Shown: positions 1 to 64,000 of the stretch, one piece after another
Layout of the letters: each line of letters begins with the position of its first letter
Position numbering within the stretch: position 1 is the first letter of the stretch
From: Corallium rubrum
Lineage: Eukaryota > Cnidaria > Anthozoa > Scleralcyonacea > Coralliidae
Assembly (NCBI GenBank): GCA_964035015.1
Contig: OZ035997.1
Coordinates: 26,362,788 to 26,426,787, forward strand
Reading direction: 5' to 3'
DNA length: 64,000 bases
Program-made: the position numbers and the translations under genes
The notes under the pieces: model-generated
Database searches by the model: none
Seen by the model: the letters and a program-made list of their open reading frames with translations, nothing else
Told to the model about the DNA's origin: nothing

Positions 1-285
1 ATAGCAACGGGCCAAGTGTGGAACATCCACATCTAATGTTAAACATTTCAGACTTTACATCTTCAATCTGAACATATCGCATTCTATCATGAAGATAATT
101 GCAAAACCAATTAAATGGGAGTCCACGTATTCCATATTTATACAATTTACTAAGTAGAATATCATGATTAACAGTATCAAAAGCTTTTGATAAATCAAGA
201 AATATACTCATTTTAAGTTGGTCAGTTAGCTCAAGAATTGCTAGTTCAGTTGAGTGATTTTTTCGAAATCCAAATTGACTCCCGG
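1..285 (-). mobile_element. LINE reverse transcriptase fragment, runs off the left edge
   Basis: Read on the minus strand, this stretch encodes the core of a non-LTR retrotransposon RT. The block FLDLSKAFDTVNHDILL carries the first catalytic Asp region, followed by NYLHDR and GCSTLGPLL, a degenerate form of the usual GxPQGSxLGPLL finger-palm motif. The YxDD box would lie beyond the window edge. The 5' side stops abruptly near 285, next to a MITE. It is a dead scrap of the Jockey/CR1/L2-type group; the clade cannot be fixed from this length. Confidence 0.8.
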
Positions 286-312
286 TGAGGGTGCTGATCT
301 CTTATTTATATA

Positions 313-596
313 TAGTGTGTATAAAAAAAAACTGAACCCTTAGAAAAGAACCTATATTGTAGTAGTTTGAAAGCCCTAAAAGCGCTGCGTTATAAATTAA
401 TCAGCACATAAGTTAAACAGGAAGAGAAAAAGCTTTTAAATACTTTCACCATGCATACACTTGAAGTTATCTTAATTTCCCAGGTGTATATAAGACCGTG
501 TGTTTTACGCATCTGTGGGCTCAGCGACGTGCTTAGGGCTTTCAAACTACTACAATAGGTTGTTTTCTAAGGGTTCAGGTTTCTTTATACACACTG
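313..596. mobile_element. 284-bp MITE with ~60-bp TIRs
   Basis: About 60 bp at the left (from AGTGTGTATAAA through the GTAGTAGTTTGAAAGCC block) recur in inverted orientation at 537-596. A TA dinucleotide flanks both ends (311-312 and 597-598), so a Tc1/mariner-type non-autonomous element is the likely class. No coding capacity. Confidence 0.7.
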
Positions 597-973
597 TATT
601 CGTTTGGTACGGTGTCACGCGGTAAGAATAGTTGGACACTGGTGACTAACGACGAAGAAAACTATAAACTCTCAAACAAATAGTATTTTGCTTTCGTTTA
701 TTTAAACGAAATGAAATGGAGCACGAAGAAAAGCAGGATACAAACAACCCGTTTAATATATCTTGAAGAGAAAACAGAGAACTTGAAGAAACCAAACGCC
801 GTATGGCAAACTCGATCTGAATTGCAGCATTTGTGGTCACGGTAGGATTCTTGTTGTTTTCAAGTTTTCGCTTAACCTAAACAATATACAGCTTCACGTT
901 TTCGTGCTTTCCCTTCGCTTGTCCAAGGCATAAATCACTGTGACTAAACTAACTTAAAACACTACCTTAAGTC

Positions 974-1110
974 GGTTTTCCACTAGGCGACTTTTTTCGC
1001 ACGAAGCGACTTTTTCTTTTGTCTCATGAGCTCTGAGCTGGAACTAATCAGAAATCTATTGAATTCGAACAAAAGAAAGTCGCTTCGCGCGAAAAATATC
1101 GCCCGGTTTG
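974..1110. repeat. Short fold-back element
   Basis: Imperfect inverted arms of about 45 bp (974-1022 and 1066-1110), built around GTCGCTTCG(T/C)GCGAAAAA, flank a ~45-bp loop. Looks like a small MITE or palindromic relic. No target duplication was resolved. Confidence 0.55.
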
Positions 1111-4100
1111 TGCACGTTCGGATTCACGCTTGCTGAACACATTGTACTTTTGGTATAATGAAGCAATCAACCAATAACAGCCTTGCTGTATAAATATTAG
1201 TGAAGGACAACAAAATATTTGTGCACTTTCAGGCCAACCTCAACATAACTTGCAGCTCAACCTCAACATAACTTGCAGCTCAGTGTCAGCCGCTTTGATT
1301 TTCGCCGCGTTTCCAGACAATCTATTTCTAGGGACTATGGTTACAGTCATTTGCAACATTCTTTTTACCAAAACGTTTGGAAGTTCGTTCCGAATTTCGC
1401 AAGTTCATTACAGTGAAACTATTTCTTTTTAATACTTTAGCTAATAATAGCTAGCAGAAGATACATATTTAACTAAGAGACAGGCGAGAACTAACACAGC
1501 ATGAGTCAATTACGTTTATGGTGACCTATTAAAATAATGTTTGAAACTTCGTTCTGAAGTTCGCAAGTTCATTGGGAAGTTCGTAAATTATTTGTTTTTT
1601 TAATTGGAACTACTGTACACATTTGCTTGGCTACTAGGAACCAAATAGCCAATCAAATACACAGTTCAAAACGAACCTGCATACTGTTTCAATGAAATGT
1701 TGTTTTTAGTGGTATACAGAGTTGCAACTTGTAAGTTGTACAAAGCACTAAAACATGAACCTTACAGTAGATATGTGAAATATCTTCTGAAAATGAAAAA
1801 GGTGCAGCTGAAGTTTACAGTGTTGCGTGATAAGAGATGTTTAGCTCTGAAAGTGTAAACGTCCTGCTGCGTAATGTGACCAAGAAGTAAACACAAGTGA
1901 CAACTCTAGACATGCAACTAATATGAAAAGCAGGAATGTCCAAGTGTTCTTTAATCATGCAGCCCTTGGAAACGGATTTATAAGCATCAAATCACCACAC
2001 GAGGATTAATAAAGGTAGTAATCACCTGGAATTTGTTCATTTTCCCTTGAAAATGACTAATTTTTACTAAATAATGACTAGTTACCAGGTCTCATCTTGC
2101 ACACTGTTTACATTGTAACCAAGGTAATGGGAAATTCCCAGCTTCCCGCCACTTTTCAAAAGATTTCTGTACTGAGGGAATTGCTGAGAAAATATTCAAT
2201 TTTGTCTGGAGGAAATATATATCCAATAAAGTTACAGAACTAAAAATATTTTCAAAGATGTATTTAAAGTACTTAAGTCAGACCAAAAAAATAGTGAATT
2301 TTTGAAGTTTTAGCTAAATGTTACTAAATGCTCAAAAACAATGGTTTTAAAAACTGTTAAGGTTGGGTATGTAAAAAAATAGAATTTTTTTGCTGTCAGT
2401 CTTGTTAGAAACTAATTACAGTTTCAGACTTTCATATCAAACTTTATAAATTTTACTCTGCCTTTTCTATAAACACCAGACAGTGCAAAGTGCTAAATCA
2501 ACTGAAAAGGTGAAAATAATACACTTCTTATTTCGTTTTGAAAAATTCAGATTTCAACCATTACAGTATATTGATTTAACCAGTGTCTTGAATAGTGGAG
2601 AGTCTTGTTTGACTCATAGTGAGTTGTGTACTACATTATACAATCAAGTTATTAAACCGGCCTTAATCCACATAGATGTGTCAATTTGATAATTAGCCAT
2701 GCAAAAACATGTTGTGTCATTCCTTTCATTTAATTTAATTTCATTTCTGGAACTACACAGGACAAACCAAGCCCTGAAGATGTTAGAAACCTATAGGGGG
2801 TCCAAAAGCACCCCCCCCCCCCAAAAAAAAAAAAAAAAAAAAAATTAAAATCCTTGAAATGCCATTTCCCAGATTTTAGGGGAGATTTTATAGAATTCTG
2901 AAGACTATAAATAAACATCATAAAATACACAATTAAAAGTGGATTGCTTCTCACACCCATCCCATTTAGAAGAATTACAAATTAAATTAGTTTTGAAGTA
3001 AAGTGGCCAAGTGGGGGTCCCACCCCCTCTGTTGGCTTTGTCCTATTAGAGAATTACTGACAAAGGATGTCTATAGTAAGTTATGCAATTAATTTGTTTT
3101 GTTAATTCTGACTAGGCAATTGTGTAGTCACTACATGTATTTCTATAATTTATTTAAATTAAATTGTATTGCAGTAGCAATCGAGGTACCAGGCTGAGGT
3201 GAGAATTTAATTCTTGTTATAAAAATTATTGCCCAGCAGTTATACAGAATATATTACAAATATACTATAAATTACTGGAACGATTGCTGTAACAAATTGT
3301 TGTTAATAAATGCTTCTGACATGAGAATGCATGCAGCTGCATGTTGGCATGAGCAAATTGCATGCAGCTGCATGACTTTGGATCCACTCAACTGTCATGT
3401 ACTGTATTAATAATGCCTGTCAGGGTAATCACCCTTTAAAGCTCCTTCATCACCTCATGGTTCTTTTTAAAACCATGCAGATTTTAATAATTTACAGTGA
3501 AATAATGTATGCCATTTGAATTTACTTGTCAAGAGGAACTCTTGGCCACCAAGTGGCTCAATATGCTAAACATACTGCACAATTATATATATTAAAAAAA
3601 TAATAGTTCATTATTTATAAAATGTGCACAAATTTTGACAATTGAAAACTTTCAATCAAGTTTAGCACTTTTACCAAAATTACAAGAATAATTCTCTCAA
3701 AATGCAGTAATAAAGTACAGTACAGGTAATACCCTTTCAGAGACCTAAGAATGGAATTGAAAATAACTTCCAGGAGAGCATGCCCCATGACTGTTTTTTT
3801 TACGAAATATTTGAAGTTTAATAAATGGCCAAAATCAAACAAAATGAAGTGTCCTTCCTTTACACTTTGACCGATCCATGCATCACAAACTCTTTGACTA
3901 CACCACTGTAACTGATAATCACAAGTTTATATGAAACACGTTGACTCAGAAAACAGGCAAACTCCGTCACAAGTGCTGTCTATATATACATTAGTTCCCT
4001 AGGCAAATTCTTCACGGAGAATAATATTTGCGCTAGAAAATATGCCTCGACAGATTTTCTAATATTATATTGACTGTTTATGTGATCATTGAAACCATGG

Positions 4101-5307
4101 CTAAATTCACAAAGTTTTGAACATTCTAAACGGACTAAACCAACTTTCAACAAGTTGTTTGCTAAACTACAAAATATCAGTGCAGAAAAATAATTTATAA
4201 CTTCATGCAGTTGTCAGTTTAATATAATAAATATACATTTAATAAACTAAAGGAATGCAAACAAAGGGCAAGAAATTAGAACTCCTTTTTCACTCTTTCA
4301 AACTCACTCACCCCAAGCATAGACAACCTGATGGAGCAACAGCCATACTTCTAAACCAAGCAAGATCTTATCCATCACTCCGTGACTGTTCAAAACATCA
4401 AGAGATATCGGCTGACTAGAGGTCCAAGTACTTCCTTGTTGCTTGCTCTTGAACACTTGAAGGTCTTTTCTCATTCAACAAAGTCTCATAAAACATTCAA
4501 CAAATAACCAAATAACCTTAAAACAGGATACAATAATAACAATGTTGATTCAAGAAGGAAATGACTTGTGATTCGCATACGCGCAACTGTGTCAATAGGA
4601 ATTCTTTATTATCTGGATGTCCATACTGTATATACCGCAACTGTGTCCTAACCTGAAACATACTATGCCTGAAACCATGCCCGCCCCTGGGTGGGTATAG
4701 CACTGATGGGTCAAAAATAGAACTAAAAGACTAAAGAGTAACAAGTATTTTTACCTGAAATTTCGAACAAATAGCCCAATAGTCTGGTACGCACATTCAC
4801 TGTTAAAATCGCGTGCAGCAAGGGAAAAATTGACACAATTGTGTCATAAGCACCGCAGTGTGAAAATGCGATGACGAATCAGTTAATAGACTTCAGTTAG
4901 TCCTATACGTTTTGGACTTGGTCGGGTCCTATAAAGACTTCTCTCTGCGGGATGTACCCGTGAGTAGATATTGATTTCAAATAAAGCATTCAGTTTGTTA
5001 AGACATTGTTTCTAAAAATATTTTGTCTTAGAATAATGTTTTTCGTAGTTGCGCGTGTTTAATAGGTAGTTCATACTTCGGTTTCTTAGAGGCTGGACTT
5101 ATACTTCAAGCACTGCTAACTGCTAGCCTTCTAAACAACGTCTGATTTAGGAGACCATAACCCGGCTTTAGTAAAGATTAATCTTGCTATTTTTGTTAAT
5201 TCGTGGTTTTCGTATCCGTTGCGTGCAAGGCAAGGGCTTTACATAGCTGTCGCTTTAGTTATTTTAGTGTAGTTTCTCTGTTTCCTCAGTGTTGCCACTA
5301 GATGGAA
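1111..5307. other. Gene-poor stretch
   Basis: I see no gene here; open frames are short and lack recognisable motifs. It holds a 25-bp tandem duplication at about 1231-1280, a C-run/A-run repeat at about 2790-2845 resembling others at 28,870 and 56,040, and two copies of the perfect palindrome CATGCAGCTGCATG (3330-3343 and 3361-3374). Confidence 0.5.
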
Positions 5308-5400
5308 TAGATACTTGGGCAGAACTTTTCTGATTATGCAGTAGTATAGTACCACCAGTGCACGATCAGAAAAGTTTTTTCAGTAGTTCCCAAGTATCTA
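5308..5400. repeat. Imperfect inverted repeat
   Basis: A left arm (TAGATACTTGGG...TTTTCTGAT, about 5308-5334) pairs with 5365-5400. The arms differ by a small insertion. Probably a relic fold-back element. Confidence 0.5.
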
Positions 5401-5576
5401 CTTTAGTTTATACAATATCCTGGTTGCTATGCGTGTTTTCATTGGTTGTTGCCCATGATCTATTAGAGGACAGACACATCGATCACGTCAGATCACGTCA
5501 GCTGACTTACTTTTTTCTTTCTCAGTTCATGCTCCAAAATCCGGCAAGAAGTATTGTGTAACTTTATATTGTATAC

Positions 5577-5763
5577 AACAAATAGATTCCATTTTTTTGT
5601 TGTCTGTTCAGTTATAGATGCACAGAAGACGTCACAACGTGGTAAGAACATCAGTGAGCCACTCGACTACGTCTCGTGGGCCACTTTTTTGTTCTTACCA
5701 CGTTGTGAGGTCATCTGTGCATCTATAACTGAACAGACAACGGCAAAATGGAATCTATTTGTT
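5577..5763. repeat. Fold-back element with ~73-bp arms
   Basis: The segment 5577-5650 is repeated in inverted orientation at about 5691-5763, with few mismatches and a ~40-bp loop. It would fold into a long hairpin. Open frames crossing it are by-products of the symmetry, not genes. Confidence 0.7.
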
Positions 5764-6306
5764 AAATACTTGCTATTAGTATATGTAAACCTAACTAACT
5801 AGTGGACTATTACAAAAACTGCATTTTTATTGGCTGAGCTCAGCTGCAAAAGAGTCAAGTTTTAAATGCGAAACAATGGCAGAAAACCTGCATTTCAACT
5901 AAAGTTCCAGTTTGATAATTTTTTAAAATAATAGTTTGTTCGATCTTCCTCGTTGTCTAATCATTTAAATAGTACTGAGCTATGTTGCTCTGCCAATATT
6001 GACAAAAACCATGTGTCATTGACTCTCGACTGATGCTCGCACGTTGGCCTAAACACCGACTTTTATCAGCCGATAAAAATCGGCCGACTAAAATCGTAGT
6101 GTGTGCCAGGCAGTAACCCAAACAAAAATCTGAATTCATTTTGTCAGTGGCAATTATGCGATTAGTTACTTACTATTTATCAATTTTATCCAATCAGAAA
6201 ACCCGTTCATATTAGGTAAGTTTACAAACAAATATATCGATACAGTATATCTTGCAAGACTGTAAGCTATTCTCACTTCCTTTTCGTTATTATAATTTTT
6301 CATTGC

Positions 6307-6627
6307 ATGTACAAAGAAACTACACCGAAAGTTTCAAGCAGCAATGCGATGTGTGTGCCGACTGAAATTCAAAGAAATTCATTAAATCGAGCAGCACAGA
6401 GCCTGCGATCTTTTTGGAAATTGTTTAAAACAGGAAATGCGTGTCAGTTCGTGGGAACTGCAGGTAGAATTTTTGGAACTGATTTTTATAGTTTTTACTT
6501 TCACAATGAAGCGGCCAGAAGGCCCAGTGTTTTGCTTCAATTCAAAACAGACTTTCTCGTACATGTGGGAAACTGCAGTGAAGTGATGGGTCAAGTAAAG
6601 CAACACAAGGTAAATAATAGACTATAG
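6307..6627 (+). CDS. Unrecognised 106-codon open frame, possible exon
   Basis: This is the longest open frame in the first 7 kb. It is not low-complexity, and a donor-like GTAAAT follows the AAG at about 6609. It encodes a mildly basic sequence containing RSFWKLFKTGNACQFVG and no family motif I recognise. The frame overlaps an antisense frame of 74 codons, so chance openness is quite possible. No upstream acceptor or partner exon could be assigned. Treat as a weak candidate exon only. Confidence 0.2.
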   Translation: MYKETTPKVSSSNAMCVPTEIQRNSLNRAAQSLRSFWKLFKTGNACQFVGTAGRIFGTDFYSFYFHNEAARRPSVLLQFKTDFLVHVGNCSEVMGQVKQHKVNNRL

Positions 6628-7080
6628 GCGATAGTCTTTCCTTAGATAGAAGCGTGATACGTTTGAAGCTGAGGACTGAAGTTATAAATTCCTTCAAGTT
6701 TTTGGTCACCTTGAACCTCTTCCACTATGTCTTAAATCCTCAACTATTTACACGTTAAAAACGCATTGTTACTTTGTAAGGACTAGCCAGTTAGAAAAAT
6801 TGAAAGTTTATATAAAAGTCATGGTCACGGACGACTGTCTGCCCTTGGGAAGAGGAAGTGTTCCGCTTCGTATTTAAGAAATTTGATGTGCAGTTAAACT
6901 GAACAGACCAGAGGGCTTCTAAAGAGAGTCTAAATCTAATTTCATAGATTCTTTTTTAAATTCTACATGTATTTTACATAAATATACTGTAGAAGGCAGT
7001 ATTCTTTCATACGTAAACAAAGTCGCAGATCAGTAGAACACGACATGCAAATGCCTGCATGCATTTAATCACTTCATATA

Positions 7081-7575
7081 AGGCCACATAAAAAAACAAA
7101 CTTGTTTAGCGTCCACCTATTTCAATTTTTCCAGGTCGGGAGGGAGGTTTGTTTTTTTTTGTATGTTTTTTCTTCTTTTTTCCCTACAGGGGCACCGCTC
7201 CCATCTATACTACAGGGTGTTTCAAAAGTGTACTACAGCCTTCCTTGGCCACACAGCATATCACAAATCCCATTGGTGGTATAACAAAGATGTATTTGTT
7301 TTCACTCACTCATGTTTTATTAAACAGAAAACAAGTTGAGGTTTATAATAACTTAATACGCAGGCGTGAAACATGTAAGGGTCTGGGTACAAGAATAAGT
7401 CCGAGGTCTGAACCCGTCCAGGCCATTTTTAATACTACAGGTAAAACATTGTTTTGAGAGTTTTTGCACTAAATTTATAGGGTTTTTTGAAAAATAAAAA
7501 ACAACAAATTGGAGGTTGGGGGCTTTTCTCAGGTTGGGCAGGGATGCTGAACAAGTAATTTTTTTTATGTGGCCT
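7081..7575. mobile_element. ~495-bp MITE with AGGCCACATAAAAAA termini
   Basis: AGGCCACATAAAAAA at 7081 recurs inverted (TTTTTTATGTGGCCT) ending at 7575. The interior is T-rich and non-coding; the two open frames inside it have no recognisable product. Target duplication unresolved. Confidence 0.55.
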
Positions 7576-7735
7576 AATTAAACTAAAACAAGACTCCTGC
7601 TTAGGCATTCACTCGGGCGCACGAAACAGCATGCACATATTAAGCATTTGTTAAAAAGTACAAAATAACCTACGGTGCAATCTAGTACAGTACTAGATTT
7701 GGTAGATTCATGCGATCATTAGACAACCATGTTAA

Positions 7736-7814
7736 GTTAGCTGCCAGTTCACCTTCCATCAGTGAAAAAGCTGGATTGAACGAGCTACAGTGCAGGGGTG
7801 AACTGGCAGCTAAC
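7736..7814. repeat. Hairpin with 18-bp perfect arms
   Basis: GTTAGCTGCCAGTTCACC (7736-7753) is repeated exactly inverted at 7797-7814 around a 43-bp loop. Probably the core of a small MITE. Confidence 0.6.
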
Positions 7815-9984
7815 TTCGTGATCATGGCGTTAATCTAGATGTGCAAACAGTTTGACACAGGACATGTTTATCAGTATTTTTTGCATTATTTGGTGCTACC
7901 CAGTAAGCAGTATATTTACTATATTACCTAGACGATCAACAACAAGCAAACTTACGTGTACCAAGGAACTATTAAAATGCACATATAAGCTGGTGAAGCA
8001 GTTGAATCACATTGAGTTTATTTGGCCAGCTAGCACTCGTAACTTTATTATCACAACAATACATAATCCAGGCAATAACAAAGCAAATTACAAATATTAA
8101 AATTACCTCAATGCATTTAAAGTTTTCTCATTTAGTGTAAACTTGAATCTCTTCAGCATGAAATGTCAACACAGCGTATAATATAATTTTCAACATTGTT
8201 TATGTGTCACTCATCTTGCAGATAGTTTCCAATAGTCAACAGGGTATCAGATTGTGAGCACGAATAATACTTTTCGATATTAAAATTCAATAAATCATAT
8301 AAATCGTTTATAATCAGTTTGTCTTAATTGATCGAGATGGTGGAATATAACCCATATTAAATAGATTAGTGTGGAATACCACCACCAAAACCTGTAGTTG
8401 TAAGCATAGTGAGCATATTTAACATTAACACAGTTGTCAGCCACATGACTGATCAATAACAGTGTTCAGTAAGTCACTTGTGATCTTCTACAAGCTTCAA
8501 ACCAGATCAACAACTCACTCGATCGAGTAATAGTGACCAGATTAATCTTTTCCATTTGTTCATTTGTAGTTACAGTAGTATGTCACATGGAAAGTAATTT
8601 TGACCTTCATTTTCTTCATCTAACATAAAGAGAAGATGGTGCATGAAATATGAGCCACAACACATGGTTTCGGGATGATGCAATAATTGCAATTTGTTGA
8701 CACAAAAAAAACCAAAAAACAGAGCTGAAACCTAGACTCGACTACCACAGGTAGCCTGAGTAAAAACTAAATGTAAAATTCAACTGTTTAAATTTCCCAT
8801 TGATAAATGCTGTGGGCTGTCTTAGTGTTTTTCTTTGTCGATTTAAGACACGTAAAATTGTCTGGCATAAAATAGACAGTCTGAGCAAATTTATAATAAA
8901 TGGCTATTTTTGACCTGCAGGCTCAGGCAGGAATAGGTTAAAGTCACATGAATTTCCCAATTTATTTTGCTTAGACCAGGCAGATCAGTATCACAGTATG
9001 TAGTACATATAATGTAATATACTGTAGACTACTATTCTATGCAATTAAAGTTGTATGTACTGTAATGTATCAGTCATATCCAAGCATGTCAACAGTGCTT
9101 TCAATGAGTAAAATACGCCAGCGCGAAGGATCGCGCTCGCCAGAGCAGATTTCACAACTGGGCAGCGCGATTTGGTTTTTCTTGAAAAACAGCGCCGGTT
9201 TATGTGACTTCCTGTTACATTTCCTAGGTCACTTTTAACAGTCTATTATCATAAAAATGAACTTCAAACCAATGTTTTAAGTGTCATTTGTGGTTTTCAT
9301 CTGCACAACTAGCATAAAGTTTGAGATTTTGTAGTGTTTATCCCGATATTGCCGCGCCGGAACATGCAGCGGATGTCCCCGTGAGCAAACGAACGCTATT
9401 TTGCATTTTCACCGATTTCGGCTATAGTCTTTTAATAATACGAATATCAATTAAACAATATGCAGCAAGACAATACAGTACGTCATTGCAGAGTGCAGTT
9501 AGCCTGCCACTAGAAACAAACTATTAATATCTAAACCCGTTAATTTAAATACTCCTAAATATCATGGTCAGATCGCGCGCACGGAAGTTTTTAGTTTTAT
9601 TCTTAGGTATACTCCTGCGCAGAGTAAACAAGAGATATTCCATTATTTTCATATTATATACAGAGCATTTATTTACTCCATTTCTAGGCAGTGGAAGATA
9701 ATCTGCGAGCACATTTTCTGACAAATTACTTATCTGCCAGCGCGATCAATCGCGCTGGCAGAACGAACTTGGGAGCGTGTGGGTGAGCGCGAGCGCGATC
9801 GACCCACCCCTGGCCAATCCTCAGGCATTTGACAATTTTTCCAAAGATGATGCTAATTCCCTATGGTGTGGATGAAAAGCAGATGAAAATGCCTTGTGGC
9901 AGGGTGAAAAATATGTGGCTAATTCTCTGCCCTGGGGAAAGACAATGTACTGTACTCTATTTTTGTCTGTTGCTGACTAATTCC
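7815..9984. other. No gene seen
   Basis: AT-rich sequence without recognisable coding motifs. A cluster of CAGCGCGA/TCGCGCT words near 9117-9180 and 9735-9800 gives local GC-rich inverted matches but no clear element boundary. Confidence 0.45.
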
Positions 9985-10290
9985 CACTATAAAAATCAGC
10001 ATTTTAATTTTCATTATGAGTACTTATTTCAAACTCCTCTACTAAAGTCTTCAGGTGTTTTCAGGTGCGGAGTGGAGATAAGATCCTGAGTATGAGGTGT
10101 CCAAGATGCAACAAACTCTGTTTCTTTTGCTTTAAACTTTCCATGATCAAATCCAACAGACAGTCCAAGGCTGGACTAGAGGGAGAGGGAGAGAGACAAA
10201 GTTCAATTACATCTCTCCACCCTCATTGTCTTTTGGTGACTGCTGCGCAAAAGGAACAAGGTGCGGAATATAGGAGTAAGTTTACAATTT
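9985..10290 (-). repeat. Diverged relative of the MULE-1 terminal sequence
   Basis: On the minus strand this resembles the 16,081-16,370 arm of the MULE-like element, including words such as ATGCAACAAACTCTG, ACTTATTTCAAAC and GAACAAGG. It covers the same 64-codon region (FKAKETEFVASW is still readable on the minus strand). It lacks the GTCGTGGGT terminal repeats. It may be an older element copy or the genomic source of the captured sequence. Confidence 0.55.
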
Positions 10291-10364
10291 ATCTAATATA
10301 TATATATATAAATATATATAATTTAGGGTCTCTGAAAAGGCATTTCCTCCATTGAGTAAAATCT

Positions 10365-11005
10365 TAGAAAGACTGCAGTCTGGTAGTAAAGCTGAAGCTG
10401 GCTCTTAAACTGTCTAAGAGTGGTTCCCTTTCTATTCATTTCGCACGGTAGAGTGTTCCATGTTCTACACATTCTTTTAAAGAAAGATCGTTGGAAGGTG
10501 ACTTTTGCGAGGACGGAAGTGAAGACTATCGGGGTTTGAGTTGTTTCTTGTTGTTCTGAGTGGCATATATGGAGTAGGTAGGATGTCAGGGTAATTTCGA
10601 TCTGCTTCTCAGCTTTGAAGAAGAGGTTAATTCGAGATATTCATGCCAGTAGGATATTGGAAACAATTATAGAGACAGGTTGTCGTGGTGCGAAATGGTA
10701 GATTCAGGATAAGTTTAATAGCGCGGCGTTGCACTCTTTCGACGTCTGATCAGGACAATAGATTGCGGTGACCACACCTTGGTTGCGTGTCTGAGGTGTG
10801 GTCGAACAATAGCAAGGTATATTGTTCGTCGAACTGAAATGCCAGTGATCTCCTCAATGCAAAGAGCGACGGACGCAGACAAGAAACCTGCACACAGTTG
10901 TAACTTGGACAGCAACCTGTTTGCACCAGGTTGAGACGTGGGTCACCCATACACCAAGATCACGCTGTGCTTCAAGCTTTTCGATAGTCTGTCCTTTGAG
11001 AGTGT
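10365..11005 (-). mobile_element. LINE-B: RT C-terminal fragment
   Basis: On the minus strand, broken frames give RT thumb and C-terminal sequences: DLGVWVT, then IYLAIVRPHLRHATKVWSP, then FKRMCRTWNTLP near the 3' end. The WN.LP block close to the terminus is typical of CR1/Jockey-type ORF2 C-termini. The frame shifts at least twice, so it is dead. LINE-A's 3' end abuts it at about 11,005, suggesting that LINE-A inserted into LINE-B. Confidence 0.75.
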
Positions 11006-11214
11006 ACAATACAATACAATTTTTATTTAGAACCTCCACTTAGGGCTTTTCAGGTCTAATTACACTGTACAACATTATGTGATACCTATATATAATTACA
11101 AAAGGAACTACTGTATTTAAATAAAATGTTAAGCTAAACTATTTTACAACAATTCAAAAAAGAAGTGCTAAAATAATCTAAATTATAATTATAATTATAA
11201 TACAATTATGCCAA

Positions 11215-11900
11215 CTAAATTAGTCTGAAAAAGCCCGGTCTTGACCGATTTTTTAACCAAGAAGCAACTCTATTTAGATCTGTGGTTAGCTTTTCCATGC
11301 CTGCATTGATGTCTTTGATTGAAAAAGACAAATAAAGTTTTGAGTCATCTACGTATGACTCGATATCGCATTCTCTACAAATGCTGCTGATTTCATTTAT
11401 ATATAGGTTGAAAATCAGTTCCAATATAGATCCTTGTGGCACGCCATGCTTGGAATTTTGATAAATGCTCTCCTATTCGGACAGATTGAAAGCGTTCACT
11501 GAGATAACTTCTGAAACCAAACTTTTGAAGTTTTTCGGAAGGATAGCATGGCTAATATTATATCAAACGCCTTGATGATATCTAGTAATATAACTGCTGT
11601 CACCATCTTACTATCTATAGCCTGGTAAATGTGGTCAGTTACAAACAGCTCCACGGTGTTTGCGGTTGCCACTCTGGTGAGTGGTGAGCTTAGCGACTCA
11701 GTTAGATAGGTAGAAAACTGTTCTAACGCAACGCATTCACAGACCTTTGATAAAACAGTTAGTAGCGAGATTGGTCTGTTATTGCCTGCAACGTCATGGT
11801 CACCTTCTTTGAGTTGAGGTATGATCTCAGCTTTTTTCCATGACTGTGGGAAAATCTCCTGATGAAAACTCGCATGAACCAATCCAGTTACAGTTGGCAA
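11215..11900 (-). pseudogene. LINE-A reverse transcriptase domain
   Basis: Minus-strand frames hold the RT fingers (NNRPISLLTVLSKVCE), the palm region with the first Asp block (ILLDIIKAFD) and, after a frameshift, the domain B and C boxes: MPQGSILELIFNLYINEI and SYVDDSKLYLSF. The catalytic YVDD box is intact, but the usual LGPLLF is changed to LELIF and the frame is broken between the blocks near 11,450-11,500. The C-terminal thumb is truncated soon after 11,215. The upstream side is disrupted by the (TA)n tract. It belongs to the Jockey/CR1/L2-type RT group. Confidence 0.8.
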
Positions 11901-11927
11901 TATATAAGTGTGACAATCCTTTAAGAC

Positions 11928-12048
<121 letters not shown>

Positions 12049-12069
12049 CATGTCCTGGAGCTTTGTTTG

Positions 12070-12790
12070 ATGGCGTGTTCATGATCACTTGTTTGATTTT
12101 AGTGCATGTTACCGGCTGGAATGAAAACTGAGGTGTTAGAGAACTATTAGGCTGTACGGGTGTGGGAGGTGAAAATCATCAGCCAACTTCTGTGCTGTTT
12201 TGGCTGTTTTTTACTGCTATGAAGGAAGTAATTGTTAAATTCTTCACACAGTTCAGAAGTAGGTTTAATATAGCACGGCTTGTTGTTAATCTTATTTGGG
12301 ACACAGCTTCGGACAGTTTTCAAGATAGAACGTGGATTTTTGTTTGACATGATTTGATCTTGGACCTAATCTCTTTCTGCATCTCGTAGCTCATACTTAA
12401 CTTGATTATTTAGACTCTTGAACTCTAACCAGTCCCTATGTCGAGAGGTTTGACGAGCAATTTTGTGTTTAAAATCCCTTTCTTTCATCAGTAATCTAAT
12501 TTCTTGCGTGAAAAATGGGAAAGATTTTGCCTTTATTTTGATGGTCTTTAACGTGGAGCGTGACTATCCAAGACACCGAGAAACAGGTCATTAAATGTAT
12601 CTACTCTATCTGACACATCATCCAAAATTTCCACTGCATTCCAAGGAACTGTAGAGATATATTTTAGAAACTCACTCGCCTTGTACTGCATGCTTGTAAC
12701 TTCTGACGGTAATGTTGGTGGGTTTAGTTTTCTGCAGTTTCAGGTTTAATTTCGCTGTAATAATATAATGATCACTAATGGTCGACTTCA
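12070..12790 (-). pseudogene. LINE-A endonuclease end and EN-RT linker
   Basis: On the minus strand the sequence begins with KVVKSTISDHYII. SDHYI is the final catalytic motif of the APE-type endonuclease of non-LTR retrotransposons. It continues through a Lys-rich linker (MSNKNPRSILKTVRS) toward the RT. In-frame stops break it at several points. The Penelope-like element interrupts it just upstream, around 12,800. Confidence 0.7.
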
Positions 12791-12799
12791 CTACCTTGC

Positions 12800-13985
12800 T
12801 ATTCTTTACAATACGGGGATTAGAAACTACAATACGGGGATTAGAAACTTCTTTTTCGTTATTTTAACATTTCTTCCTCCTACACAATTTTTCACGAAGA
12901 ACTAGAGAAATTTAAAAGTATCATGCTTCAAAATGGTTATCCTATCAAATTTTTAGATAGTTGTATTCGCAAGTTTCTTCACTACCTTGCTATTCTTTAC
13001 AATACGGGGATTAGAAACTTACAATACGGGGATTAGAAACTTCTTTTTCGTTATTTTAACATTTCTTCCTCCTACACAATTTTTCACGAAGAACTAGAGA
13101 AATTTAAAAGTATCATGCTTCAAAATGGTTATCCTATCAAATTTTTAGATAGTTGTATTCGCAAGTTTCTTGAAAAAATTTTTTGCCCAGCGTCTAAAAT
13201 TACCATAGCACCCAAACGTATCATTTTATTTACACTTCCGTTCACCGGTCAACACTCCCTTCAAATTCGCCAACAAATCGTTAAGCTCTTTGCTTCTGCT
13301 TTTCCACAAATTCAACTTCGTGTTGTTTTTAAACCTATTAGACGCCTTTCAAGTTTTTTCCGTTTTAAAGATCAAATTCCTTTCGCTTTAAGATCACGCG
13401 TAGTTTATAAATTTAAGTGTCATGACTGTGAGTCATTGTATGTTGGTGAAACCATTCGCCATTTACACACGCGTGCTTCTGAACACATGGGAGTTTCGGC
13501 TTACACGGGAAAGCCTCTTTCTTTGAGTTCCTGGTCTGGAGTTTTAGCACACCACAAAAAAACCGGCCACCCTGTTTCTTTAACAGATTTTTCTATTCTG
13601 AGCTCTTCTTCTTCCAATTTTGAACTCCTTCTTAGAGAAAGTCTGCTTATTAATAAGTTAAATCCTTCACTCAACGCTAAAATCAGTTCTCTTCCTTTAA
13701 ACTTATTTTGATTTATACACACGTTTTTCTTTATATTTTTCTATACTTGTCTTGACACATAACTGAAAACATTCTATCATACCTGTTACTTCACACTGTA
13801 ATTTATTAACTGTCACTTCCACCCCTCTCTCAGTTACTCATTTCCTGTTATTGTAAATATATTAGCATATAAGTCGAGATAACCTTGTAAATAATTATTC
13901 ACTCTGAAGATGTTGCAGGATTAGCAACGAAACGTTAGTTTTAATAAAAATTTGAAATAACTCATGTCTCTTTCAATATGGGGCT
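12800..13985 (+). mobile_element. Penelope-like element, 5'-truncated with partial tandem duplication
   Basis: A plus-strand element carries the C-terminal half of a Penelope ORF. The 3' tail reads ATTAGCAACGAAACGTTAGTTTTAA around 13,920, the kind of tail found in this class. A segment of about 180 bp (12,787-12,965) is repeated in tandem at about 12,977-13,160, including target-like sequence (CACTACCTTGCTATTCTTTAC). Penelope elements commonly show such partial tandem pseudo-LTR arrangements. It lies inside the LINE-A endonuclease, so it is younger than LINE-A. Confidence 0.8.
13115..13711 (+). CDS. Penelope-like RT C-terminus with GIY-YIG endonuclease (partial)
   Basis: A frame of 198 codons remains open to a natural stop. 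The first ~95 residues match the RT thumb and linker of Penelope elements (FTGQHSLQIRQQIVKLF, then FKPIRRLSSFF). Residues ~105-190 form the GIY-YIG nuclease: the zinc-type KCHDC, SLYVGETIRHLHTRASEH with the conserved YVG, Arg and EH, and a late ESLLINKLNPSLN block with the catalytic Glu. The RT catalytic part is missing through 5' truncation, so the element cannot move itself. The Met is merely the first in frame, since the coding sequence starts mid-protein; the frame is also readable upstream of it. Confidence 0.85.
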   Translation: MLQNGYPIKFLDSCIRKFLEKIFCPASKITIAPKRIILFTLPFTGQHSLQIRQQIVKLFASAFPQIQLRVVFKPIRRLSSFFRFKDQIPFALRSRVVYKFKCHDCESLYVGETIRHLHTRASEHMGVSAYTGKPLSLSSWSGVLAHHKKTGHPVSLTDFSILSSSSSNFELLLRESLLINKLNPSLNAKISSLPLNLF

Positions 13986-13989
13986 TTTT

Positions 13990-14409
13990 AAAATTATATG
14001 CTGGGCTTTAATATTCCTGACAAGATTACGCTTTCCGCCTGGTTCGTCTATTGCTAGAATTACATCAATTAATGATTGAGATGTTGCCGTTACTCTTGTA
14101 GGTTCAGTAATTAACTGGGTAAGGTTTGTTGATGAGTAGAATATACTAAGTGCCTGGGCTTCAGGACTCCTTTTATTCAAAACATTACAGTTCATGTCAC
14201 CGCAGATTACTATATCTTTATCGAAGCTTAAAGCCCTTGTATAGGTAGGCATAAAATTGTCGTCTAAGCAAGCTGAAGAACAGTTTGGTGGCCTGTATGC
14301 TACACATACCAACAAGGACTTCAGTTTTCGATTTTGCACTTTAAACCATAGCTGTTTAAATCCTGTCTCAGTTGTTGGAGTCAGATCATGGATAGGATAA
14401 GCTTTAAGA
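13990..14409 (-). pseudogene. LINE-A endonuclease, middle part
   Basis: Minus-strand codons give CVAYRPPNCSS and DIVICGDMNCNVLN, the YRPP and GDxN motifs of the APE-like endonuclease, then TNLTQLITEPTRVT and SLIDVIL, the canonical 'eptR ... s.iDvil' block. The domain is cleanly interrupted on its N-terminal side by MULE-1 at 14,410 and on its C-terminal side by the Penelope-like element. Confidence 0.85.
14401..14409. other. Left 9-bp target duplication of MULE-1
   Basis: GCTTTAAGA here is repeated exactly at 16,593-16,601, bordering the terminal inverted repeats. Confidence 0.85.
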
Positions 14410-14751
14410 GAGTTTGAGTAACTGTCGTGGGTCGTGGGTCGTGGGTAAAAGGTCGTGGGTCGTGGGTAAAAAGTCGTGGGTAAAGTCGTGGGTCGCGAAA
14501 TATGCTAAAAATTTGGTTTTAACGTAATGTAATGCAATGCAATGCAACTGGCATTTGACACATTGGACCTTCCAAGGGGTGGGGCATTTAAAAATAACGG
14601 GGGTGGGGCATTAGTTATATAATATTATTCCAATATTCTGAGCCTTGTTCTTTTTGCTCAGCACTAAAAGCCGATTGGGAGTATAGGTAATTGAATTGTG
14701 TCCCTCTACCTCTGCCATTTTTATCAACGGATTCATTGCGCAGTTTGAACT

Positions 14752-14946
14752 GTGTGTTCTGTTGCCTGTTGGGATTCGATTATGGAAGAGTTTAAAGCGA
14801 AAGATACAGAGTTTGTTGCGTCTTGGTTGAAAAGCAAACGCATGGACAGTTTAGTAGAGGTGTTTGAAATAAGCACTCAAAATAAAATGCTGATCTTTAT
14901 AATGGTGAATCGATGTGATAAAAATAGAGGGTATACTTTACAATGA
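14752..14946 (+). CDS. 64-codon frame in the left MULE-1 arm, possible captured exon
   Basis: The frame contains MEEFKAKDTEFVASWLKSKR and then MDSLVEVFEIST, and ends at a stop just after the GYTLQ codons. An identical 64-residue frame lies in the right arm on the minus strand. The FVASWL...MDSLVEVFE pattern is loosely like the start of a SAM-type helical domain, but I do not assign it. A diverged relative at 9985-10,290 keeps part of the same frame. It may be a captured host exon rather than a transposon gene. Confidence 0.35.
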   Translation: MCSVACWDSIMEEFKAKDTEFVASWLKSKRMDSLVEVFEISTQNKMLIFIMVNRCDKNRGYTLQ

Positions 14947-15741
14947 TGAAATAAAAATGAGAAGTGAAAATTTCGTCTTTAGTGACACTTTAACGGAAAC
15001 ATATCATTTTGGCTTATTGTGCACGCTGAGAGCCTTGCAAACGTCCGGAGTGGGTCGCACTGATGCTTGTAAATAAGCCGGGGGTCGTGATGGGCTTTGA
15101 ATGAGCGTGGGGTTTGTAACGTAACGTTAAACTCGGAGACGAAACAAGTCTCGGAGTTTAACGTTAATGAACTTGTCGTTAATGAACAGGGGGGACGTGC
15201 ATGTATTTGTCACGCCAAAGAACGGCAAAACTACTAGTATATGTGGGCAGAATTTCGGTATGTTTTGAGAAGTGCAAATATATTGAGAAGTCGTTTCTTG
15301 GCTCTGTTCTCGGTGAGATTAAAAAATATAAAAGTTATCTTTTGCCATAAATACGCGGCTATATGACCGTGCAATATGATTCATGACACGGATAATCTGA
15401 TACCATCGCGGTGCGTGGTCACCTGTAGAAAGGTTAAATTTTTTCTGACTAGCTGCTTGCCACACACTTTCTGCAAAGAACATTTCTTTTACAATTAAAA
15501 CAGTTAAAATACTCCAAGTCCTCAGCTGGGACGTTTTCCCCCAGATAAGAGTTATAGAATAAGTGGACAAGCTGGCTATAACACCCATTTTCTGACAACG
15601 AATGTCACATCACTGATGCCGCCATCTCACTGTCAGTTCATACGACACTTCCATCACACTTTCGGATATCAGTCTTGTAATCGAATCGAGTTCACAGTCA
15701 GTGCTCACGTTTTGTTATAAAAGCTTGCGTTATTTCTTTGG

Positions 15742-15969
15742 TTGGATATATATCTGTTTGCGCAATATGTTATGCATGTTAATATTTTTTTGCTTAAAAA
15801 CGTCGAACGTCGAACTTATCATGTGCATTTACCATTTGACCGAGAAACGGCACTGATGACAGATGTTTGCAAGGCTCTCAGCGTGCACAATAAGCCTGGC
15901 CAAGCTATTAAATGCGGTAAAATCCCGCTCGAGTCAGCCGAAATTTTTCGGTTGACTTTAGCAGTGTAA
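15742..15969 (+). CDS. 75-codon frame in the MULE-1 interior, unrecognised
   Basis: An open frame ending in GKIPLESAEIFRLTLAV crosses the inner end of the right arm. Part of it (ALSVHNKP) lies in the arm and is mirrored at about 15,020; the rest falls in the ~118 bp missing from the left arm. The composition looks coding-like rather than low-complexity. Together with the 64-codon frame it may derive from a captured gene. No family recognised. Confidence 0.25.
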   Translation: MDIYLFAQYVMHVNIFLLKNVERRTYHVHLPFDRETALMTDVCKALSVHNKPGQAIKCGKIPLESAEIFRLTLAV

Positions 15970-16080
15970 GACATCATGAAAAATTTTCTCATGTTTCTGA
16001 GGATGATTCTGTAGTAAAATGATATGTTTCCGTTAAAGTGTCACTAAAGACGAAATTTTCACCTCTCATTTTTATTTCCA

Positions 16081-16275
16081 TCATTGTAAAGTATACCCTC
16101 TATTTTTATCACATCGATTCACCATTATAAAGATCAGCATTTTATTTTGAGTGCTTATTTCAAACACCTCTACTAAACTGTCCATGCGTTTGCTTTTCAA
16201 CCAAGACGCAACAAACTCTGTATCTTTCGCTTTAAACTCTTCCATAATCGAATCCCAACAGGCAACAGAACACAC
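16081..16275 (-). CDS. 64-codon frame in the right MULE-1 arm
   Basis: Mirror copy of the frame at 14,752-14,946, with the same 64 residues on the opposite strand. Identity at the protein level despite long separation suggests recent formation or gene conversion between the arms. Function unknown. Confidence 0.35.
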   Translation of the reverse strand: MCSVACWDSIMEEFKAKDTEFVASWLKSKRMDSLVEVFEISTQNKMLIFIMVNRCDKNRGYTLQ

Positions 16276-16592
16276 AGTTCAAACTGCGCAATGAATCCGT
16301 TGATAAAAATGGTAGAGGTAGACTCCCAATCGCCTTTTAGTGCTGAGCAAAAAGAACAAGGCTCAGAATATTGGAATAATATTATATAACTAATGCCCCA
16401 CCCCCGTTATTTTTAAATGCCCCACTCCTTGGAAGGTCCAATGTGTCAAATGCCAGTTGCATTGCATTGCATTACATTACGTTAAAACCAAATTTTTAGC
16501 ATATTTCGCGACCCACGACTTTACCCACGACTTTACCCACGACCCACGACCTTTTACCCACGACCCACGACCCACGACAGTTACTCAAACTC

Positions 16593-17054
16593 GCTTTAAG
16601 ACTGGTATGAACTTGGGCACACAACCCCCCGTCGGATTTCTTTAAACGATCATGTGAGTTTATAGCCTTCTATATAAACTTCAGCTTTCGGTACATTAGA
16701 ATTCAGCCAGGTTTCTGAAACAGCAAAGATCTCATATCGGTTTTCTTGAATAAGTTGTTTAACTTGAATAAAGTGTTCCCTGTTTCTCAAAGGTACATTA
16801 GGATGGGCTGTGGTAATGTTCTTTCTGCAACACGATTGAAAAGACTTATGTTCTCTTGGCTCTATATATTTGGTCTGATGTGTATTTGGATATTTCCCCG
16901 ATAACTTATCCTACTTTGTTGCTTGCGGCTTGTTTGATTTTGTAGGGGAAGTGATATAATTGTTGAAATAGCCTGATTTATTGCTGGCCTTCTTCTCCAA
17001 GTATTAGGTGTTGAGTTGGCAGTGGATTGAATGGCATTAGCGACACCCTGAAGC
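16593..17054 (-). pseudogene. LINE-A: ORF continuation and endonuclease N-terminus
   Basis: The minus strand reads LQGVANAIQSTANSTPN at the upstream edge (continuing the reading interrupted by MULE-2). After a frame change it gives LRNREHFIQ and IFAVSETWLNSNVPKAEVYI. The aVSETWL block is the first catalytic motif (Glu) of the APE-type endonuclease. Flanked on both sides by MULE-like insertions. Confidence 0.8.
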
Positions 17055-17826
17055 GGGTTGGGATAAAACGCGGATGCGGATAGACGGACGGACGGACGGA
17101 CGGACGGATAAAAAGGATAAAACGCGGATGCGGACAAAAAGGATAAAACGCGGATGCGGACAAAAAGGATAAAACGCGGATGATCATAGTTTTGGCAATA
17201 AATACAGGGTACTTTTAGTTATCCAACCGGGGGGGGGGGGGGGGGTTAATATTCGGCAAAATATAAATTTCTACGCTTTCAGAAAAAAACCCAACGATTA
17301 TCTGTCACGAAATTCGGGGTTTCTATATGAAATCCTCTAGTCCGTGGTTTCCCCCACTTGAAATATGTCTCCGCGGTCATCTTCATTTATAACGCTGATC
17401 GATCTAGTTGACAAAATACCTTACAACATATAATAACAGTATTAAATAACAAATTTGCAAACTATATAATATAGCATAGCAACTCGGCCAAATTTTCCCA
17501 GTTGGATTATTTTCTCGCAGCGATTCTGTAAATTTTGCGTGCGTATTACATCGAACGGCGCAAATAACAAAGGGAAATCTTTATATTAGTTAGTCAATAG
17601 AAAAGTTAAAACCAACTTAATCAAGTCGAAGCTGTTTAATTTGTCGGAAAGCTATAGAATTCTTTCCGTCGTCCTGACGCAGCTTGGCCACGTCATGCTG
17701 ACATAAAAATGAAATACAGTCTTTTTAGCCTGCACAAAATATATTTACAACCCAATACAACATGATAACGGCGTCGAAAAGAACTCGCTGTAAATCGCTG
17801 CAAACCAACTCGACGACGAATAAAAC

Positions 17827-18225
17827 ATGAGACAAGACATCATATTGACAAGGTTAGTAGATTTTATTCACATAATGTTGATATTTAAGACAAATTCGTT
17901 CGTTTGTTTACGGGTTTATGTCAAGTGTCATCCAACCTGGTCCAACCGGCGAAGAATTTCTGTCAATAAATCTGCTGCATTCTTAAATGTAAGCTGTTTT
18001 TCGCCCCCAAAGCCAAAATTTCTAGGCCTAATTTTATTATTTAAAAAAAAACGAGTTTCGCTCTACTTGGAGATAAGGTTTGTTTTAAACAAATCTCTCT
18101 ATTCAGGGTTTTCAGATCATGATGTGCCATCGGGGTTTTCAGATTTATTAGTCCAGTCCAGTTTAAACCATATGTATGGGTTTCGCAGTGTAACTGACGG
18201 GCGCATTGAGGTAAAACGGTATTAA
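17827..18225 (+). CDS. Unrecognised 132-codon frame inside MULE-2
   Basis: An open frame between the left arm and the kinase fragment. It contains a repeated SGFSDHDVPSGFSDLL phrase and several hydrophobic stretches. No domain recognised. It may be non-coding sequence carried with the kinase promoter region. Kept only because of its length in an AT-rich context. Confidence 0.15.
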   Translation: MRQDIILTRLVDFIHIMLIFKTNSFVCLRVYVKCHPTWSNRRRISVNKSAAFLNVSCFSPPKPKFLGLILLFKKKRVSLYLEIRFVLNKSLYSGFSDHDVPSGFSDLLVQSSLNHMYGFRSVTDGRIEVKRY

Positions 18226-18898
18226 GTAAGCGACATGTTTTTCCATCCCCAAATGATATTGATGACAGGCGGATGTGGTCGCTAATGATGCTGACGTCTC
18301 GACTGCATTTTCCGTCTTTTTATAGTTATTAATAAACGGTTTAAAGTTATTTTAACTATTTCAGCTGAAATACTAATATAGTATTTAATGTGTTATGACT
18401 TTTTTACAAAAAGCAAAATCATATAGAGTTGCATATCCGATACGGAAAGTGCGCGATCGAACATTTCCGAAACCGAATGGAGTGTTATTCATCTAGTCAG
18501 CAATGATAATCACAATAGATTAATTTTACTACATATAAAATCACAAGACAACTGTGATAGATGTAAAATATTAAATCATTTAAATGTATAGATTGTAGAT
18601 TAAACATATTAAATATATATTAAGAAAATGTATTTGTATTATTGGCTTTTGTTTAAAGTTTTCATTTTGCGAAAGTTCGCTCGGCTCACACACATGACAG
18701 ATCCCCCTATGGCTATGAAGATGAAGGTGTCAGCAAAACGCCTCCCACGCAGGCTTCAGAATGAGCAGATATCAGGTCGGGTTATATGAATCAAGGCGCA
18801 CGTGTTCGGTAAACAGTTTTTTTTTGCTTACTAGCTGGTATGTAGTATATTTCGTTCCACCGTACGCGTAGTAATGTAACCTTCAACAGTTCAACGCA

Positions 18899-19615
18899 AT
18901 GTCTTTTTTTGGGAGAGTTGGAAAAAAGGCGCAAGGCCAAAATGAATACTTACGCTCCGCAGATATTGAAGGATTGCCCCGTTTTGAATACAGTAAGCTT
19001 GTTGATAAGGAAGAAATTGGCCGCGGAGGTCTTGCTGCCGTTTTCACAGCTGTACTACCTGCCAACAATGAAAAGATCGTGGTCAAAAAATATCTAGATT
19101 CTGACGAAACAACAAAGAAAATGTTATTGAAGGAAGCGCGTTTACTTCGAACATTGAACCATGCTAATATTGTGGAACTGAAAGGAATCTGCGTCGACCA
19201 GTTTGCCATACTTTTGGAGTATGTGTATTTTGATTTTATGCCCATTTGTGCCAATGAAGAAGTCATCAATAGTCTTGCAGAGTTTCTTTCTGTTTGCGAA
19301 CGGTCCAGTTGTGATGGGGTCAACACAGCAGTTTTTTTCCATGCCGCGATGGACGTTGCATCGGGTTTGCAGTACTTGCACATGAATGATATGGCACATC
19401 GTGATCTGAAACCGGCGAACATTCTGGTATCCAATCACCACTACCGGGACCTCCGAGAAAGGGAGAAAATTGAGCTGATGAGTTCAATCAAACCTTCAAT
19501 TTGTAAGCTGGCGGATTTTGGAGAAAGTCGTTCAAAAGATATTCACACAAATCAAGCTCCTCACTATATATATATAGCTTTCCGACAATCACTATATAGC
19601 TTTCCGACAAATTAA
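18899..19615 (+). pseudogene. Captured protein kinase domain fragment (TKL-like), 3' truncated
   Basis: A 238-codon continuous frame. Residues ~35-60 carry the glycine-rich loop (EEIGRGGLAAVFTAVL), followed by the ATP-anchoring Lys in KIVVKKYL, the alpha-C Glu in LLKEARLLRTLNHANIV, the catalytic loop AHRDLKPANILV (HRD, Asn present), and the Mg-binding DFG in CKLADFGESRS. The frame then runs into terminal inverted repeat sequence (about 19,560), so the activation segment, APE motif and C-lobe helices are missing. The last ~18 codons are repeat-derived. The ADFGESRS wording recalls TKL/LRRK-like kinases common in cnidarians. Without a C-lobe, a folded active kinase is unlikely. Intronless over this span. 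The Met at 18,899 is the first in frame. Confidence 0.85.
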
Positions 19616-20127
19616 ACAGCTTCAACTTGATTAAGTTGGTTCTATATAACTTTAATTGTTATCTGCGCCGTTCGATGTTATACGCACGCAAAATTTACAG
19701 AAGCGCTACGAGGGAAAATAATCCAACTGGAAAGATTTGACCTGTAATTATATGTTGTAAGGTATTTTGTCAACTAGATCGATCACCGTTGTAAACGAAG
19801 GTGACTGCGGAGACTATAAAGGATTTCATGCAGAAACCCCAAATCTCAGTGTTTTTTCTGAAGCCGTAGAAATTTCAATTATATTTTTCCGAATAATTTA
19901 AAATAATTAACAATTTTGCCGGGGGGGGGGGGGCAAAGTATGCTGTATTATTATTTATCGCCAAAACTATGATCATCCGCGTTTTATCCTTTTTGTCCGC
20001 ATCCGCGTTTTATCCTTTTTGTCCGCATCCGCGTTTTATCCTTTTTGTCCGCATCCGCGTTTTATCCTTTTTGTCCGTCCGTCCGTCCGTCCGTCCATCT
20101 ATCCGCATCCGCGTTTTATCCCAACCC

Positions 20128-20388
20128 ACCTTGAAGCTGAGGATGTTTTGATTTTAGCTGTGTCTGTCTTTCAGAAGACGGTTTCGAAATAACCATCGAT
20201 TTTGAAATAACAGGTCCGGGATTTGGATGAATTGTTCCTGGATATAGAAATATCAACGAGTTCGATACATCTAAATTGAATGCAGCTGACGAGTTGGAGT
20301 AATATATTAGACGGTTTTTTAAAAATTTCTTCTTTCTCTTGTAAAATGTTTGAGGTCGAGGTGTCGTGTGGCCATTCGCGTGAATCAC
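20128..20388 (-). pseudogene. LINE-A ORF start with NPGP motif
   Basis: A minus-strand frame starting MIHANGHTTPRPQTFYKRKK contains LIFLYPGTIHPNPGP at about residue 45-60. An xxNPGP block near the N-terminus of ORF2 is a known feature of several CR1/L2/Jockey-type LINEs, in some of which it acts as a 2A-like ribosome-skipping peptide. Here the canonical DxExNPGP is altered to TIHPNPGP, so activity is uncertain. The frame is cut at 20,128 by MULE-2 and resumes at 17,054. Confidence 0.75.
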
Positions 20389-20559
20389 TTTGGGCGTTTG
20401 TGCTTTACATATTTATGGCTTTATGCGAATGAATATTGAAAATCTTCGATAATAAATCCAACTCCAAAACTCTAACCCTCTCAGCGCCATGGAATTATTT
20501 GAGGAAAGGTAGAGCTTGACTAGAATTTCCTTTGACATGAGTAATGATTTATTTAACGT

Positions 20560-20830
20560 CGTAGTCACAGGATGTGGTCGCCCAATCATCCGAGCCAGAG
20601 GCTCATGTTAAAGTGCACGACACAAACTAAGACCTAAGTGTTGATTTTACGGAGGGAGGAAAACCGCAGAACCCTGCGAAAAACCCTCGAAGCACAGGAG
20701 AGACCAACTAAACTCTACTCACATGAAATTCAAGTTCGAGAACGGTGTTATTCCCTCCAACAGGGCTTAACTACAGCGGTGAGAGGCAGCGCCCTAACAG
20801 CACACGCCACCCGTGCTTCCCTGAATACAC
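20560..20830. repeat. Dispersed-repeat-like sequence
   Basis: Contains GGAGGGAGGAAAACCGCAGA and CGAAAAACCCTCGAAGCACA in a layout I associate with a common repeat of marine invertebrate genomes. GC-richer than its surroundings. No gene. Confidence 0.35.
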
Positions 20831-20967
20831 AATTTATGCTTCTTCCCACATCTTCGGCCATCAAAATCAACAAACGATGGGCAAAGCATTGGTAAACAAC
20901 GTGAGCCCCAACAGCAGCGAATCCCAGCAACATACTGTAGCCATCTCCCTGGCACGCGATTAATAAT

Positions 20968-21490
20968 TGTTATATACCAAAGACTTTCCTTTGCCAATAA
21001 TGAAATCCTATTGGTCAAATCATGGTCACGTGTTGTTCAACAAACTCAATGTTTCTTTCTGCCGAGGGAAACATTGCACTGTTTCCCTCTGACGTCAACA
21101 ACGAAGAGGGAAACAGTGCAATGTTTCCCCCTGACGTCGCTTTAATCATGCGTTGTTCACGTGAATACACGATTATTGCATCAGGTCAAGAACTTTGGAC
21201 TCTTCGGGCATTTTGAAAACACGAGCTTGTTTCGAGCTTGTTTGGTACGAAATAGTCCATTTTCAGAAAGAAAGAATTTCTATACATATCTTCAAAGGTC
21301 TAGCTGAAAAACACTTGGAGAAATTTAAAGCTGTTCTTAGTGTTGAGTCTGGTGTATTTGTTTAGTTGAATGACTTGAATTGAAATTACGAAGACAAAGT
21401 AAAAGTGTTTTGGTAAGTCTTTTCGCCGTTTGCAAGTTTCAAGGCAGTTTTGTATTTTGTATTTTAAAAGTCTTTGGTATATAACAAAAC
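20968..21490. repeat. Nested fold-back element
   Basis: TATATACCAAAGACTTT (about 20,971) recurs inverted at about 21,467-21,483. Inside, GAGGGAAACATTGCACTGTT and its inverted copy at 21,105-21,140 form a second hairpin around a GACGTC site. Looks like a MITE-type structure. Confidence 0.5.
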
Positions 21491-21510
21491 GCTTGTTGAC
21501 TTTTGCCTCG

Positions 21511-21612
21511 AGAAACATCGAGTTTTACGGTCCCTCAGGCTTCAATGTCACCCTCGGGCTAAAGCCCTCGGGTGACATTGAAGCCTTCGGGTCCGTAAAA
21601 CTCGATGTTTCC
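21511..21612. repeat. Near-perfect 100-bp hairpin
   Basis: About 50 bp (GAAACATCGAGTTTTACGG... through ...CACCCTCGGGCT) are followed almost immediately by their reverse complement ending at about 21,610. Only a few mismatches and essentially no loop. LINE-C starts just beyond it. Confidence 0.75.
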
Positions 21613-22927
21613 CTCGGCGCCAGTCAACAAGTGTATAGTGTTTTACGTGGACGATAGTCAAAAACGTCACAAACATCCAGCCACAGATAACACGGCAACT
21701 ACCGACCGCCATACTCGTGGTCACGGCCATACTCGTGGTAAAATTCAAGAGAGTTACGCATTAGAATGGATGTTGGAAGACGGAATTCCCGGCTCGTCAC
21801 CAGTATTAGCATTATTAGAAATGCTCCATAATTGGTATTCGGCCATGGAGAACTCTAATACAGTGATCCGTGTCGTTTTTTTGGATTTTTCCAAAGCGTT
21901 CGATCTGATAGATCACAATATCCTTCTGTCCGATTTTGAAAATATAGGTGTAAGACCTGCCTTATTATCTTGGCTAGCGTCATATCTATCCCACCGTCAA
22001 CAAAGAGTTAAATTCGATGGAAAGTTATCTAAATTCCTAACTATTAACGCTGGTGTACCACAAGGTAGCAAGATAGGACCATTTTCCTTCATTGCTAAGA
22101 TTAATCGTCTACCGGATGTTGCAGTGACAGATAATTCATCTAACAAAGAACAGATTTCAATCTTTATAGGTGATAGTACACTATCGGAAATATTGAATGT
22201 TACCAACCATATTTCTAACCAACCTATTGGAAACATGGAACTTAACATCGAAAGGGTATCTAATTTCTGTAGTGAAGAAAGAATGGTACTAAATGTGAAG
22301 AAAACAAAAGAAATGATCTTAGACTTTCGTGTTAAAAAGACTATAATTAGAAGCATAAATCTTTACGACTCCGAAATTAAAAGGGTCACTTCATACAAGT
22401 TGCTGGGTATGTGGATTGATGCGGACTTGAAATGGAACAGTAATACTGATCACATCGTAAAGAAAGCAAGGAAGCGGTTGTATTTCCTCAAAGTGTTGAA
22501 AAAATATGGTGCACCAACGCAGGACTTGCTTCAATTTTATTGTAGCGTTATTAGATCAACGCTGGAATATGGAGATGTGTTATGGCATGGGGGAATAACT
22601 AGCGCTCAAAATCTAGATATCGAAAGAATACAGAAAAGAGCGTTCAGATTGATTTTGCCTGGAATGGGTTATTGTGAAGCTTTAGATCATCTCAAGATGC
22701 AAACATTAAGAGAAAGACGTGAGAAGCACTGTGTGGAATTAATAACTAAATTATCTTCACCAGAGCACCGTTTGCACCATTTACTCCCAGAAAGAGTTGG
22801 AGAAATAAGACAAAGAGAAACTAGGTCTAATGTTGATATGTACTATAACTTTGAGTACACAACAGAGAGATTTAAGAACAGTCCCCTGGTGTACGCTATT
22901 AATAGCTATAATAGCAAATTAGCGTAA
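21605..22927 (+). pseudogene. LINE-C: reverse transcriptase with substituted catalytic Asp
   Basis: A 440-codon frame, RT from about residue 50 onward. It contains the first Asp block VVFLDFSKAFDLIDHNILL, domain B GVPQGSKIGPFSF, the catalytic box as IFIGDSTLSEIL, and the C-terminal region YKLLGMWIDADLKW, STLEYGDVLWHGG and IERIQKRAFRLIL. In active enzymes the box is F(A/V)DDST; here the first Asp is Gly, which should abolish polymerase activity even though the frame is open. The N-terminal endonuclease is absent (5' truncation near the hairpin). The stop at 22,925-22,927 is followed by a short 3' UTR and an (AAT)n tail, the usual 3' end of such LINEs. Confidence 0.85.
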
Positions 22928-23064
22928 CTCAACAGTTTATATTCCTAAGCGATGATTTTTTAAATGTGTTTTATAAATTTAAATTTTAGTATAATTTTAA
23001 CTTTCAATGTTAATGCATGGTAATTAAGGTTTCTCTTTTTCATGTATTTTAGATTTAGATTCCC

Positions 23065-23172
<108 letters not shown>

Positions 23173-23268
23173 TTTAAGTATTTAAGGATCCGATTACTGT
23201 GCTCCTAATTGAAAGTACACGCGGACGTTCATAAACTGTTTGTTCCGTCTTAATAAGTACCCCACCTT

Positions 23269-23740
23269 TTAAAACATCGGTAATGTTTGATACTGAACCG
23301 GGAGAGTGTGTTGATGATACACAGGTACCTTTCTACGGGTGATTGTTTGGTACTTTGTTTTCTGCTCGTTGAAGTTTAATCCAGAAGACAGTGACCAATC
23401 GTTCAGTTTGTTTAGGTCTTCTTGGAGGAGATCCGCATCCGAAGAGGAGTTTATGGTCTTAAACAGTTTCGTGTCCCCAGCAAAACAAGCAATAGATAGA
23501 GACGCCACAGTATCGTGTAGGTCGTTAACGTGGAGTAGGAAGGGAATTGGACCAAGAATAGATCCTTGTGATGACGCGCTGTTTGCGTCCCGATAAGTAA
23601 GAACAAAACCAGGAATGGAGGTTTCCATGGATATTTATATCTCCTAGTTTTTCAAGAATCACGCTGTGGCGAACTATATCAAACGCTTTACTCATATCCA
23701 GGTCGATTACAGTAGGCGACCTGTAACACGCACAGAAAAC
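23269..23740 (-). mobile_element. LINE-D: RT fragment
   Basis: The minus strand gives VIDLDMSKAFDIVRHSVIL (first Asp block), a frame change near 23,630, SSQGSILGPIPFLLHVNDL (domain B) and ACFAGDTKLFKTI in place of the usual xFADDTKLF. As in LINE-C the first Asp of the catalytic box is Gly. Truncated on both sides. Distinct in sequence from LINE-C, so a separate insertion. Confidence 0.8.
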
Positions 23741-24039
23741 AAATAAAAGATATATAGATAGCCTAAATTAAACCGGTTTGACTGAATGAAATAATGAACT
23801 TCTTACCGCTGGTCGTACTCCTCCTCCACGAGATACTTGTCTGTCTTTCTGAAAAATAATAAACTTAATGCTGAATAAAAATACTGCCAATACTGAATCA
23901 AACTCTTTTCAATAAATTTCAGCTACCACGAAGGAAAAAACCCCCAAAAGTCTGATTAATGTAAAAAGTATTAACAAGAGTTCAAACGTATATAATTTGC
24001 ATAACAAAACGCACTTCGCAATGTGGTGCACATGCACCA

Positions 24040-24041
<2 letters not shown>

Positions 24042-24107
<66 letters not shown>
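24042..24107. repeat. (TA)n microsatellite
   Basis: About 66 bp of alternating TA; the overlapping Ile/Tyr frames are artefacts. Confidence 0.97.
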
Positions 24108-24110
<3 letters not shown>

Positions 24111-24305
24111 TCAACAAAGACAAATAGTTTTGCTGTCACTACTCTGAGTTTCACGCACTTCGGCGATCGTCAGGCAACTGACAGATTATGTTTAATTATT
24201 CATGTATATACATTTATGTATATACAATGCTACGGTGACGGTATAGCCTTGCTTGAACGGTTCCTTTGATGTCAATCAAAGTATAGCCTTGCTTCAACAG
24301 TTCCT

Positions 24306-25850
24306 TTGATATCTGATTTTAATGTTTATAAATCAACGAACAATCATGCGATTTATCTCATGAATCAAGCACGACGGTTATTTTACACCAACGTTGCCGA
24401 TAATAGTTCAGATCAAAGAAAACTATTCCGAGCAGTTAAAAAACTTCTTGCAAAGAATGAAGAGCTATCTTTTCCTGACTATTTGGATAAGACGGTATTG
24501 GCTAACGATATCAGCGCATTCTTTGTTCAAGAATTGAGAGAATCCGCGCAGATATAGAGAGTGTTGCCTTAGATCCCGCAGCTTGTGATGCGGTACCTGA
24601 CGATCCAGAAGTTGATGACTCCATGACACTTAATGCCTTCCATTTACTTACTGATGATGAAGTGTATACTCTCATTCAGAAGTTATCTACATGTAAGAAA
24701 ACGTATTATACCCTCACTAATAATCATCCAGTCAAATTAGCGTCACGTGCCCAGCCCAATATTTTACGATATAGAACAACTACATATTGGGCAGCAACCT
24801 TTGGACAGGTGCACAAGGTATATTTACTTGCCAATTGCACGATTATTTGTTCGATATAATAAAACACCTATTGGATTCATCTTCGCCCGATATGGAAAAT
24901 ATTTAAGTCTCAAATTTTAATATTGAATTTTCGACTTAAATATTTTTCCATATCGGGCTTAGATGAATCCAATAAGTTATAATGTTCGCTGACCCAATGC
25001 CTACATCGCTTGTGGTTGGCTGCTTAGATGTTATTTTACCCGTCATCAGGTGTATCGTTAATACATCACTGTCTGTTGGTCATTTTCCTGATTTATGGAG
25101 GGAAGCTTTAGTCGCCCCTCTCGTGAAGAAAGCTGGTTTGATACTGCGTTTAAAAACTTCGACCTGTCAGTAATTAACAGTTTGTTTCAAAACTTACAGA
25201 GCGTGCAGTATTTGATCAAATGCATGACCACATGATGCATTTTGCCCTTTATCCATTGCTCCAGTCTGCATATCGTCGAGGACACAGCACTGAAACAGCA
25301 CTATTAAAGGTCCAAAGCGACTTGTGAATCGCCAACATTTAATTAATGGTATTTCTTGATTTAAGTGCTGCTTTTGACACTGTCGATTCGAAGATCCTAT
25401 TATCACAGTTTCACGGTATTATCACGGTTATTAGTCCAGTTTTGGAATTAAGGGAATTGCCTTGGATTGGATTGGTGTGCATCTTATCTTTCTAACAGAT
25501 GGCAACGGATTCGTGTGAACGGTAGCCATTCCGCCAGCTTTCCTTTGAATTTTGGTGTCCCCCCAGGGATCGTGCTTAGGCCCACTGTTGTTCACTATAT
25601 ATGCCAGTAAATTATTTGATGTGATCAAGAAACACCTTCCTGATGTTCATGTCTACGCCGATGACTCGCAACTGTATATATCGTTTAAACCTGATTCTAG
25701 GGCAAGTCAACTTGAGGCCATGGAACTATTATGTTGATGGATGAATGATGGCAAGACTGAATTCATGTGATGATTATTGGCACAAAGCCACAGCTTGCGA
25801 AGGTTGATATCGACCATCTCACGATTGGTGATACTATTTTGTATTTGTAT
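24306..25850 (+). mobile_element. LINE-E: broken RT copy interrupted by a fold-back element
   Basis: Plus-strand frames in order: AIYLMNQARRLFYTNVADNS (linker), FHLLTDDEVYTLIQKLSTCK, then after an interruption NTSLSVGHFPDLWREALVAP (RT fingers), SAYRRGHSTETALLKVQ, MVFLDLSAAFDTVD (first Asp block), SPQGSCLGPLLFTIYASKL (domain B) and VYADDSQLYISFKPD (intact YADD). Numerous stops and shifts show it is dead. A MITE-like fold-back (24,870-24,974) lies within it. Confidence 0.8.
24870..24974. repeat. Fold-back element inside LINE-E
   Basis: ATTGGATTCATC...CCCGATATGGAAAA (24,870-24,900) recurs inverted ending at 24,974, with ~45-bp arms and a short AT-rich loop. Confidence 0.7.
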
Positions 25851-27035
25851 TTAATAACTTTGTTGCTTTCAAAAATTGTACATACATGCATCTATATATA
25901 AAACTAAACACAAATGAATAAATAATTAGTTAATGATTCAAGCGGTTCTTTAAAAGGAAAGGCCGAACAATCAAGCAAATACTAATGGCACACACACAAA
26001 GTTTTGTGGGAGAAGGGGTTTGGGGTGAAGTACTCCGATTGTCTAAAATTGTGGTCAAACGTCATCCCAACGACTCATTATTACATGGCCTAAGATTGTT
26101 GTCCTGGGGTATATAATCCCCATTATGACTCTGCTAATGCCCTAGAGGTAATAATCCCCGAGTAGGACATATCCTGCCAAAGGGGTAGCGACCCCCTAAG
26201 ACATCGACCTGAACCAAGGGGTCATAATCCCCTTGGACAGTTCTTACGATTCGACTGATCATTATATTTACATAAAATAACCTGAGTCTATGGGCTTGAA
26301 GGTGACCATTGGGAGCACTTCATCCCCAAACCAGAACTTTATTTTTTACAGCAGGAACATAAAAGCATCAAGAATATATTACACCAATGAATTATTTACA
26401 AAAATAGTTGCAAGTTCTTCAAATTATCTGTTCGTTCGTGGAGAAACATTACCACATGCTTCCCGGTGTCCATTGTTCAAAACAACATAAAGGAAACTAG
26501 GCTAAAGATCTGCTATCAAGTGGTATTGGCAGATTACTTTCCACGTATATACCAATATTTTTCGTTTCGAAAATAGTTGCGTAAGTGCAACTTTGAAGCG
26601 GTGGGTGGGTGGGAAAAAAATCCTGTGTATAGCTTACAAGTAGCTTTCAATGTAGAGCTCTTGGATAAAGTGATTCATTTTGGCGCGTTTGAGCTTATAT
26701 GTGACTCTTGCGCGAATTGTAATTGGTTAGTTTTCCCGCCGAAGAGAGAAGTAATGTTCTAATTGGTCAGCAAGTGCTGTATCACTTGTTTTTCACGTGC
26801 ACTGGCAGGCTGGAAGAAAACGACCTTTAGAACTATCTGGCATATATATCGGTTGTTGATAGGTGGGAGTAACACCTTTGCCAACCTTCCTGTTCAAGGT
26901 TTTGGCACAGCTTGTAGTGAACGTTGTCTCATTAACTTTAATTTATATATTAACACATAAATTGGCTTTAAAGCAACTGGAGAACAATGAACAATTGAAC
27001 ATGACTACCATACAATGTAAAAACCTATTTAAAGT
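25851..27035. other. No gene seen
   Basis: Between LINE-E and the next (TA)n tract I see only short open frames. 26,090-26,240 contains repeated AATCCCC and GGGGT words in alternating orientation, without a clear element. Confidence 0.4.
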
Positions 27036-27062
27036 TATATATATATATATATATATATATAT

Positions 27063-27100
<38 letters not shown>
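27036..27100. repeat. (TA)n microsatellite at the LINE-G 3' end
   Basis: About 65 bp of TA with one interruption (ATAGAT), directly adjoining the 3' end of the minus-strand LINE-G. Confidence 0.95.
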
Positions 27101-27103
<3 letters not shown>

Positions 27104-27149
27104 ACCTATTTGTTACTACAGATTAAAGATCAATAAAATAATGTACAAA

Positions 27150-27632
27150 CTATTTATGTGGAAGTTGGTAAAAATTAAGTTCCCTATAAAATTTCTGATA
27201 AAGTTTTGACTTAAAAAGAATAAAGCTACCAATTGTTTTAAGTTCACTATCCAATGAGTTCCACTTTGTTACAACTCGAGAAAAATAGGAATTTTTAAAA
27301 TATTGAGTTCTACATTTAAAATCAATAAAATTATTCACATCATAAGATCTAATGTTATATTTAGGAGCTGGTCGGTTCTGTACATAATCTGGTAATTGAA
27401 TATACAAAAGACCTGCTCTACACTTAAGAAAGAATAACAAATCTTTCATATTTCGCCTGACATCAAGTGGTAGAAGGTTGAGTTTCATCAACCGTTCCTT
27501 ATAGTCAGTGTCAGCTGGGTAATTTAAAACGAACTTTGTAGCTCTGCGTTGTACCCCTTCCAACATAAGTTGATATTTCACTTCTGAAGGGGACCACAAT
27601 TCTGATGAGAATTCCAACTGTGGTCTGACCAA
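27150..27632 (-). pseudogene. LINE-G RT C-terminal domain
   Basis: A 160-codon minus-strand frame: MVRPQLEFSSELWSPSEVK and VQRRATKFVLNYP, typical of the thumb region, then LNLLPLDVRRNMKDLLFFLK, and near the end YFSRVVTKWNSLDSELKT, the W(N)xLp block that marks ORF2 C-termini. Ends at a natural stop 40 bp from the (TA)n tail. Confidence 0.85.
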
Positions 27633-27766
27633 TGTAAGGTATAGAGGAGCTTCCTGATAGTTTGGTCTTCATTCTTCAACATCTTTACACGTTCGTTTAA
27701 TAAGCCCAAGTGTTCGATTTGCTTTTGCTGTAATCTTTGAAATATGCGTTCCCCAAACTAACATCT

Positions 27767-28822
27767 TCACTCACAGTTATTCCTAAGGTCTTTGGTGGTT
27801 TTAACACAGTCAAGGAATTCATGTCCCAATTTGTAATCACTGGTTGTCTGGATTTTCTTTCGCGACAGTCTCATAACTTTACATTTATTACTGTTAAGTT
27901 TCATACACCACTTTTCAGTCCAAGATTTGAATGCATTTAAATCATTCTGTAAATTTCCAGTATCAGCATAGGATTTGATCACTCTGTATAATTTTGAATC
28001 ATCGGCATACAATGCCATTTCTGTTGGTGGATGAACTTGCTCCGGAAGGTCATTCATGAACAATATAAAAAGAAGTGGACCCAGAATAGATCCCTGGGGC
28101 ACACCAGAGGCTACCTCAAGCCATTCAGAAGAATGTCCATCAAGAGCAACTCTTTGAACCCTTCCAGTTAGGTAACTTTTGAAAACCACGTTTTCTTAAT
28201 TTACAGAGCAATAAACGATGAGATACTTTGTCGAACGCTTTTTGGAAATCAAGATAAATGACATCAACAGAGTGTTTATTGTCCAGTGCTGTTAGAATCT
28301 TGTGGTAAACTTGAATTAACTGAGTTGTGCAATTTCTGCCTTGTAAGAAACCATGTTGTAAATTATGTACTATTCCAGAAATGGAGTCATAACAACGGTT
28401 GTAGATACATTTTCCCAACACCTTCGAGGCCATGAATAACAAGGAAATCGGCCTGTAATTTTCAACGCAATGCACGTCGCCAACCGTCGGAACCGGAGTG
28501 ACGTTTTCCTGTTTCCATATTGCTGGAACTTCTCCTAATTTTAGAGAAAGGTTGAAGAGGTGTGTTAACGATGGAGTTATTTCATGGGCAACCGTCTTAA
28601 GAAGCCTTGCAGAAATTTCGTCAGGCCCACCTGTTTTGGTTCAATAGACAATTTAACACTTCATTTTCGTTTAAGATAACCAGTGAGTGATTCATTGTTG
28701 TTGACTTCACAATTTTCCACACTTTGGTAATCTTCATAAGGCTCCGGACATACCTCCGAATTAAATACAAAGTGAAAGTAATTAAGGAGATTAGCTTCAT
28801 CTCTGCAGAGTCTGTGGCGAAT
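27767..28822 (-). pseudogene. LINE-G reverse transcriptase
   Basis: Two minus-strand frames cover the RT: ENYRPISLLFMASKVLGKCI and LQHGFLQGRNCTTQL (fingers), VIYLDFQKAFDKVSH (first Asp block), then after a frameshift near 28,180 SGVPQGSILGPLLFILFMND (domain B) and MALYADDSKLYRVI (catalytic YADD intact), followed by CMKLNSNKCKVMRLSRKK. The 5' side of the RT is cut at 28,822 by the hAT-like insertion. Confidence 0.88.
28818..28822. other. Left target duplication of the hAT-like element
   Basis: CGAAT here is repeated at 30,991-30,995, next to the terminal repeats; a sixth base (G) may also match, depending on where the termini are drawn. Confidence 0.55.
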
Positions 28823-29247
28823 CAGGGGCGGATTTAGGATTTTGGAAATGTCAGTCAAAGATGTGGTCCACATATGTAGGGGGGTCCGGGGGGCATGCTC
28901 CCCCGGAAATTTTTTGAAATTTGGGTCTCTAAAATGGCATTTCCCGTGATCTGACAACATATTTGAGTCAACTTTGTTAAGTTTTAAAGCATATTTTTAA
29001 TAGCACATTTTATCATTTTTACAAAAGATTTTCATTTAAACTGAGAAAATTACAGCATTATATATTTACAAAGCTAATTAAAATATTAGTTAGCTGAACG
29101 AGACAGGCGCGAACACCTATGCTTTAAAAAAATTAACTATTCAATGAATCAAAGACCTTGTCATAGCCTGTTATTTAGTGTGTAATTTTCTCCATAAATT
29201 AGGGGAGAAAATCGGATAAACAGTAGATATATGTATAATTATTGGTC

Positions 29248-30000
29248 TCATAACCTCATTGTATTGTAGTATAAAAAATTGGCTGTTTCACCAGGGAAAA
29301 AGCTGGAAATTTTTTGTTTGACATTTTTAGAATTTTTACCAGACTGGAATGAGGTTTCCTTTAGGATTTTGCTTAAGGTTGGATGTTCAGACTGTTTTCT
29401 TTTTTGACCAGTTGGACAAAAAAGTAAAGGATGGTTAGGTTTGAATTTATCACCAGACTTTACCAAACCATCAACACAGAATAGAATATGAATGTCATCT
29501 ACTACTGGTACTGCTTTCAGAGGAGAACGGGCTTTAACTTTACGATTAAACAATAACTTACACCTATGGTCTCCACAATGTGGATAGTAGGAAACTATAT
29601 TTCTGTTAAGAACAGAAGAAAGACCAAGAATACAAAGAAAAGATGACCATTTCTTATTACCACAATTAACAAGCCTCCTTCTTCACTAGCTCATCCCCAG
29701 ACAACCCTGAATCTAAGCATTCAAAGGAAACTGATAAAGGTAAAAGATTATTTAAACTTCTACCAAAATCTTCCTGATGCTCAGCAACAGCAGCGAAGAA
29801 ACATGGATGGTTTGAATAAAAATTAGCATGGAGCTAGAAAAGCTCAATGCATGTCAACACTCTCAAATCATCAACAAGGGTATTGTTACCTACCAATACC
29901 AACGAAATTGAGCTGTAAAGACAATTGCCAGTAGCTTCAGATCTAAACAAATATTTAAAACCAATATTAAACGCCTGAGTAATTGATTTGTGACATGTTC
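29248..30000 (-). pseudogene. Broken OTU-type cysteine protease-like gene carried by the hAT-like element
   Basis: Read on the minus strand from about 30,000: FKYLFRSEATGNCLYSSISL contains the GNCLYxSIS block of OTU-type proteases (catalytic Cys). It is followed by NTLVDDLRVLTCIEL, an in-frame stop, HANFYSNHPCF, a further frame break near 29,690, then CGNKKWSSFLCILGLSSVL, YYPHCGDHRCKLLFNRKVK and VVDDIHILFCVDGLV. The second half sits in the open frame 29,248-29,553. The layout resembles OTU/vertnin-like proteins abundant in invertebrate repeats. At least one stop and one frameshift disable it. Whether it is transposon equipment or captured cargo is unclear. Confidence 0.65.
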
Positions 30001-30659
30001 GATCTGTTAATAAATTATATGTTATGTTATTTCACAACCACGCGGTTAAAATATATCTTCATCAGAGCAAGATTATAAACAAATAAGTTGAAAAGTAAAC
30101 AGTATTCATTTCAAAATCATGAAACGAAAGGTCCGATAAAATTTAAAGTCGGACTAAACCTTGCCTTAAGAATCAATTCATTGATCCTTCATTCCAAATT
30201 CACATACAAGAGCTGCTGGTTGGCAAGCGTGAAATATGCTAATGCCGCCATGCTGAATAATATGTCTGAACTCTGAACTCAGACTTCACTAGGACGTAAA
30301 ATGATATTATAGTACGATATTGAAACTGGACAAAAACACATGTATTCGACACTAGACTGTTTGTAGATTTGAAATGAAACAAGACGACCTTAACTTACCT
30401 TACAGCAGTGCATGGCTTGGGAATAAATGACTCCGCGCCAAAATTCCTCAAGAAGCTCGAAATGCTTCCAATCGCGTTTAAATTTTCCTCGCTTGAAAGA
30501 AATCGGCGATCGTGTAACTTGATGACAAATCATCGTAGATTGTTCGAAGTATGTCTTCATCGTTGCTGTTAAAAGCAGCTAAAACCCGTTCGAAAACGCT
30601 TACCACAGAACTCATGACTGAAACACAGAAGCTTCGATGTACTCAGCTGACTCAGCAAT

Positions 30660-30844
30660 GGTGCAGATCCAGCAAAACGCTTGAAATCGACGCGAGAGCC
30701 AATCAGGTTTGAGGCAAATCCAGCAAAAAAGTGGTTGCCATGGTGCAGATCCAGCAAAACCCTTGAAATCAACGCGAGAGCCAATCAGGTTTGAGGCAAA
30801 TCCAGCAAAAAAGTGGTTGCCATGGTGCAGATCCAGCAAAACTT
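30660..30844. repeat. 82-bp tandem repeat, ~2.3 copies
   Basis: A unit beginning GGTGCAGATCCAGCAAAAC starts at 30,660, 30,742 and (partial) 30,824, near the right end of the hAT-like element. Confidence 0.9.
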
Positions 30845-30990
30845 TCAAAGCGAACGCTGACCACCGGTCATCTCTGCTCGGTGTTTGCTTGACTCAATCT
30901 CTCCGAAGAACTAGTCTGATTGCGCAATTATTCTTGTGATTTTTTACGTCAGTCGCGTGACTGGTCTGATGTATGCTAAATCCGCCCCTG

Positions 30991-31316
30991 CGAATTCGTT
31001 GCCGTATTTCAGAAATCCAGGAGTACCATGTGCCTTAGTTTTTGTTTTAATAAATGTCCAGAAACGTTTCGGGTGTTCAGTTAAATTGGATTTGAGTTCG
31101 TTCAGATATTCCATATATTTTTCTTCAACAACCTTCCCAGCGTTTCTTCTGATTTCTTCAAAATTCTTAATGTCCGTATTATCACCTGTTCTCTTCGCTA
31201 TTTTACGCATTTTCTCGGCTTTTTTATGCATCATCCGAATAACTTCTTTATCAATCCAAGGTCTACGATTATTATCAGATATTGCAACCTTCGGTAGTGA
31301 CGCTTATATCGATTGA
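30991..31316 (-). pseudogene. LINE-G endonuclease-RT linker
   Basis: The minus-strand frame MMHKKAEKMRKIAKRTGD...WTFIKTKTKAHGTPGFL shows the basic linker with the RFWxFIKxKTK motif that precedes the RT fingers in many Jockey/CR1-type LINEs. Its downstream side is interrupted by the hAT-like element. Confidence 0.8.
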
Positions 31317-31363
31317 TAATTCATCAAATGCAAGATCCCAAGGGGTATGTAAAATAGCTTCTT

Positions 31364-32222
31364 TTAGGCCACGTATATATCCGCTTTCTTCCAATTGTAA
31401 ACTCGCCTTTTGACAGGTCGTTTCTTCTCAATAATAAAACTTAAATGAAAGTCAATCAGTTTATGATCAGTTTGAAGAATATCATCAAAAACACAGACAT
31501 CTCTAACTTTGTGCGGAATATTTGTTAATATTAAATCAAGAATGTCTGCACCACGTGTCGGGGATTTGACCATTTGCCACAAAAAGTTATTTACATCTGG
31601 AAGATTAAAATCTCCAAGTATAACAAGTTGGGAAATATGAGAAGTAGATGCTTTGCGAAGAAATTTCTTAAAGCAATTCATATAATCAGAATTTGTGGAC
31701 GATGGTCTGCAGAAAACGGCACAGGAATTTCTTTAGGAATTTCTTTTTTTCCTGTGGTCTAATCTCGCAGACGAGAATTTCAGCATCCGTTTCTAAATCT
31801 GTTCTTCTAACTGATTGTAATGAGCTGCAGACAGCGAGCATAACACCTCCTCCGCGGCTTGATATTTCTCTGTCGCGGCGGTGAATATAGTATTTATTCG
31901 AGGGAAGTAATTCGTTATTGCTTATTGAATCATTCAACCATGTTTCGGTGATGGCTATAAGGTCATATTGCTTAGAATTAGCAAGTACTTCAAGCTCTCT
32001 GGTTCTATTGACGACACTTCTTGAATTAAAATAAAGGCACTTCAATTCATGACGGGATCGTGTTGCCTGTCTCGTGAAACTTAAATTCCCCGAGCCGGTT
32101 GTCGGGCCACTTACTGATATACGTTCAAATTGAAATGTAGCGTTTGAATTAGAATAATAACTGACTCTTGAAGAGAAGAAACTTGCTCGCCTACCTCGTA
32201 TATAATGGGGTCTCGTGGTCAA
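31364..32222 (-). pseudogene. LINE-G APE-type endonuclease
   Basis: Two minus-strand frames: CLYFNSRSVVNRTRELEVL, DLIAITETWLNDSISNNELL (first catalytic Glu) and SSRGGGVMLAV, then after a frameshift near 31,680 LVILGDFNLPDVNN (GDFN), RGADILDLILTNIP and LQTDHKLIDFHLSF (final DH). The full motif order of the LINE endonuclease is present. A possible ORF start lies at 32,222. Confidence 0.85.
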
Positions 32223-32297
32223 GAACGATCAACCGGCACCAAGATGATGATGTCGAACAGGATAACGATCTTTCTTTGACTTCAAAACTGGGCGAAG

Positions 32298-32472
32298 GTA
32301 CAGTACTGTGCAGAAATAACCTAACAAAATCCGCGCCCGATTTGCGATCATGTTTGCGGATCGCATACGGGCGATTCGCGGCTGCGGTTGCGTACGCTTG
32401 GCGGTTGCGGCTGCGGCTGCACGCAGAGCGCCCGCAGACGCAGTGTTCGGTTATTTCTGCACAGTACTGTAC
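32298..32472. mobile_element. 175-bp GC-rich MITE with 23-bp TIRs
   Basis: GTACAGTACTGTGCAGAAATAAC (23 bp) at 32,298-32,320 recurs inverted at 32,450-32,472. The ~130-bp interior is strikingly GC-rich (GCGGCTGCGG words), unlike everything around it. The outermost GTACAGTACTGTGC is itself nearly palindromic. Confidence 0.75.
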
Positions 32473-32569
32473 ATTACCACGAGTCGTTTGGTGTGCTCCA
32501 TTGAAGTGGACCACCTGCAAGCCAAAAATTAGCAAGCTCAACGTTGTTTGATAGCAACCCCAACCTTCA

Positions 32570-32819
32570 AACTCACATTAATAAGACTTGTTCTGCCACC
32601 TATTACCACCTTAATAACATTAGACGCATAAGGAAGTCTTAAGTAAAGAGGCGGCGCGGACGTTGATTCCTGCCTAGGTTATAGGGCGTATTGATTACTG
32701 CAATAGTCTGCTGTATGGTTTGCCGGCAGTACATCTTGATAAGCTACAAAGACTGAATTCAGCTGCGAGATTTATAAGTCATACACCGAGATACTGCCAC
32801 ATTACTCCAGTGTTGTATT
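32570..32819 (+). mobile_element. LINE-F, left part (RT C-terminal region)
   Basis: The plus strand encodes YYHLNNIRRIRKSLSKEAAR, a stop, GRIDYCNSLLYGLPAVHLDK, LQRLNSAARFISHTPRYCHI and TPVL. This is the RT thumb/C-terminal region of an L2/CR1-type LINE (dYCNsLLyGlp...). The codons continue precisely after the Polinton-like element, so it is the disrupted target. Confidence 0.85.
32814..32819. other. Left 6-bp target duplication of the outer Polinton-like element
   Basis: TGTATT here equals TGTATT at 52,562-52,567. Removing the element plus one copy restores the LINE-F reading ...PVLYSLHWLPV..., an independent check on the boundaries. Confidence 0.92.
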
Positions 32820-32865
32820 AGTAGTATTATAGGGGGCGATCGACCCGTATTTTTAAGGCGGCGCT

Positions 32866-33002
32866 AGGCGGCGTTCTCATTAATATTCAGGCGGCGTTCT
32901 CATTAATATTCAGGCGGCGTTTCATTAATATTCAGGCGGCGTTCTCATTAATATTCAGGCGGCGTTCTCATTAGTATTCAGGCGGCGTTCTCATTAATTC
33001 TC
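32866..33002. repeat. 23-bp subterminal tandem repeat, left end, ~6 copies
   Basis: Unit AGGCGGCGTTCTCATTAATATTC. The right end carries about 3-4 inverted copies, so copy number differs between ends. Confidence 0.92.
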
Positions 33003-33370
33003 ATGCTCCTTTGCGACCCTCTAACCCTAATCTCATTACGTCATTATGTCTCGTGCGCCTATATGACCCCTAACCCTAATCTCACTCAAGCCCCCGTTAT
33101 TCACTACGTCATATTCACTAACCCTAGCTGTCACTCAACCCCCCGGTTTTCACTACGTCATACTGACTTATTATTTATTCATTCTCAGACTCCTTTAGGA
33201 CCTTTTAACCCTAACTTTTCCCCCCAACCCCAACTGTCACTCAACCCCCCCGGTTTTCACTACGTCATACCGACTTATTATTTATTCATTCTCAAACTCC
33301 TTTGGGACGTAGTAACCCTAACTTTCCCCCCTAACCCTAGATGTTACTTAACCCCCCGTCATAACCGATA
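33003..33370. repeat. ~100-bp subterminal repeats with TAACCCTAA words (outer left)
   Basis: Each unit combines CTTATTATTTATTCATTCTC, GACTCCTTTGGGACC-like, CTAACCCTAA, GTCACTCAACCCC and GGTTTTCACTACGTCATAC. The CTAACCCTAA core equals 1.5 units of the animal telomere repeat. Homologous blocks occur at all four element ends. Frames crossing it are proline-rich artefacts. Confidence 0.85.
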
Positions 33371-34570
33371 GCTCTCCGACTGATTTCCGAAGTTACGTAA
33401 AAGGTACTCGGCTTATATCCTTATAAGTAATAGTAATCACCTTTTCATTTAAACACTTTACCCTACTGACAGTCGACAGTTGTGGGACACGTAGACGTAC
33501 AGAGCATGCGTACGATAAACTTTAACAAAATAGACGTTCTTTACAAGGAACTAAAGAGAAATTGATAGAGGCACTTTATATTTTTTTATCTGAAACCTTG
33601 AGTATAGAGAGTTTTGAGCAGCCTAATTGTCTGAATTGGCAGAGCTCGTATAGACTTAGATTAATAGCATATGATGAATATTATATTAGGTTTAGAACCT
33701 AAATATTCATTCATCCTAGAATCATTACTAGCTAAACCCTTGTTTATAAGTGAAGAAATCATAAGAAGATAGAATGAGGAGTCAATTCAAAAGCCATAAG
33801 AACGTTTTTAAGTGTCAATATATAAACGAAATATTATTTGGCTGTGGGACGGCTGGAGTATCGACTTGAATTCGTATAGATTTAGATTAATAGCATATAA
33901 TGAATATTATAATAGAACCTAAATATTCAATCATCCTAGAATCATTGCTAGCTAAACCCTTGTTTATAAGTGAAGAAATCGTAAGAAGATAGAATGAGCA
34001 GTCAATTTTAAAAAGCCATAAGAACGTTTTTTAAGTGTCGATATATAAAATGAAATATTATTTGGCTGCGGGACGGCTGAGTATCGACTTGAATTAATAG
34101 CAACATGAATATTATATTAGTTAGAACTTAAACGACCATCTTTACCTATTTACTTGGAGATATGTGCCGAATTGTCGCTTATTTGGCTTTAGTGTATAAA
34201 GTAAACGATGCCTTGAATGAACAAACCGTTCGGCAAGCTGTTCGAAAGACATTGAATCATTTTCTTCAGAGGGGTTTGCCAGAATATAAACTGTCAAGGG
34301 TTAAACGGCTGACTCGGCTATTTTATTAACGTCGTCAAGCATCTTGTTAATGTTGCTACGGCTGATATTTGCGTATTTATGCTCAGTGCACGTGCAGGAG
34401 ACAAAAGAGAAACTCATTAAAGTTACTAATGACCAAAACTTAACCGGATTTACATATAAGTAGAATATTTAATTCATTTTAGGGATGATCATGAGTTTTT
34501 GGGGGATAATAAGGGGCATGAAGAGGTGTTAATGCATGGGCAAGTTCAGGCGAGAAAGTCATTAGGACAG

Positions 34571-34662
34571 GTTCTGAAATTACGAAACTAAAGAGACCGG
34601 CTTACGAGGAGTACCTTGTTGAAAAATATGGAAACGTTACGAACAAAAGCAATTTGAACTAA
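34571..34662 (+). pseudogene. Truncated 3' end of the HPSQ-type gene (outer left arm)
   Basis: Codons for PAYEEYLVEKYGNVT and the terminal KSNLN plus stop match the C-terminus of the full HPSQ proteins (REAYEEYLLEKSRNLTTKSN). The upstream ~130 codons have been deleted, joining EITKLKR directly to PAYEEYL. The mirror copy is at 50,876-50,966. Confidence 0.8.
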
Positions 34663-34879
34663 TGTTGTATGTGTTATGAGGACATAATCGAGTTAATCTG
34701 AAATAAACGTGTAGATTGAACTTGCTCATTTTTAATACATATTAATATCCTTTTGCGGGACATATGTGTCCCGGAAGGACTTTTATTTGATAATTAGTCC
34801 TTTTGAATAATACCCCATACGTTCTCTCTGATCCCCCAAAGACCCTATCTTACCCCAAAAGGTACCCCTATTATTTACA

Positions 34880-35735
34880 CTTTATTTAACGACGCTAGCC
34901 CCAACAACTACAAAAGTTGATTTCCACGGGGGGCGTCCATATAAAATATATTACAGAGAATATAAAAAGGAAGGAAACTAAGTCTACTACTATATGTACA
35001 TCACTACTATAATTTACGATGGTGTGACCCAGATAAAGATATGATTAAAAAAAAATCCATACTCGATTTTTAACATCGAATATTTTGTTTGATACAACTT
35101 TTCAATGAGTAAATTGATTGAGCTTGCTTAGCTTGAAGCGGAAGGTTATTCCAAAGATAAGCACCGCTATATTTAAAACTTCTTTTGAGAAATTCTCTAT
35201 TTGGCTTTGGAAGGGACAGATCAGTTTGAGAATTTCTAAGATTATAATTATTTAGTAAAATATTCCTACTGATGAATGAATCTTTCAGAGTCGGTGCAGC
35301 ACTATTACTCAAGACTTTATATAAGAATGTCGCCTTGGTTAAGTACCATCTTGTTTCCAAATTTTCCCAATCAAGAGATCGAAGAACGTCAGCAGATCTG
35401 ATCTCGTAACTGGCGCCAGCTATTATTCTGGCAGCCCGATTTTGAAACCTTTGTAAGTTATCTCTCAGTGTTTTGTTACAGACTCCCCAAAGGGGAGAGC
35501 AGTAATCGAAGTAAGGCTGTATCAGAGCATTATAAATTGATATCAAAGTGTTTGCAGGAACATAGGGCTTGATACGCCTTAAAATTCCTATGCCCGCACC
35601 AACTTTTTTGCAAACCATTTCTATATGTTCATCCCAATTCAATGTTTCATCAAGTTTAACTCCCAAACACGAAATTGAGTGCACTCTGGGAATCAGTTGA
35701 TTATTAATCATTACGGGGAACCCCTTTGATCGACC
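34880..35735 (-). mobile_element. LINE-H: 5'-truncated LINE inserted in the left arm only
   Basis: A minus-strand frame of up to 233 codons (35,070-35,771) gives the RT C-terminal region: ISCLGVKLDETLNWDEHIEM, LISIYNALIQPYFDYCSPLW, FQNRAARIIAGASYE and AYLWNNLPLQAKQ. The first ~12 codons (MYANRSIKGVPQG) are element sequence, not LINE. The mirrored right arm (50,605-50,700) lacks it, so it arrived after the palindrome formed. The frame is intact to a natural stop, suggesting a fairly recent insertion. Confidence 0.82.
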
Positions 35736-36343
35736 CTGGGGCACCCCTTTGATCGATCGATTTGCATACACTGTAGAATATGTAATTATGGGAACGTAAT
35801 GAGTACTCTCTTACACACCCTTTAGCCTAGGGTTTTGAAAGCCTGGCCAATGGTAAAAAACAAAGAAAACAATTTGAGATGTTCCGACACATAATAAGGT
35901 ATTCTCTCATTGTATAGGGAGTTTCGGCGAATGATTCAAATTTGTCGCTCTTTTAAATTAAATGAATTCGGTAATTGATCAAGCCTTAAGAACACGCCGC
36001 ATCCCAAATAAATATGAAGTAGCTTCGTTGTTCCCCACGGTTAACAGTCCGAGTTCTTTACAAAGGAATTTTTTTATTTTTAGTAAATCCATCCAGGTCT
36101 GTAATTCCTACTATGCTTTCCATCTTATCCGCTAGCAATGTGATACGAATGGGAACGTAATGAGTACTCTCTTACACACTCTTTAGCCGAGGGTTTTGAT
36201 GTTTTCAATCTGTGTAATCTATTTTTAATTATAACATGCTTGCCTCTGTCTAATTGAACGTCTATTATTAAAAATTCTCAAGCCTCTCGTATATAAAATC
36301 CCCACAAATTATAGTTCTGCTATCCTATAACCATCATTCAGAA

Positions 36344-36349
36344 TGGGAT
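36344..36349. other. Left 6-bp target duplication of the inner element
   Basis: TGGGAT, repeated at 46,010-46,015. The outer element's right arm (rc around 50,050-50,060) shows the uninterrupted site ...TTCAGAATGGGATGCTTGGG with a single TGGGAT, confirming the duplication. Confidence 0.93.
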
Positions 36350-36413
36350 AGTAGTGATACCCCCCCATCGAGGGACCAAAGGGATGCCGCCTCATTAAAT
36401 ATTCAATTTTTAA

Positions 36414-36840
36414 TTATTCATTCTCATGCTCCTTTGCGACCCTCTAACCCTAATCTCATTACATCATTATGTCTCGTGCTCCTATATGACCCCCTAACCC
36501 TAATCTCACTCAACCCCCCGTTATTCACTACGTCATACCGACTTATTATTTATTCATTCTCAGACTCCTTTGGGACCTCCTAACCCTAACTTCACCCCTA
36601 ACCCTAGCTGTCACTCAACCCCCGGTTTTCACTACGTCATACCGACTTATTATTTATTCATTCTCAGACTCCTTTGGGACCTCCTAACCCTAACTTCCCC
36701 CATAACCCTAGCTGTCACTCAACCCCCCCGGTTTTCACTACGTCATACCGACTTATTATTTATTCATTCTCAGACTCCTTTGGGATGTAGTAACCCTAAC
36801 TTTCCCCCTAACCCTAGATGTCACTTAACCCCCGTCATTC
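36414..36840. repeat. TAACCCTAA-bearing subterminal repeats (inner left)
   Basis: Four tandem units of about 100 bp, homologous to 33,003-33,370. C-run lengths vary between units and between arms. Confidence 0.88.
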
Positions 36841-38732
36841 CCGATTGGTCTCCGACTGATTTCCGAAGTTACGTAAAAGGCACTGGACTTATCTCTTTAT
36901 AACTAATAGAAACGAACTTTCATTTAAACCCTTAACCCTACTTATAGCCAACAGTTGTGGGACACGTATACGTACAGAGCATGCGTACAGTAAACTTTAA
37001 CAAAATAGACGTTCTTTATACGGAACTATAGAAATTGATAGAGGCACTTTATATGTTTTTATCTGAAACCTTGTCTGGAGGATTATAGAGAGTTCTGAAC
37101 AGCGTAAGTGTCTGAATTGGCAGAGATAACTGCTCTGGTCAAACCTGAATATTATTTGAATAATATGGAGACTTTGAATATTATATTAGTCAGAACCTAA
37201 ATGACCAAACAGTCTTATACACGTTTGGTGGCAATAAGTGTTAACAATTTTAGAGAGTTATCGTTTACTTTGGCCTAGTTTGTAGAGGAACGAAACAGAA
37301 ATGGATAGAGGCACTTTATATTTTTTGTCTTAAACTTGGTTTGGAGGAATATAGCGGGTTTTTGGTTAAGTAATCCGAGTGTTATTTTCGAAGAGGTGAA
37401 TGTTGACAGTTTTGGTCGAATTATTGCCTATCTAACCTTAGTCTATAACCTACTAGTGATTCCTTGGATGAAGAAACAGTTCGAGAAGTCGTAAGAAGAC
37501 ACAAATCAATTCGAAAAGCGAAGAGCAAAGACTTGTCCATATATAACTGAGATACATCATGGTTACTAGGCTTTCTCTTTATAAGTGAGGAAATTGTAGG
37601 AAGATAGAATGAGGAATCACTTCGAGAAATCGTGAAAAGAACGATTTTAAGTGTCGACATATAAAGGCAAAGCAGTTTATTACTTTGAAAGCGTTGCTAC
37701 GCTTTCTGTTACTAAGTGTGATATTTGCATATTTATCCTCAGTGCACGTGCAGGAGACAAAAGAAAAAACTCATTAGGGGTCATTAAGAGGATTAAGCGC
37801 TTAGGCAAGTCTAGGCGATGTCATTAGCAGTGTTACCATAGCGTCCTTCATTCGTCTCAGGCTCCTTTGGGACCCTCTACTATTACTCAGACCCCCGTGT
37901 AATACGTCATAACCGATAGCTCTCCGATTAATTCCCGAAGTTCCAAATGTTTGACAAACGGTGTCTTTCATGTGTGGGGTCTCTGGAGTATACACCTCCT
38001 ATTTTAAGTCTTTAGGCATTATGAGAATATTTCGTTTGTATTCTTTCAATGACTTGGTGGCTCTTAAAAGCTTGTAATTTTTAAAATGTGATTTGTTTAA
38101 AGAAACATGTTTTTATAATAAGACTAAATAACGAAATAAAGTTTCAAAAATATATAATTTCATATTTACCATCACACAAAGCTCCTAATATTTACAAACA
38201 ACGCAAAAGTTAAAATCCATAAGTTTCGGAATTATTTACAATCACTCGCTATCTATTACGGTTGTATATCCAATATATGTTAAATATCTCACAGTGTACA
38301 TAAAAATCCATTACCTGTGAGTAGGACAAAGTGAATAAATCAAAATTGATTACTAATACTTAGATTGAGGAGATGTCTTTGGGAGTCCAAAACCGTTGTG
38401 TGAACACGGAACGGTTTGCCGTACTCGTAAGTCAAACGAGAAGTCGCGCGAGTATGAGGAATCGAATCGAGAAACTGTAAGAACGTAAGATACAGACGAA
38501 ATATTATTTGTCTATGGAATGGTTGAGTGCAATGTTGCCATATTTGTAGAAGTCCATGTACACTAATGATGTTAATGGCTCATTAGCAATTTAAACAAAA
38601 GAACGAGTCTGGGCGAGTCTGAGCGACGTCAGAGCTTAGACAAAGAAATCCTAATTAATATGCTTATTCACGGCGTCGGTTTTCTCGGCGTATCATTTGC
38701 TTACTATTTGCTGTTGGAGTAAGACCGCAGAG
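36841..38732. other. Inner-element left arm, AT-rich non-coding stretch
   Basis: Mirrored at 43,624-45,519. Contains repeated words such as GAAATTGATAGAGGCACTTTA and TTTAAGTGTCGACATATAAA, and a GCACGTGCAGGAGACAAAAGA block shared with the outer arms. Short frames (37,421-37,660; 37,801-37,995) show no recognisable domain. Possibly promoter, origin or relics of deleted genes. Confidence 0.5.
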
Positions 38733-39215
38733 ATGGAGGGTTTATATGAAAAATTGTTTTCAATGTTCGAAGATATTTACAATGAAACTTTGTGGGAAGA
38801 ATATTCGAAGCTTTGTCGTGAAAAGTGCAATGGTTGTAGGACTAACCATCCTAGTCAGAAGCAACATAGTTGCCTAACAGATGATGAGCAAAGGAGATGG
38901 TGCTATGAAGAGACCAGGACAAACGTCGACGAACGAATCTGGATAGAGTTCAACGAAGCGGGAGAGGCGTTGAAATTACGAAATCAAAGAGACTCTCAAA
39001 AAACTTCGGAGACAATGGTCGAGTCGAAGGAAATTGACGACTCGCCAAATATTCTTTCTATATCTGTTCTGTTTAGCTGTCCATTAAAGTATCTGTACGA
39101 AGTAAAAGACACAGGTGTAAAATTTACGAGTACGATAAAGAATCCTCGGGAGGCTTACGAGGAGTATCTTCTTGAAAAGTCTAGAAACTTAACGACGAAA
39201 AGCAATCTGAACTAA
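38733..39215 (+). CDS. HPSQ-motif Cys/His-cluster protein, inner left copy
   Basis: A 160-codon frame from the ATG of MEGLYEKL. Twelve more in-frame codons exist upstream, but MEG is shared by all four copies and preferred. Cys28, Cys32, Cys35, His39, His45 and Cys47 (LCREKCNGCRTNHPSQKQHS) form a compact probable zinc site, preceded by an amphipathic stretch with IYNETLWEEYSKL. The C-terminal half is charged and ends AYEEYLLEKSRNLTTKSN. I recall related proteins with the (C)xxC...HPSQxxHxC signature from cnidarian and fish genomes, often near Maverick-like sequences; function unknown. The predicted protein is identical to the mirror copy at 43,141-43,623. The gene points toward the element centre, convergent with the ATPase. 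No introns needed. Confidence 0.75.
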   Translation: MEGLYEKLFSMFEDIYNETLWEEYSKLCREKCNGCRTNHPSQKQHSCLTDDEQRRWCYEETRTNVDERIWIEFNEAGEALKLRNQRDSQKTSETMVESKEIDDSPNILSISVLFSCPLKYLYEVKDTGVKFTSTIKNPREAYEEYLLEKSRNLTTKSNLN

Positions 39216-39455
39216 TGCTATATGTGTTGTGAGAACATTATCGAGTTAATCCAAAGCTAAATTATGTTTTAAGTTAAAAAAATTACTTGAACTATATAGT
39301 GTGTAAGAAAGATGTGTAGACCTGAAGAAAAATTTATAAAGACATACGAGCAACATTATAGTTCTTTGTAGTTTATTTTCATATTTATAACAAATTACAG
39401 TGTGCAAATTGACAGCTAATTATTTACATAAACTGTCCTGCGTTTACGATTTCTT

Positions 39456-39735
39456 CTAGCGCACCCACTTCTTAGAGATATCGTTTGTTTCTCTGTTGTC
39501 AAAGCACTGCTCGCTCTTTATGGGGAATTTTGATATTTTCCGGGTTTTTTTGCGTTGTTTATTATTTACGGACTCCCCATGCTGCTCTCTTAGATAATTA
39601 TTGAAGTTTGTTGCCATTTCCTCTTGTCTCTTTATAATGCTTTTCAAAGTTTTCTCCATATTTAGTTCTGTGCTGTCTGCGATAGGTTCTTTACTCTGTA
39701 AAGGAACACATATTCCACTTTTACTCCATTTTAGC
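39456..39735 (-). pseudogene. Out-of-frame C-terminal tail of the ATPase (inner left)
   Basis: The minus-strand frame past the ATPase stop (CVPLQSKEPIADSTELN, then EEMATNFNNYLREQHGE and a Lys/Arg-rich end) is shifted one frame from the ATPase. In the outer copy at 48,028-48,474 zinc finger and tail are one continuous frame. Protein-level conservation of this tail between copies (mostly conservative replacements) indicates it was coding. Either both inner arms share a one-base frameshift in an older joint gene, or the outer copy fused secondarily; I favour the first. Confidence 0.6.
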
Positions 39736-40662
39736 CAATTTAGCGCGTTCTTTGATATCCATGTGATGTACTTGGTCAAGATGATTTGCTAGCCTTGCAA
39801 GATTAGTGCTTCCGCACCCGAAGACAGGACAGTTTCTACGTGTGCGACCCATGTTTAGTTGTTTACTCAGTGTATCAGTCGGAAATATCCCTGATCTTAC
39901 TCGGATTTCATCGGGACATGTCGGCGTGAGATCGACAAACAGGTAAGAATACGGGTCTTTGGTTGCCATCTGGTAGGCTTGCTGGAAAAACTTTGTGTTG
40001 TCGGGATACAACTGTTTGGCTAGATGAGTTACTTGACTTGCATCACGAACATTTTTTGTTAGGACAAAGTAACTAGCGTTGAGAGAGATGGTACGATGGT
40101 CTTTGCTTTGATGAAATAAGTTTTGCACAATATAAATCACGCTGAGATTACCATGGTGCGATTTCTTCGTGAACAGCTTGGCAATAATCGTATCTTTTTC
40201 TCCCATCATGTCATCAATGATAAATAGATTTCTTATTTGGGGATTAATACTATCCAATATAGATTCGGATAAACCTTGCACAAACTGAATCCCAGGAATA
40301 AGAAGTTCCATTTTAGCAAACGTGTCTTGGTACTCAGAATAAAAATAAATTATATTTTCTGGGACAGGGTCGATCATGATTTGGGCGTTCGCTAACAATT
40401 CCTTGACAAAGGTTGTCTTCCCAGTCTTGGTCCCCCCAGAGACCAAGAGCCCAAAGGGATGTGTTAATTGTATGGAGTATGTATTTTTGTTGTCTTGGTA
40501 ATTCGATGCGGTTCCATCAAATGGCGAATGCTTAAATGTAGAATCAGTAGACATCGTTTGAATTGGCCGATCTCCCCCATGCAGGACCTTTATGTGGCGT
40601 TGTAAATTAAATTGTCTTGAAAAGCTCTTTCCGCAAATATTACAAGCGCTAGGCATGTTCAC
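39721..40662 (-). CDS. A32-like packaging ATPase with two zinc fingers, inner left copy (intact core)
   Basis: 313 codons. Residues 7-28 form a C2H2 finger (C-x2-C-x12-H-x4-H). The P-loop at ~76-84 is SGGTKTGKTT; Walker B is LFIIDDMM (~146-153). A later block HRTISLNASYFVLTKN followed by LAKQLYPDN matches the conserved 'ISLN..Y.vl.KN.RD..Q...LA.Q' region of Polinton/adintovirus A32-type (FtsK/HerA superfamily) genome-packaging ATPases. A C-terminal finger (C278, C283, H294, H299) follows. In relatives this enzyme drives DNA into capsids. Here it starts near the central satellite and reads outward. The frame is intact, unlike its mirror copy. It ends at AKLAKME, where a shifted tail frame begins. 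Confidence 0.85.
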   Translation of the reverse strand: MNMPSACNICGKSFSRQFNLQRHIKVLHGGDRPIQTMSTDSTFKHSPFDGTASNYQDNKNTYSIQLTHPFGLLVSGGTKTGKTTFVKELLANAQIMIDPVPENIIYFYSEYQDTFAKMELLIPGIQFVQGLSESILDSINPQIRNLFIIDDMMGEKDTIIAKLFTKKSHHGNLSVIYIVQNLFHQSKDHRTISLNASYFVLTKNVRDASQVTHLAKQLYPDNTKFFQQAYQMATKDPYSYLFVDLTPTCPDEIRVRSGIFPTDTLSKQLNMGRTRRNCPVFGCGSTNLARLANHLDQVHHMDIKERAKLAKME

Positions 40663-40804
40663 ACAACAACTCTCAAATTACTTGTGAAAATGTCCGGGAG
40701 AAAAGTACGATTATATCCTTGAGTTTCTTCTCTAATGCATGTGGGATATCAAAACGGACCAACTCGCAGCTGAACGTCACTTGGACGTTACTTAGACGCC
40801 GCCT

Positions 40805-41552
40805 CTAAATGAATAACTCATGAGTTACTCATGAATAAATGAGTAACTCATGAGTAAATGAGTAACTCATGAGTAAATGAGTAACTCACGAGTTACTCAT
40901 GAGTAAATGAGTAACTCGTGAGTTACTCATGAGTAAATGAGCAACTCGTGAGTTACTCATGAGTAAATGAGTAACTCGTGAGTTACTCATGAGTAAATGA
41001 GCAACTCGTGAGTTACTCATGAGTAAATGAGTAACTCGTGAGTTACTCATGAGTAAATGAGTAACTCGTGAGTTACTCATGAGTAAATGAGCAACTCGTG
41101 AGTTACTCATGAGTAAATGAGCAACTCGTGAGTTACTCATTTACTCATGAGTAACTCACGAGTTGCTCATTTACTCATGAGTAACTCACGAGTTACTCAT
41201 TTACTCATGAGTAACTCACGAGTTGCTCATTTACTCATGAGTAACTCACGAGTTACTCATTTACTCATGAGTAACTCACGAGTTGCTCATTTACTCATGA
41301 GTAACTCACGAGTTACTCATTTACTCATGAGTAACTCACGAGTTACTCATTTACTCATGAGTAACTCACGAGTTGCTCATTTACTCATGAGTAACTCACG
41401 AGTTACTCATTTACTCATGAGTAACTCACGAGTTGCTCATTTACTCATGAGTAACTCACGAGTTACTCATTTACTCATGAGTAACTCGTGAGTTACTCAT
41501 TTACTCATGAGTTACTCATTTATTCATGAGTAACTCATGAGTTATTCATTTA
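40805..41552. repeat. Central satellite of near-palindromic 30-bp units, orientation flips at ~41,129
   Basis: Units are GAGTAACTC-GT-GAGTTACTC followed by ATGAGTAAAT (left half) and the inverse in the right half. Perfect 9-bp arms surround a 2-bp core that reads GT on the left and AC on the right. Alternate units carry GAGCAACTC, giving a 60-bp higher-order period in both halves. The left half is ~325 bp and the right ~424 bp. Because unit length is a multiple of three, both strands show a repeating decapeptide frame, which I regard as non-coding. It is flanked by mirrored GAGGCGGCGTCTAAGTAACG. This is the symmetry centre of the inner element. Confidence 0.95.
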
Positions 41553-41695
41553 GAGGCGGCGTCTAAGTAACGTCCAAGTGACGTTCAGCTGCGAGTTGGT
41601 TCGTTTTGATATCCCACATGCATTAGAGAAGAAACTCAAGGATATAATCGTACTTTTCTCCCGGACATTTTCACAAGTAATTTGAGAGTTGTTGT

Positions 41696-42636
41696 GTGAA
41701 CATGCCTAGCGCTTGTAATATTTGCGGAAAGAGCTTTTCAAGACAATTTAATTTACAACGCCACATAAAGGTCCTGCATGGGGGAGATCGGCCAATTCAA
41801 ACGATGTCTACTGATTCTACATTTAAGCATTCGCCATTTGATGGAACCGCATCGAATTACCAAGACAACAAAAATACATACTCCATACAATTAACACATC
41901 CCTTTGGGCTCTTGGTCTCTGGGGGACCAAGACTGGGAAGACAACCTTTGTCAAGGAATTGTTAGCGAACGCCCAAATCATGATCGACCCTGTCCCAGAA
42001 AATATAATTTATTTTTATTCTGAGTACCAAGACACGTTTGCTAAAATGGAACTTCTTATTCCTGGGATTCAGTTTGTGCAAGGTTTATCCGAATCTATAT
42101 TGGATAGTATTAATCCCCAAATAAGAAATCTATTTATCATTGATGACATGATGGGAGAAAAAGATACGATTATTGCCAAGCTGTTCACGAAGAAATCGCA
42201 CCATGGTAATCTCAGCGTGATTTATATTGTGCAAAACTTATTTCATCAAAGCAAAGACCATCGTACCATCTCTCTCAACGCTAGTTACTTTGTCCTAACA
42301 AAAAATGTTCGTGATGCAAGTCAAGTAACTCATCTAGCCAAACAGTTGTATCCCGACAACACAAAGTTTTTCCAGCAAGCCTACCAGATGGCAACCAAAG
42401 ACCCGTATTCTTACCTGTTTGTCGATCTCACGCCGACATGTCCCGATGAAATCCGAGTAAGATCAGGGATATTTCCGACTGATACACTGAGTAAACAACT
42501 AAACATGGGTCGCACACGTAGAAACTGTCCTGTCTTCGGGTGCGGAAGCACTAATCTTGCAAGGCTAGCAAATCATCTTGACCAAGTACATCACATGGAT
42601 ATCAAAGAACGCGCTAAATTGGCTAAAATGGAGTAA
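41696..42636 (+). pseudogene. A32-like packaging ATPase, inner right copy (frameshifted in the P-loop)
   Basis: Mirror copy of the gene at 39,721-40,662. The N-terminal finger and the sequence up to VSGG are intact. Then a G-run of five replaces the six in the left arm, so the P-loop is read out of frame and terminates 12 codons later (frame ends at 41,965). The remainder, from Walker B through the C-terminal finger, continues in another frame (from 41,959) with the same residues as the left copy. A homopolymer length difference could be a real mutation or a sequencing error. If real, only the left copy is functional. Confidence 0.82.
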
Positions 42637-43140
42637 AAGTGGAATATGTGTTCCTTTACAGAGTAAAGAACCTATCGCAGACAGCACAGAACTAAATATG
42701 GAGAAAACTTTGAAAAGCATTATAAAGAGACAAGAGGAAATGGCAACAAACTTCAATAATTATCTAAGAGAGCAGCATGGGGAGTCCGTAAATAATAAAC
42801 AACGCAAAAAACCCGGAAAATATCAAAATTCCCCATAAAGAGCGAGCAGTGCTTTGACAACAGAGAAACAAACGATATCTCTAAGAAGTGGGTGCGCTAG
42901 AAGAAATCGTAAACGCAGGACAGTTTATGTAAATAATTAGCTGTCAATTTGCACACTGTAATTTGTTATAAATATGAAAATAAACTACAAAGAACTATAA
43001 TGTTGCTCGTATGTCTTTATAAATTTTTCTTCAGGTCTACACATCTTTCTTACACACTATATAGTTCAAGTAATTTTTTTAACTTAAAACATAATTTAGC
43101 TTTGGATTAACTCGATAATGTTCTCACAACACATATAGCA

Positions 43141-43623
43141 TTAGTTCAGATTGCTTTTCGTCGTTAAGTTTCTAGACTTTTCAAGAAGATACTCCTCGTA
43201 AGCCTCCCGAGGATTCTTTATCGTACTCGTAAATTTTACACCTGTGTCTTTTACTTCGTACAGATACTTTAATGGACAGCTAAACAGAACAGATATAGAA
43301 AGAATATTTGGCGAGTCGTCAATTTCCTTCGACTCGACCATTGTCTCCGAAGTTTTTTGAGAGTCTCTTTGATTTCGTAATTTCAACGCCTCTCCCGCTT
43401 CGTTGAACTCTATCCAGATTCGTTCGTCGACGTTTGTCCTGGTCTCTTCATAGCACCATCTCCTTTGCTCATCATCTGTTAGGCAACTATGTTGCTTCTG
43501 ACTAGGATGGTTAGTCCTACAACCATTGCACTTTTCACGACAAAGCTTCGAATATTCTTCCCACAAAGTTTCATTGTAAATATCTTCGAACATTGAAAAC
43601 AATTTTTCATATAAACCCTCCAT
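43141..43623 (-). CDS. HPSQ-motif Cys/His-cluster protein, inner right copy
   Basis: Mirror of 38,733-39,215. The predicted 160 residues are identical, including the C28/C32/C35/H39/H45/C47 cluster. It points toward the centre, convergent with the right ATPase copy. Identity of both proteins across a 4-kb separation suggests recent duplication or ongoing gene conversion between arms. Confidence 0.75.
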   Translation of the reverse strand: MEGLYEKLFSMFEDIYNETLWEEYSKLCREKCNGCRTNHPSQKQHSCLTDDEQRRWCYEETRTNVDERIWIEFNEAGEALKLRNQRDSQKTSETMVESKEIDDSPNILSISVLFSCPLKYLYEVKDTGVKFTSTIKNPREAYEEYLLEKSRNLTTKSNLN

Positions 43624-45519
43624 CTCTGCGGTCTTACTCCAACAGCAAATAGTAAGCAAATGATACGCCGAGAAAACCGACGCCGTGAATAAGCATATTA
43701 ATTAGGATTTCTTTGTCTAAGCTCTGACGTCGCTCAGACTCGCCCAGACTCGTTCTTTTGTTTAAATTGCTAATGAGCCATTAACATCATTAGTGTACAT
43801 GGACTTCTACAAATATGGCAACATTGCACTCAACCATTCCATAGACAAATAATATTTCGTCTGTATCTTACGTTCTTACAGTTTCTCGATTCGATTCCTC
43901 ATACTCGCGCGACTTCTCGTTTGACTTACGAGTACGGCAAACCGTTCCGTGTTCACACAACGGTTTTGGACTCCCAAAGACATCTCCTCAATCTAAGTAT
44001 TAGTAATCAATTTTGATTTATTCACTTTGTCCTACTCACAGGTAATGGATTTTTATGTACACTGTGAGATATTTAACATATATTGGATATACAACCGTAA
44101 TAGATAGCGAGTGATTGTAAATAATTCCGAAACTTATGGATTTTAACTTTTGCGTTGTTTGTAAATATTAGGAGCTTTGTGTGATGGTAAATATGAAATT
44201 ATATATTTTTGAAACTTTATTTCGTTATTTAGTCTTATTATAAAAACATGTTTCTTTAAACAAATCACATTTTAAAAATTACAAGCTTTTAAGAGCCACC
44301 AAGTCATTGAAAGAATACAAACGAAATATTCTCATAATGCCTAAAGACTTAAAATAGGAGGTGTATACTCCAGAGACCCCACACATGAAAGACACCGTTT
44401 GTCAAACATTTGGAACTTCGGGAATTAATCGGAGAGCTATCGGTTATGACGTATTACACGGGGGTCTGAGTAATAGTAGAGGGTCCCAAAGGAGCCTGAG
44501 ACGAATGAAGGACGCTATGGTAACACTGCTAATGACATCGCCTAGACTTGCCTAAGCGCTTAATCCTCTTAATGACCCCTAATGAGTTTTTTCTTTTGTC
44601 TCCTGCACGTGCACTGAGGATAAATATGCAAATATCACACTTAGTAACAGAAAGCGTAGCAACGCTTTCAAAGTAATAAACTGCTTTGCCTTTATATGTC
44701 GACACTTAAAATCGTTCTTTTCACGATTTCTCGAAGTGATTCCTCATTCTATCTTCCTACAATTTCCTCACTTATAAAGAGAAAGCCTAGTAACCATGAT
44801 GTATCTCAGTTATATATGGACAAGTCTTTGCTCTTCGCTTTTCGAATTGATTTGTGTCTTCTTACGACTTCTCGAACTGTTTCTTCATCCAAGGAATCAC
44901 TAGTAGGTTATAGACTAAGGTTAGATAGGCAATAATTCGACCAAAACTGTCAACATTCACCTCTTCGAAAATAACACTCGGATTACTTAACCAAAAACCC
45001 GCTATATTCCTCCAAACCAAGTTTAAGACAAAAAATATAAAGTGCCTCTATCCATTTCTGTTTCGTTCCTCTACAAACTAGGCCAAAGTAAACGATAACT
45101 CTCTAAAATTGTTAACACTTATTGCCACCAAACGTGTATAAGACTGTTTGGTCATTTAGGTTCTGACTAATATAATATTCAAAGTCTCCATATTATTCAA
45201 ATAATATTCAGGTTTGACCAGAGCAGTTATCTCTGCCAATTCAGACACTTACGCTGTTCAGAACTCTCTATAATCCTCCAGACAAGGTTTCAGATAAAAA
45301 CATATAAAGTGCCTCTATCAATTTCTATAGTTCCTTATAAAGAACGTCTATTTTGTTAAAGTTTACTGTACGCATGCTCTGTACGTATACGTGTCCCACA
45401 ACTGTTGGCTATAAGTAGGGTTAAGGGTTTAAATGAAAGTTCGTTTCTATTAGTTATAAAGAGATAAGTCCAGTGCCTTTTACGTAACTTCGGAAATCAG
45501 TCGGAGACCAATCGGGAAT

Positions 45520-45935
45520 GACGGGGGGTTAAGTGACATCTAGGGTTAGGGGGGAAAGTTAGGGTTACTACATCCCAAAGGAGTCTGAGAATGAATAAAT
45601 AATAAGTCGGTATGACGTAGTGAAAACCGGGGGGGTTGAGTGACAGCTAGGGTTATGGGGGAAGTTAGGGTTAGGAGGTCCCAAAGGAGTCTGAGAATGA
45701 ATAAATAATAAGTCGGTATGACGTAGTGAAAACCGGGGGGTTGAGTGACAGCTAGGGTTAGGGGTGAAGTTAGGGTTAGGAGGTCCCAAAGGAGTCTGAG
45801 AATGAATAAATAATAAGTCGGTATGACGTAGTGAATAACGGGGGGTTGAGTGAGATTAGGGTTAGGGGGTCATATAGGAGCACGAGACATAATGATGTAA
45901 TGAGATTAGGGTTAGAGGGTCGCAAAGGAGCATGA
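45520..45935. repeat. TAACCCTAA-bearing subterminal repeats (inner right, inverted)
   Basis: Inverse of 36,414-36,840; reads TTAGGGTTAGG on the plus strand. G-run lengths differ by a base from the left arm at several sites. Confidence 0.88.
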
Positions 45936-46009
45936 GAATGAATAATTAAAAATTGAATATTTAATGAGGCGGCATCCCTTTGGTCCCTCGATGGGGGGGT
46001 ATCACTACT

Positions 46010-46015
46010 TGGGAT
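46010..46015. other. Right 6-bp target duplication of the inner element
   Basis: TGGGAT, matching 36,344-36,349. Confidence 0.93.
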
Positions 46016-46160
46016 GCTTGGGGGTATCTTGGGGGTGTTTCGGGGGTGTTAGGGGGTGTTTGGTGCCTCACAAATTGTGGGTGTTTGGGGGTGCTCGAGG
46101 TGTTTGGGGATGTTTCGGGGTTTCTAGGGGTGTCTTGGGGTAATCTTGGGATGTTTGGAG
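46016..46160. repeat. G-rich arm segment of the outer element (G-quadruplex-prone)
   Basis: About 145 bp of irregular GGGGGTGTTT-type units with many runs of four to five G on the plus strand. The mirrored copy at 49,905-50,054 is C-rich. Present only in the outer element's arms; the inner element lacks it. Confidence 0.85.
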
Positions 46161-46271
46161 CTTAGACAAAGAAATCCTAATTAATATGCTAGTTGCCATA
46201 GAAAAATTACGGCGTCGTTTTGCTTGGTGTATCACTTACTTACTATTTGCTGTTGGAGTAAGACCGCAGAG

Positions 46272-46754
46272 ATGGAGGGTTTATATGAAAAATTATGTTC
46301 AATGTTTGAGGCTATTTACAATGAAACTTTGTGGGAAGAATATTCGAAGCTTTGTCGTGAAAAGTGCTACGGTTGTAGGACTAACCATTCTAGCCAGAAA
46401 CAACATAGTTGCCTAACAGATGATGAGCAATGGAGATCGTGCTACGAAGAGATCAGGACAAACGTCGATGAACGTATCTGGAAAGAGTTCAACGAAGCTG
46501 GGCAGGCGTTGAAATTACGAAATCAAAGAGACTCTCAAAAAACTTCAGAGACAGCGGTCGAGCCGATGGAAATTGACGACTCGCCAAATATTCTTTCTAT
46601 ATCTGTTCTGTTTACCAGTCCATTAAAATATTTGTACGAAGTAAAAGACACTGGTGAAACATTTACGAGTAGGATAAAGAATCCTCGAGAGGCTTACGAG
46701 GAGTACCTTCTTGAAAAGTCTAGAAACTTAACGACGAAAAGCAAGCTGAACTAA
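46272..46754 (+). CDS. HPSQ-motif protein, outer left copy
   Basis: 160 codons from the MEG start (16 more in-frame codons upstream). Same Cys/His cluster with GC(Y)GC variation: KCYGCRTNHSSQKQHSC, so the Pro of HPSQ is Ser here. It ends LTTKSKLN. Compared with the inner copies there are about a dozen replacements, and against its own mirror (48,757-49,239) it differs at two residues (C/F near residue 9, E/V in the YxEIRTN segment). Still an open frame despite the age of the element, which suggests past selection or recent activity. Confidence 0.72.
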   Translation: MEGLYEKLCSMFEAIYNETLWEEYSKLCREKCYGCRTNHSSQKQHSCLTDDEQWRSCYEEIRTNVDERIWKEFNEAGQALKLRNQRDSQKTSETAVEPMEIDDSPNILSISVLFTSPLKYLYEVKDTGETFTSRIKNPREAYEEYLLEKSRNLTTKSKLN

Positions 46755-47019
46755 TGTTATATGTGTTATGAGAACATTATCAAGTAAATCCGAAGTTAAA
46801 TTATGTTTTAAGTTAAATAAATTACTTGGACTATATAGTGTGTAAGAAAGCTGTGTAATTTTATATGTGTGTAATTTTATCTGAAGAAAAAATAATAAAG
46901 GCATACGAGCAACATTATAATAGTTCTTTGTAGTTTATTTTTATATTTATAACAAATTACAGTGTGCATATTGACAGCTAATTATTTACATAAACAATTG
47001 TTTTTAAATAAATCTGTCT

Positions 47020-47168
47020 TCCAGAACGTATACGCCAACTCTATCGATTAAACCCACGCGGCCAAACAATTATTCACGCCCTAAATCTATGAATGTTTTT
47101 CCTAATGATACCAATAATTGTATGGCCGCGTGGGTTTAATCGATAGAGTTGGCGTATACGTTCTGGAA
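47020..47168. repeat. Hairpin with ~50-bp arms at the edge of the outer element's core
   Basis: CCAGAACGTATACGCCAACT...CGCGGCC (47,032-47,075) recurs inverted at 47,121-47,166 with few mismatches around a ~45-bp loop. It begins where the outer arms stop matching (47,023). Confidence 0.8.
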
Positions 47169-47276
47169 CACGCATGTATTGTAGAAAAAGAGTGAGGAAT
47201 ATGGGGATAGTGCAAGCTCTAAATTACAGTATTAGAAATATAGTATTTTGATAAGTTTCTACAAATATTGACATGA

Positions 47277-47438
47277 ACTATACCAAACACAAAAATAGCC
47301 GAATTGGTAGAATACTGCGTATCACCTTACGTCTCAGGAATTCCCGAACCAGCTGGCCTAAATGTATTTGTAAAAGGACTCGCCGACAGTAACATTGACA
47401 AAAACCTTATCGAAAATCATTCAATGATTCAATCTTAG
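47277..47438 (+). pseudogene. Orphan coding-like remnant, unrecognised
   Basis: A 53-codon frame, preceded by a stop and without ATG, reads KIAELVEYCVSPYVSGIPEP and then GLNVFVKGLADSNIDKNLIE. The composition is protein-like and unlike the surrounding AT-rich repeats. It ends where a 21-bp repeat starts. It may be the remnant of another Polinton gene lost from this family. I cannot name it. Confidence 0.35.
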
Positions 47439-47655
47439 GATTCAATGATTCAATCTTAGGATTCAATGATTCAATCTTAGGATTCAATGATTCAATCTTA
47501 GGATTCAATGATTCAATCTTAGGATTCAATGATTCAATGATTCAATCTTAGGATTCAATGATTCAATCTTAGGATTCAATGATTCAATGATTCAATCTTA
47601 GGATTCAATGATTCAATCTTAGGATTCAATGATTCAATCTTAGGATTCAATGATT
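47418..47655. repeat. 21-bp tandem repeat, ~11 copies
   Basis: Unit GATTCAATCTTAGGATTCAAT, with occasional shortened units (GATTCAAT doubled). No spacers. Confidence 0.93.
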
Positions 47656-47929
47656 ACACTATTCAGTTTTCACGATTTTAAATGTTCATGGCGTGTGGTT
47701 TCCACGTTAAACTGTGCTTTTAAGCGCTCACTTGACCGTTTGGCGTGTGATAATAAATTAAAGTTTACCATGTCTTTTGATAATGACCTAACTTCGGAAA
47801 TCAGTCGGAGACCAATCGCAGATAAACTTCTCCTATAGATTTAGAAACTTTGTTAAACGAATTACAAAGACTTATTCGAAATACTAAGTACATAAAACTA
47901 GGCTCTTTTAAGAGTAATCTTTGAGGGCA

Positions 47930-48015
47930 CCCCGTGGTGTTGAGGGTATCTTTGAACGGGCCAAAAGGCCTAAACGGGCCAAAAAAGGCCAAATAGGGCC
48001 TAAACGGGCCTAATA
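47930..48015. repeat. Short GGGCC/TAAACGGGCC repeats
   Basis: Degenerate ~10-13 bp units (GGGCCAAAAAGGCC, CCTAAACGGGCC) directly before the ATPase fragment. No gene; frames here are simple-sequence. Confidence 0.7.
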
Positions 48016-48027
48016 AAAGCATCTATC

Positions 48028-48474
48028 ATGCCAGAAAAAATGTCAAATGCTTTCTGTCATTGCTTGAGTAAACAACTAAACATGGGTCGCACACGTAGAA
48101 ACTGTCCTGTCTTCGGTTACGGAAGCACTAATCTTGCAAGGCTAGCAAATCATCTTGATCAAGTACATCACATGGATATTAAAGAACGCGCTAAATGGCT
48201 AAAATGGAGTAAAATTGGAATATGTGTACCTTTACAGAGTAAAGAAACTATCGCAGACAGCACAGAAGTAAATATGGAGAAAACTTTGAAAAGCATTATA
48301 AGGAGACAAGAGGAAATGGCAACAAACTTCAATAATTATCTAAGAGAGCAGCATGGGGAGTCCGTAAACAATAAACAACGCAGAAAACGGAAAATATCAA
48401 AATTCCCTATAAAGAGCGAGCAGTGCTTTGACAATAGAGAAACAAACGATATCTCTAAGAAGTGGGTGCGCTAG
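48028..48474 (+). pseudogene. ATPase C-terminal fragment with in-frame tail (outer element)
   Basis: A 148-codon frame. After ~14 unrelated codons it enters LSKQLNMGRTRRNCPVFG, the ATPase C-terminal finger region, and continues without a break through RAKWLKWSK into the Lys-rich tail (EEMATNFNNYLREQHGE, ending NDISKKWVR). The P-loop ATPase core is deleted. The second zinc ligand is lost (GYGS where the inner copies have GCGS). The continuous finger-to-tail reading is the best evidence for the original gene structure. Convergent with the HPSQ copy at 48,757. Confidence 0.72.
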
Positions 48475-48756
48475 AAGAAACCGTAAACGCAGGACAGATT
48501 TATTTAAAAACAATTGTTTATGTAAATAATTAGCTGTCAATATGCACACTGTAATTTGTTATAAATATAAAAATAAACTACAAAGAACTATTATAATGTT
48601 GCTCGTATGCCTTTATTATTTTTTCTTCAGATAAAATTACACACATATAAAATTACACAGCTTTCTTACACACTATATAGTCCAAGTAATTTATTTAACT
48701 TAAAACATAATTTAACTTCGGATTTACTTGATAATGTTCTCATAACACATATAACA

Positions 48757-49239
48757 TTAGTTCAGCTTGCTTTTCGTCGTTAAGTTTCTAGACTTTTCAA
48801 GAAGGTACTCCTCGTAAGCCTCTCGAGGATTCTTTATCCTACTCGTAAATGTTTCACCAGTGTCTTTTACTTCGTACAAATATTTTAATGGACTGGTAAA
48901 CAGAACAGATATAGAAAGAATATTTGGCGAGTCGTCAATTTCCATCGGCTCGACCGCTGTCTCTGAAGTTTTTTGAGAGTCTCTTTGATTTCGTAATTTC
49001 AACGCCTGCCCAGCTTCGTTGAACTCTTTCCAGATACGTTCATCGACGTTTGTCCTGATCTCTACGTAGCACGATCTCCATTGCTCATCATCTGTTAGGC
49101 AACTATGTTGTTTCTGGCTAGAATGGTTAGTCCTACAACCGTAGCACTTTTCACGACAAAGCTTCGAATATTCTTCCCACAAAGTTTCATTGTAAATAGC
49201 CTCAAACATTGAAAATAATTTTTCATATAAACCCTCCAT
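48757..49239 (-). CDS. HPSQ-motif protein, outer right copy
   Basis: Mirror of 46,272-46,754, two residue differences. 160 codons from MEG, cluster residues intact. It faces inward, convergent with the ATPase fragment. Downstream of its C-terminus the shared 3' region (TTATATGTGTTATGAGAACA mirrored) matches the inner copies, including a poly-A-signal-like AATAAA zone near the convergent ends. Confidence 0.72.
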   Translation of the reverse strand: MEGLYEKLFSMFEAIYNETLWEEYSKLCREKCYGCRTNHSSQKQHSCLTDDEQWRSCYVEIRTNVDERIWKEFNEAGQALKLRNQRDSQKTSETAVEPMEIDDSPNILSISVLFTSPLKYLYEVKDTGETFTSRIKNPREAYEEYLLEKSRNLTTKSKLN

Positions 49240-49345
49240 CTCTGCGGTCTTACTCCAACAGCAAATAGTAAGCAAGTGATACACCAAGCAAAACGACGCC
49301 GTAATTTTTCTATGGCAACTAGCATATTAATTAGGATTTCTTTGT

Positions 49346-49904
49346 CTAAGCTCTGACGTCGCCCAGACTCGCCCAGGCTCGTTCTTTTGTTTAAATTTGC
49401 TAATGAGTCATTAACATCAATAGTGTACATGGACTTATACAAATATTGGCAACATTGCACTCAACCATTTTATAGACAAATAATATTTCGTCTGTACCAT
49501 ACGTTCTTACAGTTTCTCGATTCGATTCCTCATACTCGCTACTTCTCGATTAACTTTACGAGTATGGCAAACCGTTCCGTGTTTACACAACGGTTTTGGA
49601 CTCTCAAAGACATCTCCTCAATCTAAGTATTAGTAATCAACTTTGATTTATTCATTTGCCTTACTGACATGCAACGGATTTTTATGTACACTTCTGATAT
49701 GTCTCCCCATGATCAATTCCGCCTTGTTCTGAATTCCCACCAGAATGTAAAGCAGAAAATGAATGTCTAGAAATGATGGAGAACATAATTATTGTCACTC
49801 TTTTAATAAACACAAGAGATTTATTGTAATATTTAATGTTGATTAATAAATTTATTGGCCCAAATCATGTGTCTCCCTATAAACACCCTCTAAGGCACCA
49901 CCAA
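49346..49904. other. Outer right-arm segment absent from the left arm
   Basis: About 550 bp present only in the right arm. It contains sequence related to the inner element upstream of its HPSQ gene (GTCGCCCAGACTCGCCCAGG, GTTTGCCATACTCGTAAAG-like). It was probably deleted from the left arm, where 46,155 joins directly to the G-rich segment. Confidence 0.7.
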
Positions 49905-50054
49905 ACATCCCAAGATTACCCCAAGACACCCCTAGAAACCCCGAAACATCCCCAAACACCTCGAGCACCCCCTAAACACCCCAAGACACCCCAAACACCT
50001 CCAAACACCCCCTAACACCCCCGAAACACCCCCAAGATACCCCCAAGCATCCCA
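49905..50054. repeat. C-rich mirror of the G-rich arm segment
   Basis: Inverse of 46,016-46,160, with an extra ACCCC unit or two. Here the C-rich strand is the plus strand. Confidence 0.85.
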
Positions 50055-50875
50055 TTCTGAATGATGGTTATAGGATAGCAGAACTATAATTTGTGGGGAT
50101 TTTATATACGAGAGGCTTGAGAATTTTTAATAATAGACGTTCAATTAGACAGAGGCAAGCATGTTATAATTAAAAATAGATTACACAGATTGAAAACATC
50201 AAAACCCTCGGCTAAAGAGTGTAAGAGAGTACTCATTACGTTCCCATTCGTATCACATTGCTAGCGGATAAGATGGAAAGCATAGTAGGAATTACAGACC
50301 TGGATGGATTTACTAAAAATAAAAAAATTCCTTTGTAAAGAACTCGGACTGTTAACCGTGGGGAACAACGAAGCTACTTCATATTTATTTGGGATGCGGC
50401 GTGTTCTTAAGGCTTGATCAATTACCGAATTCATTTAATTTAAAAGAGCGACAAATTTGAATCATTCGCCGAAACTCCCTATACAATGAGAGAATACCTT
50501 ATTATGTGTCGGAACATCTCAAATTGTTTTCTTTGTTTTTTACCATTGGCCAGGCTTTCAAAACCCTAGGCTAAAGGGTGTGTAAGAGAGTACTCATTAC
50601 GTTCCCATAATTACATATTCTACAGTGTATGCAAATCGATCGATCAGAGGGGTGCCCCAGGGTTGATAGGGGTATCTTTTGGGGTAAGATAGGGTCTTTG
50701 GGGGATCAGAGAGAACGTATGGGGTATTATTTAAAAGGGACTAATTATCAAATAAAAGTCCTTCCGGGACACATATGTCCCGCAAAAGGATATTAATATG
50801 TATTAAAAATGAGCAAGTTCAATCTACACGTTTATTTCAGATTAACTCGATTATGTCCTCATAACACATACAACA

Positions 50876-50966
50876 TTAGTTCAAATTGCTTTTGTTCGTA
50901 ACGTTTCCATATTTTTCAACAAGGTACTCCTCGTAAGCCGGTCTCTTTAGTTTCGTAATTTCAGAA
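50876..50966 (-). pseudogene. Truncated 3' end of the HPSQ-type gene (outer right arm)
   Basis: Mirror of 34,571-34,662, with the same internal deletion junction. The deletion therefore predates, or was copied by, palindrome formation. Confidence 0.8.
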
Positions 50967-52164
50967 CCTGTCCTAATGACTTTCTCGCCTGAACTTGCCC
51001 ATGCATTAACACCTCTTCATGCCCCTTATTATCCCCCAAAAACTCATGATCATCCCTAAAATGAATTAAATATTCTACTTATATGTAAATCCGGTTAAGT
51101 TTTGGTCATTAGTAACTTTAATGAGTTTCTCTTTTTTCTCCTGCACGTGCACTGAGCATAAATACGCAAATATCAGCCGTAGCAACATTAACAAGATGCT
51201 TGACGACGTTAATAAAATAGCCGAGTCAGCCGTTTAACTTGACAGTTTATATTCTGGCAAACCCCTCTGAAGAAAATGATTCAATGTCTTTCGAACAGCT
51301 TGCCGAACGGTTTGTTCATTCAAGGCATCGTTTACTTTATACACTAAAGCCAAATAAGCGACAATTCGGCACATATCTCCAAGTAAATAGGTAAAGATGG
51401 TCGTTTAAGTTCTAACTAATATAATATTCATGTTGCTATTAATTCAAGTCGATACTCAGCCGTCCCGCAGCCAAATAATATTTCATTTTATATATCGACA
51501 CTTAAAAAACGTTCTTATGGCTTTTTAAAATTGACTGCTCATTCTATCTTCTTACGATTTCTTCACTTATAAACAAGGGTTTAGCTAGCAATGATTCTAG
51601 GATGATTGAATATTTAGGTTCTATTATAATATTCATTATATGCTATTAATCTAAATCTATACGAATTCAAGTCGATACTCCAGCCGTCCCACAGCCAAAT
51701 AATATTTCGTTTATATATTGACACTTAAAAACGTTCTTATGGATTTTGAATTGACTCCTCATTCTACCTTATGATTTCTTCACTTATAAACAAGGGTTTA
51801 GCTAGCAATGATTCTAGGATGAATGAATATTTAGGTTCTAAACCTAATATAATATTCATCATATGCTATTAATCTAAGTCTATACGAGCTCTGCCAATTC
51901 AGACAATTAGGCTGCTCAAAACTCTCTATACTCAAGGTTTCAGATAAAAAAATATAAAGTGCCTCTATCAATTTCTCTTTAGTTCCTTGTAAAGAACGTC
52001 TATTTTGTTAAAGTTTATCGTACGCATGCTCTGTACGTCTACGTGTCCCACAACTGTCGACTGTCAGTAGGGTAAAGTGTTTAAATGAAAAGGTGATTAC
52101 TATTACTTATAAGGATATAAGCCGAGTACCTTTTACGTAACTTCGGAAATCAGTCGGAGAGCTA

Positions 52165-52425
52165 TCGGTTATGACGGGGGGTTAAGTAACATCTAGGGTT
52201 AGGGGGGAAAGTTAGGGTTACTACGTCCTAAAGGAGTCTGAGAATGAATAAATAATAAGTCGGTATGACGTAGTGAAAACCGGGGGGTTGAGTGACAGCT
52301 AGGGTTAGTGAATATGACGTAGTGAATAACGGGGGGTTGAGTGAGATTAGGGTTAGGGGTCATATAGGAGCACGAGACATAATGACGTAATGAGATTAGG
52401 GTTAGAGGGTCGCAAAGGAGCATGA
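52165..52425. repeat. TAACCCTAA-bearing subterminal repeats (outer right)
   Basis: Inverse of 33,003-33,370, with roughly one ~100-bp unit fewer than the left end. Confidence 0.85.
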
Positions 52426-52436
52426 GAATTAATGAG

Positions 52437-52520
52437 AACGCCGCCTGAATACTAACGAGAACGCCGCCTGAATATTAATGAGAACGCCGCCTGAATATTA
52501 ATGAGAACGCCGCCTAGCGC
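52437..52520. repeat. 23-bp subterminal repeat, right end, ~3.5 copies
   Basis: Inverse of the 32,866-33,002 array. Confidence 0.9.
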
Positions 52521-52561
52521 CGCCTTAAAAATACGGGTCGATCGGCCCCTATAATACTACT

Positions 52562-53045
52562 TGTATTCATTACATTGGCTTCCGGTCAAATTTAGAATTG
52601 ATTTTAAGCTTATTGTTATTACTTTTAAAGTAATTTTTGGGCTTGCACCCATATATATTTGTGATTTAGTTACTATTAGGAAACAGTCAAATTATAGTCT
52701 TCGATCGAACTTAGGTCTTTTACTACAACCACCCAGTATACGAACTAAAAAGACTCTTGGTGATCGCACTTTTTCAGTTGCGGCCACCAAATTTGGAATG
52801 CTTTGCCAGTTGACATTCGTCAAGAAGACAACTTTATTAAGTTCAAAGGATTGGTTAAGACACATCTTTTTAAGACTGCCTTTTATTAGTATATTTTATA
52901 AATTACTTTGTTATCGTATTCTATAACGGTAATTTTGTAATGCGCATTTGATCATACAAATGATGCCTAAAATAAGACGACAATTTTTAATTCTTTGTCC
53001 TTATTACCGGTAATAACGGTAATAAGCATTTAAGCATTTTTTTAA
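52562..53045 (+). mobile_element. LINE-F, right part (RT C-terminus and 3' end)
   Basis: The plus strand continues the interrupted reading: YSLHWLPVKFRIDFKLIVIT, FGLAPIYICDLVTIRK, YSLRSN, RTKKTLGDRTFSVAATKF and, after a shift, a WLRHIFLR-type end. The LHWLPVxxRIxFKl...f.al.g.aP.Yl.dL block is typical of L2-type ORF2 C-termini. 52,562-52,567 is the right copy of the target duplication. Confidence 0.87.
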
Positions 53046-54353
53046 TTGCACCATTTGTTATGAATTTGTTTAATATCATTTGTTTAACATCACATATATA
53101 CTATATAGATAAACCACCAAGTGTCCAAGTTTATATAAGGGTATATATAAATTATAAGGTAATAAGGGTAATAGTGATCAAAATTTTAAGAAAAATGATA
53201 AACCACTCAGTAATAAGGTAATAAGAGTAAAAGTGATTAAAATATCACATACAGTATACAGACAAACCACCAAGTAATAAGGTAATAAGGGTAATAGTGT
53301 CATGGTGACCTGCATGCTTATGTAGGCTATGTATTAATGATTAATGCGATTTACTTTATATATAAACGCAACCGCAATCTGAACTGCATCATGTCATACA
53401 TGCTAGTAAATTTATAACAAAAAAATCTACAACGAACAAAACTAAAACTCAGATTTTAAAAGACAGTGTCAGTATTGAAAAGAGCGGTGCCTGTTTTCGC
53501 TGGACGCCGAAAATCGTAAATATGTCACTCACGTCGAGCTTTCGCAACAAGAATCTACTGAACCGCGAGATCTGTAGATTTGCATATAGATACTAAATAC
53601 TATTATCTAACCACACACAAAATTTACAACTTATACATAAAGCAGTTTTTGAATTACAGCGTTCTGAAATAAGCATACTTTGACAATTTTGAATTTTTCG
53701 AGCTTATTTTAAACCCGGAGACTGCATGGATTCCGGGGACGTTCTCCAATTGGCCAAATATTTATACGCGATATTCAATTGGCTAATTACAACTGCTTCC
53801 GTTTTGAATGTTTTGTTGTTTACCACGCGCCTCAACGCATTAATCGAGACTGTATCAAAGCACGGACTAAAATGAGTTTGTTAATTCTTTTAGAAGCTTT
53901 TATAGTCGGCGTAATGTTGTTTGAGAACGATCAAACAGTCAAAAAAGATGCGGGACTGAACTTGTGAATCGCTTCAAACATCACAGTGAAATACGACACT
54001 TACAATACGTCGATGTTTGTTTTTGTTTTATTACCCTACGAAGCTCAGAGTATCCTATTTATCGATTAGTTTCTTTCTTCATATAGATTAGCGAATACTC
54101 GTTAGTCGTTGACACTCGCTGTAAGTATTGCTGAATTGCAAATTAATCGGAATAAATTACAGAACACGGGTTTGGCGCTCTGGGTTTGGCGCTGATTCGC
54201 AGACGCTCTTAATCCAAACAAATTTTAAGCCTGTTATTTGGGTCTGGGACGGAGCGTCTACACGCTTGGTTACGCAGACAGCGTAAGGAGCACATGTAAT
54301 AAATACATTCTTCTAGTTTTTCAGAATCTCTTCCGATAGCTTTTTTTGGTTAA
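53046..54353. other. No gene seen; (GGTAATAA)-type repeats
   Basis: 53,100-53,305 holds three diverged repeats of about 60-80 bp built on AAACCACCAAGT and GGTAATAAGGGTAATAGTG. The rest is likely the 5' flank of the next gene. CCAAT-like ATTGGCCAAATA and CAATTGGCTAATT words lie near 53,750-53,790. Confidence 0.5.
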
Positions 54354-57300
54354 ATGGCAAGTCCATCACCGAAAAAATCTTTGTCTGTACGATGTGATGC
54401 AGATGGTCGTCTGTCCATCCACATGAAATATAACCAGAATTTATATAAGTCTGTTGCCAATTTTTGTTTCCACATAAAAAACTTTGTCATTTTTAATGAC
54501 AACGTGTCCAAATATAACGGATACCTTCTAGATGTGGAGCGCCGCGATGGTGTTAAAATGTAAGTACAACTATTCAGTTTTGCTAGATTTTAGACTTTAC
54601 TCGACGTACGCTTATTTTATAATTTAATATTTTTCACAAGGGAATCTTTTGTTACCTGTGACGAGATGACGGTAGCAAAGCAGTTCAGGAGTGCCATCAA
54701 CCGCACATTTTCATGCAAAGGTGGTGTTCTATGGCAAGGAGTACAAGACAAACATCTCTGCACCTTCCTAATTAAGGCTACCGAAGAGTTGTGGGCCGAA
54801 GGAAATGGGCAAAGAAAAACGAAACAGGCAGCTTTGGTAATTGGGAGACAGCCAAACAAAACAGCATCGTTGCGCGAAAATACTTACGTATTCAACGAGA
54901 ATGTTCAGGTGAGCACGACAATCCGAGAATATATAGATTTATGAATTCAGCTTCTGCATGATTAAAGGTTTTTGCTTGGAATTTTTAAAAGAATTCTATT
55001 TTAAAGTTGACTACATTTTCTGTTCGACCGTATTTTTATATTCCTCGCTTTATAGGCCTTACTTTACGTTATTTTACTCTTCTTATGATTGCCTCTTTCA
55101 GTCGTTTGTTGAAGCTTCTCTAATTATACGTTCAGTCGGTGACGCTGTGCATCAGCTGCACCAAATTGTGCGTTTTTAGCGCTTCAAATGAAAAGTCGTC
55201 ATTAATACACAAGTTGTAGAGATGTTACTCTTCAGAGCGCAAAGCGAAGACTGTCTCGTTTAGACTATTTACATGGTGTTTTTAAAACTAGCAAATGAGT
55301 AGGCGTAAAAGCTATTAAGTATTAAACTTTGGCTAGGTGTGCGAAGTGTTTGTGTCAAAACAAAGGAAATTAAAAGGTAATGCTATTTAAGTACTTTTAA
55401 ATCTAGGCGAGTCTACTTCCTAAAAGGTTTAAGATAATTAAACTAAAAATAAAGTTTGTAAATGTTACAAAAGTAAATAAGCTCATTGCGCACGAACAGC
55501 ATAATATATCGGGTTTTTACTGTATATTCGCTAACCACTTAATAATTCGTATAAAGAGAAAACACTGATCAATTAATAAGACATTCGAAGCCTCAGAGAA
55601 AGGTACATAGGCGGAGGGCTGAACTTTGAGTGCCGAAGGCAGGAGAAACCTCTAGGGGGTCCTAGCATGCCCCCGGAAAATTTTGAAATCTTTAATTCTT
55701 GGCTCAGATAAAAACGGTGTTCTTCATTTTATTGGTTTCATTTTTACATTAAATTCTTATTTGTAACATAATTGACAGTCTCAAATATGGTCTACTGTTT
55801 GATAAACTACAGTATGCATAGAGAAGACATGCTGCATAGAGAAGTGCATGCAAGAAAATCTAAAAAAACACAGAAATATGGACCCTGGAAATGATGTACT
55901 AAAAGAATCTAATCCCAACTTTGAACAACCAAACCTCATTAATATAGCTTGCTAGATACATGTTTTTCCTGTTGATTTGTTGTGTGGTTAGTTTTTCCCC
56001 TTCACTTTTCCTGGGAGGTGAATACAAAAAAGAAATGTGCCCCCCCCCACCCCCCACCCCTCCCCCTCCAAAAAAATAGAATGGTCCGTCCCTAATAAGG
56101 CTTTGAAATAGACACCGTGAGATCACTGAAATATGATTGGTCCATTTGCTACTTTTGAATTTTCCAGCCAATAGAATGAAATAGGTTTACTTTAAGAATG
56201 CAAACATTCGTCAATGTTTTGGGTGGAAATCATGAGATGATTTTTTGCTGTGCATCATTGGCTTTGGTAATACTGTATAATCTAATTACAATTTAACTTT
56301 TATTATTAATTAGCTTGACCACAATGGAAACCATATTGTCTAAGAGGATCAAAAATATATTTGGATGGCACCGTACCTCAAGGGGATGAGTTTGGCCCAA
56401 AATGATAAGGCTATAAAAGAATACTTAACAACTCAGCCTATAATTTTGGAATTGCCACTAATCCAGCAGTGTAACTGGAAGGAATTTTTGTTAAAATCCA
56501 AAGCTTTTTTTGACACAAATTTCCTTTCTTTTATCATGTTCCTGGCTGGGGGAATCTCAGCCTTTCATTACCATCATGTTTTGCAGATTTTAGGTAAGTC
56601 TTCATATATATCATATAGACCCGTTACATGTAATTAACGTTGCAATTCATACTTGTTTCAAAGGTTAATTATTAACTCTTTCCTGTCCAAATGCTTCTTT
56701 AAAAGTATTTTATTCTAGCTAAATGCCAGATGATTTCATTCACCTCTGGGGAAGCCCTCAGACAGGAATGAGTTAGAGAGATAGTTTATAATTCATTCCT
56801 GTCCCAGGGCTTTCCCAGAGGTGAATAAAATTGTCTTGTGTTAAAACACTTATAACGACCAATTCGGACATTTGAGTTTATAACTCATTCCAGTATTGTG
56901 AAATGAAATATGAGTGGACAATTATAGACTGAAAGCCAGCCACCGATCTCAAATATAAAATATAATAAACAATCTGAAAGACCTGAAAGACTACAGAATA
57001 GTGACATTTCCACCTTGCAGGTTTTCTACCTTGCAGGTTTTCCACCTTGCAGGTTTTCCACCTCGCGCTCAAAATGATTTTTCATACTAAACTAAATTAA
57101 TTGCTAATTTATCACACCCACTATTTCTGGGTGGGCCTTTTGCCACCCTCCCAATTTCAAAAAGGCCCTGGGAACGAGGTTGCTTTGAATGGTTCCCCTT
57201 ATGGTTCCAAGGGGGGAAACGGTGAGTATATCAAGTGCATGCTAGTTTCTTTCACAGCTGTCAGTTCGGGTTCGTTTCTCACTCCCCTCAACTAAGTGAG

Positions 57301-58087
57301 CCATAAGAATGTATGCGAAGGAGGCTAAGTGCATGCAGGCAATGGCATATTGCGCGCGGCATCTTGTCAGTTGTGAACAAGATGTCTAGTAATTTCAGAA
57401 CTGCTCATTAAAATATATTGTGTACGTATGTGTCTATGTGATCAGATGTTGAATAAGCTTTCATTCGATGTATAGTTCAAGTTTCACCGTTATGTGAAAC
57501 TTGTTAAAATGTCAAAAATGTGTGAACCATTGTTCGAAATAATCAAATAGATAGGAAATTGACTTCTCGCATATTATATCAAACAGAAGCTATTGAAAAA
57601 TGCTATTTCGCGTAGAAATTTCTAGTTTATAGCAGAATGGAAAATATTTTTAAAATGGGGAATCGTCTGTCATTTGATTCATTGAATGAATGTATTACTG
57701 CCTTCGAATAATTACAGTGTATTAAACCTTCAGAACACTAAATGCATTTTAGTATTTCACTCTGGCTACCGTAGGATCCCGAAAGTAGCCCCCCCCCCCC
57801 CTACTTTCGGTTTTATTCGCTGTTGGGGGCCGCTACTTTCAGGTGGTAAAATACGTAAATCAAGTATTTGCTGTATTACATAAAACGAATTTAACAAGAA
57901 CGTGAAATATATAAAGTTTTGGTTTGATGTTTCCTTCTTCTATCAAGCCATTTTATCATCACTGTATCTGTGTATCACATGGAAGCATGTTTTTTTTCAA
58001 GAGAGCTGCTACCTTACAGGGGGCCAATAATTACGGGGGTGGGTGGGTGGGGGGGGGAGAGGTGGTATATATACATGTATATATACA

Positions 58088-58155
<68 letters not shown>

Positions 58156-61100
58156 TATATACATATATATATACATATATATATACATATATACACAGTA
58201 CAGTATATGCATACAGAATACATAATTTAAATTTAAATTTGATTTTTTTCTCTGTATGGATCCATTTTAGGATCTTGCTCTGTGCCCATGGCAGTAGGGG
58301 AGCCATCCAGTGGGAAATCTACTTCCCTCCAAATAATTAACAGACTTTTTGGAGGGAAGTTTATTTCTCAAACATCAGGAGAGTCACTCTCTGCAGAGTT
58401 GATGAAGACGAGTGTTCCAATCTGTTGGGATGATCCAACCCATCCGACAACGTTGAAGAACGTGTTAGTGTCAACATTCCAGAGGGGTGGACGTCAGACA
58501 AAGCAGAGTGGGGTTGAGCTGCCAGAGACAACGTTTATTCTTACTGTGAATTTCACTTTAGATGATGACTTGAGGTAAATATTATATTAAAATAATTATA
58601 TAATTTTAAAAATATCTACAATTGAACTGTGAAATTGTGCCACATGCAGTTTCATTTTTGGGGTGCAGTTACCAACTAATTAATAACTTCTGGCCAGGCC
58701 TTGGAAATGCTAGACCAAAGGGTCAACTGTTTGACGTTGTTATTACTGTAACTCTTGTGAATGTTTGCCTGAGTTTCATGTAAGCTGTCTTTACTTATTA
58801 CACCCCCCTAGTGGCCTTGTCACCTGTTTAATACATGTAGTGAGCTCAGATATAAGGAAGCAAATGCCAAGAATAGTATTAACTTAGCTTAATTAGTTCT
58901 GACCTGCATGGTCTACAATGCGAGTGTGAGGATGGTGTGTTTGAGAGACCTACTTTAAAGAGTGCTAGGCAAAGCTGAAAATGTTGGTGATTGATTTGCT
59001 GTAGTGATTTACTACCAGTTTAAATAATTAGGCCAGATTTAAATAAATCAATTCTATATTTGGTTTACTTTATACTTACTAAATTTGTTGTCACTTAATT
59101 AGATCATTTGAAAGGACATCACCAATATGGTTTGATAAAATCTTGGAAGGGGTGACCAATTTCCTTGACCTTAAACAAACCATGTTTGCTTTGGCTTCGA
59201 CAAAATGCATTCCAGATATCATCCGAATGGTGGATGATTTCACTCATGAAAACCTCAATACACATGTCCATTTCTTTGATGACAGATTGCAGGGCTTGCC
59301 AAATCGTCTGGCAAGTATTTATTCTGTGTACAGATTCTTTTTTTATAAGGTAAGGGTAAAAATAATACTATGTATTTGGAACTACAACACATTTCCACCC
59401 CAGGCAGTCAAAATGTACATTTATGTAAACATTGCCCTTCAATTAACCATTACTCCTCTCCCTGAGATGGTCCGTTTTCATTAATATTACGGACCTTTAT
59501 TTTCTTTGTGCGGTCTATGTTAGGTTGAAAAACATTACGCAATGTTCTGAAAAAATTACGCTACGTTTAAAACGTTACGCTACTTTCTTACTTTTACTTT
59601 ACACTCCGAGAAGTTACGCTTCAAACTTTCTTGAAAATTATGCTTCGTGCTAAGAAAATTACACTCCGTAAGAAAAGCTGCGCTACGTTCTAAGAAGTTA
59701 CACGCTACGTTCAGAAAAATTTTCGCTACATTTGACATGGCACGTTTTGAAAAATTACCCTACATGTACATTCAGAAAAGTCATGCTATGTTCAGAAATT
59801 ATCCTTCGTTCAGAGAGTTGCGCTACCTTCAAAGAAGTTAAGATACATTGGGAAAATTTGCGCTACGCTTCTAAGAAGTCACTCTAAAGTATGTTCTGAA
59901 ATGTTAACCTTACGTTGTAAAAAGTTCACGTTTCGTTGTGTTTTGACTTGTTACGGTACATGTGAGACGATGCTACGTTAGTCGTTACGCTACATTTTTC
60001 AAAAATGAACGATCTTTGCAATTTTTTGTAGAACTGCTTCGCAGTTTTCAGAAATTTTCATAATTTCTAAGCAATTTGCGATTTGCGAAGCGCTAATTGA
60101 TAGTGTATTACAGTCGGTTTCAGGTTACTTTTAACGGAAATGTTCAGAAGTTCGTTCCGAGGTTCACGCGTTTGTATTGAACTAGACATGCATTTGCAAT
60201 ATCCAAAATGTTGTAGTGCTGCGTAGACAGTGTAGAGTACGAGATGAAACAATGAAAGGTGATAAACTGCCAATAATATAATGTTTTATGCTGACGTTTC
60301 GAGCAAGGCACTTCATCAGAGCAGTATTTCTAGTAAGCAATCAAATGCCTAGTTCAATACAAACTTGTGAACGTCCGAACGAACGTCGGAACATTTCCGT
60401 CAAAAGTAACCTGAAACCGACCGTAATACTGTCTACAGAATCTTGAAAAAGTTTGTTTCTTATATAGATTATTCATTTGGCCAATGACCCAATCATTCTC
60501 AGCGAGATTGATTTGGATGACTACCTAGAAAAGAAATTCATCCCATATATTAAGGAGTTTTATGGGAACTCAATTAACACACAAGAGACTGTTGAGTCAT
60601 TTATCAGAAAGTTGGTGGATGGTATTAGATTGGCTGAAGTAGAGGAGATATCTGATGTAAGTACACAACAGCACCATACAACACCAATACTGTATGAGAA
60701 ATAACATTACTGTAGGCATGTACAGGTAACTTGGAAGCTTTAGTCGATCATGTTTGTTATAAGTTAAAGTAAGTCAACCTTAGTTATTTGAAGGGGAAAA
60801 GAATTTTAAATTATTAGTAGTACCTGACATATACTATTTGGATGCGATGATCAGCATAGTGGAAATCATATTTCCCACTTGATTTCCGGATTTTTCCATC
60901 CTTGTGTATCTGGACATTAACACTACGTAATTGTGAATTATAATTGCCACCTTTTTTTGTCTTTTTGAAAGTGTCATTACCGAATTAGGTCAGCCTGTAA
61001 CTATATAGATTTAAAGTAATGTTTTGATTTCCCCCCAATTGTTTAGATAAAAACTTGGTTGAAACCAAATGTCATATCTCGTCAATCAGCAGTTGGTGAT

Positions 61101-61422
61101 ACCATTCATGTCAACCTCCATAAAGCTTGTGAATTTCTCAGGAAAAAGGGAATAACAACAGACCAGAGACACATTAAGCAGCAAATTGCAGGCATTGCTG
61201 GTGCACATGTTAAATTTAGAACAAGCTTTCAAAATGATGGACATCAGGACCCCTGCATTAAAATTCCTCGCTCAGTATTTCCACCGACAATAGTGGAGGA
61301 CTTAGATAAAAGTATGTTGTATCAGTATATCTATTAAGTTTTGCCTCAAAATCAAATGGTTTCTAATTTTATATATACTGTAACTGCAGTGCTATACTAA
61401 AAGGGATTCTTCTATGGGAGCA

Positions 61423-61454
<32 letters not shown>

Positions 61455-63108
61455 AATTCCTGCATTCTGAGGGTTGATTTTTAAAGGTTATATAATGTCA
61501 TAAAAACTTGTGACTGTTCCAGTCTGTATCAGAACTCATACATGAAAACATTCATCTACGTCTACATTTATTAAGTCGGTAAAGTCGTCGGACATATACC
61601 AACTATAAACTAATATGTAAATACATGCATAAGTATCATAAATAACTATATAAATATTTTGGGTTTAGGAAAAATAAAACTAAACAGATAAATAAGTGAG
61701 TAAATAAAAACCTAAATCTAAAAATTAAGTATATTTACATGTAATTAGTACGCCTAATTTGGTTTTAAATATTAATATTGGTGAAAGAGTAGTTAATATA
61801 ATTTTCCTTTTATATCTCTATTGCTCTATTCTTTGTTCATTAATATGTTTGTACTTAAGCAAAAATAACTTAAGCAGTAATGTACTTAAGCAGTAAAGGA
61901 ACTTTACATGCAATTTTAGTTTGAGGTGTTTGCATGCATAGTAAGTGAACAAATGAAATTATGGAAGGTCTAAGTGAAGGTCTTCTTCATGTGAAGGTCT
62001 TCACAATTAAATTTGTACTTATTTAAATGTTTTCAAGGTTTCCAATTCGACCAAGACCGTCCAGTTGTCAATGTGGCAGATGACAAGATAAGAAAACTTG
62101 AAGAGACTTGTAATGCTCAAAAGGAAGAGTTATCGCGGTTAGAGAGAAAAATTGCAGAGATTAAAGCAACATATGGTACACAGACAACAAGACTGGAAGA
62201 ATGTTATGCAACCGAGGTCAGAAACCTCAGAAGCCAACATCAACAGGAAATAAGTGCCAAAGAGGCGGAGATTACACTGCTGAGAAACAAGTTAATGACT
62301 CCAAAAGAAACTGAGGAGAAAGATACGCAGACCGTCTGCCTTGTCGCTCAATTACCAAGTGCTGTTGGTGCACTGAACTCCCTAATTAATAAAGGTAAAT
62401 GTGCAATGACGGAAAATCATAGAGACAGGGTTCTACACTCATTCTTATTTAGATTATTAGTATAAATACACAGGTGATTATAGAAAATCGCGTGCACTGA
62501 TTGGTCGAGCTACTTCTGACTAATTCTCGATAATCACCTACGGCGTTTATTCAAAATGGCCACCAGTCAATTTGTCAATGTGACAGACGAGGAAATTAAA
62601 AGGAAAGAAAATGTTCCTAAAAGAACAAAAATGTGTATTTATACTAAAACAATTATTCGCCTCAGGCTCAGCGAATATTGGTTTGTCTCGACTTTGTCTC
62701 GGTTATTATTCACTGATATTCACCTTATTGTTAATTACTACAAATTATATCAACATTTTAATTAACATACCATATACCCCTAGGCCTAAACAGTACAGTT
62801 GTACATGAAAATAAATTGGTGTCTAGAGCAAAAGTATCCGGATTCACATTGTTTTTCAGCCTCATGGGAATAAAAAACGATGTGAATCCGGATACTTTTG
62901 CTCTAGTGTAAACGGGGTCTAAGTGATCTTTCTGTTTGTCTGAAGCAGACTGTCAGTCTATGATAAATCTCTATACTGTACAATTCTTTTCCCTCTGATC
63001 AATTTAGGATCAACTGATGGTAGTACAGAAAAAAGGACGAATTTAAATAACAAGAAAAAGAAGAAAAGAAAGAACAGCAAGGATTGTCTTGAAGATGGAT
63101 TGAGCAAG
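54354..63108 (+). CDS. Multi-exon P-loop ATPase gene with coiled coil and basic tail; in-frame stop in exon 3
   Basis: Exons inferred from GT/AG sites and matching phases: 54,354-54,559; 54,641-54,908; 56,314-56,593; 58,271-58,574; 59,103-59,349; 60,468-60,656; 61,047-61,311; 62,038-62,394; 63,008-63,108, probably continuing. These join to 739 codons in phase. Exon 4 encodes a Walker A ([19 protein letters not shown], residues ~260-278) and an acidic pair in VPICWDDPT (~300-308), then FILTVNF as a possible sensor. The arrangement recalls DUF927/SF3-type helicase ATPases, a weak match from memory. Exon 7 has a helical DNA-binding-like stretch ([20 protein letters not shown]). Exon 8 is a ~75-residue coiled coil. 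Exon 9 has a Lys-rich [12 protein letters not shown], possibly nuclear. Exon 3 contains TAA at 56,341-56,343, nine codons after its acceptor, between HIV and EDQKYIW. This is a pseudogene sign, a polymorphism or an error. Confidence 0.65.
55102..55179 (+). CDS. Possible alternative terminal exon of the P-loop gene
   Basis: A polypyrimidine-rich TTGCCTCTTTCAG acceptor at 55,089-55,101 precedes 25 codons ([20 protein letters not shown]...) and a stop, in phase 0 with exon 2. Splicing exon 2 to it would give a short 183-residue protein without the ATPase. It could also be a decoy. Confidence 0.3.
   Translation, partial: SFVEASLIIRSVGDAVHQLHQIVRF
55600..56110. repeat. Repeat related to the hAT-like subterminal sequence, in intron 2
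   Basis: CTAGGGGGTCCTAGCATGCC followed by CCCGGAAAATTTTGAAAT resembles 28,877-28,925 in the hAT-like element. A C-run block at 56,041-56,070 follows. Probably a diverged or partial relative; termini not resolved. Confidence 0.45.
56727..56828. repeat. Fold-back element in intron 3
   Basis: TTCACCTCTGGGGAAGCCCT... (from 56,738) recurs inverted, ending ...CAGAGGTGAA at 56,825. Arms of ~35 bp with a few mismatches. Confidence 0.65.
58068..58200. repeat. (TA)n/(ATATAC)n microsatellite in intron 3
   Basis: An alternating TA tract flanked by ATATACAT-type units. All overlapping Ile/Tyr frames are artefacts. A C-run inverted repeat (GAAAGTAGCCCCCC...CTACTTTCGG) lies at 57,779-57,808. Confidence 0.95.
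59515..59960. repeat. Degenerate ~20-bp repeat array in intron 5
   Basis: More than 15 loosely spaced variants of TTACGCTACGTTCAGAAAA and related words with variable spacing. No other copies in the window; non-coding. Confidence 0.7.
60105..60429. mobile_element. 325-bp MITE in intron 5 containing a Penelope-like 3' tail scrap
   Basis: GTATTAC(A/G)GTCGGTTTCAGG begins ~80-bp TIRs at both ends. The centre reads, on the minus strand, CTGATGAAGTGCCTTGCTCG followed by AAACGTCAGC, wording typical of Penelope-like 3' ends. It is either a chimera or a structure derived from a foldback of such a tail. Confidence 0.6.
62474..62551. repeat. Small inverted repeat in intron 8
   Basis: AGGTGATTATAGAAAATCG and TTCTCGATAATCACCT form a ~16-bp stem around a loop containing GATTGGTCGAGC; the pattern suggests a MITE. 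Confidence 0.5.
62822..62906. repeat. Hairpin with ~35-bp arms in intron 8
   Basis: CTAGAGCAAAAGTATCCGGA at 62,823 recurs inverted, ending 62,906. A TGTAAACGGGGTCTAAGTG tail follows outside. MITE-like. Confidence 0.7.
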
Positions 63109-63377
63109 GTATACAGCACAACCTCAGAGAAACGACCCAGGCATTAATCACATAATTAATCCCCACCCTTTGACGGGTTAAGTTTTGACAAGTTGAACCT
63201 TCAAGTTTATTGTTGCCAAGCATTTGAACCTTCAAAGCTGATTGGTTATTTCTGTATACTAACTTTTGACATAGTTTAAGCAAGTTTTAATTAAGTATCT
63301 AATATATACATTTTTAAGTACAAAAGAACATGCAGTTGTATAATAGAAGCAGAGCAAGTTGAAATTAAATATAAAGT

Positions 63378-63860
63378 TTACTTTTGGTAGTAGTGACTCT
63401 TTGTCAACTTCGGCAAAACAGGATTTCTGTTCATTTGGTGACAGCGTTCTGTGTATGCATTACGCCGTTTGATAGCACGGTGTAAATAGAAAAAATGGTG
63501 CAATCTTGGCATAGCACAAACAATTTTTTTATATCTACTTGCCCATACAAATGTTTGTTCTGCAGCCATCGAATTATATTCCTTGCTGATTTTTTTGTCT
63601 GGGTCAAATTCCTTCTTGCGTCTGGGGTCTTTATGGTTTCGCAAGTGAAGTCGATCTATCACCTTGCCAATATTTGTCCATGCTTTGTTTAGTGGTGCAT
63701 GGAATGGCAGGTCTGTCTTGGCAATTTTCATGCGGTTAACATTACACATGTTGTCATATGATAGGACAGTTTCACTGATAGTTTTCACAATTTCCTTGTG
63801 AGCGATACCTTTTTCAACCAGTGGGTGGAATTTTAAATGCATCCAGCATATAAATATCAC
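63378..63860 (-). CDS. KDZ-type transposase, C-terminal catalytic part (partial)
   Basis: 160 codons on the minus strand; the frame stays open upstream of the Met (SPTQAFVIFICWMHLKFHPL), so the start is not real and earlier exons or sequence lie past 63,900. Motifs: LSYDNMCNVNR (second catalytic Asp, yDxmC), DRLHLRNHKDPRRKKEFDP (His-rich zinc/insertion block) and NSMAAEQTFVWASRYKKIVC (late Glu in AEQTF), then HHFFYLHRAIKRRNAYTERC. This layout matches Kyakuja-Dileera-Zisupton family transposases, known from animals and fungi and often accompanied by Cys-cluster proteins. It ends at a natural stop near 63,378, antisense to the neighbouring P-loop gene and either in or beyond its last visible intron. 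No terminal repeats were found within the window. Confidence 0.7.
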   Translation of the reverse strand: MIFICWMHLKFHPLVEKGIAHKEIVKTISETVLSYDNMCNVNRMKIAKTDLPFHAPLNKAWTNIGKVIDRLHLRNHKDPRRKKEFDPDKKISKEYNSMAAEQTFVWASRYKKIVCAMPRLHHFFYLHRAIKRRNAYTERCHQMNRNPVLPKLTKSHYYQK

Positions 63861-64000
63861 AAAAGCTTGTGTTGGTGACTCAGATCTTAAATAGAGAATG
63901 TAAAATCCAAAAAGCTTTAAATAAAGAATGTATTTTGGGTAAAGCCTACCGCATAACTAAACGTATGAGAGTGTTGGCCATTTTACAATCTAAATATGTA

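Follow-up and report, generated by a model that had tools for sequence, protein, structure and literature searches.

Nested palindromes in the Corallium rubrum genome as probable fold-back derivatives of Polinton-type elements

Two palindromic units, one nested in the other and both bounded by AGT termini, lie in the 64,000-nucleotide stretch of Corallium rubrum DNA analysed here (the window). These palindromes and their relatives across the assembly are best read as derivatives of Polinton/adintovirus-type elements that arose by fold-back (snap-back) and then integrated, a reading to which, arguing from sequence, we assign a probability of about 0.72. A single stable mobile palindrome accounts for the evidence less well than repeated fold-back of one end with subsequent integration.

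The outer unit spans positions 32,820–52,561 (19,742 bp) and is flanked on either side by the 6-bp target-site duplication (TSD) TGTATT (32,814–32,819 and 52,562–52,567). Joining the 200-bp flanks with one TGTATT retained (HITPVLYSLHWLPVKF) gives a LINE frame that is continuous through the site, bearing out the initial annotation, which had described AG termini and a duplication whose removal restores this frame. The left arm, in forward orientation, starts with AGTAGTATTATAG and comprises a distal part (32,820–34,871), a further part (35,729–36,349) whose final six bases are the inner TSD copy TGGGAT, and a proximal part (46,016–47,018) reaching the fold-back limit. A LINE-like insertion at 34,872–35,728, delimited by an alignment break, is found in this arm only, the opposite arm being uninterrupted; a 246-aa frame overlapping it (35,070–35,810) had no Pfam match and is one that we take to resemble a LINE reverse transcriptase. 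The right arm (48,493–52,561, reverse orientation) ends with CTATAATACTACT and holds an uninterrupted inner-unit site near 50,049. Arm pieces are 95.6–99.7% identical. The centre (47,019–48,492), which shows no mirror symmetry as a whole, contains a hairpin-like stretch, a fragment of gene X (47,275–47,417), a tandem array and a continuation of the right arm.

The inner unit (36,350–46,009; 9,660 bp) has TGGGAT at either side, the right copy lying at 46,010–46,015, and is 99.2% identical to its own reverse complement across all 9,660 bp. Its left arm (36,350–40,800, forward), starting with AGTAGTGATACC, is mirrored by the right arm (41,559–46,009, reverse), ending with GGTATCACTACT; with the central array excluded, an alignment of the two over 4,451 bp shows 2 mismatches and 6 gapped columns. 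That array, a largely self-complementary 30/60-bp tandem repeat (40,809–41,552), contains the unit's own junction. The chained inverted fraction is 1.00 for the inner unit, whereas ten control stretches taken from the window gave 0.01–0.12. Its empty site matches at 108/108 positions in the opposite arm of the outer unit, and at 107/108 in each arm of a sister copy of the outer unit (C1:76160764-76171945). Both the nested insertion, with AG termini and exact TSD copies on both sides, and the preserved empty site had been proposed at the outset and are confirmed. Folded reads exist in long-read datasets, and the present analysis is of the assembly only; an artefact of such reads is, even so, scarcely credible, as the TSDs flank the palindromes externally, some insertions occupy one arm while the other retains the empty site, and arm divergence varies over many loci. 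Subtracting the inner unit, the inner TSD copy and the LINE-like insert from the outer unit leaves about 9.2 kb, as had been calculated, but the likeness to the inner unit in size is uninformative: since the sister measures 11.2 kb and paired elements range over 4–17 kb, we dropped it as an argument.

The inner left arm encodes an A32-type packaging ATPase with an N-terminal C2H2 finger, a 318-aa open frame (39,724–40,677, reverse strand) read from the centre outward. It matches Pox_A32 at E 5.6e-4, under that family's curated cut-off, and has 574 homologues, many with PF04665; its mirror copy (41,681–42,636, forward strand) is broken into two frames. A 186-aa open frame without family (38,655–39,215, forward) also has its mirror copy (43,141–43,701, reverse). 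No pPolB was found among the open frames of the two units, nor a protease, which was seen only in a fuller relative, and a PHROGs search gave no useful match. Vertebrate Mavericks carry the end motif (AGT)2//(ACT)2 or (AG)3//(CT)3 together with a 6-bp TSD, as described in PMC8097293, and both window units, with AGTAGT..ACTACT ends and 6-bp TSDs, match the first of these motifs. The Polinton-like nature first assigned to them is upheld by these ends, the TSDs and the Polinton-type ATPase in the arms.

Across the assembly, the outer terminus occurs 80 times and the inner terminus 457 times; the genome-wide counts cover patterns other than AGTAGATAACCCC and that of the C49 junction, and leave the ATPase aside. 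Besides the window, 17 pairs of outer termini were read, the 44 unpaired places (three in short loci, in the L001–L003 and L006 region, and the rest) being set aside; for the inner terminus, 100 of the 457 places were listed, all on C1. Searching with both termini, as the initial annotation had suggested, thus yielded further copies, many of them palindromic. The 6-bp TSD is exact in 22 of the 28 elements whose ends were read and matches at 5/6 positions in two; one more is exact with a 3-nt shift, and three have none. Inverted-repeat length varies from none to the whole element, many elements being palindromic only in part, some off-centre, and one lacking inverted arms; the listed pairs were sampled here at every fifth of 36 (7/36, one also in the earlier set). 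Foldback elements have very variable inverted repeats with tandem arrays, features that the copies seen here recall. An ordinary foldback-type, long-inverted-repeat DNA transposon, unrelated to Polintons and carrying captured Polinton genes, nonetheless deserves very little credence, because palindromes carry pPolB itself and because an asymmetric pPolB element (L032+L033) has the inner unit's own termini, with AGTAGT ends and a 6-bp TSD. This asymmetric element has short terminal inverted repeats (~0.26 kb of 10.1 kb), which the palindromes do not. The pPolB palindromes start with AGTAGA, not AGTAGT.

Fuller relatives provide the parental layout. Their gene order runs from the end through pPolB, a tandem array and the ATPase to gene X; genes of protease and capsid type lie deeper inside. 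Their pPolB matches DNA_pol_B_2 at E 2.3e-47 and has 199 matches in the genome, one in the element with inner-unit termini. In the relative L054, an adenain-type protease frame matches the solved protease S273R (E 7.7e-6), with no match in Pfam, and a capsid-type frame, without a match in Pfam or among PDB sequences, has 334 homologues, the named ones being ‘F54H12.2-like’; we link such proteins to Maverick capsid proteins and regard the frame as a probable capsid, the candidate here for the double jelly-roll major capsid protein of Polintons. Of 2,916 PF00665 (rve) integrase candidates, the 150 listed included none that we could assign to these elements; judging from frame lengths, they are probably mostly LTR elements. 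The fuller relatives have AGTAGT ends, a 6-bp TSD, pPolB, an A32-type ATPase and an adenain-type protease in common with Polinton/Maverick and adintovirus-type elements, to which a capsid gene can probably be added, whereas the palindromes hold one end twice and have lost the rest, the window units being without a pPolB frame. The first 776 bp of the inner unit are 87% identical to the pPolB-distal end of a fuller element, compared with 77% over 241 bp for the pPolB-side end; since the ATPase also reads outward, the inner unit probably arose by fold-back of the end distal to pPolB.

Other palindromes mirror the pPolB end. In a census by one marker, pPolB lies in both arms at 7 of 25 loci, those on C25 and C18 being known from marker or match positions and those on C12 and C20 from parts of arms. 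Arm identity is 99.7% over 5.8 kb on C49 (TSD GACCTC), 98.1% over 4.4 kb at C1:17.72, 99.1% over 5.4 kb on C14, and 99.6% across the 3.6 kb read on C20. The C14 locus, lacking a right end and with a degenerate left terminus, stands outside the TSD test; we had taken it for a single pPolB locus, a view rejected when its second arm turned out to be present, though damaged, making the locus a palindrome. We therefore probed ten other ‘single’ pPolB loci, and eight of these showed the parental order with capsid/protease-type frames.

Junctions were read in three pPolB palindromes with a third terminus (AGTAGATAACC), relatives of the window's inner unit. Their centres are single-copy loops of 234, 652 and 2,959 bp, each with its own breakpoint in the parental order. 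At the C49 junction, inside a tandem array, loop end and arm share 4 nt of inverted homology (CTAA); the C14 junction has 6 nt (GTTCAG), and C1:17.72 has 15/16 nt with an exact part of 4 nt. Among random junctions, at least 4 nt are shared in 0.45% and at least 6 nt in 0.03%. The single mismatched base at C1:17.72 is also a difference between the arms, and there the palindrome retains the loop-side base, as expected of a primer. A common centre for C49 and C1:17.72 was considered and rejected, the matching stretches being parental ATPase. Human fold-back inverted duplications, as PMC3907307 describes them, likewise have a single-copy spacer and 2–8 bp of inverted microhomology at the junction. 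This shared signature would suit an inverted duplication that formed chromosomally, once the element had been inserted, through fold-back break repair or origin-dependent inverted amplification. The human case is chromosomal break repair (PMC3907307), whereas here a mobile element is bounded by its own ends: chromosomal repair would copy host flank, but the copied arm stops at the terminus, a single TSD encloses the whole palindrome, and the pattern recurs across many loci, making such an origin very unlikely.

A harder rival is one or a few stable lineages that move as palindromes, their arms homogenised by gene conversion via a hairpin form. There are many palindromic copies with TSDs, the inner and outer arms have a 1.6-kb stretch in common at 90% identity and in the same orientation, and arms remain alike within elements. 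Against this, loops and breakpoints differ among the palindromes read, and the C14 junction is private, occurring once in the 474-Mb assembly with up to one mismatch allowed. An exact match to the C1:17.72 junction string is also found once, although, being one base off the parental gene, it is a weak test. Seven marker pairs show seven spacings (1,978–4,160 bp), to which array length also contributes, and the centres of the outer unit and its sister are unlike although the two are ~98% identical. We dropped a single lineage with gene conversion on the unlike loops, private junction and differing centres, and regard stable lineages as improbable. Together with a shallow, poorly resolved tree on which palindromic and unmirrored pPolB loci are intermixed, these observations suggest that palindromes were made anew several times, so that the ‘stable mobile palindromic form’ initially proposed found no support, though an individual palindrome may be copied as such.

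Under fold-back and integration, a strand started at one end would quit its template during replication of a linear copy, its 3′ end would fold onto a short inverted match in the same strand, and it would copy itself back as far as the starting end. Copying of this hairpin, likely by the element's own protein-primed polymerase, would give a linear duplex whose two ends, and hence origins, are identical; an integrase meeting two proper AGT ends could insert it. Polinton replication and a possible free linear form have largely been inferred from gene content. The yeast linear plasmid pGKL1 has palindromic and hairpin derivatives and adenovirus has symmetric defective genomes; both are protein-primed linear replicons yielding mirrored copies of one end, as here, but their derivatives are extrachromosomal, whereas these palindromes are inserted. 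We know of no dispersed insertions of such derivatives, and our literature search on them found no paper. AAV snapback subgenomes are similarly self-complementary and derive from the left or right moiety, symmetrically or asymmetrically; as PMC8235507 presents them, they are parvovirus particles seen by sequencing, whereas the present cases are chromosomal insertions with TSDs. A palindromic Polinton was not found by literature search either, in line with the initial remark that such a form had not been seen described.

If this is true, snap-back by-products of a pPolB element serve as insertion substrates and may form a good share of its copies. Each palindrome, with a fold-back junction of its own, proper ends and one enclosing TSD, would then be a physical trace of the passage from replication to integration, its junction countable and its arm divergence datable. 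For work on the stability of palindromes in animals, they also provide naturally occurring examples of great length that carry age marks of their own. More tentatively, and with doubt prevailing, palindromic Polintons might constitute a second, regular form of the genome. Capsid-less and with an origin at either end, these snap-back molecules would multiply to the detriment of full-length Polintons, in the manner of defective interfering genomes, and would share their integrase for insertion, an animal genome keeping a fossil record of snap-back products of both ends.

Arm comparisons show identities of 99.9, 99.6 and 98.6% within elements versus 96.0–97.9% between elements, gapped columns dropped. 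Between the outer unit and its sister there are nine within-element sites and no arm-specific ones, 373 of 3,017 columns being gapped and left out. Sixteen sites place the right arm at C1:17.72 together with C20, against the left arm of the same element, a pattern from which we infer that some recombination between copies occurs too.

The two palindromic units that the initial annotation had proposed, each with its own 6-bp TSD and one nested inside the other, are both present in the window (G000:C1:26362788-26426787 of the 474-Mb, 312-contig assembly that was searched). The outer unit (32820-52561) has a copy of TGTATT at each side, and once its two flanks are joined with the unit removed, a LINE frame runs continuously through the site. 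The inner unit (36350-46009), flanked by copies of TGGGAT, aligns to its own reverse complement with 99.2% identity over its entire length; with the central array left out, its arms are 4451 bp long in alignment, with 2 base differences and 6 columns holding a gap. Its empty site, said to be preserved in the outer unit's opposite arm, is indeed uninterrupted there (108/108), and also in both arms (107/108 each) of a sister of the outer unit at C1:76160764-76171945, which carries its own TSD, AACATT, and whose chained arms cover 96% of 11,182 bp. A LINE-like insertion (34872-35728) is present in one outer arm only. The left arm of the outer unit ends at 47018, and the sister continues past the corresponding point; the outer centre contains a fragment of gene X (the frame next after the ATPase in the parental order) without a match in the sister. 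Comparison of the two gave nine within-element sites and no arm-specific ones. The junction of the inner unit falls inside a tandem array. Self-comparison of the window is dominated by TA dinucleotide runs at 11928-12048, 24042-24107, 27036-27101 and 58066-58193.

Both termini start with AGTAGT, the same motif as the (AGT)2//(ACT)2 ends that, in a study of vertebrate Mavericks, serve as criteria alongside perfect TSDs of 6 bp (PMC8097293). Each inner arm contains the gene of an A32-type ATPase that bears a C2H2 finger. The proposed genome-wide search with both termini found many more copies with 6-bp duplications: the outer terminus, AGTAGTATTATAG, has 80 matches versus 32 for its reversed control, and the inner terminus, AGTAGTGATACC, has 457 versus 22. 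Neighbouring AGTAGTATTATAG matches within 20 kb form 18 convergent, 3 same-strand and 0 divergent pairs, and the 100 places listed for AGTAGTGATACC include 36 convergent pairs spanning 4.9-15.9 kb, with no other arrangement within 20 kb. Among 28 elements with both ends read, chosen beforehand by exact termini, 22 have an exact 6-bp TSD, 2 match at 5/6, 1 is exact given an extra AGT at the right end and 3 have none. Directly outside the left end of one outer-terminus element (L019:121-555, contig C25) lies a 144-aa frame with CCCH zinc fingers.

The inverted repeats vary continuously in length and at most take in the entire element. The chained inverted fraction is 0.66-1.00 in 7 of 17 fetched outer-terminus elements, 0.28-0.56 in 8 and at most 0.15 in 2, with some chains off-centre; ten control stretches of the window gave 0.01-0.12. 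Seven inner-terminus pairs (every fifth of the 36 on C1) gave 0.07, 0.15, 0.35, 0.46, 0.49, 0.80 and 0.96.

A genome search with protein-primed DNA polymerase B (pPolB; 76 of 1079 candidates scored) returned at least 199 matches, mirrored pairs among them. The palindrome at C49:8475191-8487475 (~12.29 kb, TSD GACCTC) has arms 99.7% identical over 5.8 kb, each with a 1201-aa open pPolB frame, and an additional 242-aa C-terminal frame in the left arm. Palindromes of the same type lie at C1:17.72 Mb (98.1% over 4.4 kb), on C20 (99.6% over the 3.6 kb read), on C14 (99.1% over 5.4 kb) and on C12. A census with a 22-base pPolB marker (at most 1 mismatch) found 32 copies, comprising 7 mirrored pairs and 18 singles, so that 7 of 25 loci are mirrored; the pPolB genes point inward in all 7 pairs. 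The nearest named polymerase relatives come from octocorals and from Exaiptasia, which makes an anthozoan host probable.

Both C1:17.72 and unmirrored loci display the parental order (end, pPolB, array, ATPase, X). Of the mirrored loci on C49, C14, C1:17.72, C20, C25, C12 and C18, the centres compared are those of the first three, and the point of departure from this order differs in each: inside the ATPase in C49 (single-copy loop of 652 bp), just past the ATPase stop in C14 (234 bp) and inside X in C1:17.72 (2959 bp). The C14 junction has a single match in the genome when up to 1 mismatch is allowed. There the parental sequence is ..GGGGCTGTTCAG/TGACA and that of the inverted arm ..TGGCGTTCAG/GGAAATGG, with 6 nt in common; C49 shares CTAA. 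The C1:17.72 break lies within CAGAAACGAAA[A/G]TCGT, 15/16 identical; no other pair of 16-mers from X and the inverted polymerase arm matches as well (1 of 3,679,065); the exact match at the break is 4 nt, and the palindrome kept the loop-side base at the mismatched position. Random junctions share at least 4 nt in 0.45% of cases and at least 6 nt in 0.03%.

A single-copy loop with inverted microhomology, as in these pPolB palindromes, is also how fold-back duplications in human chromosomes are recognised (PMC3907307), and a close parallel is offered by the snapback genomes of AAV, which can derive from either end (PMC8235507). Because copying ends at the element terminus and the product lies within one TSD, fold-back most likely preceded integration and took place on a linear copy that was still free. 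The natural substrate would be the strand being extended by a protein-primed, strand-displacing polymerase. Such polymerases slip at repeated ends in adenovirus and phi29, and protein-primed slippage would fit the AGTAGT ends and the one end with an extra AGT. That end, in the C1:17729420 region (L042/L043), looks as if slipped by one terminal repeat, its TSD GACACT still being exact.

Arms are more alike within one element (99.9, 99.6 and 98.6%) than between elements (96.0-97.9%), as expected from separate fold-backs of slightly different parents and equally from gene conversion; the nine-to-none count of within-element and arm-specific sites for the outer unit and its sister fits the same two readings. 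Sixteen sites in C1:17.72 show the opposite pattern, which suggests recombination between copies. The inner unit is probably a fold-back of the end far from pPolB, since its ATPase faces away from the centre and its first 776 bp are closer to that end of an asymmetric element (87%) than to the pPolB-side end (77% over 241 bp).

This asymmetric element (C1:40167060-40177171; 10.1 kb, ~0.26-kb terminal repeat, TSD GATATT) has the inner unit's termini, encodes pPolB in a frame of 1076 aa and carries parts of an ATPase gene; its polymerase falls in another clade than that of the C49-type palindromes. At ten further unpaired pPolB loci the sequence 6-8 kb towards the interior was inspected: eight have gene X, protease and/or capsid-type frames, one (C12) is mirrored and one has a LINE-like frame only. 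Among solved structures, S273R is matched by one of the protease frames (E 7.7e-6), and homologues of one capsid-type frame are named 'F54H12.2-like', a name linked to Maverick capsid proteins; the frames are putative capsid genes, the one through these homologues and the others by appearance. In a tree built from 576-bp stretches of the polymerase gene, in which only 4 of 23 internal branches have good support, palindromic and unmirrored members of the C49-type clade are intermixed, the palindrome label requiring 6 changes versus a shuffled mean of 8.9, with 6 or fewer in 27 of 500 shuffles.

Our literature search covered palindromic, foldback, snapback, head-to-head and inverted-duplication Polintons or Mavericks and protein-primed parallels; among the matches listed, several of the lists being shortened (20 of 618 for one query) and coverage of subscription papers limited, there was no palindromic Polinton.

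A second pPolB group (L031 and other loci) has frames of up to ~1360 aa; at the nucleotide level L031 does not match the C49 element, and among the matches listed for the group no closely spaced mirrored pairs stand out. The asymmetric element also contains a 119-aa frame (L033:4444-4803, minus strand; C1:40.176 Mb) that looks Bcl-2-like by eye, with weak adenovirus E1B 19K similarity below the cut-off (E 0.0096). A 16.8-kb element on C244 carries a 369-aa frame (L028:4970-6079, minus strand) with a parvovirus NS1-type helicase match just above the cut-off (E 2.2e-4), together with a frame for a transposase of Tc1 type (L028:3026-4147; DDE_3 match, E 6.5e-10).
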